DNA of 64,000 bases from Artemia franciscana (taxonomy: Eukaryota; Arthropoda; Branchiopoda; Anostraca; Artemiidae): positions 50,798,162 to 50,862,161 of the forward strand of contig NC_088871.1 of assembly GCF_032884065.1 (NCBI RefSeq), written 5' to 3'. The position numbers and the translations under genes are program-made. Positions 1 to 64,000 of the stretch are shown here, piece after piece; position 1 is the stretch's first letter; the number at the start of each line of letters is the position of its first letter. The notes beneath the pieces were generated by a model that was not told where the DNA came from, ran no database searches, and worked only from the letters and a program-made list of their open reading frames with translations.

Positions 1-30
1 TATATATATAAAAATAAGTTGTCTGTCTGT

Positions 31-59
31 GGATGGATGGATGGATGGATGGATGGATG
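31..59. repeat. (GGAT)n microsatellite
   Basis: About seven GGAT units lie just inside the Helitron H1 5' end. The copy at 37725 has (TG)n in the same position, so this subterminal slot is prone to microsatellite growth. Confidence 0.9.
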
Positions 60-62
60 TGT

Positions 63-102
63 CAGGTGACGTCACCTGAAAAAACTGGATTAGGTGACGT
101 CA
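63..102. promoter_or_regulatory. Two TGACGTCA (CRE/ATF-type) palindromes in H1
   Basis: TGACGTCA occurs at 67-74 and 95-102. The first is the core of the perfect 16-bp palindrome CAGGTGACGTCACCTG (63-78). The octamer is the known cAMP-response-element core. That it works here as a promoter or as a transposase-binding site is inference from its recurrence in all four Helitron 5' ends. Confidence 0.45.
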
Positions 103-104
103 AA

Positions 105-560
105 ACTGAAAAAACTAAAAAAAGGCAAAAACTACAAAAAAAACTAAAAACTAATAAAAAAAATAAAAAAGCTAAAAAACTAAAAAAACTATAAAGGTAA
201 AAACCAATAAAAAACTAAAAAAAAAACTGAAAAAACTAAAAAAAGGCAAAAACTACAAAAAAAAACTAAAAACTAATAAAAAAAGTAAAAAAGCTAAAAA
301 ACTAAAAAAACTATAAAAACTAAAAAAAGGTAAAAAACTAAAAAAAAATAAAAAATAAAAAAAAACTAAAAAAAAGGAAAAAACTGAAAAATAAGCTAAA
401 ATAAAGGTAAAAACCAATAAAAAACTAAAAAAAAGGAAAAAACTAATAAATGACGACACTCAAAGAGAAAGCGACCAGGACAAAAGGAATGTTCGATTAG
501 CAATCAACAAAGCACCGGGACACAGAAAAAATCTAAAAATCTAAATAAGCTAAAAAAGAA
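105..560. repeat. A-rich AAAAACT simple-repeat tract in H1
   Basis: A long run of imperfect AAAAACTAAAAA units with almost no T or G on this strand. The complementary tract recurs at 22540-23720 in Helitron H3. Reading frames across it (Phe/Ser-rich on the minus strand) are products of low complexity, not genes. Confidence 0.85.
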
Positions 561-599
561 AAAAAAGGAAAAAAATAAAGGAGAAAAACAAAACTAAAA

Positions 600-760
600 A
601 ACGAATGTATATACAGACCGGGACACCGGGATACAAATGATGACCGGGACCCGGGACACAGGGAATATAAATGACGACCGGGACACAGGGACACAACTAC
701 AACGGGGACACCGGGGGAAACAGGGGGATGTAAATGACGACCGGGACACCGGGACAGGGA
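600..760. repeat. CCGGGACA minisatellite in H1
   Basis: Imperfect units of about 27-35 bp built on ATGACGACCGGGACACAGGG. Blocks of the same unit lie in Helitrons H2 (3225-3360), H3 (22405-22800) and H4 (37915-38210), so it belongs to the family. Confidence 0.8.
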
Positions 761-959
761 ATGGTCGATTAGCAATCACCATCAACAAAGCTCAAGGGCA
801 ATCATTAGAATCATGAGGTATAGATCTGAATACAGATTGTTTTCCCATGGACCATTATATGTTGCATGTTCAAGAGTCGGTAAACCTGACAATCTATTTA
901 TATGCAAAGACAATGGGACAGCAAAGAATGTTGTATATTCGCAAGTTTTACGTAGTTAA
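760..959 (+). pseudogene. C-terminal remnant of a Helitron PIF1-like helicase
   Basis: From 766 the frame reads TINKAQGQSLE and, after a shift, LYVACSRVGKPDNLF and AKNVVYSQVLRS. These match the last conserved motifs and the C-terminus of Helitron-encoded PIF1-family helicases. An in-frame TGA at 814-816 and a missing base near 844 break it; the H4 copy keeps an extra T there. The frame ends at TAA 957-959. The rest of the protein is absent. The same TGA and the same missing base occur in H3, so the damage is older than the spread of these copies. Confidence 0.8.
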
Positions 960-1102
960 AACCATATATATATATATATATCTATATTCACAGGTGGGAC
1001 ATAGGGACACAACTACAATGGCGCGTAACTATTATGGCGCGTAACGACTTACGCGCGCGGGGGGGCTTGGGGGGGGCGCGAAGCGCCCCCACCAACTAGG
1101 TG

Positions 1103-1136
1103 TTGGGGTGGCGCGAAGCGCCACCCCAACAGCTAG
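1103..1136 (+). other. Helitron 3' terminal hairpin and CTAG end (H1)
   Basis: A perfect 12-bp stem (1103-1114 with 1118-1129, loop GAA) is followed after three bases by CTAG at 1133-1136 and a T. This is the canonical Helitron 3' terminator. A second hairpin, GGGGGCGCGAAGCGCCCCC, lies just upstream. Confidence 0.85.
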
Positions 1137-1207
1137 TATATTATATATATAGTATATAGTATATATATTATATATATATACTAGTATATATATAGTATAT
1201 ATATATA
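1137..1207. repeat. TA-rich spacer between two head-to-head Helitron tails
   Basis: Imperfect TATATAGTATA sequence separates the 3' end of H1 (+) from the 3' end of H2 (-). It is either the A/T target or an expanded (TA)n. Confidence 0.7.
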
Positions 1208-1375
1208 CTAGCTGTTGGGGTGGCGCGAAACCCCAACACCTAGTTGGTGGGGCGCTTCGCGCCCCCCCCAAGCCCCCCCGCGCGCGTAAGTCGTTACGCG
1301 CCATATTAGTTACGCGCCATTGTAGTTGTGTCCCTGTGTCCCACCTGTGAATATAGATAGATTTATATATGTGTT

Positions 1376-1573
1376 TCAAACTACGTAAAAATTGCGAATA
1401 TACAACATTTTTGGCTTTCCTACTACTGGGAGCTTTCCGTTTCCAATTGCCAGCAATTGATCTGAAAATGTTTGACCAGAGTCATCGTTTTGCAATCGGA
1501 CACGCATATTTGTAGTTAATTTTAATATTTTTACGTGTGCCCATAAATTAGAATTTTTCAGGCAAGCATTCAT
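1376..1573 (-). pseudogene. Displaced helicase segment (LTTNMRV motif)
   Basis: The 65-residue frame contains NLWAHVKILKLTTNMRV and LLAIGNGKLP, typical of the middle of a Helitron PIF1-like helicase. In intact proteins this block comes before the LPADFCN...AILAPKN block. Here it lies after it on the coding strand, so the element has been rearranged. A repeat near 1590-1640 (AACTACGTAAAAATTGCG) also occurs at 1380 and may mark the duplication or recombination point. Confidence 0.7.
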
Positions 1574-1675
1574 TTCGTCTGCAGGAGTTAAACTACGTAA
1601 AAATTGCGAATATACAACATTCTTGGCTTTCCCATTGTCTGTGCATATACAAAGCCGTATGTACTAATAATGACG

Positions 1676-1984
1676 TCATATGCAAACGCTCTTTTTACAA
1701 ACAAACAAACATGCATACTTAACCGCTTCATTTGGTTCCAAAACTGTGTCGATTGACTTGTAAAGGACTGCCTGGTCTCGAATCTTGGTCAGAACAATAT
1801 TGTTGATTTCGTGGACGTCTATATTTTTGGGTGCGAGAATCGCTCTTTCACTTAGCCATTTATTATTTTTATAATTTTTTAGAATATTCGGAAAAACTTT
1901 TTCAATCAATTCATTTTTGGACGTCACTAAATTACAGAAATCAGCAGGTAGTTGTATACGTCCTGAAATTGAGTATCGTATCAT
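1676..1984 (-). pseudogene. Helitron helicase C-proximal segment
   Basis: Residues include RIQLPADFCNLV and ERAILAPKNIDVHEINN, the late conserved blocks of Helitron PIF1-like helicases. It follows directly after the segment ending near 1985-2000, with the ATP-binding core missing. It overlaps the upstream segment in another frame, so the join is a deletion plus a frameshift. Confidence 0.75.
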
Positions 1985-2219
1985 AAATGTTTTTTTGTTC
2001 CGACGTTAACTTGGAAATGTTATTTTGTACATACGACAATAGATCACTCGTACTGTAACTTTGTTCACGATCCAATTCTACACATGTCGAAACAGCAGCG
2101 ATACGGTTAGATGAAGGCATTCCCAAATCCTGAAGAGGTTTGTTTGCCATACGTACGCACAAATCTTCTATAATAACTAAAGTGTAGTTATAAATTTCTG
2201 ATGTAAAATCAAAAGTCAT
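1941..2219 (-). pseudogene. Helitron helicase N-proximal segment, truncated before Walker A
   Basis: The frame contains VIIEDLCVRMANKPLQDLG and KLTSEQKNIYDTIL. In Helitron helicases the LTxEQ stretch lies just before the Walker A loop. Here the sequence breaks right after it, and neither a GGTGKT-type loop nor a Walker B follows. The remnant cannot encode an active ATPase. Confidence 0.75.
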
Positions 2220-2240
2220 ATCTGACGTCTCTAACTGTTT

Positions 2241-2966
2241 TCAATGGAGTATATCTACGGACATTTTTGACTTATATTTTCCCCATAACTCTGTAGGAGC
2301 TGATGGAGAGCAAGTTGTTAAAATGATGCCAAACAATGCACGAATTTCACTTGGGGTTGACGTTTCGCACGCGTCATTGATGCAGTTATCCCAGCGTTGG
2401 TCATTCTCCAATAAATTCAGAGCTTGGCATGCACTACGGTAAGTGTCATGTATAGTACCGTTTACAGTTCTCAAATACTCAAAGGATGTCGGACCGGGTA
2501 CATTCACCAAAAGCAGGCGTAGAAAGAAGCATTCATGTTGATTGGGGTGACCGGTGTAGAGTCTTCCTATCGTGGTATCTTTGAAGATGGTAGGTTGGCC
2601 GTCGACTGACTTACCCTGTTTTCGATGTTCAAATACTTTATTTTTAGTATTCCACGTGTAATACGAAGGCACTTCAGTATACAGCAGTTTTTTTGCAAAA
2701 GAATCATTTTTGCAAAGCGAATAAAAAGCTGTTAATTTTGTATCCGGTGGATTCAGGGCTCTTTGTTGCACGTTGGTTTCCGAGAAATAAACACGTTGAC
2801 CATTCTGTAAATGTACCGCTAAGTGAACAACAGCTGGACTACGTTCATGTATCGGAAATGAAAGAATTCGCCAAACAGCTTCATTACTGCTTATGTATCT
2901 TCCAGCCTGATATTTTACGATTTCGTCGAAATCTTTGATTTTGGGCTGCAAGCCAAAAACTGCCAT
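2241..2966 (-). pseudogene. Helitron Rep-to-helicase linker segment (241 codons)
   Basis: An open frame of 241 codons with MAVFGLQPKIKDFDEI, YISSNEAVWRIL, HERSPAVVHLAVHL, ETPSEIR-like and LFGIILTTCSP blocks. These are conserved between the Rep nuclease and PIF1 helicase parts of animal Helitron proteins. It is the best-preserved coding piece of H2. A frameshift near 2220-2240 separates it from the next helicase segment. The HUH Rep motif region itself is not visible upstream; only the minisatellite and a short N-terminal ORF lie there. Confidence 0.8.
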
Positions 2967-3224
2967 GTCACTGCCTTTGTTGACGTATTTACATATGTAT
3001 TTGATTGCCTTTACGGAGTTACAGTATTCAACGTTTATGTGTGCATTAAATGTTTTTGATAATAATGAGGAATATGGAACAACCCACTGGTTATCTACTT
3101 CGATGGTGGTACCGTTGCCATTGTAGGTTCTTCAGTCATTTTACAATTAGAAATTTCTCTTTCAACGGTCTTCTTACAATTAAAAATTTGTCTTTGAACG
3201 ATATTCTTAAATACCTCTGGTCGT

Positions 3225-3360
3225 CATTTATATTCCCTGTGTCCCGGTCGTCATTTGTGTCCCGGTATCCCAGTCTGTAATTTCTCTTTGAGTGTCCCGG
3301 TCGTTATTTATATTCCCTCTGTCCCGGTCGTCATTTGTGTCCCGGTCTGTAATTTCTCTT
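3225..3360. repeat. CCGGGACA minisatellite in H2
   Basis: Units of GTCCCGGTCGTCATTT type (minus-strand equivalent of the H1 block), with varying spacers. It occupies the place where the Rep domain would be expected, so the coding region may have been lost here. Confidence 0.75.
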
Positions 3361-3429
3361 TGAGTGTTTTTCTTTTTAGTATTTTTTAGTTTTTTACATT
3401 TTTTCTTTTTTCAGTTTTCTTTTTCTTCT

Positions 3430-3780
3430 TTATTTTTCAGCTTCACTATGAAATACATATCGCCGAACCTTTGTTTTTTTAACTAAAATCTGGTAGGCAT
3501 TGATGACCTTATCCAAGTCAAAATCCCAAACCCAATCATCATCGCTATCATTTTCAGTTTTGATATGTTTTGACTCTCGCTGTCCAGGTGGATCTTCATC
3601 TAACTGCGCGGTTTTGCGTTCTTTAGCCTCAATTGTGTTTCCTTGCTGTTCTTTTGATTCCTCGGCACGCTTTCTTTTCTGACTTTCTCTATCAGCAGCA
3701 AGTTTTTTGGCATAGACTCTTTGAGCATCTTCATCGGCTTTTGCCATGGTAAGTTCATCAGTCATTATAAACTTAAACAT
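3430..3780 (-). pseudogene. Charged N-terminal ORF of Helitron H2
   Basis: A 116-codon frame rich in Lys, Glu and Arg (for example DRESQKRKRAEESKEQQ), with an acidic DSDDDWVWDFDLD stretch. Charged, coiled-coil-like leaders with EES.EQ..RLEA.R repeats are common at the start of arthropod Helitron Rep/helicase proteins, and position at the 5' end of H2 fits that. I assign it by position and composition only. It is cut off from the downstream coding pieces. Confidence 0.45.
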
Positions 3781-3821
3781 TAATAGATTTCTACGTGAAC
3801 ATATGTCTTAAATATCTTGAA

Positions 3822-3893
3822 TGACGTCAACGTCAAAGCAAAAATGACGACAACTAATTTCATGACGTCAGTGGACACAGAACCATGACGTCA
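3822..3893. promoter_or_regulatory. Three TGACGTCA palindromes at the H2 5' end
   Basis: Perfect TGACGTCA at 3822-3829, 3863-3870 and 3886-3893, within about 120 bp of the H2 5' terminus and upstream of its first ORF (3780). The position fits an element promoter, but function is inferred. Confidence 0.45.
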
Positions 3894-3926
3894 CCTGATC
3901 CACAGACAGACACGCAGACAGACAAC

Positions 3927-3928
<2 letters not shown>

Positions 3929-3994
<66 letters not shown>

Positions 3995-3995
3995 A

Positions 3996-4072
<77 letters not shown>
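3929..4072. repeat. (TA)n tract
   Basis: Nearly pure TA dinucleotides with a few TTTA or TCTA interruptions. All Helitrons here carry a TA tract between the helicase end and the CACAGGTGGGACACAGGG tail. Confidence 0.9.
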
Positions 4073-4074
<2 letters not shown>

Positions 4075-4190
4075 ATTCACAGGTGGGACACAGGGACACA
4101 ACTACAATGGCGCGTAACTAATATGGCGTGTAACGACATACGCGTGCGGGGGGGCTTGCGGGGGAACGCGTGCGCCACCCCAACAGCTAC
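4073..4190 (+). mobile_element. Helitron 3' tail joined to copy A
   Basis: TTCACAGGTGGGACACAGGG through CCACCCCAACAGCTAC matches the tails of H1 and H4, although the last base is C rather than G and the hairpin is eroded. It is followed by TTTACTATACTT, the same right flank as Helitron H4 in copy B. The A and B insertions therefore occupy the same site. Confidence 0.75.
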
Positions 4191-5538
4191 TTTACTATAC
4201 TTTTCTAGTTTTTCTTGTTATAAGTCACTCTTAAAGAAATTCACAACCATTTTGTTTTTGGTAAACCAAAAAAAAAGACAAGAATCATTTTTGTGATTTT
4301 CATAGCTTTATATTCTTTGCTTATATTAGCATCATTCCAATTATAAGTTCCTGTCCATTTGTCGAAGAATGCTCAATATTTTTGAATTAATAAAAATATG
4401 GTTGGCCTATGTTTGATTATTGCCCTTATATGATTTATTTTAGTCATCTTTCTTAAAATAAACACAAAAAAGCTACGTTTTCGGACTAAAAAAAGTAACA
4501 AAGATAATGTATATACAAACATAAGGTAATAGATTATGAGAGTTCATTTCAGCAATATTTAAAACACATTTGTATTTTTTGTAACAATATCAGCAAAATC
4601 CATTATCAGCTAAAAGTTCCAATTCTAGGCTTTCATTCTAGAATCTACTTTGTAAAAGCATTTAATTTTTTTATGAATATAAAAGCCCTGCTGAGCAGGA
4701 AAACAAAACTGGAGCAAGCTTATGGTCCGTTTAGACACATAGAAAACTTATTCGTACAAGGACAACTAGGTCAAGTTATGATTGAAAAATTGAGAGCTAG
4801 GACTAATTAGACTAAAACCAAGACAGACAGTTTCTGTGAGATATAAAGCTGGCTTTACTTTTTTGGAGATGTATAAAATTTATTATTACCCCCCCCCCCC
4901 CCCTAATGATGATATTTTATCATCCTAGGGCAAAAGTAAAGTTGATAGACATACATTAAAAGTAATTCAAATCGGATTCTTCTTTGGCAAAAAGCATTTG
5001 GACTCATCTTTTGGGGTCCTTGTGGCTTTGAAGTTGGCTGATCCTCCTCTATGGTATTGATTTTTATACTTCCAAAACGGAAACAAAACTACTTCGGCTA
5101 TTTTCAATGGGATAAACTGAGGGCTATTAGTTCTCTGGACTATTTAAAGGCGACTAGAAATATTTTCAGCTTTTTTTTTATCTCACTCCAAACTCAAAAC
5201 CTCAGCTTAGCCCCTCTTTGCACGTTGCAAGTCTCTAAGTCAAGTTTATTTTTTACAATGTATCTTCCTATTGCATATTATTTTTACATATAGGATTTTT
5301 GAATTGGATATCAAATATTGGTTTTGGATAAGAACCATGAAATCTTGAACTTTCGTGTGCTTCCTGTAATACTTTTTCGCACCCGAATTCCCCGAAACTC
5401 CTGAATTTAAAAGTTCGTCAGAATACAAACACTGTTAGAATTTGGGAAAGAAAGGATTACTGGGAACCAGTTGGCGTGACTATTGTATAAATTTTCATTG
5501 AATTTATCTGAATTAATCCGTATAAGTTAGCATTTGAA
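4191..5538. other. Upstream region of the RNF41-like gene
   Basis: No ORF with recognisable homology. The region is AT-rich with a C15 run at 4889-4903. It is conserved in all three copies apart from the B-specific replacement, so it probably holds the 5' UTR and promoter. I cannot place a TATA box or start site. Confidence 0.4.
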
Positions 5539-26649
<21,111 letters not shown>

Positions 26650-26672
26650 GAACTGTTTACAGTTCCTAAACC

Positions 26673-29008
26673 ACAGTTTTAGCACAGTTTAAACGCACAG
26701 TTTAGTTGAAACAATTTGACACAGTTTTGTGACAACGAACTGTTTGATAGTCACTGAAACAAATGAAGGGTTTTTGATAACAAGTATTGCATTAAGATAA
26801 TCTGCGTTTTAACCTAATTCCAATTATATAAGTGTCCATAAGTTTTAAGTTCGAGCCTGAGAAAATGTGTTTGATCTTTTCGTGTTGGTATAGTTTCATA
26901 TTTGCGTTTGAAGATAATAAAATTGATCACTTCAAGTGCTTACCTCGAATTTTTAAAGTGTTGAAACGGACTTTAAAGCGTGTTTGGACTTCTGTGTATT
27001 TTAGTGTCCTAACCAATAAAACCTTGCGCAAAGAATTTTCAGTTTCTCCAATTAGTTTCAGCAAATATTCATAGTTATTCTGTTTTTTACAGTATATGAA
27101 TAATTTATTCACAAATATGATTGTTTACACATAAATATTTGTAATTTATCATTTATTTATTATTATTATTTAATAATAATACATAAATGACCTTCAATGA
27201 CCAAAAGTAGGTTTACCGTGTACTTTATACCTCTAACATGTTTGCTAGAGAAGTATTTATCTCTATTTGTTAGAGGTATTTATCTGTAACATGTCGAACA
27301 TATGCAACATTCGACTTGTTGCATATGTTATTCTTATATAAATGGGGTTTTCAGAGCAAACCTCTTTACAAGCTCGTATCCATTTTCTTAAATTTGCATA
27401 AATAATTTGATGAATAAAACACTGTAAACATTTTTGATACAAATCAATTTACAGAACACTATGCTAAACTTCATGTAACTAAATGGTAGCTTGTAGCCTC
27501 TTTAATGAGTTGAACCACAATTTCAGTCCTTTTGTAAGCCTTTTAAAGTAAACAAAAAATACATTTAAACATTAATTTAACATATTTAATATTAAAGAGA
27601 TTGCCTAGCGTCTCTGACAGCTTTCTTCCGTTTAAGCAACTATAGAATCCTAAACTTTGACATTACTTTAACAAGATTATAATCGGACCTTCAAGGGTAA
27701 GTTACGGTAGATCCTGATCTAACAAGAAGGCACTATATGTATTTAATGCTAACATTACGGTTACTGGAACTAATGCCACTAAGGATATTGAGGTGAAACT
27801 TTTTGGGGGAGTTTCAATAAAAAAAAAACAACTATATGCATGCAGGTTTTCAAAAGAGTATATAAGGACAAAGAGTTGGAACAAAATTCGAACTTTGTGT
27901 AAAAAGTGAGGTATTGACGAGGGGGCGAACCCCCTCATATACTTAAAAGTAGTATTATAGGCAGCGTCCCTCTTTAATAGCTAGAGATATAGAGATATTG
28001 ACTTTTGAAATTGCTAGTTCGATTGGAAACTAAAATTTTTAGTACTCTTTTTAAGAGTCAAAAGAGATTGAAGAGCAAGCAGCCTTCCTCTGAATCCCAT
28101 TCATTTTCCATACAGATCCAGTCAAAAGTTTTAGGCATACATTTTGTTCAGTATAGTAGAACGGTCCAGTAAATATGTCTCTAGAGATGTTGAATGTGTC
28201 AACCCCCACAATTAAGCAATTAGTCCATAATATTTTAAAATTAATGTTGCTTAAAAATTAATCAAAAGGAACTGTATGTATGGCTGCCAATAAGACACCA
28301 CAGCAATATATCGAAAATTACTCTTACGTTGAAACTTTCGGGGCTACTGCTATTACCAATCTTGCTCTTACAATTCAAATATTTAAAAATATGTAATTGT
28401 ATGCAGTTTGTCAAAGAGCATAGATAGAATTTTTTGGGAATGGTATTAAGCTTTGTTTTTCTGGTCAACTTGAGGAGACATAAAATTAGATGACAAAATA
28501 CTATCTTTGTCAGGATTAAAAATAGTTGAAAAAGATTCTCCAATACACAAACAGCAAGGCAAACTATGAGTTCTTATAGAAAAAAACAAAGATATAAAAT
28601 ATTTATCTTTCCAAAAAAAAGACAATGCCATTAAAATAAAACAGAAATTAATTTTAAACCTCTTTTCAAAAAACAATGTTTTCAAAGAAAAGTAGAAACC
28701 CTTAAGCCAAAAAATAAATTCAAAATTTTTCCAAGCGTAAAACTGCTACAAATTGCCATGAATAAATAAATGAAACCCAGAATTAACAGAAATTAAATAG
28801 CCGAATCAACCTCAAAACCGGCAAAAATGAACATAAATAGGGCTGGAAACCTCCATTACTTCTCTAAACAATGAGATAATTTGCACTTTACTAAAAAATG
28901 AAAACGGAATACATTTTAAATGTTTCTACTTTGTTAACTTAATAAATTAAAAATTATAAGGATAAAATATCGGTAAATGTATATTGAATAAACAACTCAC
29001 GTTTAATT

Positions 29009-29009
<1 letters not shown>
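26673..29009. other. Region 3' of the RNF41-like gene
   Basis: Non-coding and AT-rich. It must contain the 3' UTR, but several AATAAA-like sites exist and none stands out. Stretches at about 27715-27945 and 28262-28350 share GTTGAAACTTT/GGTGAAACTTTTTGGGG-type blocks and look like degenerate members of one repeat family. A short hairpin, GAGGGGGCGAACCCCCTC, is at about 27918-27935. Confidence 0.45.

Positions 29010-29039
<30 letters not shown>
29010..29039. repeat. T30 homopolymer
   Basis: Thirty consecutive T. It could be the tail of a minus-strand retroposon, but I recognise no element beside it. Confidence 0.9.
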
Positions 29040-29040
<1 letters not shown>

Positions 29041-29794
29041 TAATGTAATGTTAGTTAATCCGATGTTAGGTTGTTCAAAATGATGATTATTTTCGTGCGG
29101 AAACTGGGAAGGGTTTCCATAAGATATATTGTTGGAGTTATTGGAAGGGATTCTTTGAGTTTCTTTCTCTCTTTTCTATTATGTATCTCTCTTTCTTGTT
29201 TTTCACTTTATCTTGCTCTATACTCCTCTTAGTGCTTTTTTGTATCTATAGAGGTTTCAAATATGTTATATTTATATCTATTTGGCTTATAAGTAATATT
29301 TTGAGGTCGTATGCCTGAAACATAATTTTCTCGAGGTAAGTTCAGCGCAATTAAATATGACTTGTAAAGCAATAGCTTATTAGCAGTTTTACTGTGCAAA
29401 AAAATATTTTTGCTAAATTCAGATCAATACTTCTATTTAAAATGACACCCAAATTACAAAAAAACACTAAAATTAAACTGAAGTAATTAACAAAAATTAC
29501 TTGCAGAGTGATTCCTTATCGGAAATTAGGGACCCTGTATGTCAGAGGGTAATGACAGTTTACAGATATAAGTATATTTGTTGATTTGTATAATCACGGG
29601 CATGATTATAAATGTTCAGCTTGGCGAGTCCAGCTCAAACCCACAACAAACAGGTGATATTCATGGTTAAAATTTGTCTAAGATTAAAAAAGAAAAAATT
29701 CAACTTCTGCGATGCGAATTATCAGTTTGCATGATTGGTGGTTAATGATTGATTGGCAATAAGCTCCAAAATGGTTTTATTCTTCAAAACATAT

Positions 29795-30095
29795 TTTCAA
29801 AACATCTTCAAACATATTTTTCTTTTATAAATGGCCAAAAAGTTTGGAATTCGAGAGTGCCGGACATCTTATTTAGCTCAAGAAAACTGTTGTTTTAAGA
29901 ACCACTTGAAACTCTTGCCTAAAACTTGAGAGAAGAATCTTAAATAATACCAAGGTCTTCAAACACATTTTTTTTTTAAGTGGCTGAACAGTTTGAAATT
30001 TGAGAGTGTCGAACATCTTGTTTAGCTTAAGATAGACTGTTGTTTTAAGAACCACTTGAAACTCTTGCTTAAAACTCGTAACAAGAATCTTAATT
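29795..30095. repeat. Two-unit tandem repeat of about 145 bp
   Basis: Both units contain GAGTGCCGGACATCTT/GAGTGTCGAACATCTT, then TGTTGTTTTAAGAACCACTT and GAAACTCTTGC. Units run about 29800-29955 and 29957-30095 with roughly 15 percent difference. Confidence 0.8.
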
Positions 30096-30099
30096 CTTA

Positions 30100-31436
30100 T
30101 TTCAATACCAACTACTAATGTCATCTCATTCTGCTAAGAGCTTTAATCTTTACATCGTCCTGTGAAGATCCCCTTACTTTACGTAACGTCACCATAAAAT
30201 GAAAATTTAGCAGAAAAACTGCTTTTTTTCAACCCCCTGGGAGTCGCCAAAGAAATTTACTTTAGATGGAGAAAAGGGGGGATGAAGTGCTACAAGGTTT
30301 TTCACTGAGACTAAAATATCAATATCTATCTTTTTCTATTTATACATAATAAAACAACTGAAAAGATCTGAAAAGATCTTTTCATGAAAAACTGAAAAGA
30401 TCTGCTATGTTCTTTTTTTACCAACGAAAAAGGTTAAACTATCACCTCAAGACCTCAGTTTCTCTGCTCCTTCAGCTGAAATTTAGTTTCTACAAAAAAA
30501 AAAAATCCCGTCAAAACTAAGATAAGTCTGTATAATTCACCTATCCAGAGAAGCAGGTATATCTTTGGCTTTATGATAATAAATGGATAATTTTTTAGTT
30601 TTCACTGTCATTTTCACTTGATTTGGAAAAATTGCCTCTCAACAATTTAAAATTTAATCCCTCAACGGTGGAACCGTTGTAACCAGTGTCAGAAGTGGTT
30701 GAAGTGGAATTGGATATCATTATATTAAAAAAAAAATATCTAAGAATGTCTTAGGAGTGAAGAGGGGTGCAAAAGGGGCAATAATGCTTTACGGTGACAC
30801 ATTCGTTTCTAAGGGTGCAGGTAATCCTACAAAATAAACGGTTATTATAGATATTTATTTTGGCCAAAAAGACTGTCCCGTAGCAAAGTGGCATTTTTCA
30901 AGCATTTTGTGGTAAAAACAACGATTCAAGCCAAAAAGCTATTGTGTGAAAATTCTGAGATAGTCAATTGATTTAGAATTATCGAAAAAAATATACGCGT
31001 ATTGAGCCTCCTATTTCAGAGGCAGTAATGACGTACTTAATGGTTTCTAAAAGTACTGTTAGTCCTACAAAAAATGGTTAAAATAGACATTTATATTTTT
31101 CAGAGTAAGGTGTTATTTGGTGCTGTATTCATGAATTTGCAAATATATTCTATGTTTTTCCTTTATTTAGGATAAATATATTCCTATATTTATCTGAAGG
31201 CGCATTGAGAATCGGGCAATTAAATTTGCTCTTTTAGAAAAGTATTTTGTACTTTCTTTTAAGCTTTGCTGGCTCTTTACGAATATAATAGTCACTTTTA
31301 TCGCAAATTCAAATTTAAGTGCTTTTTTTTTACCTAACCCAACCTATCCTAACCTAACTATAAATAATTTTGGCACTGAGAAAACGTAGTATTATTTTGT
31401 CGGAAACGACCGATACTATTACTAGAACTACTAATG
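30100..31436. other. Non-coding stretch
   Basis: No gene seen. A GAAAAGATCTTTTCATGAAAA motif near 30363-30400 recurs at 32632-32690. Confidence 0.5.
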
Positions 31437-31830
31437 ACTCACTGCAGCACCAAGCCACCTGAGGCCAACACAGCTACGCACGCTTTTCTTCCAACATAAT
31501 CTATTAAGGCCTCCCTCTTTACACCCTCACAGGAAGCTCCCATTTCCTTTAAATCTTTATTTATGACATCCTTCCTACCCAGACGAGGACGACCTATTAA
31601 TCTATTAAGGCCTATTAATCTATTAAGGCCTCCCTCTTTACACCCTCACAGGAAGCTCCCATTTCCTTTAAATCTTTATTTATGACATCCTCCCTACCCA
31701 GACGAGGACGACCTGCTTTCCGTGTAGCCCCAGACGGTTGGCCAAAAAGGACAATCTTCGGCAATCTGTCATCCTTCATCCGCAAAATGACCGATAACTC
31801 ATACTTTAATTGAAATTTTTTCATTTTGAA
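31437..31830 (-). pseudogene. LINE C-terminal remnant (GRPRLG...DLKEMG), partly duplicated
   Basis: Minus-strand residues ILRMKDDRLPKIVLFGQPSG, RKAGRPRLGREDVI, DLKEMGASCEGVKREALIDY match the C-terminal tail of RTE-like LINE ORF2 proteins. A first copy of the last part lies at 31437-31597 and a second at 31626-31824, joined by a repeated TATTAATCTATTAAGG spacer. Confidence 0.65.
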
Positions 31831-33745
31831 CAGATCAAAAAGGGCTTAAATTTGAATTTGCGATAGAAGCGATTATTATCTTCGTAAAGAAAATAAAAAA
31901 AGACATCAGGTGGTACGTTCACTCTATTGGCAAGTCAATTATATGAGCTCTGAAATATTTACCCTGAGAAAATGAAACCTGATTGTCTGAATTGGCAAGG
32001 TGGTAACAGTGGTAGTTCTGACGTTTTGCATCCGGAGTAAAAAATATTGATTAGCTCCCATCTCGTCTACAAAAAACTTATAGGCCAAATTTCAATAATT
32101 TTTTTTTATTTATTTAAATCTGACTTTTTTTACTCTAGCCTCGGCAAAGTCATTGATTATTTCCTCGCAATTGATTGCTTATAATTATTCAAATCGGTCC
32201 ACTTACGTTTTGCTTGAAGTTCAATTTAAATTCGGTCTACTTTCTGTTATTTCGAAGGAATGGTGATGAAGATATGGGAATACTGAAAACGTTGAAATCA
32301 ATTTGCTGACATAACCAACTACACCCTCTACTTTACTTTAATAAAAATCCAAAAATTAAAAAATGATTGTCGTTTCAGAAGAGAATCAAATGCCTAAGTT
32401 ATATCGGAACAGAACTATCGGAACGGGCATAAAAAGAAATGTATGCTCTCCTCCGAGAGGGAAAGCTACTGACTAGATACAAAGAAATACTCGCTTGGCT
32501 ATTGGCACCCGCTATATAACGCCGGGTGATCATTTTCAGATTAGTGAAAAGATTTACTTGTTATATGATGAATATGCGAAACATGCGTAAATAAAAAAAA
32601 CACTTAATCTCCTACAATAAGGGAAAGGAAAGATCTTTTCATGAAAAGCTGAAAAGATTCAGAGAAAAACTGAAAAGATCTGCTATTTTCTTTTCTACGC
32701 ACGCTTTTCTTCCCACATAATCTATTAAGGCCTCCCTCTTTACACCCTCACAGGAAGCTCCTATTTCCTTTAAATCTTTATTTATGACATCCTTCCTACC
32801 CAGACGAGGACGACCTGCTTTCCGTGTAGCCCCTGACGGTTGGCCAAAAAGGACAATCTTTCATCCTTCATCCGCAAAATGACCGATAACTCATACTTTA
32901 ATTGAAATTTTTTCATTTTGAACAGATCAAAAAGGGCTTAAATTTGAATTTGCGATAGAAGCGATTATTATCTTCGTAAAGAAAATAAAAAAAGACATCA
33001 AGTGGTACGTTCACTCTATTGGCAAGTCAATTATATGAGCTCTGAAATATTTACCCAGAGAAAATGACACCTGATTGTCTGAATCGGTAAGGTGGTAACA
33101 GTGGTAGTTCTGACTTTTTGCATCCGGAGTAAAAAATATTGATTAGCTCCCATCTCGTCTACCAAAAATTTATAGGCCAAATTTCAATAAATTTTTTTGA
33201 TTTATTTAAATCTGACTTTTTTTACTCTAGCCTCGGCAAAGTCATTGATTATTTCCTCGCAATTGATTGCTTATAATTATTCAAATCGGTCCACTTACGT
33301 TTTGCTTGAAGTTCAATTTAAAATTGCATACATTTTGGTCTACTTTCTGTTATTTCCAAGGAATGGTGATGAAGATATGGGAATAATGATTACGTCGAAA
33401 TCAATTTGCTGACATAACCAACTGCACCCTCTACTTTACTTTAATAAAAATCCAAAAACTAAAAAATGATTGTCTTTTCAGAAGAGAATCAAATGCCTAA
33501 GTTATATCGGAACGGAACTGGCATAAACTGTCGGAACGGGCATAAAAGGAAACGTATGCTCTCCTCCGAGAGGGAAAGCTACTGACTAGATACAAAGAAA
33601 TACTCGCTTGGCTTTAGGCACCTGCTATATAACGCCGGGTGATTATTTTCTGATTAATGAAAAGTTTTACTTGTTATATGATGAATATGCGAAACATGTG
33701 TCAATAAAAGAAAAAAACACTTAATCTCCTACAACAAGGGAAAGG
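31626..33745. repeat. Tandem duplication, unit about 1.1 kb
   Basis: About 31626-32630 and 32725-33745 match almost throughout, from GGCCTCCCTCTTTACACCCT to CTTAATCTCCTACAA.AAGGG. Small indels separate them, for example an extra AAATTGCATACATT in unit 2. Each unit carries the LINE remnant and the same following sequence. Confidence 0.88.
32700..32915 (-). pseudogene. LINE C-terminal remnant, second tandem unit
   Basis: Same residues as at 31437-31830, with a short deletion near 32850 (ACAATCTTTCATCC instead of ACAATCTTCGGCAATCTGTC), which adds a frameshift. Confidence 0.6.
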
Positions 33746-34279
33746 TAGTGATTAAATGATAAGAAATACTCGCTTGGCTTCAGGCACTCAATGAGTTTTC
33801 AACGTTGATAAGTTTATTTTTTCTTTTCTTAGGTTCAATTGTATAACCCTTCCTTAATAAAACAATCAAATCCAAGAAATTTTGCCGACTATAATAGACA
33901 GCATTTATTCCTATTTTCGGAAAAACTTACATGTATTCCAAACCCTTCGTTTTTGTATAACTTTTGTATTTTATTTGCTGCAAATCCATCGTTTTTTATG
34001 TTATTTTTTTTTTGACAAATGGCGCACTTTCACTGGGTAGTTGACACAAGTCCGTTTCACAAAGAAACTTTGTCTTCCTTCAAATGAAAAAATGAGATTA
34101 AATTAAATTCAGCCGCACGATTTTAATGTTGGAAATTTATTACCTATGATACAAGAAAAAAGTCAAAATAAATAATAATCACAATGGTTGTCTATGATAA
34201 AACTATTTCCCAAGAAAAGGAATATAATTGTCGAATATATGTGAAGGGAAGGAATAGAACAGAACTTCGCTTCTGAGGA
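33746..34279. other. Non-coding stretch
   Basis: AT-rich, with no feature I can support. Confidence 0.5.
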
Positions 34280-34510
34280 CTCTTCCCCTCAACAAAATTG
34301 AAATATAATGATTTAAAGTATAATTTAGTAAGGTTTTATTCACAGACCCCTCCCCATTACTCCACTCAAATATCATCAGATCTAGGAAAACTTTTTTTTT
34401 ACAGGGAAAAGTAGTAAGCTTGTCGCCCAGCCTTGCTGCAACGGGAATCAAACCTGGGTGCTCCGTATTGCCAAGCAGAGCATCAATCCACTGCGCTACA
34501 ACAGGTTAGG
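34280..34510 (-). mobile_element. tRNA-derived SINE (tRNA-like head on minus strand)
   Basis: Read on the minus strand from about 34508: TGTAGCGCAGTGGATTGATG resembles a pol III A box, and GGTTTGATTCCCG about 30 bases on is a B box. A 5-bp anticodon-like stem (CTCTG/CGGAG) has an oversized loop. The acceptor stem does not close, so this is not a working tRNA. The body runs to about 34280; its end is unclear. Confidence 0.55.
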
Positions 34511-35235
34511 AAAACTCCACAAACCATAATTAAAACATTTATACCTATTGCGGGAAAAACATAAATATTCCAAATTCTGTATACAGAAACCCTTTACTAA
34601 GTGACATTAGTGAATAATAAAATGAATTCTTGACAAGAGGAAGACGAGGAAAGAACGAGCCTATTATTGGCCACCAGATGCCTAAAAATAAGTTATTATT
34701 AAAAATGTGGAAATATCTTAAAACCCAAACCCTAATTGTTAAATATATATCCAAAGAAAAACTAATTCAAAAATTAAAGTAAATAAAATTAAATACGCAA
34801 ATAATATTTAAATCTGTTGCCTTTTTTTAAAGCTTTTTAGATTGCTGTCAAAATTCCCATTAATTGGTTATCGCTATAAGCTTTAACGTTAAAATCAATC
34901 GGAAAAATAAGTTACTATTCCTGAATCAACTCTGAATTCCAATTTGCTGCCGCAAGTAAGAGACTTGATAAAACAAGCAAATAATATATTGTAACCCCTT
35001 CATTCTCCACAAGACTTCATTTCAGCATTAATTTGGGATTTTTAGTATGACTTCATTATGGGTAGAGTTACATTTGTGCGTTGACTTCATTGTATGAGCA
35101 TCGAAGTACGTGACATCATCGTATGAGCATCAAAGTGGTGTGATAAATATGACGTCCTCTTTACCATATATTTTGTAATCCCCATGGTTTGGTAGTTATT
35201 TATTACTTGGCATTTGACAAAGTATATTGCAATGT
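34511..35235. other. Non-coding stretch before the FDNAIL ORF
   Basis: No gene recognised. Two TGACTTCATTGTATGAGCATC-like repeats lie at about 35082-35140. Confidence 0.45.
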
Positions 35236-36049
35236 TTAGGATGATTTTTTAAGTTCTTGTTGTTGGAGTTCTTGTTTGCTGGTGGGCTTTTAAAAAATAC
35301 ACAGAATCTGAAATGAAGGCATGCTCAGGTCAAGATATTATATTTGACAATGCCATTCTGAAAGACAATAAGAATTTAAGCACGCCGCCTGTTGAAGAAG
35401 AAGAGTCGACCCCTTTTGCTGAAACAAAACCAGAAGAGGTAACAGAGTAAGTAAAGGTCAATGACTGTACTCTAGAGCCTGCAACAAAGGAAAAAAAAGA
35501 GAACTGGGAGCTTCTGGACGAAGAACAAATAACCCCACCAGAAAAGAACAGCGTCAAGACAATGCTCCTGTGACCAAACTAGAAGAGAACGCCTGTAAAG
35601 GTGAAAAAAGGTCATCCAATTCTTCAGTAAGCAGTCCAGCAGGAAGTCAGAATGAAGGTTCAGAAAATAAGCACTCTTCCTATAAAGGTCAAAAGAGACA
35701 AACGACAAACCAAAGCGATACTAACTTTGACAATGCCATTCTGATTCATAAACGCATAGACAGTAGAAATGTAACGACATCACCTGTTAAAGAAACCACT
35801 AAGGACGAAGAAAACGAAAGTGACGCAAAACCTTCATCAGCAAAAATTGCAAATAAACTTTTTCTTCAACCATCTAATGCATCGATGGCCTTGATCAGTG
35901 AGCATACCAAGACTCCAGTTAAAAAAGCTTTACATGAGGGGGAAGAAGAATCTATTTCCCATTTGTATGTCCATAAAAAACAAAGAGAGATAAAACTCTA
36001 CAAAAAAAAATTTCAAACGAGACGACGGCCAGTAGAGAGGAAAGACTAA
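35236..36049 (+). CDS. Unrecognised Lys/Glu/Ser-rich ORF with FDNAIL repeats (possible pseudogene)
   Basis: Not recognised. A hydrophobic stretch VLVVGVLVCWWAF, preceded by a stop, leads into KKYTESEMKACSGQDIIFDNAIL and a Glu-rich run. After a TAA at 35448-35450 and a frameshift near 35500, a 159-codon frame (35570-36049) follows, with FDNAILIHKR and TTSPVKETTKDEENES. The blocks FDNAIL...N..T.PV.E occur twice, so the protein has an internal repeat. The inverted copy (63268-64000) keeps frame across the 35500 region, so that frameshift is specific to this copy. The TAA is shared and overlaps GTAAGT, a perfect splice-donor core, so an intron is possible. It could be a membrane-anchored low-complexity protein or a decayed gene. 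Confidence 0.45.
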
Positions 36050-36150
36050 AACAACGTGGATATTTCGCTTGTATCCAAACATGGCGTCCTCAGCACAAGA
36101 TAAAAAAAACTAATCTAAAAACAAATAAAACCACCACCAATAATAATAAA

Positions 36151-36306
36151 TACAATTGTCGCTACTTATCCACGTAGGGAAAAGAAGCTATTCGAGTTAC
36201 TTCAATGAGAACATCAAAGCAACTCAAAGCAACATCAAAGCAATGTTCTCATTGAAGTAACTCGAATAGCTTCTTCTCCCTACGTGGATAAGTAGCGACA
36301 ATTGTA
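36151..36306. repeat. Near-perfect 64-bp-arm hairpin
   Basis: 36151-36214 is complementary to 36243-36306 with one mismatch; the loop is 28 bases built from CAACATCAAAG-like units. The flanks do not show an obvious target duplication. The same hairpin exists at 63022-63170. Confidence 0.92.
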
Positions 36307-36689
36307 TTCTATTTCTGTTAACTTCTATTTCTGGTAACTTCTATTTCTGTTAAAGTTTTTTGTTAAATTTAGAATAAAGGACGATGAGTAGACAGCTAAA
36401 CCATAAACATAGCACTTTATTCAGAATTTAATATTCTATCTAAATCTAGCAGTCATTATCTCTAGAGAAAAAATTCTTGAGATTTAGATACTTCTGGATT
36501 TTCTTATTCTGGAATTTAAAAAACCTACTTGTGGGATAGCTTATGGCTTACTAAAAATATATTGTCTTGGCAAGTTTTTTTTTTTAAGATTGATTTTGAG
36601 AAAAGATTGTTGAACAAATCGGAGAATAATTACATCTGAACCAACGAATGTGGGTACACAGTAGCCGTTAGCCATCTGATTTTCATTCT

Positions 36690-36966
36690 GAAGTTGTGGG
36701 CTTAACTTTACTATTGAACATCTATTTTTGGGCTGTGGTGCTAGAAAAGCACAGTTTTGTTCAAAGATATCGGCATTGGTACGTTGAGATTGAAAACTTA
36801 TTTTCAAACATTCCTATCCTTAAAAAAAGCTATCGTTTAAATCTGAGAAAGGTTCTGGATTACATGTATAAAGGAATATTCTCAAACGTGACTGCAGAAT
36901 GCTTGTTCAGGACTCTCGATAACACAAAAATGGATAAAGCAAACTCTTTGGCAACAATTTCAGTAG
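36690..36966 (+). pseudogene. Unrecognised conserved ORF fragment (NIPILKKSYRLNLRK)
   Basis: The frame reads IENLFSNIPILKKSYRLNLR, then DYMYKGIFSNVTAECLFRTL and KMDKANSLATISVV. The inverted copy (62337-62570, minus) keeps the same residues with one change (R to C). I do not recognise the family. The frame is cut at 36966 by an insertion that C lacks, and then runs into insert sequence. Confidence 0.4.
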
Positions 36967-37535
36967 TCAAACAGTTCGTGGTAACAAACTGTAGTAAGGA
37001 ACGACCCGGCTCAATAGTAACCAAAACTCTAAAAAATGAGATTTTGATATCAATAGCTACATCAAAAGAATCGCATTTTAATTCTAATTTTAAATATATA
37101 AGTTTCATCAAGTTTAGTCTTACCCATCAAAAGTTACGAGCCTGAGAAAATTTGCATTATTTAAGAAAATAGGAGGAAACACCCCCTAAAAGTCGTAGAA
37201 CCTTAACAAAAATGACACCATCAGATTCAGCGTATCAGAGAACCCTGCTGTAGAAGTTTCAAGCTCCTATCTATAAAAATGTGGAATTTTGTATTTTTTG
37301 CCAGAAGAAATGGAATATGAAATGGGTTGTCCCCTCCGCAATCCCTCGCTCTTTACGCTAAAGTTTGACTCTTTGCCACAATTCTACTTTTTAAAACAAT
37401 TAAAAACTTTAGCGCAAAGAGCGAGGGATTGCGGAGGGGACAACATATTTCATATACGGAGTAATTTCTGTTCGTTTTAAGTTTTAATGTCGCTCCTTAC
37501 TTTCAGCTAAAAAAATTAGTTATTTTTTATTTAAT
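36967..37535. mobile_element. Insertion of about 570 bp absent from copy C
   Basis: Left flank TTTCAGTA and right flank ATCTATTAGTATCTACC are adjacent at about 62355-62370 in the inverted copy. The insert starts near TCAAACAGTTCGTGGTAACA (a short hairpin) and ends in an arm (AGCGAGGGATTGCGGAGGGG...TACTTTCAGCTAAAAAAATT) identical in type to the MITE at 38970. Non-coding, probably non-autonomous. Confidence 0.75.
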
Positions 37536-37744
37536 ATCTATTAGTATCTACCAGTAGAAAAGCACATTGAGAAATAAATAGTTCATCTTGATTGTAGATT
37601 CATCTTCTCCTGTCATGAATAGCGAGATGATGAAATCGTTGTAATGTATCAACGCTTCAAAGACTTATTAAGAAGCAGTGATGATTGTCTCCAGAGCCTC
37701 AGTTTTATGCTACACCTAATACTATCTTATATATAAAAATAAGT

Positions 37745-37748
<4 letters not shown>

Positions 37749-37787
<39 letters not shown>
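37749..37787. repeat. (TG)n microsatellite in H4
   Basis: About 19 TG units at the site where H1 has (GGAT)n. Confidence 0.9.
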
Positions 37788-37788
<1 letters not shown>

Positions 37789-37791
37789 GAG

Positions 37792-37892
37792 TGACGTCAT
37801 GTTTGTGTGTCGATTGACGTCATGTTTGTCGACTGACTTCATTATAAGGATTGAGCTGTATGCGTCATGAAGTTGTTTGTCGACTGACGTCA
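37792..37892. promoter_or_regulatory. Three TGACGTCA palindromes at the H4 5' end
   Basis: Perfect octamers at 37792-37799, 37815-37822 and 37885-37892, with an imperfect TGACTTCA near 37833. Spacing differs from H1-H3, but the motif is kept in all four copies. Confidence 0.45.
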
Positions 37893-37914
37893 TGTTTGTC
37901 AACTGATGAAATTA

Positions 37915-38210
37915 CATACCGGGACGCAAATGACGACCGGGACACAGGGAATATAAATGACGACCGGGAACCTCAAAGAGAAATTACAGACTGGGACACC
38001 CGGACACAAATCATGACCGGGACACAGGGAATATAAATAACGACCGGGACATAGGGACACAACTATAACGGGGACGCCGGGGGCACAGGCGGGATATATA
38101 AATGACGACCGGGACACTCAAAGAGAAATTACAAACTGGGATACCGGGACACAAATGACGACCGGGACACAGGGAATATAAATGACGACCGGGACACAGG
38201 GACACATCAT
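37915..38210. repeat. CCGGGACA minisatellite in H4
   Basis: The longest array of this unit in the window: GACCGGGACACAGGGAATAT alternating with GACCGGGACACTCAAAGAG-type variants. Confidence 0.8.
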
Positions 38211-38365
38211 TAAAATAATGAGGTATCGATCTGAATACGGATTGTTTTTCCCATGGACAATTATATGTTGCATGTTCAAGAGTCATTAAACCTGACAATC
38301 TATTTATATGCACAGACAATGGGACAGCAAAGAATGTTGTATATTCACATGTTTTACGTAGTTAA
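38210..38365 (+). pseudogene. Helitron helicase C-terminal remnant in H4
   Basis: Reads LYVACSRVIKPDNLF and AKNVVYSHVLRS. It shares the TGA stop with H1 and H3 but not their one-base deletion (TTTTTCCC kept), so it branched off earlier. The KAQGQSLE block is mostly gone. Confidence 0.75.
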
Positions 38366-38366
38366 A

Positions 38367-38409
<43 letters not shown>

Positions 38410-38568
38410 ATCTCTATTCACAGGTGGGACACAGGGACACAACTACAATGGCGCGTAACTAAAATGGCACGTAACGACTTACGCGCGCGGAGGGGCTTGG
38501 AGGGGGGGGGGCGAAGCGCCCCACCAACTAGGTGTTGGGGTGGCGCGAAGTGCCAACCCAACAGCTAG

Positions 38569-38672
38569 TTTACTATACTTGTAATGGCGCGCGGGGGGGC
38601 TTGGAGGGGGGGGGGCGAAGCACCCCACCAACTAGCTGTTGGGGTGGCGCGAAGCGCCACCCCAACAGCTAG
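38569..38672 (+). other. Second Helitron tail carrying 12 bp of flank
   Basis: After the first CTAG end (38565-38568) comes TTTACTATACTT, which is the genomic right flank seen in A and C. Then a second tail begins GTAATGGCGCGC and ends CAGCTAG at 38672, followed by TTTTCTATACTTTTC. Confidence 0.8.
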
Positions 38673-38969
38673 TTTTCTATACTTTTCTAGTTTTTCTTGT
38701 TACAAGTCACTCTTAAAGAAATTCACAACCATTTTATTTTTGGTAAACCAAAAAAAAGACAAGAATCATTTTTGTGATTTTTATAGCTTTATTTTTTGGG
38801 TTAATGAACCAAATATCTGATGATTTTCTCTGATAAACATATCAGTCGATTAACTATTATATTCTCTGCTTATATTAGCATCATTCCAATTATAAGTTCC
38901 TGTCCATTTGTCGAAGAATGCTCAATAGTTTTGAACTGATAAAAATATGGCTGTCCTATGTTTGATTAA

Positions 38970-39262
38970 ATAAAAAAAAAACTAATTTTTTTAGCTGAAA
39001 GTAAGGAGCGGCATTAAAACTTAAAACGAACAGAAATTACTCCGTATATGAAATGGGTTGTCTCCTCCGCAGTCCCACGCTCTTTACGCTAAAGCTTTTA
39101 ATTGTTTTAAAAAGTAGAATTGTGGCAAAGAGTCAAACTTCAGCGTAAAGAGCGAGGGATTGCGGAGGGGACAACCCATTTCATATACGGAGTAATTTCT
39201 GTTCGTTTTAAGTTTTAATACCGCTCCTTACTTTCAGCTAAAAAAATTAGTTTTTTTTTTAT
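38970..39262. mobile_element. MITE with long terminal inverted repeats (copy B)
   Basis: The left arm AACTAATTTTTTTAGCTGAA, AGTAAGGAGCGGCATTAAAA, ...TCCGTATATGAAATGGGTTG is complementary to the right arm ending CTTTCAGCTAAAAAAATTAG. Arms of about 130 bp flank a short centre. It has no coding capacity. A related arm lies at 37310-37540. Confidence 0.85.
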
Positions 39263-39599
39263 TTAATTTCTGAACGTTTTTGAATTAATGCATGTTTGGT
39301 TTTGGCTCTCTGCACATAAATTATTAAAATGAAACTTGTATATTAATTCTTTTTTTGGCTAAATGGCTTTCTCTTAGTTTTGATCAGACGATTTTGAGAA
39401 ATAAGGGGTGGAGAAGGAGGCCTAGTTGCCCTCCAATTTTTCGGTTACTTAAAAAGGCAACTAGAACTTTTAATTTTTAATGAACGTTTAAGTAAAAAAT
39501 ACACGTAAATAACTAAAAATAACTAAAATAACGTTACTAAAAATAACGTTTTTAGTAAAAAATACACGTAACCTAAGAATTAACTTACGTAACAAACTT

Positions 39600-39905
39600 T
39601 CATAACCTTATTTTTTTTATTATGTATACAAGGGGGTTGGTACTCTCGTTAATACCTCGCTCTTTGCACTAAATCGTAAGTTTTGTCCCAATTCTTTAAG
39701 AATGACCCCTGAATCAGAAAGGCCGTAGAATAAATAGTTGAAATTACTAAAAATACTTTAGCATAAAGAGCAAGGTATTTATCTCCTCCTAAATACCTCG
39801 CTCTTTATGCTAAAGTATTTTTAGAACCCCTCATATGCGTAATTATCTCTGTTCGTTTTAAGTTTCAATGCTACTTCTTCCTTTCATTTGAAAAAACGTT
39901 TTCAT
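39600..39905. repeat. Related fold-back repeat
   Basis: AATACCTCGCTCTTTATGCTAAAG (39792 onward) and its complement (CTTTAGCATAAAGAGCAAGGTATT, about 39755 onward) form a hairpin. The outer sequence CTGTTCGTTTTAAGTTTCAATGC resembles the MITE arm at 38970. Probably an older member of the same family. Up to 40346 the block is B-specific repeat DNA without genes. Confidence 0.65.
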
Positions 39906-41071
39906 GTTTATTTTTCATTGTTTTCTTATAGTAATGCTAGAGAACCCTGCGCCCTTTTCATTGAATTTTTCTTCCCCCATAACAGATTCCTCCAAGGAAA
40001 GATCCTCCAACATAGCCCCCTCTCCTCAGCCCCACCCCCAAAAAAAATAAAATCCCCCTGAAAACGTCTGTACACTTCCCAATAACCATTACTATATGTA
40101 AACACTGGTCAAAGTTTGTAACTTGCAGCCCCTCCCGCAGGGATTGTGGGGGAGTAAGTCATCCCCAAAGACATAGTTATTATGGTTTTCGACTATGCCG
40201 AACAAAATGGCTATCTCAAAATTTTGATCCGTTGACTTTGGGAAAAAATGAGCGTGGGAGGGGGCCTAGATGCCCTCCAATTTTTTTGGTCACTTAAAAA
40301 GGGCACTAGAACTTTTCATTTCCGTTAGAATGAGCCCTCTTGCGACATTATTGAAAAATTGAGAGCTAGGACTAATTAGACTAAAACCAAGACAGACAGT
40401 TTCTGTGAGATATAAAGCTGGCTTTACCCCCCCACCTAATGATGATATTTTATCATCCTAGGGCAAAACTAAAGTTGATAGACATACATTAAAAGAAATT
40501 CAAATCGGCTTCTTCTTTGGCAAAAAGCATTTGGACTCATCCTTTGGGGTCCTTGTGGCTTTGAAGTTGGCTGATGCTCCTCTATGGTATTGATTTTTAT
40601 ACTTCCAAAAGGGAAACAAAACTACTTTGGCTATTTTCAATGGGATAAACTGAGGGCTATCAGTTCTCTGGACTATTTAAAGGCGACTAGAAATATTTTC
40701 AGCTTTTTTTTTTATCTCACTCCAAACTCAAAACCTCAGCTTAGCCCCTCCTTGCACGTGCCAAGTCTCTAAGTCAAGTTCATTTTTTGAAATGTATCTT
40801 CCTGTTGCACATTATTGGTACATATAGGATTTTTGAATTGGATATCAAATATTGGTTTTGGATAAGAACCATGAAATCTTGAACTTTCGTGTGCTTCCTG
40901 TAATACTTTTTCGCACCCGAATTCCCCAGACTCCTGAATTTAAAAGTTCGGCAGAATACAAACACTGTTAGAATTTGGGAAAGAAAGGATTAATGGGAAC
41001 CAGTTGGCGTGACTATTGTATAGATTTTCATTGAATTTATCTGAATTAATCCGTATAAGTTAGCATTTGAA

Positions 41072-41161
41072 ATGGGAATAGATACAGCAAGATTTTCGGG
41101 AGACATTGATGGAGATCTTCTTTGTTCTATTTGCACATTTGTTTTGGAAGACCCTGTTCAG
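41072..41161 (+). CDS. RNF41-like exon 1, copy B
   Basis: An intact 30-codon exon with ATG at 41072 and donor CAG|GT at 41161. It differs from copy A by E14G (GGA) and silent CTT-CTT Leu codons; both changes are shared with copy C. Exon 2 follows at 51212, but the remainder is beyond the gap, so expression as a full protein cannot be judged. Confidence 0.85.
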
Positions 41162-41464
41162 GTTTGTAGGTTATTCGACCATCTAACAGGCTACTTATGT
41201 AGCAAAGGCTGTTTTAATTTTTTTTTAATATGGCAAACGAACTAATAGAACTTGAAGTTTTAGTCTGATTTTCCTTACTTTTGACTTGAATTTTGCTGGG
41301 TTGTTGGCCAGTTGTAAAGGAAACATAATAATTTGAAATAGCCTAGGTGTATGGTATTAGAATCTCTTTAGATTTTGATTTTGAATTAGCCACCACACAA
41401 GGAGACATGTTAAGAAAACAATTCCTACTTCATAATATACAGAATAATCCTAGTTAGTCTAATA

Positions 41465-42110
41465 TATTTTGGGTAAAATTCTAGTTAATTGACTTCTTGC
41501 TATCTTGGAAAGGGTTTAGGTTAGGAAAATGAAACTTTCAGGGAGGGGTCTACAAGCTAAAGTATGTCCTGGGAAGGTATTTTAAAGTACCCACCTCCAC
41601 TCCTTCTCCCTCTAGAGGGCCCTTAAATTTGTCTACATGACAGGTCTATACCTATTTCAATTTTGACAAAACAACATTTTACCTTAATTTTCAGTTACTA
41701 GTTGCTTTTTTTATGCCTTTAGTTCTGAAAATGCAATTCATGTTATTTGAGAAGAATTTTGAGCCATAGGCTATCAATGTTTTTTTTTTTTCAACATTTA
41801 GGAAAGGTAATTGCATATCTTTAAAACCTAATAAAATTGAATTGAGTAAAGTCATGAAGCTGAAAACAATTTTGTTGTACTTCAATTAAGTGGAAGATCC
41901 ATTTTGTAAGGTTCCACTTTTATAACACACATATTTTTAAAGGTCATCAAAGGTCAGGGCCCTCTAGAGGGAGGAGTGGAGGTAATTGCTTCAAAATACC
42001 TTCCTGGGACATACTTTAGTCTGTAGATTCATCCCTGAAAGTTTCATTTTCCTAATATAAACCCTTTCTGAGATAGCAAGAATTCAACTAACTAGAATTT
42101 TACCATATTT
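41465..42110. repeat. Fold-back element in intron 1 (copy B)
   Basis: Same arms as at 5930-6545. The B right arm is longer, keeping TCTGTAGATTCATCCCTGAAAG, which A has lost. Confidence 0.7.
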
Positions 42111-43755
42111 TGCAGCAGGACCTTTATCTTTACTTTTTTCCTTGATTTTTATGACAAATTAATGAGTTGTTTAGAACATATATAAACAAAATATATACCT
42201 CCAATCCCCTTATGTGGTAATATATAAATACCCTGAATTACATTCTGAATTATAACCTTTATTTGCATACCCCACCCCTAAGTATATCCAAATCTGGGAA
42301 TACACTTACACTTTGTAGGGGTAAAGCTCATTTGTCATGCAAATGAAGGTTATATTTGGATTCAGAATTAAATTTTGGGCTTGTATTTGCACATGAGGGG
42401 GTAGGGTATAGCCTATACTCTGTTAAAATGTAGGTTCAAACAAATTCATGAATCTCTTAGAAAAACTAGATAAACAAGGAAAGAAGTGAAGATAAAGGTT
42501 CTCCTGCTGCAAATATATTAGTTAAGATTATAATGCATATTATGAAGTAAGAATTATCTTCTTAACATGTATCTCTATAGAGTGATACTGGTTGTACAAT
42601 ACTGTTTACCCTTTAAGGGTATCAAACATAGCCCTAGTAACAAGACCTCCTATGCTATTTTTTTATAGACTATCAGGCTACTAAACCAGTTACTCATTAC
42701 CTGCTAAAAGGTAGGAAATATTTCAATAAATGACCTAAAAATAAAGGTAGCATTCCAATTCATACTTCATTTATATTCTTTCCAATTGTTTTGGTATTAA
42801 TTCAATTTTAAGCCCCCTATGGACACTAAAAGATGATACCCTTTTTTCTTATTTCAGATATGGCTTATATAGCCTACCTCTTTTGGCATCACTTTTGTTT
42901 AGACTAGTTTCCCTGTAACTAAATTTAGGTTAAAATTTTAGATAGACTACTTAAATCCTACTAGCTACTTCATTTTGTGAATCTCTTAGGCTTGCTCTCT
43001 GCTGTCTGAACCTTGTCCTTCAAAGGGTTCTATCAGTATAACTAGAGGTTGGTGTATTCAGCTGTGGTATATTATGAGTGTCTCTCCTTTGTACACTGAA
43101 TTAACCTAATTAAGATAAACATTTCAAAGAATTTTGGAATTATTGTACATTTTCCTGGTTTGATTATAAAACTTTGGGTTCATTATTTATTTCAGTCATT
43201 AATTTCTTATTGTACTTCTTTGTGGGTGTCAACCTTTTCTTTGTCTCTGGTGTTGCTCTCTGAGATACATGGCAAAGCAAGGAGCCTTATCCTTGAAACA
43301 AATACTTCTGCAAATAAGCTGTTGCTTGATTAGAAGTCTTTTTGTATTCTCATGTGTGTATTTTGTTTTCTTCAACACCATTTTGGCACTCCTTTGGCCC
43401 TCAGAATTAGTCCATCTTTGTCTGATCATTTTAATTGTCATATTTGTAAATATGACAACATTCAACTTCCATTAGTAACTTAAATCTTTCTAAATCTACT
43501 TAGCTAATTTAAGCTACTAGATCTTCTACTTAAATGAAGCATGAAACAAGTGTTTTTAGTTTTAAAACTTTGCTCAATCCCACTATATTATGCTTCAAAG
43601 ATCTTCAAAATATATTTCCTAAATTTAGGAAAATCCTTTGACATGGCCTAAAATTCCACTCCAGTTCTAGTATCAAAAATTATAGAGAGGTATATGGACT
43701 ATCATCAAGTCCTTTCATCTCTTTGACTACTTCATCAAAAGCTAGCTGCTGGAAG
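42111..43755. other. Intron 1 of copy B without recognisable features
   Basis: Matches 6545-8260 of copy A, including the second inverted repeat at about 42220-42400. No gene seen. Confidence 0.45.
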
Positions 43756-44910
43756 CACTCAATTATATACAATAATAAACTATTATTGATGATGGGAAGT
43801 ATGGGTACCTGAGCTACCTGTCCCCAGCAGTTTAAGGCCACTAGGCTGGCCAGTACAAAAATGGCTCTTCTTACTCTCCTGCTCTCTTCTGCCCAATCAA
43901 AATCTAAACATAAATCATATCCTTTTAAATTGATATCTTCATGCTTTAATATACACTATAACAATATTACTCTTCTTTAATATATTAATATATGCCTTAA
44001 ATATCTTGCAATCAATATCTCAGGAGAGGTTAGCATTCAGGATAGCTTTATAAATATTTAGAATCCTAGCCAAGGAGCAGAAACACTTTAGAGAAATAGT
44101 CTCCTCACTCTGAGCCTGACAATCAAATAATACATGCTGAATTGTTTCATCTGTTGAGAAGCAGATTTGGCATAAAGGGGAATGATGTAGTTTCCAATTA
44201 AATAGCAAGCTGTTTAGAAATAAGGCACCTGATCTCATTGGTAATATAGCACAGTATTCAATCTAGTATGAAATGGGGATAAAATTAATTTACTGTGATT
44301 AACATTGGATCTTTGCCTGATAATTTACTGCTAGAGAATAAGCCATATCACTATATTTGATGCCTTTATGACTTGGAACATGTTGGAAATACATCTAATT
44401 GCCTTTAGTCATAAGATAAAGAAGCTGTCTTCTAATATTATTTAAATCCTTGTCATTGCCAATTCTATTAATATTTTAAAGCAATAGTAATAATGATTTG
44501 GAGTCAGAGAGACAGTGTATATTTTCAAATTCTATATTATAATTTATAATATTTATCCAAGGCCAGGCAAATGGCACATAATTCAGTAGACAAAATAGAA
44601 GATCCTAACGGGAAAGTAAATGTTCAAGTTCAGGGATGGGATACATTCTCCTGCTCCAGCTCTCTCCCTCTGGACAAATCCATCTGTATTTATTTTTCTC
44701 CAATTAGGGTATGCCTTTGAGATCTGTTCAGCCAAAATAGTCCAGATCTCATAGTTAGGCATCAGGTTTTATCAATTGATATAAGTTCTACTTGACAACT
44801 TGGTGGACTCATTTCCCATTGAGGGGACTCAGTAAAGGGATATGCATAGTGTATCTATAGTGTATGCATAGTGTATCTTGCATAGTGTAGGCTGGCGTAG
44901 AAATATTAGG
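43755..44910 (-). pseudogene. LINE-a RNase H and C-terminal part (copy B)
   Basis: Same broken frames as 8260-9370: LCQICFSTDETIQHVLFDC knuckle and RNase H blocks. It is the same insertion as in A, inherited by duplication. Confidence 0.75.
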
Positions 44911-45153
44911 AGAAGCTGCCACTCCTTCAGATCAAGATTTAGGATTAGTTCTAGGATTGTGGAGGGCTGGACTTGCTATAACAACATTAAATAATAATTT
45001 ATTTATAAACCACAAAATATATTAAACTGTGGAGTAAACACACACAAAAAAAGAAAAAACAAGATAAAAATAACAACATAAATAACATACAACATGAATA
45101 AATTACCTCAATTCAAAAAATGGCCAAAGAGGGTCAAAAACACCAATCATTTG

Positions 45154-46644
45154 CTAAGTTTTAAGAGATATATCTTCAGATAAATGTTTCAGTCGCAAGG
45201 GCGCATACATGATGTCAAATTTAGAAACAACTGCATGATTCTGATGCCACCAAGGCAGACACAGCAAATAATTGCAATACTTAAAATATTCTGAGCGTAA
45301 TTTCTTTGTATCCTTTTTGCAAAGGAGGAAAGCAAAACCAGAAAGATAAAAAACAGCAGGGGCACAAAAACTAGAATAAAGACAGCATAGTCCTTTTTGG
45401 TTATACCAGCCATGATTTGGTGAAATTTTTCCGTAACCAACCCGCATACTTTTCAGCACGCTGGACATAATAGCAGAGCAAGTAGACAAAATTGACATGG
45501 AAAAAGAGAGACCCAACCATTTACTACCTGCTGACCATGGTATAGTTGAAGAACCCAAGCAAAGAAGTGATGCTGGTAGAGGACTCCCAAAACACAAAAA
45601 CTCACATTTGGAGGCATTAACTGAAAGGCCTACTATGGATAGTGTGGCTGAAAGCTGGTCAAAGTTGGTAATTAGACTATGTTTTGTCCGGCTAAGAAGC
45701 AGAACATCATCAGCATATGTAATGTGACTAATGCCTAAATTATCATTGTAAAAAATTGACAATTGAAGCTGTTGGAGACACAAAGCTAAAACCCATTTAA
45801 ATATATTCGGGGATAACACGGCTCCTTGCATAACACCCTTTTTAACAGGAATATACTCCCCTACAGTACGATTCCACTTCACCTCAACTGAAGAATTAGC
45901 ATACCCATACTTAAGCACAGAAACAATAGAAAGGCTGCTGCTAGGCTGCTAGAGAAAACAAAGCATTTGAATGAATTACATTGTCAAAAGTACTAGATAT
46001 GTCAACAGTCAAACAATACAGGGGACTTTTTTGATAACAGTTTGTTTCATTAGCCAACCCACAATATGGTGAGCTTGAACGCAGCCCATACCTTTTCTAA
46101 AACCAGGATGAAAGGGCGTAATATTGCACTTGAAGTTATGGCCAGTAGCAGTACTTATTCAAATAGCTTACTAACAGGACACAGTGATAGGACGGTAATT
46201 AGAGCAAACACTGGGGTCCTTACCCCTCTTGACTATGGGAGATATACAACCGGACAAAAAGCTATCTGGCACAATGGACTGTGCCAAACACATCTGAAAC
46301 AATAACTGCAAATGCTTCAGCAGTTCAGGACAATCATAAGCAAAAAAGTTGAAACAAAGACCATCACTATTGAGAGACTCAGACTTATTCAATTGGTTAA
46401 GAGCTCGGAGTATAACACCAGATTCCACCAATAACACTTGAGATTGGTTGATATGAATTGGGAGGATTGAGTTGACAAGCTTTGTAAAATGATTTTGGAG
46501 ATTAATATTAAATGAGAGCAAAATATTTTTATAATGAGAAATGAAGTCACATAGCCAAAGAGACAAATTAATTGGAGGTGAATGCTTTACACTGTTTATA
46601 ACACGATCCCAGGATTTCTTGTCACAAGGACCATAGGGACACAA
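45154..46644 (-). pseudogene. LINE-b reverse transcriptase (copy B)
   Basis: Frames 46644-46171 (finger region, ending NYRPITVSC with the usual RPI that A has changed to RHI) and 45918-45154 (GVMQGAVLSP, HITYADDVLLLSRT). Catalytic YADD is kept. Stops between the two pieces, near 45950-46170, make it non-functional. No endonuclease domain is visible. Confidence 0.85.
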
Positions 46645-46679
46645 AGCTAAACAGAGTTTGAGTATTCATTTATCAGCAT

Positions 46680-47770
46680 TGTTGAGAGCTGATCAGAGAA
46701 CTTTGCATTTTGGACTAAAACTGAATTGTTCTATAGTACAATTTTCACATTTTGGCAAGGCTTGGCAAGGGTATTCCTTGGAATTCACATGAGGGCCAGA
46801 ACATCTGGAACACTTGGGATGTGCTGGTGAGCAGGGACAAGTTCCAATCAGGTGATCAGTACTTTGACAGAAAAGTATTGACGTGGAATGGATTGACAGG
46901 GCTTAGCGCGAAAAATTTCGTTCCCAACTCGGATTTCCGAATCCAGTACCGCGTTCAGAGCGGCTTTGTTGATAAACTCAAGGCGAAAAGTGCGAGAATT
47001 GCCGATTTGATTAGCACTAATAAGTCCCTCTACTGTTGCCTCTAAATCAGCTCTTGAATAGTTATGGGGTATTTCACGGACAACTGCTAAAGGCTTTTCA
47101 TCAATTACTTTGATTTCAATATTTGGAATGGAGCTAGTAACAGTTGCAGCCAGCGTATTGACTGAGTGCTTATCACATACCATCACAACCCAGCTTCTGC
47201 TGTGTGGCTTAGATTTCAGAGTCACAATCCTGTTGTGACCATGCAACATTTCGAGCATCTTCATGCAAAGGATAGGGTCACTGAGCTCCAGTGGTGGGTT
47301 TCTTACAATGACAGCGTAGGATGGTTTTTTCGTATTTTGAGTAGGGGTTACAAGCTTAGACTGTCCCTCAGTAACCTTGGACGCAATATCACGCAGCTGT
47401 TCAAGACAAGAGTTCACCTAGGCACTGATGGTACTGAAGGCATCATCAGGGACATTGGCACTTCACTGGGACATTTGATAATAAAGTCCAGAAGCTTCAT
47501 GTTCTAGGAATTGCACTTTACAAGCAAAGAAATAATGTCCAAAGCACAGTTCAATGCAGCATTGGCTCCTACGCGCTTTGATGGGACTTCATTTGGAAAA
47601 AGCTTTAAAAAAAAAGCAATATACGGGTCTCACAAAGAGAAGAAAACTTGAAGAAATTGGCCATGTACTCTTTTATTGTATTGGGCAAAATTCCGTTAGC
47701 AAGATTTTTCTGTACAAAGCACAGGATAGGATTGAAGAAAAGTTCATCTTTGCACCAATTACCAGTTCCC
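46680..47770 (-). pseudogene. LINE-b ORF1 (copy B)
   Basis: A 189-codon open frame (47417-46848) holds the segment VRNPPLELSDPILCMKMLEM to FRLEFINKAALNAVL and KPCQSIPRQYF. CCHC knuckles follow in another frame near 46840-46770 (HPKCSRCSGPHV). The N-terminal part NWCKDELFFNPILCFVQKN is at about 47765-47700. Confidence 0.7.
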
Positions 47771-48339
47771 ATTTTCTCTAGATTGAAGGTTCACTTGCGA
47801 GAAAAGTAAAGGAAGCGTTGGAGACTGTCTACCTTGTCCCTGCAATTTAAGGGACAAGCCTGGTGGGTACCACGGTTCTTGCGAACAGCTCTCCCCCACC
47901 CTTCTGCTTAATTCTCTCCTTTCCCCTTTATTGTAACGCAATTGTCTATAATATCGGAAATTATAATTAATTTCGCAACTGCTTAATCCTGACCTATATC
48001 ATACATAGGTCATGAAAATATCAGTAAGAGAATTCACAGTTCCCATGGGAATTTTCACTCAAGTCTGAAAATAATCCGCTTATTTTTTATTCTTTGGGCA
48101 CTGAATTAATTACTATGAAAATATTGGCTATGGGTCAGGTAGTGATGATAATCCTTTACCAAATATTAGTAATAGGTTCAATCCAAAAAGATGTCCTCAA
48201 ACCTTGAACCCTGAATCAATTGAAACATTGGTTGCAATGTTTGATTGAAAGAGTTCAATTGAATCAATTGAACTCTGAAACATTAGGTTGCTCCCTAGCC
48301 AACTGTGGGAGAGATGTCTTTATAGAAGGTATTGGTGCC

Positions 48340-49467
48340 TGATCTTGTTTTTTTGGGGGGGGACCTGTAGCTAGGGCTTTGGAGGAAGGGCTAAATTCAC
48401 TTCCTTAGCCTCATTAGATCTTAGACCTGATAGGACTTTGGAGAGCTTGGCCAGCTCCTTTACAGCTATAGGGAAAGGAACATTTTCTTGCTGGGGAATC
48501 CTTAAAACTTTAGCCTATTGAACATGTTTTGGACATGAATTGTGATCTGTTGATTGATGACTAACATCACAATTTGTACATTTAGGACCTTCAGTACATA
48601 AACTTTCTGTAAACTAGAAATGATTACTGAGGCAATTGGGGCACCCCAATTCAGGGCAAGAACAGTACTTAGATGAGTGACCAAGCTTAAAACATTTTGA
48701 GCATTGGAGAGGCTTTTCTTGGTATGTTATATGAGCTATTAGCTGACCAAAAAGGAAAATTGGGTCAAATTGGGAACTGACAGGTAAGATAAAGAGGACA
48801 CTCTTACTGCTTATTAGTTCATTAAAATCTGGCTTGCCCATGCAATAAACTTCAAGAACCTCCAGTATTTCCCTCTTGTTGTTCATAGAACAATCTTTCA
48901 AGTCTTCAGTTAAGAGTTCTAATGGTATGTTATACAATACTATTTTCTTTGAATATTTCTGTGGTTTCCACCATTCTTATGTTACAGAGATATTACCAAT
49001 TTTGTATAGGTTAAGAACTTTACAGGCTTCATTTCTGTCAAAGAACATAACTGTTAATGAACCATCTCTGTTTACATTCACAATGAAGATACATCTAAAA
49101 GTTTTGAAAAGATTCATTTGAATGTTAGATACATTTTTGATACAAAATGTTTTGTCTTTTGCTGTTGGAGTAAAAAGAATAATGGGTTTGTCCTTTATCT
49201 TCATAGGTGGGACTAAGTTTGAGATTCCAATTATTTCAGGAGGACTTTTAGAAGGCTTTTTACGTTTCTGTTTTCTGCCCATTGTCTGAAAATCATCATT
49301 TGGCTGGGTATCAGTTTTGGAGATTTGGGACTCTGAGACAGTAATCTTGATATCATTCTGGCTATCATCATTGGATATTGGAGATACAAAATAGGAATAT
49401 CAGATTCTGAAAGCCAATTAGATGATTGACCTCCTTCCCTTAGGGGGCTTGAAGAACTTGGGAACAT
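48340..49467 (-). pseudogene. LINE-a ORF1, gag-like (copy B)
   Basis: Frames 49467-49231, 49282-48977 and 48937-48614 correspond to 13917-12780 of A. The first knuckle CSKCFKLGHSSKYC is intact here. A frameshift near 49290 and a stop near 48975 break it. Confidence 0.65.
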
Positions 49468-49689
49468 TGAGTTAAGAAAAGAAAATTGCGGAATCTCCTT
49501 CCACAGAATAAACTTAGAGGAAAAACCAAAAGTATGCCTCTAAAAAAAGGAATATTAAGAGCTTCAGCTCCCTTCACTCAGAAAATAAATGAAATCAATA
49601 ATTTAGCAATTTAGCACGTTCTTATCAAATTACAATAGGTATAGACATGGGTAGAACATTTTGAGAATGTATAAAACCAAGCTAAAGAT

Positions 49690-50505
49690 GCAAAAAAAGA
49701 TGTAAAGGAAAATGAAAAGTTCATAATTCCTTTGATCTGAAGGAAGATGTGTTTTGCAAGGAAGATTTAGAAACAGTACTATAACGATTAAAGAATAATA
49801 AGGCCCTAGGTACTGGTAATGTGGTAAATGAGTTTCTTATAGTGACTGCAAGGACAAAAGAGTTTCTGAAACTCATTACCTTACCTTAAGTTACCTTAAA
49901 TTGCAGCTTGGAGCAATCTAAAGATTTTTCTTGGTATAAATATGATTTTTGAAAAAGAAGAAGTACTGTACCTAGTAATTTTAAGAAAACACTAATTAAA
50001 CAACTGTAAGAAAGGTGATTCAATTGAAGATGGTGTAATTATAAGGCATTAGCCTGGTCGCTGTGGGTGGCAAATTACTTAGTAGTGTGATGCTTTTTAG
50101 ACTGAGACAGTGTAGACAAATTTTAAAGAAAAGAACAGTGCAGTTTTGGAAATTGTAGAGGATTGTTTGATTCCTTTGATACAGTTCATACAGAGCTTTA
50201 GTGAATATCTTATCCTTGTATGGTATACCAGATATATACATTAAAGTGATTAGTGATGAGTATGAGAATAGTTCTGTTGTAGTTAAGGTAGGGAATGAGG
50301 TCAGTTGCTGATTCTGTGTTGAGTCAGGAGTTAAGCAGGGTTGTGTTCTATGCCACTTTATATAGATCACTTTTGTGGACTTTTTTTTAAGAAGCACAGG
50401 AAAAGCATTGGGAGAACAGAATTAAATAGGGAGGAAAACTTTGTGGACTTAGATTATGCTTATGATTTAAGAATTCTAGATGAAAGGGTGAACAAAATTC
50501 AATGA
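49690..50505 (+). pseudogene. RTE-like reverse transcriptase fragment (copy B)
   Basis: Keeps about 240 bp missing from A (49921-50160), reading VAVGGKLLSSVMLFRLRQC and KEQCSFG, typical RT residues, then ENSSVVVKVGNEV and SGVKQGCVLCH. Interrupted by the CR1-type tail. Non-functional. Confidence 0.65.
49868..49922 (-). mobile_element. CR1-type LINE 3' tail (copy B)
   Basis: Same insertion as 14305-14376: minus-strand GATTGCTCCAAGCTGCAATT followed by AAGGTAA-type repeats. Confidence 0.7.
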
Positions 50506-51211
50506 ACTTTGAGAGGTTTCCCTCTATGCTCCTCTTATCTTCTGAAGTATTTATATTTCAGTCTTCACTAAATCATTTTTGTTGACTGAATCAAATGCCT
50601 GTTCATAAAAAAAAGAAATGATTTAAATTGGGAGGGTGCAAATTAACCTTTTGATCCCCTATGATCTTCAGAAAAATATCCAAAATGAGGAAAATATTTA
50701 GCATTGTCTGATCCCTAAGTTAAATATTCTTCATAAAAATTTACAGTTTACTAGCCAAAAATTAAGCACACAAGGATCCACTCTTAGAGGTAAGAGTTTG
50801 TCAACTACAAGAGATAAAAAAATTGCAAGATTTTTACCCTAACCTTTTGCTTGATCGTGGGAAGGATTCTATGGATAATCACTGCTTTCTTGGCAAGTAT
50901 TGAAACTTATTATAAAAATGAGCAATCAGTGGAAGTGAAACTCATATCCTCCTACATATGAAATGGATCACACTGATCCCCTTGCTGCTACATTCTATCA
51001 AAACTTGTTAGTTAATTTATCTGTTTTATTTTTTTTTACTTTATTGGTCATAAAAACAAATCGGAGTTTCACCAGACTAATATACCTCAATGCGTTTCAG
51101 TGCGTACTTGTATATATTTTTAGTTTTGATACTGGGAGATTCCATTAACTTTACTTCAATTCTTAATGTTTCTTCATATGCCTCTGTATAATTGATGTAT
51201 TTATATTCAAG

Positions 51212-51354
51212 GCTCCAATATGTGAACATGTGTTTTGTAATACTTGCATTACTGAGTGGTTAACATCAAGCCAGACTTGTCCTATAGACAGAACCAATTT
51301 AACTATTGATGGTCTGAAGCCTGCTCCAAGGATCTTGAGGAATTTTCTGTCTAG
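51212..51354 (+). CDS. RNF41-like exon 2, copy B
   Basis: Acceptor TTCAAG|GCTCC and donor AG|GTATTT are intact. It matches 15337-15479 with A to G at the Asp-Ala pair (GATGGTCTG gives Gly) and a silent AGA to AGG. Thirty-eight bases after it the assembly gap starts, so exon 3 of this copy is unknown. Confidence 0.85.
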
Positions 51355-51392
51355 GTATTTATTTAATTCTATATATTGCAGATATATACAAA

Positions 51393-51492
51393 NNNNNNNN
51401 NNNNNNNNNNNNNNNNNNNNNNNNNNNNNNNNNNNNNNNNNNNNNNNNNNNNNNNNNNNNNNNNNNNNNNNNNNNNNNNNNNNNNNNNNNNN
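51393..51492. other. Assembly gap (100 N)
   Basis: Exactly 100 N, a common placeholder for a gap of unknown size. Left of it is intron 2 of copy B (+). Right of it is the interior of LINE-a RT, which belongs to intron 1 in the opposite orientation. Order and orientation across it are not proven by sequence. Confidence 0.98.
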
Positions 51493-52088
51493 GTCTTTGT
51501 AATCTTATTTGGTCAAGCAAAATGTTCCCAGATGCTTGGAAGATTGCTCAGGTATTTCCAGCTTTAAAACCTTCTTACTCATCTAGTGATCCCAAGTCTT
51601 ACTGTCCTATATCAGTATTACCTGCCTTTATTGAAGTTCTGGCAAGGCTTGTCTATATATCAAGAATTGAGTAGTTTTCTGAAGTCAATAATCTCTTTCC
51701 TGGTGAACAAACAGGTTTCAGAAAAGGACATAGCTCTTTAGACAACATTACCTGGCTAGAAATTGATGTTTGCAACCCTCTTAAAATAAGACATGTCAAA
51801 ATGGCTGTTCTGTCTGACTGGTCAGATGCCTAGGACAATGTAGTTCCCAAAAAATTACTGGAACTTTTAATTAATCTTGACTTCCCATACTCTTTCATAA
51901 ATTTCATAAAGTCTTTTCAAACTGATAGATGTTTTTATGTTTGAGTAAATCAGTCAAGAGGTGAGTTAAGTTCTATTAGGAGAGGTCTTCTTCAAGGTGT
52001 GGTGTTGAGTCTTCTTCAAGGTGTGGTGTTGAGTCCTCTTCTATTCAACCTGTATGTTTCTGAATTTCAAGTATCTCGTGCATCATTT
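51493..52088 (+). pseudogene. LINE-a reverse transcriptase, 5' part
   Basis: Begins inside the RT finger right after the gap: VFPALKPSYSSSDPKSYCPI, then NNLFPGEQTGFRKGHSSLDN and a duplicated LLQGVVLSPLLFNLYVSEF. Stops include TAG near 51830 (in the first catalytic block, SDA.DNV). It ends at 52088, one codon before the GFYADD motif, where a CR1-like element is inserted. Confidence 0.8.
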
Positions 52089-52359
52089 CATCAGTTGATG
52101 ATGGTGATACAAACTTTATTGATGTGCTGTGACCTAGTTTAAATTTATCCAACATTTCCTATAGGCAGAGTGTTTCTTTCCCAATGTGTTATATGCTAAT
52201 GGATGCAGAAAAAAACGCTTAACAAAATAATACCTTTTCCGTCTTATTCTGTTTTTAATTAGACAATTATTTTATTTGTGATAAGTGCCATGTCACTGAA
52301 TTAATATTGTTTATCTTTCAACAGTTTTCTTCGAAGTTGTAATAAGTGTTGCCAATATT

Positions 52360-53321
52360 ATGCCGAAATCGACAGTAAAAAGTGTCGGCGCGTCTGATGA
52401 ATCGGGAAAAAGACCCAAAAAGCGCGTTCGAGAAAGCCCCTCCAAATCAGACTGCTGTATGAAATGCATAACAGGCCTTGACGAGAGTTCTAAATGTTTG
52501 AAGTGCGACTCTTGCAGCAAATAGACATGTGCTATTTGTTTAAATTTGAATGATGAAGAATTTGCTGCATTGAGCTCAGCTACAAGTAAGCTTGAGAGCG
52601 CTTGGAACTGTTCTAAATGCCTTAAAAGCCCAGCAACTCATGCTTCCAATGTAGCGGACATAACGTCTGCCGTTTCAGCCGCCATGTTGCCCTTCCAGAC
52701 AACTATCACCCAGATGCTAACTGAACTGGTCAATAGTACCATGGATACGTTGAAAGCAGACTTCAAACTTTTAAACACTAAAATGGTTACTATTGAGCAA
52801 AACCTCTCCACAAAGTGTGATGAAGAGACTACTCGGTCGATTGCCCAAGAAGAAATCAAATCTGCTAACATCTCAGCCTTGAGTGCATCCAATATTATAT
52901 GAATAGTGCGAGCTGAAAAGAATCATGATAGTCAAAAATTAAATATTGTTGCACTTGGAATACCAGTGTCTGGTGACCTGTCTATTTTTATTCAAGATTA
53001 TCTAGTGCAGCAGTATTGCATCAATCCTGGCGAGCTAATTAATGTTAGACGTTTGACGTCTTGTCCAAATTCAACCCCAAGCCAAAATCCTCCACTGGCA
53101 CTTTTCACTGTGTCCGGTTTCGAGGTTAAGAAAAAAAATCCTTCAGAAATTATTTGAACTCAGAGCGGAAATCCAGTTTCGATCCGACCAATCCAGGGAG
53201 GATCGCCTTAAACATAGAGAGCTTGTTCAGCAACTGAAAGAGAGAACAGCGTCAGGTGAAAAAAAATCTTGCAATCAGGAACTTAGAAATCGTCATAAAA
53301 GACGACGAAGACCTGCTGTAG
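52360..53321 (+). pseudogene. CR1-like LINE ORF1 (PHD-like finger, coiled coil)
   Basis: ATG at 52360 starts MPKSTVKSVGASDESG. Then CCMKCITG, CLKCDSCSK, a TAG at 52522-52524 (probably TGG before), TCAICLN and WNCSKCLKS give a C4HC3-like PHD finger. A helical region follows (TLKADFKLLNTKMVTIEQNL). A TGA at 52900-52902 and a frameshift near 53135 in an A-run break the frame. The end AIRNLEIVIKDDEDLL with TAG at 53319-53321 resembles CR1 ORF1 ends. In the family this protein is thought to bind RNA. Confidence 0.65.
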
Positions 53322-53599
53322 ACTGCAGTTCCACAGCAGGGGATGATTTTGGACTAAGCTGTAATGTTTCTCATCTGGACAGACTATTGTCACCAGATGA
53401 GAGTGTAAATAGTTTGTTTGTTTCAGTTGATGATGGTGTTTCATGTATTAATGAGTTGTTTTCAAGTAGTTCCTATTTTTTCAGCGCTAATTCAACAATT
53501 TCTTCTGGTGCTTCATCAACTGAGCCTCTTTCTGCTGGTGTATTTTTTGCTAATAAATCATCTCTGCACAGTGCAACCAAAAGTGCAACTCGTCATGCA

Positions 53600-54590
53600 A
53601 ATGATATTGGAAAATTCAGGATTCTTAGTGCGAACGCTGACGGCCTCTTCAACAAGGTTCCAGAGCTCCATCTCCGCCTACCAAAAGAAATAGTTGATAT
53701 TGCAGCCATATCTGAGATATGCCCCAAAAATGTGAAACAGCCTCTTACAGCCCAAGCACTTGAAATCAGTGAATACCGACTCATATCTAACATTGAGTCC
53801 AATGCCTGCAGGAGAGGTGTTTGAATATATGTAAAAAGCAGTTTCAAGGTAAGCACTTTGATTCCTTCTTCCCATTGCTGTGTTGGGGTTGAGAATGTCT
53901 GGGTTAGACTACAGTGTGGTAATTCTACAATGGCGGTCGGAGTGGTTTATCGTAGTCCTAATACTCCCTCTTGCCTTGAATCTGAACAGTATCTTGCTAA
54001 TATCATTTCTGATATTATCAAAGACTCTTGCAACCAACATGTGGTGATTCTTGGAGACTTCTATCTTCCCAATTATGATTGGGTTGATGGTTCTGGTTTT
54101 ACAGCCAAAAAATAGGAATCTCCATTTCTTACTTGTCTGTCTGAACATTTGCTGTTCCAAACTGTTGACCAACCTACACGGTACAGAGATGGTCAAGCAT
54201 CCAACATACTGGACCAACTGGACTAGTTATTCCTAATAATCCAGATTTGTGGACTAAAAATAAATTTCTTGCTCCTATTGGTAACAGTGATCATGCTGCT
54301 ATCCTCACAGAATTGCGCTTGTTTACTACTCAACCTCTTCCTAAACAACACAAAGTTATTGATTACAAGCGTATCTCTGAAAGACTTGCTGACTTTGATT
54401 GGGATACCATATTCACTTCAGATATTGAAGAATATTGGCAGAAATTCAAAGCTGTATTGCTAGTTTTTGAAAAAGCTCACACTAGAACATTTTGGAGGAG
54501 ACAGGCAAAAACACTACCCTTCATGACTTGTCTAACTAGCAAACTACTGAATAGGAAGAATCGAACCTGGAAAAACTTTAAAAAAAAATA
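53600..54590 (+). pseudogene. CR1-like LINE ORF2, AP endonuclease domain
   Basis: GKFRILSANADGLFNKVPEL starts an APE-type fold. Later come VGVVYRSPN, VVILGDFYLPNYDW (GDF motif) and LAPIGNSDHAAI with the catalytic SDH near 54280. Stops: TGA 53822-53824 and TAG 54113-54115. A frameshift near 54225 precedes the SDH part. It nicks target DNA in active relatives; here it is dead. Confidence 0.8.
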
Positions 54591-54780
54591 AAACAGCTGC
54601 AAACTATCAAAAGTATCAAAAGGCACGGAATGAGGCCACCAATTCTATCAAACAACTGAAGAAGAGTCATGAAGAAAGGTTAGCTGAAAATATAAAAAAT
54701 AATCCCAAGCTGTTTTGGCAGTATGCTTCTGTTAAATGTGGAAATAAGCACTCTGTCCCTGATTTTTTGTCAACAAAGCA

Positions 54781-55977
54781 GTTATTGAGCATCTTGATCA
54801 GAATCATCTTCTTAACAGCTCTCAACATGGTTTCTGATGCAACAGATCAGTTGACACTAATCTGCTTGAGTCATATAAATATATTACAAAACTACTGGAG
54901 TTGGGAATCCCTGTTGCCATGATCCTTCTTGATTTTTCAAAAGCATTCAACAAAGTGTGTCATAGGAGACTTGAGCTTAAGCTACAATCTATTGGTTTGG
55001 AGGAATGGATTCTGGATTTCTTGAGGAATTGTGTTCAGAATGTAAGACTGTTTGATGCAGATGGCAATCCTATTCTCTCCTCCTCTCAGAATGTTATCAG
55101 TGGGGTTCCACAGGGTAGTGTTCTTGGCCCTACCATGTTCAATATTTTCATAAACGATGCTCCTCTAGCGCTTAAAAGCAGGATGACGTTATATGCTGAT
55201 GATTCCAAGGTATTTGGCCCAGCTAGCATTCTTGAAGATACTTCCCAACTTCAAAATGACCTTGAACTCCTTAGCGTGTGGGCGAAATCTTGGCTACTCA
55301 CTTTCAATGTGTCAAAATGTCATGTTTTACACTTTGGGCACAAGAATATCAATACAACTTACTCTCTTTACAGTCAGCTCCTTTCCCCAGTGTTGGAAGA
55401 ACGTGACCTAGAAGTAATTGTTGACAATCATCTTAAATTTAGCACTCATGCAAAGATGGCAGCAGCATCAGCTAGCTCATCACTAGGGCTCATAAAAAGA
55501 ACAATTTCCTCTCGTTCTCCTAAAATTCTGAGCCTTTTGTATAAAGGACTTGTTTGGCCAAGGCTTGAGACAGGCATGGTCCTTGCATCCCCCTTTTTCA
55601 AAAAAGATTTAAAAATTCTTGAAGATGTCTAGAGAAGAGCCACTAAGATGGTGAGTGGACTGCATGAGCTCCCTTACCCTACAAGGCTATACAAGCTGAA
55701 ACTCCCAACTCTGGTTTATAGAAGAAGATGGTGTGATGCCATTCTGGTTCATAAACTTATTATTTCAAAGGCAGTTCCTGATCTTCTTCCTCTGGCGTCT
55801 CAGGACTCTTGTACAGGGGGACATAACTTGAAGTTATTCAGGCATTTCTCCTCAAAGCGGCAACACGCCCATTTTCTTACCAACCGTGTTGCCAACCTCT
55901 GGAACAAATTACTGCCAGATACCATTGCTGCCCAAACCACAGACAGCTTTAAGAACCATCTTGACAACGAATGGTAA
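54781..55977 (+). pseudogene. CR1-like LINE ORF2, reverse transcriptase
   Basis: One frame reads VIEHLDQNHLLNSSQHGF, a TGA at 54835-54837, then AMILLDFSKAFNKVCHRR (first Asp), SGVPQGSVLGPTMFNIF and LYADDSKVF (YADD at 55192-55203). The thumb and end are VQRRATKM-like and SFKNHLDN. A TAG at 55630-55632 stands where EDVQRRA is usual (CAG to TAG). The segment between VPDFLSTK and VIEHLDQ is deleted, removing the RT finger blocks. Stop at 55975-55977. Confidence 0.88.
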
Positions 55978-56129
55978 AAAAAGAATGGAAGTATAACTGG
56001 GAAGCACTCAAATCAGCAACATCAAACCACTAGTCAAGTGTATGTATTCAACTATGTGTCATGTATTATCAACTCTGGAGTTTCTACAAGGAAAAATCCT
56101 TAGATTGCTCCAAGCTGCAATTTAAGGTA

Positions 56130-57800
56130 ATCATTTGGTTTTTATGCAGATGATTTGATTATTTAGAAGTCTGGAAGGGATAATGGCCTTCTTTGAAGTC
56201 TTATTCAACAGTATATTAAAATAGTCCAGTTATTCTCTTTAGCTTTTGGCTTCCCAATCTCAATCAGTAAAATTAAAGCCATTATATTTAATAATGGTGG
56301 TACAGACCTTCCTAATCCACTCAAGATCTTCTCAAGGGACATCCCATATTGAAATTCAGTGAAATTACTTGGTTTATTTATGGATTCTAAAATGCAGTGG
56401 CACGAACATATTAATCCTTTGAAATCTTTGATTATTCAGAGACTTTGTATTCTAAAGAGACTTTCTGGAAGTAAGTGGGGATGTCATCCTAAACTTACAT
56501 TGGATTTCTACAAATTAAATATTGGTTCAAATCTAGAATATGGGATCCAATTTTTTTCAGTTTGTCTCCCATCCTTCTTCAAAATCCTTGAATCTTCACA
56601 AAACCCTGCCATTCAAATAGCTTTGGGTGTGCATAAGTATACTCCTCTTTCTAAGTTAAAAATATTGTCTTGATTGATATCCTTAAGTGACAGAGCATAT
56701 GGTCTAAGGATTAAATATTTCTCACAAATCCAGGCTTATGGAACCAAACATGGTTTACATGCACATACCTTTGCTGGGAAGTCAGCTTGTCCCAATGCCC
56801 ATTCATCATGGAATCAATTTCAACTGGAGGTCCCAAATTGGAATCAATACTCTCCTTCTACATATACCTTTACTGTGTCCCCTCCATGGGAAATGAGTCC
56901 ACCAGGTTGTCAAGTAGAACTTATCTCAATTGATAAAACCTGGTGCCTAACTACAAGATCTGGACTATTTTGGCTGAACAGATCTCAAAGGCATACCCTA
57001 ATTGAAGAAAAATAAATACAGATGGATTTGTCCAGAGGGAGAGAGCTGGAGCAGGAGAATGTATCCCATCCCTAAACTTGAACATCTATTCTCCTCTCCT
57101 GTTAGGATCTTCTATTTTGTCTACTGAAGTATGTGCCATTTGCCTGGCCTTGGATGCAGTTATAAATTATAATATAGAATCTGAAAATATACTCTGTCTC
57201 TCTGACTCCAAATCAGTATTACTATAGCTTTAAAATATTAATAGAATTGGCAATGACAAGGATTTAAATAATATTAGAAGACAGCTTCTTTATCTTATGA
57301 CTAAAGGCAATGAGATTTATTTCCAACATGTTCCAAGTCATAAAGGCATCAAATATAATGATATGGCATATTCTCTAGCAGTAAAGGTTTTCATGTTAAT
57401 TCCTAGTCCTTCCTCTGACCTCCATTCAGGAGATATTATCAGGCAAAGATCCAATGTTAATCACAGTAAATTAATTTTATCCCCATTTCATACTAGATTA
57501 AATACTGTGCTATATTACCAATGAGATCAGGTGCCATATTTCTAAACAGCTTGTTATTTAATTGGAAGCTACATCATTCCCCTTTATGCCAAATCTGCTT
57601 CTCAACAGATGAAACAATTCAGCATGTATTCTTTGATTGTCAGGCTCAGAGTGAGGAGACTATTTCTCTAAAGTGTTTCTGCTCCTTGGCTAGGATTCCA
57701 AATATTTATACAGCTATCCTGAATTCTAACCTCTCCTGAGATATTGATCACAAGATATTTAAGGCATCTATTAATATATTAAAGAAGAGAAATATTGTTT
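56130..57800 (+). pseudogene. LINE-a reverse transcriptase end, RNase H and C-terminal knuckle (copy C)
   Basis: It resumes with GFYADDLII (YADD at 56143-56154) exactly in the frame left at 52088. Then LGLFMDSKMQWHEHINPL and SNLEYGIQFF (RT thumb), RNase H blocks TDGFVQRERAGAG, STEVCAICLALDA, LCLSDSKSVL and QHVPSHKGIKYNDMA, and the LCQICFSTDETIQHVFFDC knuckle (57521-57739). Stops and frameshifts are scattered. This is the only copy in the window that still has the LINE-a RT, since A and B have LINE-b there. Confidence 0.8.
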
Positions 57801-59700
57801 AGTGTTTATTAAAGCATGAAGATATCAATTTAAAAGGATATGATTTAGGTTTAGATTTTGATTGGGCAGAACAGAGCAGGAGAGAGTAAGAAGAGCCATT
57901 TTTGTACTGGCCAGCCTAGTGGACTTAAACTGCTGGGGACAGGTAGCTCAGGTACCCATACTTCCCATAATCAATAATAGTGTATTATTGGATATAATAG
58001 TGTGTACTCATTGATTGCTGACTGGAGGAGAATAGTGCTTCCAGCAGCTAGCTTTTCTGATGAAGTAGTCAAAGAGGTGAAAGGACTTGATGATAGTCCA
58101 TATACCTCTCTATAATTTTTGTTACTAGAACTGGAGTGGAATTTTAGGCCATGTCAAAGGATTTTTCTAAATTTAGGAAATATATTTTGAAGATCTTTGA
58201 AGCATAATATAGTGGGATTGAGCAAAGTTTTAAAGCTAAAAACACTTTTTTCATGCTTCATTTAAGTAGAAGATCTAGTAGCTTAAATTAGCAAAGTAGA
58301 TTTAGAAAGATTTAAGTTACTAATGGAAGTTGAATGTTGTCAGATTTACAAATATGACAATTAAAATGATCAGGCAAAGATGGACTAATTCTGAGGGCCA
58401 AAGGAGTCCCACAATGGGGTTGAAGAAAACAAAATACACGCATGAGAATACAAAAAGACTTCTAATCAAGCAACAGCTTATTTGCAGAAGTATTTGTTTC
58501 AAGGATAAGGCTCCTTGCTTTGCCATGTATCTCAGAGAGCAACACCAGAGACAAAGAAAAGGTTGACACCCACAAAGAAGTACAATAAGAAATTAATGAC
58601 TGAAATAAATAATGAACCCAAAGTTTTATAATCAAACCAGGAAAATGTACAATAATTCCAAAATTCTTTGAAATGTTTATCTTAATTAGGTTAATTCAGT
58701 GTACAAAGGAGAGACACTCATAATATACCACAGCTGAATATACCAACCTCTAGTTATACTGATAGAACCCTTTGAAGGACAGGGTTCAGACAGCAGAGAG
58801 CAAGCCTGTGAAATTCACAAAATGAAGTAGCTAGTAGGATTTAAGTAGTCTATCTAGAATTTTAACCTAAATTTAGTTACAGGGAAACTAGTCTAAACAA
58901 AAGTGATGCCAAAAGAGGTAGGCTATATAAGCCATATCTGAAATAAGAAAAAAGGGTATCATCTTTTAGTGTCCATAGGGGGCTTAAAATTGAATTAATA
59001 CCAAAACAATTGGAAAGAATATAAATGAAGTATGAATTGGAGTGCTACCTTTATTTTTAGGTCATTTATTACAATATTTCCTAGCTTTTAGCAGGTAATG
59101 AGTAACTGGTTTAGTAGCCTGATGGTCTATCAAAAAATAGCACAGGAGGTTTTGTTACTAGGGCTATTTTTGATACCCTTAAAGGGTAAACAGTATTGTA
59201 CAACCAGTATCACTCTATAGAGACATATGTTAAGAAGATAATTCTTACTTCATAATATGCATTATAATCTTAGCTAATAGGCTATATTTGCAGCAGGAGA
59301 ACCTTTATCTTCACTTCTTTCCATGTTTATCTAGTTTTTCTAAGAGATTCATGAATTTGTTAGAACCTACATTTTAACAGAGTATAGGCTATACTCTATC
59401 CCCTCATGTGCAAATACAAGCCCAAAGTTTAATTCTGAATCCAAATATAACTTTCATATGCATGACAAATGAGCTTTACCCCTACAAAGTGTAAGTGTAT
59501 TCCCAGATTTGGATATACTTAGGGGTGGGGGTAAAGTTCATTTGTTATGCAAATAAAGGTTATAATTAGATTCAGAATGTAATTCAAGGTAAGTATATAT
59601 TACCACATAAGGGGATTGGAGGTATATATTTTGTTTATATATATGTTCTAAACAACTCATTAATTTGTCATAAAAATCAAGGGGAAAAGTAAAGATAAAG
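57801..59700. other. Intron 1 of copy C without a gene
   Basis: Matches B 42120-43760 reversed. It includes the second inverted repeat at about 59380-59600. No coding region seen. Confidence 0.5.
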
Positions 59701-59709
59701 GTCCTGCTG

Positions 59710-60355
59710 CAAAATATGGTAAAATTCTAGTTAGTTGAATTCTTCCTATATCAGAAAGGGTTTATACTAGTAAAATGAAACTTTCAGGGATGAATCTACA
59801 GACTAAAGTATGTCCCCGGAAGGTATTTTGAAGCAATTAACTCTACTCCTCCCTCTAGAGGGCCCTGACCTTTGATGACCTTTAAATTTATGAGTGTTAT
59901 AAAAGTGAAACCTTACAAAATAGATCTTCCACTTAATTGAAGTACAACAAAATTGTTTTCAGCTTCATAACTTTACTCAATTCATTTTATTAGGTTTTAA
60001 AGATATACAATTACCTTTCCTAAATGTTGAAAAAAAAAACATTGATAGCCTATGGCTCAAAATTTTTCTCAAATAGCCTACCATGAATTGCATTTTCAGA
60101 ACCATAGGCATAGAAGAAGCAACTAGTAACTGAAAATTAAGGTAAAATGTTGTTTCGTCAAAATTGAAATAGGTAGGCTATAGGCCTGTCATGTAGGCAC
60201 ATTTAAGGGCCCTCTAGAGGGAGAAGGAGTGGAGGTGGGTACTTTAAAATACCTTCCCAGGACATACTTTAGCTTGTAGATCCGTCCCTGAAAGTTTCAT
60301 TTTCCTAACCTAAACCCTTTCCAAGATAGCAAGAAGTCAATTAACTAGAATTTTA
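59710..60355. repeat. Fold-back element in intron 1 (copy C)
   Basis: Same arms as in A (5930-6545) and B (41465-42110), reversed. Confidence 0.7.
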
Positions 60356-60674
60356 CCCAAAATATATTAGACTAACTAGGATTATTCTGTATAGTATGAA
60401 GTAGGAATTGTTTTCTTAACATGTCTCCTTGTGTGGTGGCTAATTCAAAATCAAAATCTAAACAGATTCTAATACCATACACCTAGGCTATTTCAAATTA
60501 TTATGTTTCCTTTACAACTGGCCAACAACCCAGCAAAATTCAAGTCAAAAGTAAGGAAAATCAGACTAAAACTTCAAGTTCTATTAGTTCGTTTGTCATA
60601 TTAAAAAAAAAAAAAAAATTAAAACAGCCTTTGCTACATAAGTTGCCTGTTAGATGGTCGAATAACCTACAAAC

Positions 60675-60764
60675 CTGAACAGGGTCTTCTAAAACAAATG
60701 TGCAAATAGAACAAAGAAGATCTCCATCAATGTCTCCCGAAAATCTTGCTGTATCTATTCCCAT
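60675..60764 (-). CDS. RNF41-like exon 1, copy C
   Basis: Minus-strand ATG at 60764-60762, MGIDTARFSGDIDGDLLC, donor after CAG at 60675. It is intact and shares Gly14 and both CTT Leu codons with copy B. Going downstream it reaches LINE-a and then the gap. No exon 2 is seen on this arm, so the copy is partial as assembled. Confidence 0.85.
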
Positions 60765-62160
60765 TTCAAATGCTAACTTATACGGATTAATTCAGATAAA
60801 TTCAATGAAAGTCTATACAATAGTCACGCCAACTGGTTCCCATTAATCATTTCTTTCCCGAATTTTAACAGTGTTTGAATTCTGCCGAACTTTTAAATTC
60901 AGGAGTTTTGGGGAATTCGGGTGCGCAAAAGTATTACAGTAAGCACACGAAAGTTCAAGATTTCATGGTTCTTATCCAAAACCAATAGTTTATATCCAAT
61001 TCGAAAATCCTATACGTAAAAATAATATGCAATAGGAAGAAACATTGCAAAAAATGAACTTGACTTAGAGACTTGGCACGTGCAAGCAGGGGCTAAGCTG
61101 AGGTTTTGAGTTTGGAGTGAGATAAAAAAAATAAGCTGAAAATATTTCTAGTCGCCTTTAAATAGTCTAGAGAACTGATAGCCCTCAGTTTATCCCTTTG
61201 AAAATAGCCAAAGTAGTTTTCTTTCCCTTTTGGAAGTATAAAAATCAATACCATGGAGGAGCATCAGCCAACTTCAAAGCCACAAGGACCCCAAAGGATG
61301 AGTCCAAACGCTTTTTGCCAAAGAAGAAGCCGATTTGGATTACTCTTAATGTATGCCTATCAACTTTAGTTTTGCCCTTGGATGATAAAATATCATCATT
61401 AGGGGGGGGGGGAATAATAAATTTTATACATCTCCAAAAAAGTAAAGCCAGCTTTATATCTCACAGAAACTGTCTGTCTTGGTTTTAGTCTAATTAGTCC
61501 TAGCTCTCAATTTTTCAATCATAACTTGACCTAGTTTTCCTTGTACAAATAAGTTTTCTATGTGTCTGAACGGACCATAAACTTGCTCCAGTTTTGTTTT
61601 CGTGCTCAGCAGGGCTTTTATAGGGTATGGATTCATAAAAAAAATTAAATGCTTTTACAAAGTAGATTCTAGAATGAAAGCCTAGGATTGGAACTTTTAG
61701 CTGATAATAGATTTTGCTGACATTGTTACAAAAAATACAAATGTGTTTTAAATATTACTGAAATGAACTCTCATAATCTATTACCTTAGGTTAGTATACA
61801 CATTATCTTTGATACTTTTTTTAGTCCGAAAACGTAGCTTTTTTGTGTTTATTTTAAGAAAGATGACTAAAATAAATCATATAAGGGCAATAATCAAACA
61901 TAGGACAACCATATTTTTATTAATTCAGAACTATTGAGCATTCTTCGACAAATGGACAGGAACTTATAATTGGTATGATGCTAATATAAGCAGAGAATAT
62001 AATAGTGAATCGACTGATCACTGAAAATCATCAGATATTTGGTTCATTAACCCAAAAAATAAAGCTATGAAAATCACAAAAATGATTCTTGTCTTTTTTC
62101 TTGGTTTACCAAAAACAAAATGGTTGTGAATTTCTTTAAGAGTGACTTACAACAAGAAAA
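60765..62160. other. Upstream region of copy C
   Basis: Matches 4191-5538 of A reversed, including the homopolymer (G11 at 61402-61412 against C15 in A). No gene seen. Confidence 0.5.
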
Positions 62161-62200
62161 ACTAGAAAAGTATAGTAAATTAAGTGTAGCATAAAACTGA
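62160..62200. other. Empty site for Helitron H4 (copy C)
   Basis: Reversed, the sequence reads GCTACACTTAATTTACTATACTTTTC without interruption in the middle, where B has 948 bp of Helitron between GCTACACCTAATACTA and TTTTCTATACTTTTC. Confidence 0.85.
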
Positions 62201-62336
62201 GGGCCTGGAGACAATCATCACTGCTTCTTAATAAGTCTCTGAAGCGTTGATACATGACAACGATTTCATCATCTCGCTATTCATGACAGGAGAAGATGAA
62301 TCTACACACAACTATTTATTTCTCAATTTGACTTTT

Positions 62337-62570
62337 CTACTGGTAGATACTAATAGATACTACTGAAATTGTTGCCAAAGAGTTTGCTTTATCCATTTTC
62401 GTGTTATCGAGAGTCCTGAACAAGCATTCTGCAGTCACGTTTGAGAATATTCCTTTATACATGTAATCCAGAACCTTTCTCAGATTTAAACAATAGCTTT
62501 TTTTAAGGATAGGAATGTTTGAAAATAAGTTTTCAATCGTCACCGTACCAATGCCGATATCTTTGAACAA
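62337..62570 (-). pseudogene. Unrecognised conserved ORF fragment (copy C)
   Basis: Equivalent of 36690-36966: ENLFSNIPILKKSYCLNLRK through KMDKANSLATISVV, then a stop soon after. Since this copy lacks the B insertion, the reading ends naturally at ISIYQ, and the fragment is probably a decayed piece of a larger gene. Confidence 0.4.
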
Positions 62571-63021
62571 AACTGTGCTTTTCTAGCACCACAGCCCAAA
62601 AATAGATGTTCAATAGTAAAGTTAAGCCCACAACTTCAGAATGAAAATCAGATGGCTAACGGCTACTGTGTACCCACATTCGTCGGTTCAGATGTAATTA
62701 TTATCCGATTTGTTCAACAATCTTTTCTCAAAATCAATCTTAAAAAAAAAACTTGCCAATACAATATATTTTTAGTAAGCCATAAGCTATCCCACAAGTA
62801 GGTTTTTCAAATTCCAGAATAAGAAAATCCAGAATTATCTAAATCTCAAGAATTCTTTCTGTAGAGATAATGATTGCTACATTTAGATAGAATATTAAAT
62901 TCTGAATAAAGTGCTATGTTTGTTTTTTAGCTGTCTACTCATGGTCCCTTATTCTAAATTTAACAAAAACTTTAACAGAAATAGGAGTTACCAGAAATAG
63001 AAGTTAACAGAAATAGAATAC

Positions 63022-63170
63022 AATTGTCACTACTTATCCACGTAGGGAGAAGAAGCTATTTGAGTTACTTCAATGAGAACATTGCTTTGATGTTGCTTTG
63101 ATGTTCTCATTGAAGTAATTCGAATAGCTTCTTTTCCCTACGTGGATTAGTAGCGACAATTGTATTTATT
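63022..63170. repeat. 64-bp-arm hairpin, copy C
   Basis: Same hairpin as 36151-36306, with a few arm mismatches and an 18-base loop. It lacks one 10-base loop unit (CAACTCAAAG type). Confidence 0.9.
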
Positions 63171-63267
63171 ATTATTGGTGGTGGTTTTATTTGTTTTTAG
63201 ATTAGTTTTCTTTTTATCTTGTGCTGAGGACGCCATGTTTGGATACAAGCGAAATATCCACGTTGTT

Positions 63268-64000
63268 TTAGTCTTTCCTCTCTACTAGCCGTTGTCTCGT
63301 TTGAAGTTTTTTTTTGTAGAGTTTTATCTCTCTTTGTTGTTTATTGACATCAAAATGGGAAATAGATTTTTCTTCCCCCTCATGTAAAGCTTTTCTAACT
63401 GGAGTCTTGGTTTGCTCACTGATCAAGGCCATCGATGCATTAGATGGTTGAAGAACAAGTTTATTTGCAATTTTTGCTGATGAAGGTTTTGTGTCACTTT
63501 CTTTTTCTTCGTCCCTAGTGGTTTCTTCAACAGGTGATGTCGTTACATTTCTACTGTGTATGCCTTTATGAATCAGAATGGCATTGTCAAAATTAGCATC
63601 GCTTTGGTTTGTCATTTGTCTCTTCTGACCTTTATAGGAAGAGTGCTTATTTTCCGAACCTTCATTCTGACTTCCTGCTGGACTGCTTACTGATGAATTG
63701 GATGACCTTTTTTCACCTTTACTGGCGTTCTCTTCTAGTTTGGTCACAGGAGTATTGTCTTGACGCTGTTCTTTTCTGGTGGGGTTATTTCTTTTTCTTC
63801 CAGAAACTCCCAGTTCTCTTTTTTTCTTTGTTGTAGGCTCTGGAGTACAGTCATTGACTTTTACTTACTCTGCTGCCTCTTCTAGTTTTGTTTCAGCAAA
63901 AGGGGTCGACTCTTCTTCTTCAACAGGCGACGTGCTTAAATTCTTACTATCTTTCAGAATGGCATTGTCAAATATAATATGTTGTCCTGAGCATGCCTTC
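63268..64000 (-). CDS. Unrecognised FDNAIL-repeat ORF, copy C (cut by window end)
   Basis: The 159-codon frame 63747-63268 matches 35570-36049 with about 20 substitutions. The frame continues upstream without a shift through RELGVSGRKRNNPTRKEQ and PEPTTKKK to a TAA at 63865-63867, then EEAAE and, farther on, FDNAIL near the window edge. Function unknown. It is Lys/Glu/Ser-rich with no domain I recognise. Confidence 0.45.

Follow-up and report, generated by a model that had tools for sequence, protein, structure and literature searches.

The closest described counterpart of the genes considered here is the human E3 ubiquitin ligase RNF41/NRDP1, with which they share a RING encoded over exons 1 and 2, a TRAF-like zinc finger region and a C-terminal USP8-interacting domain. 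In contrast to it, the Artemia copies are divergent (31.8% identity over 88 residues to a human fragment) and recent copies are many; moreover, the coding stretch joining exon 3 to the last exon, looked for in copy A, was not found. As regards arrangement, one strand per contig and patchy identity are also displayed by clusters of tandem duplicates that undergo gene conversion; the locus departs from such clusters in a putative inverted join and is otherwise within their usual range. Assembly artefacts offer a third comparison. A part of PMC9516828 names copies on one scaffold with a gap between them as a hallmark of false duplication, and PMC12376112 makes one remark on pseudo-chromosomes with the wrong orientation and another that allelic contigs are left behind by purge tools. 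Set against the false heterotype duplication treated in that part of PMC9516828, the locus has the same gap-separated duplicate copies on one scaffold; unlike it, the divergence of the two copies facing the gap (B and C, see below) lies several-fold above the local level of allelic type, and C is nearer to a copy on another scaffold. Among the paper titles listed, none was recognised as a report of RNF41 expansion in invertebrates, though such a report may nevertheless have been published.

The window, that is, the whole stretch of 64,000 nucleotides analysed, is situated close to the end of scaffold C9, inside a cluster of RNF41-like genes. Copy A served as the model of the gene:

4308 to 15517, plus strand: part of copy A that B and/or C have in common with it; the gene itself runs on to ~26649
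5539 to 5628, plus strand: coding exon 1 of A, first half of the RING, open frame, donor GT
15337 to 15479, plus strand: exon 2 of A, second half of the RING
16546 to 16927, plus strand: exon 3 of A, TRAF-like zinc finger region (Pfam matches weak and below threshold) with a charged, coiled-coil-like end
26311 to 26649, plus strand: last exon of A, USP8_interact (Pfam, 63.4 bits, cut-off 25; matches to the RNF41 chains 2ogb, 2gwf and 2fzp in PDB)

The first Cys pair of the N-terminal RING is encoded in exon 1 of A, B and C, and the frame of exon 2 in B scored above the cut-offs of zf-rbx1, zf-RING_2, zf-C3HC4_2 and zf-C3HC4. Homologues of the USP8_interact exon are present in copies D and Z, that of Z with an in-frame stop; in B and C the domain is out of reach because their contigs end before it. 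A search against Rfam yielded no matches.

The window contains a single assembly gap of exactly 100 N, around which the remaining features are arranged as follows (window coordinates):

51393 to 51492, no strand: 100-N assembly gap joining contig 1 to contig 2
-17036 to 51392: contig 1, 68 kb, with 100-N gaps at its left and right ends
51493 to 187515: contig 2, the last contig, running to the end of scaffold C9
35315 to 51392, plus strand: 5′ half of copy B with its upstream arm, cut by the gap in intron 2
35465 to 36049, plus strand: "FDNAIL" open frame in the arm of B, no Pfam family, dN/dS of ~1.3 versus C
41072 to 41161, plus strand: coding exon 1 of B
51212 to 51354, plus strand: exon 2 of B, ending 38 bases before the gap
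56861 to 64000, minus strand: 5′ part of copy C with its upstream arm
60675 to 60764, minus strand: coding exon 1 of C, peptide identical to that of B
63268 to 63864, minus strand: "FDNAIL" open frame in the arm of C

Altogether, scaffold C9 carries five partial or full copies: Z, A and B on contig 1, all on the plus strand, and C and D on contig 2, both on the minus strand. Strand is thus uniform within each gap-free contig, and same-strand copies follow one another in continuous sequence, with a period of 35.53 kb between A and B. Three genes are broken around gaps; the 5′ half is missing from Z and the 3′ half from both B and C. In coordinates of A, Z starts at 17976, B ends at 15517 and C at ~14340. 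In the last 5 kb of the scaffold, none of five telomere-type motifs occurred in three or more head-to-tail units.

The reading made from the sequence alone had proposed that inverted copies, B (plus) and C (minus), meet at the 100-N gap, and self-matches far above chance confirmed this. The pairing consists of four blocks, 35315-36967 with 64000-62359 (95.2% identity), 40424-43759 with 61414-58034 (95.4%), 43756-44324 with 58004-57435 (95.8%) and 44324-44844 with 57385-56861 (94.3%). Of the self-matches, 80 of 572 in the window and 90 of 628 with its flanks were listed, and the comparison of blocks beyond the window covered matches above 300 bits. The sharing of "about 9 kb plus the flanking FDNAIL arm" thus stood, its size did not: arm included, the segment spans 9.53 kb in B and 7.14 kb in C. 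The window edge at 64000 cuts the homology, which beyond it stops at 35297 and 64018; past this first block, collinear blocks extend to ~147 kb. The arm is not peculiar to B and C, as A carries it too, just left of the window (-2918 to -349). With alignment ends left out, the cores of B and C differ by 148 substitutions in 4413 positions (3.35%). This divergence is patchy, 2.0% around A-coordinates 7170-8110 versus 3.7% in the remaining core, the borders of that tract having been picked after inspecting the data.

What directly flanks the gap differs in part from the same reading. To the left, intron 2 accounts for 38 bases and the rest is exon 2 of B; to the right, a LINE is indeed present, but it is not a reversed counterpart of intron 1 of A and B, to which nothing in it could be matched. 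The LINE-related stretches are:

44862 to 49919, minus strand: stretch of intron 1 of B that contains a LINE, common to A (9346-14367) at 2.39% divergence
51493 to 55977, plus strand: LINE composite where contig 2 borders the gap, with reverse transcriptase at 54838-55632
56081 to 56130, minus strand: 50-base stretch matching B at 49891-49940, outside the LINE region of A and B

For the LINE of intron 1, the reverse transcriptase match was made on the copy in A (9649-10407). Nothing in copy C matched the LINE region that A and B share (5 kb). Three kilobases of the gap-edge composite are repeated on scaffold C21 at 98.1%, with a second match in two pieces at 95.8%; as a bridge the composite failed, since a comparison of the upstream flanks of its two copies on C21 with the window region produced nothing above 200 bits. 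No relatives of the LINE reverse transcriptase were confirmed in viral_contigs.

Genome-wide searches were run on the 1.27 Gb genome, each scoring at most about 40 candidates, and the match counts are lower bounds. Beside the five copies on C9, at least four were found on C21 and one on C17, which supports the alternative, also offered by the sequence-only reading, that the copies are paralogues. The C21 copies are known from search matches: queries from exon 2, exon 3 and the region of exon 1 hit the minus strand, except that one fragment of 162 bases from the exon 2 query lies on the plus strand (24505541). When seven cores were compared, C grouped with the C21 copy E2 (2.26%, support 1.0) and not with B (3.49%). 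The 3′ half of Z is 82-93% identical to E2, depending on the piece, and among the matches listed none of 900 bases or more exceeded 93% genome-wide apart from Z itself; the first 992 bases of this query are a dispersed repeat with many matches at 86-88%. A 4.3-kb part of contig 2 (from its 164-174 kb piece) occurs at least twice on C17, at 94-95%, among the matches listed, which did not include the location of the query itself.

Taken from sequence comparison, the explanation to which we give somewhat better than an even chance is that A, B and C are paralogues in a tandem RNF41-like cluster, and that the head-on join of B and C is a scaffolding error in which contig 1 was misoriented. One RNF41/NRDP1-like ligase gene would have given rise to tandem copies ~35.5 kb apart, which gene conversion or unequal exchange may have homogenised patchwise and LINE insertions interrupted; the 68-kb contig would have been placed the wrong way round. 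With contig 1 flipped, the C9 copies D, C/Z, A and B would all follow one another head to tail on the same strand; the 5′ half of C (exon 1 and part of intron 1) and the 3′ half of Z (intron 3 to last exon) would form one gene, with exons 2 and 3 in the gap. Such pairing is possible for Z and C only, because Z and B share contig 1. The distance from exon 1 of C to exon 1 of A would then be 31.85 kb plus a hidden 3.6 kb (on the model of A), that is, ~35.5 kb versus the period of 35.53 kb; with E2 as the template the hidden stretch is ~11.7 kb and the spacing fits more loosely. Several observations count against the flip. No sequence reads through the gap, and the 3′ half of B is still missing afterwards; Hi-C data available to the assemblers may have supported the present order; the intergenic blocks A to B and D to C are mutually closest, as in allelic or block-duplicated segments; and the 162-base fragment on C21 is on the plus strand. 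C is 2.3% from E2 in the 5′ half, but Z is only 82-93% identical to it in the 3′ half. This mismatch is a weak counter-argument because the cluster is mosaic (A and D differ by 0.8% in intron 3 and 11.5% at exon 2). The united C/Z gene was also considered as the orthologue of E2 and rejected on the same figures; the search with the 3′ half of Z, lacking a match above 93%, could therefore not clinch the flip.

On the window alone, a haplotype reading had been preferred, B and C being 3.35% apart with a gap between them; contigs 1 and 2 would represent two haplotypes (D equal to A, C equal to B), with contig 2 left reversed in the scaffold. Indeed, reversed contig 2 is collinear with contig 1 from intron 3 of A to intron 1 of B, one A-D block is nearly identical, both intergenic blocks are closest in exactly this pairing (2.2% and 3.9%, versus 4.6-7.3% to the block between Z and A), and the gap between duplicated copies is the sign of false duplication given in that part of PMC9516828. 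Elsewhere in the same assembly, at C16:36830901, two nearly identical sequences in inverted orientation flank a 100-N gap and differ at 43 of 5948 positions (0.72%). That pair, together with the overlap of contig 2 (187515-173301) with C16 (36816687-36830900), where 78 of 14161 positions differ (0.55% over 14.2 kb), would provide yardsticks of allelic type. The reading was dropped in view of them and of the A-D divergences, and is now improbable: B and C are about six times as far apart as the overlapping contigs, of the six gene blocks compared between A and D, five differ by 6-12% (the 3′ end by 6.2-7.8%; intron 3 is the sixth), and for 6 kb of the outer flank of contig 2 the scored matches contained no further long copy. 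A control piece of 6000 bases from contig 0 had no full-length second copy among the matches listed.

If the copies are paralogues, the tail-to-tail orientation itself could be genuine, with Z, A and B pointing rightward, C and D leftward, and the 3′ halves that B and C lack hidden in an underestimated gap. This possible, though distinctly less probable, arrangement matches the scaffold as assembled; B and C break at near-equal positions of the unit, and the overlap of the outer end of contig 2 with the end of a C16 contig suits the facing orientation if C9 and C16 are one chromosome. However, no sequence across the gap supports the orientation, the 100-N gap being the sole junction, so that the inverted order depends on it. 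Three half genes would need their other halves inside gaps of nominally 100 bases, with a calculated ~23 kb hidden at the gap of the window, assuming that B and C have the length of A; opposed pairs of copies are absent from both gap-free contigs, and the C21 copies found share one strand, barring the short fragment. Misorientation of contig 1 is thus judged likelier than a true inverted junction. Rather unlikely, too, is a real inverted layout in which the cluster forms a large, imperfect palindrome and gene conversion acts between its opposed arms, as the patchiness between A and D and between B and C might suggest. Least credible, and very improbable, is that the C16 gap at 36830901 is the sole proper place of contig 2, which was attached to C9 wrongly, perhaps through cluster similarity. 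Its overlap with C16 stops exactly at the scaffold end of C9 and at that gap; contig 0, in addition, ends in a repeat (38 further near-full-length matches at 98-99% among the 43 listed), leaving its join without unique sequence at the edge. Nevertheless, C9 and C16 may belong to a single chromosome, and contigs 1 and 2, which have the cluster in common, plausibly belong together wherever they are located.

Overall, ordinary tandem expansion combined with a scaffolding error is the probable history of the locus. For the assembly this calls for caution, as a join of 100 N close to the end of a scaffold probably creates a spurious inverted duplication and may split one gene in two, and the near-identical 14-kb overlap suggests that the other end of contig 2 continues on C16. 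If the palindrome were real, conversion between its arms would keep several RNF41-like ligases partly uniform. For the family, a recent expansion of RNF41-like ubiquitin ligase genes is documented on three scaffolds (C9, C21 and C17).

The window contains a single gap, at 51393-51492 and exactly 100 N long, and comparison of the window with itself revealed three related stretches:

4308-15517, plus strand, copy A
35315-51392, plus strand, copy B
64000-56861, minus strand, copy C

B and C, one on each side of the gap, are inverted matches of each other over 9.53 kb in B and 7.14 kb in C, which upholds the inverted similarity noted in the sequence-only reading and corrects its shared extent of about 9 kb.

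Coding exon 1 (30 codons, the first half of a RING finger) has an open frame in A, B and C; its peptide is identical in B and C and differs by one residue in A. Exon 2, the second half of the RING, was found in A and B, ending in B 38 bases short of the gap. In A, exon 3 corresponds to a TRAF-like zinc finger region (Pfam matches weak and sub-threshold), and the last exon to a USP8_interact domain; the relatives of this domain with solved structures are RNF41 chains. A middle stretch between these two exons of A was looked for and not found. The RING halves, the zinc finger region and the USP8_interact domain mark the gene, at the sequence level, as RNF41/NRDP1-like. A and B differ in exons 1-2 by three synonymous and two replacement changes (dS 0.060, dN 0.011), a number too small to demonstrate constraint. 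The upstream arm is a component of the repeated unit (in A at -2918 to -349, window numbering continued outside it), and its 'FDNAIL' open frame, in which B and C differ by 24 replacement and five synonymous changes (dN 0.059, dS 0.045), gives no sign of constraint.

The window (C9:50798162-50862161 of a 1.27-Gb assembly in 6468 contigs) was extended by 100 kb on each side and by the remainder of scaffold C9 to its end, 287.5 kb altogether. Only one further gap was present, at -17136 to -17037, and telomere-type repeat was absent at the scaffold end. Exon searches across this region gave the following map:

-17036 to 51392, contig 1, bounded by gaps, with copies Z, A and B
-13453 to -13094, plus strand, Z, last exon only, with an in-frame stop
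plus strand, A, four exons
plus strand, B, exons 1-2
51493-187515, contig 2, reaching the C9 scaffold end, with copies C and D
minus strand, C, exon 1
minus strand, D, exon 1 at 127263, exon 2 at 104639, exon 3 at 98696, last exon at 90021

Given the in-frame stop, Z, or a gene combining C and Z (C/Z), could be a pseudogene. No exon was found in the 83 kb searched of contig 0, the preceding piece, the end of which (-19999 to -17138) is a young dispersed repeat with 38 other near-full-length matches (98-99%) among the 43 matches listed.

Genome-wide, seven of the 40 candidates scored matched a 2474-base core of B over its full length: A, C and B itself, three places on scaffold C21 (24.37-24.48 Mb, all minus strand) and one on C17. 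Searches with exons 2 and 3 brought the C21 copies to four, the added one being D-like and likewise on the minus strand (24.50 Mb). C21:24347661-24500738 is a second RNF41-like cluster with at least four copies with minus-strand matches; as 162 bases of the exon 2 query match the C21 plus strand, and the 3' half of Z matches four places on its minus strand, the number may exceed four. Among the seven cores compared, the nearest relative of C is its sister E2 on C21 (2.26%, support 1.0); B lies 2.98% from E1, another of these cores, and 3.49% from C.

Within the window, substitutions in the core (A 4894-9328) amounted to 166/4372 (3.80%) for A-B, 222/4429 (5.01%) for A-C and 148/4413 (3.35%) for B-C. 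Divergence was patchy: when the order of differing sites was permuted, homogeneity was rejected for the lineages of A (p 0.0015) and C (p 0.002) but not for that of B (p 0.64). Around A 7170-8110, B-C was 2.01% and A 6.6-6.7% from both, and A-B was 145/6113 over 8248-14367 vs 53/903 just beyond (Fisher 1e-7), the borders of both tracts having been picked after looking. A 5-kb LINE-bearing stretch of intron 1 is common to A and B and unmatched in C, where ∼0.7 kb that resembles an older LINE, judging by a reverse transcriptase motif, precedes a 50-base intron piece. B 36968-40346 lacks ∼360 bases common to A and C and carries insertions with inverted repeats (e.g., 37315-37528 / 38973-39186, 95%). 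Between genes A and B lies a ∼1-kb direct tandem duplication (31616-32628 / 32718-33745, 93.4%).

A yardstick for allelic-type divergence came from the same assembly. The outer end of contig 2 (173301-187515; C9:50971462-50985676) matches C16:36816687-36830900 in reverse with 78/14161 substitutions (0.55%), and this 14.2-kb match runs in C9 to the very end of the scaffold and in C16 right up to a 100-N gap. Such geometry is what an end-to-end overlap of two contigs would give, less probably a recent duplication whose limits happen to coincide with both contig ends, and the overlap likely marks the true continuation of contig 2. Right of that C16 gap lies an inverted near-copy of the left-hand contig (36831001-36838132 vs 36817224-36810000, extent within the fetched sequence; 43/5948, 0.72% over 6 kb), probably an inverted haplotype contig. 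Thus, the assembly does hold inverted allelic-type pairs across 100-N gaps.

Whether contig 2 is likewise a haplotype of contig 1 was weighed against this yardstick. The stretch of contig 1 between A intron 3 and B intron 1 has a collinear counterpart in reversed contig 2, and in both intergenic blocks compared the A|B version is closest to the D|C version (2.2% and 3.9%). However, B-C (3.35%) and five of the six gene blocks compared between A and D (11.9% at exon 1, 11.1% in intron 1, 11.5% at exon 2, 6.2% and 7.8% at the 3' end) exceed 0.55-0.72% and are paralogue-level by this measure. Moreover, no second long copy of contig 2 154-160 kb was found among the matches scored, and of the 81.8 kb of contig 2 that lie beyond 105.7 kb, only 6.4 kb is covered by contig 0 matches, which are repeat-like. 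The haplotype explanation, for B and C as for the contigs, is therefore disfavored. The sixth A-D block, in intron 3, differs by 0.8% (8/977); around exon 3, A 16434-20341 and D 98811-94899 share 97.75% identity across 3.9 kb, probably a recent conversion tract, exon 1 and exon 2 blocks differing by 11-12%. A 4.3-kb stretch of contig 2 (∼166870-171190) has two further copies on C17, at about 17.05 and 17.12 Mb (94-95%).

Of the origins that the sequence-only reading had offered for the head-on B/C junction, paralogues joined in scaffolding are favored over a true inverted duplication. The 100-N gap is all that holds the inverted join together, and a scaffolding error is more likely than a palindrome; that gaps between duplicate copies warrant suspicion is raised as a general point in PMC9516828. 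A, B and C themselves are best read as genuine paralogues, tandemly clustered copies of one RNF41-like gene.
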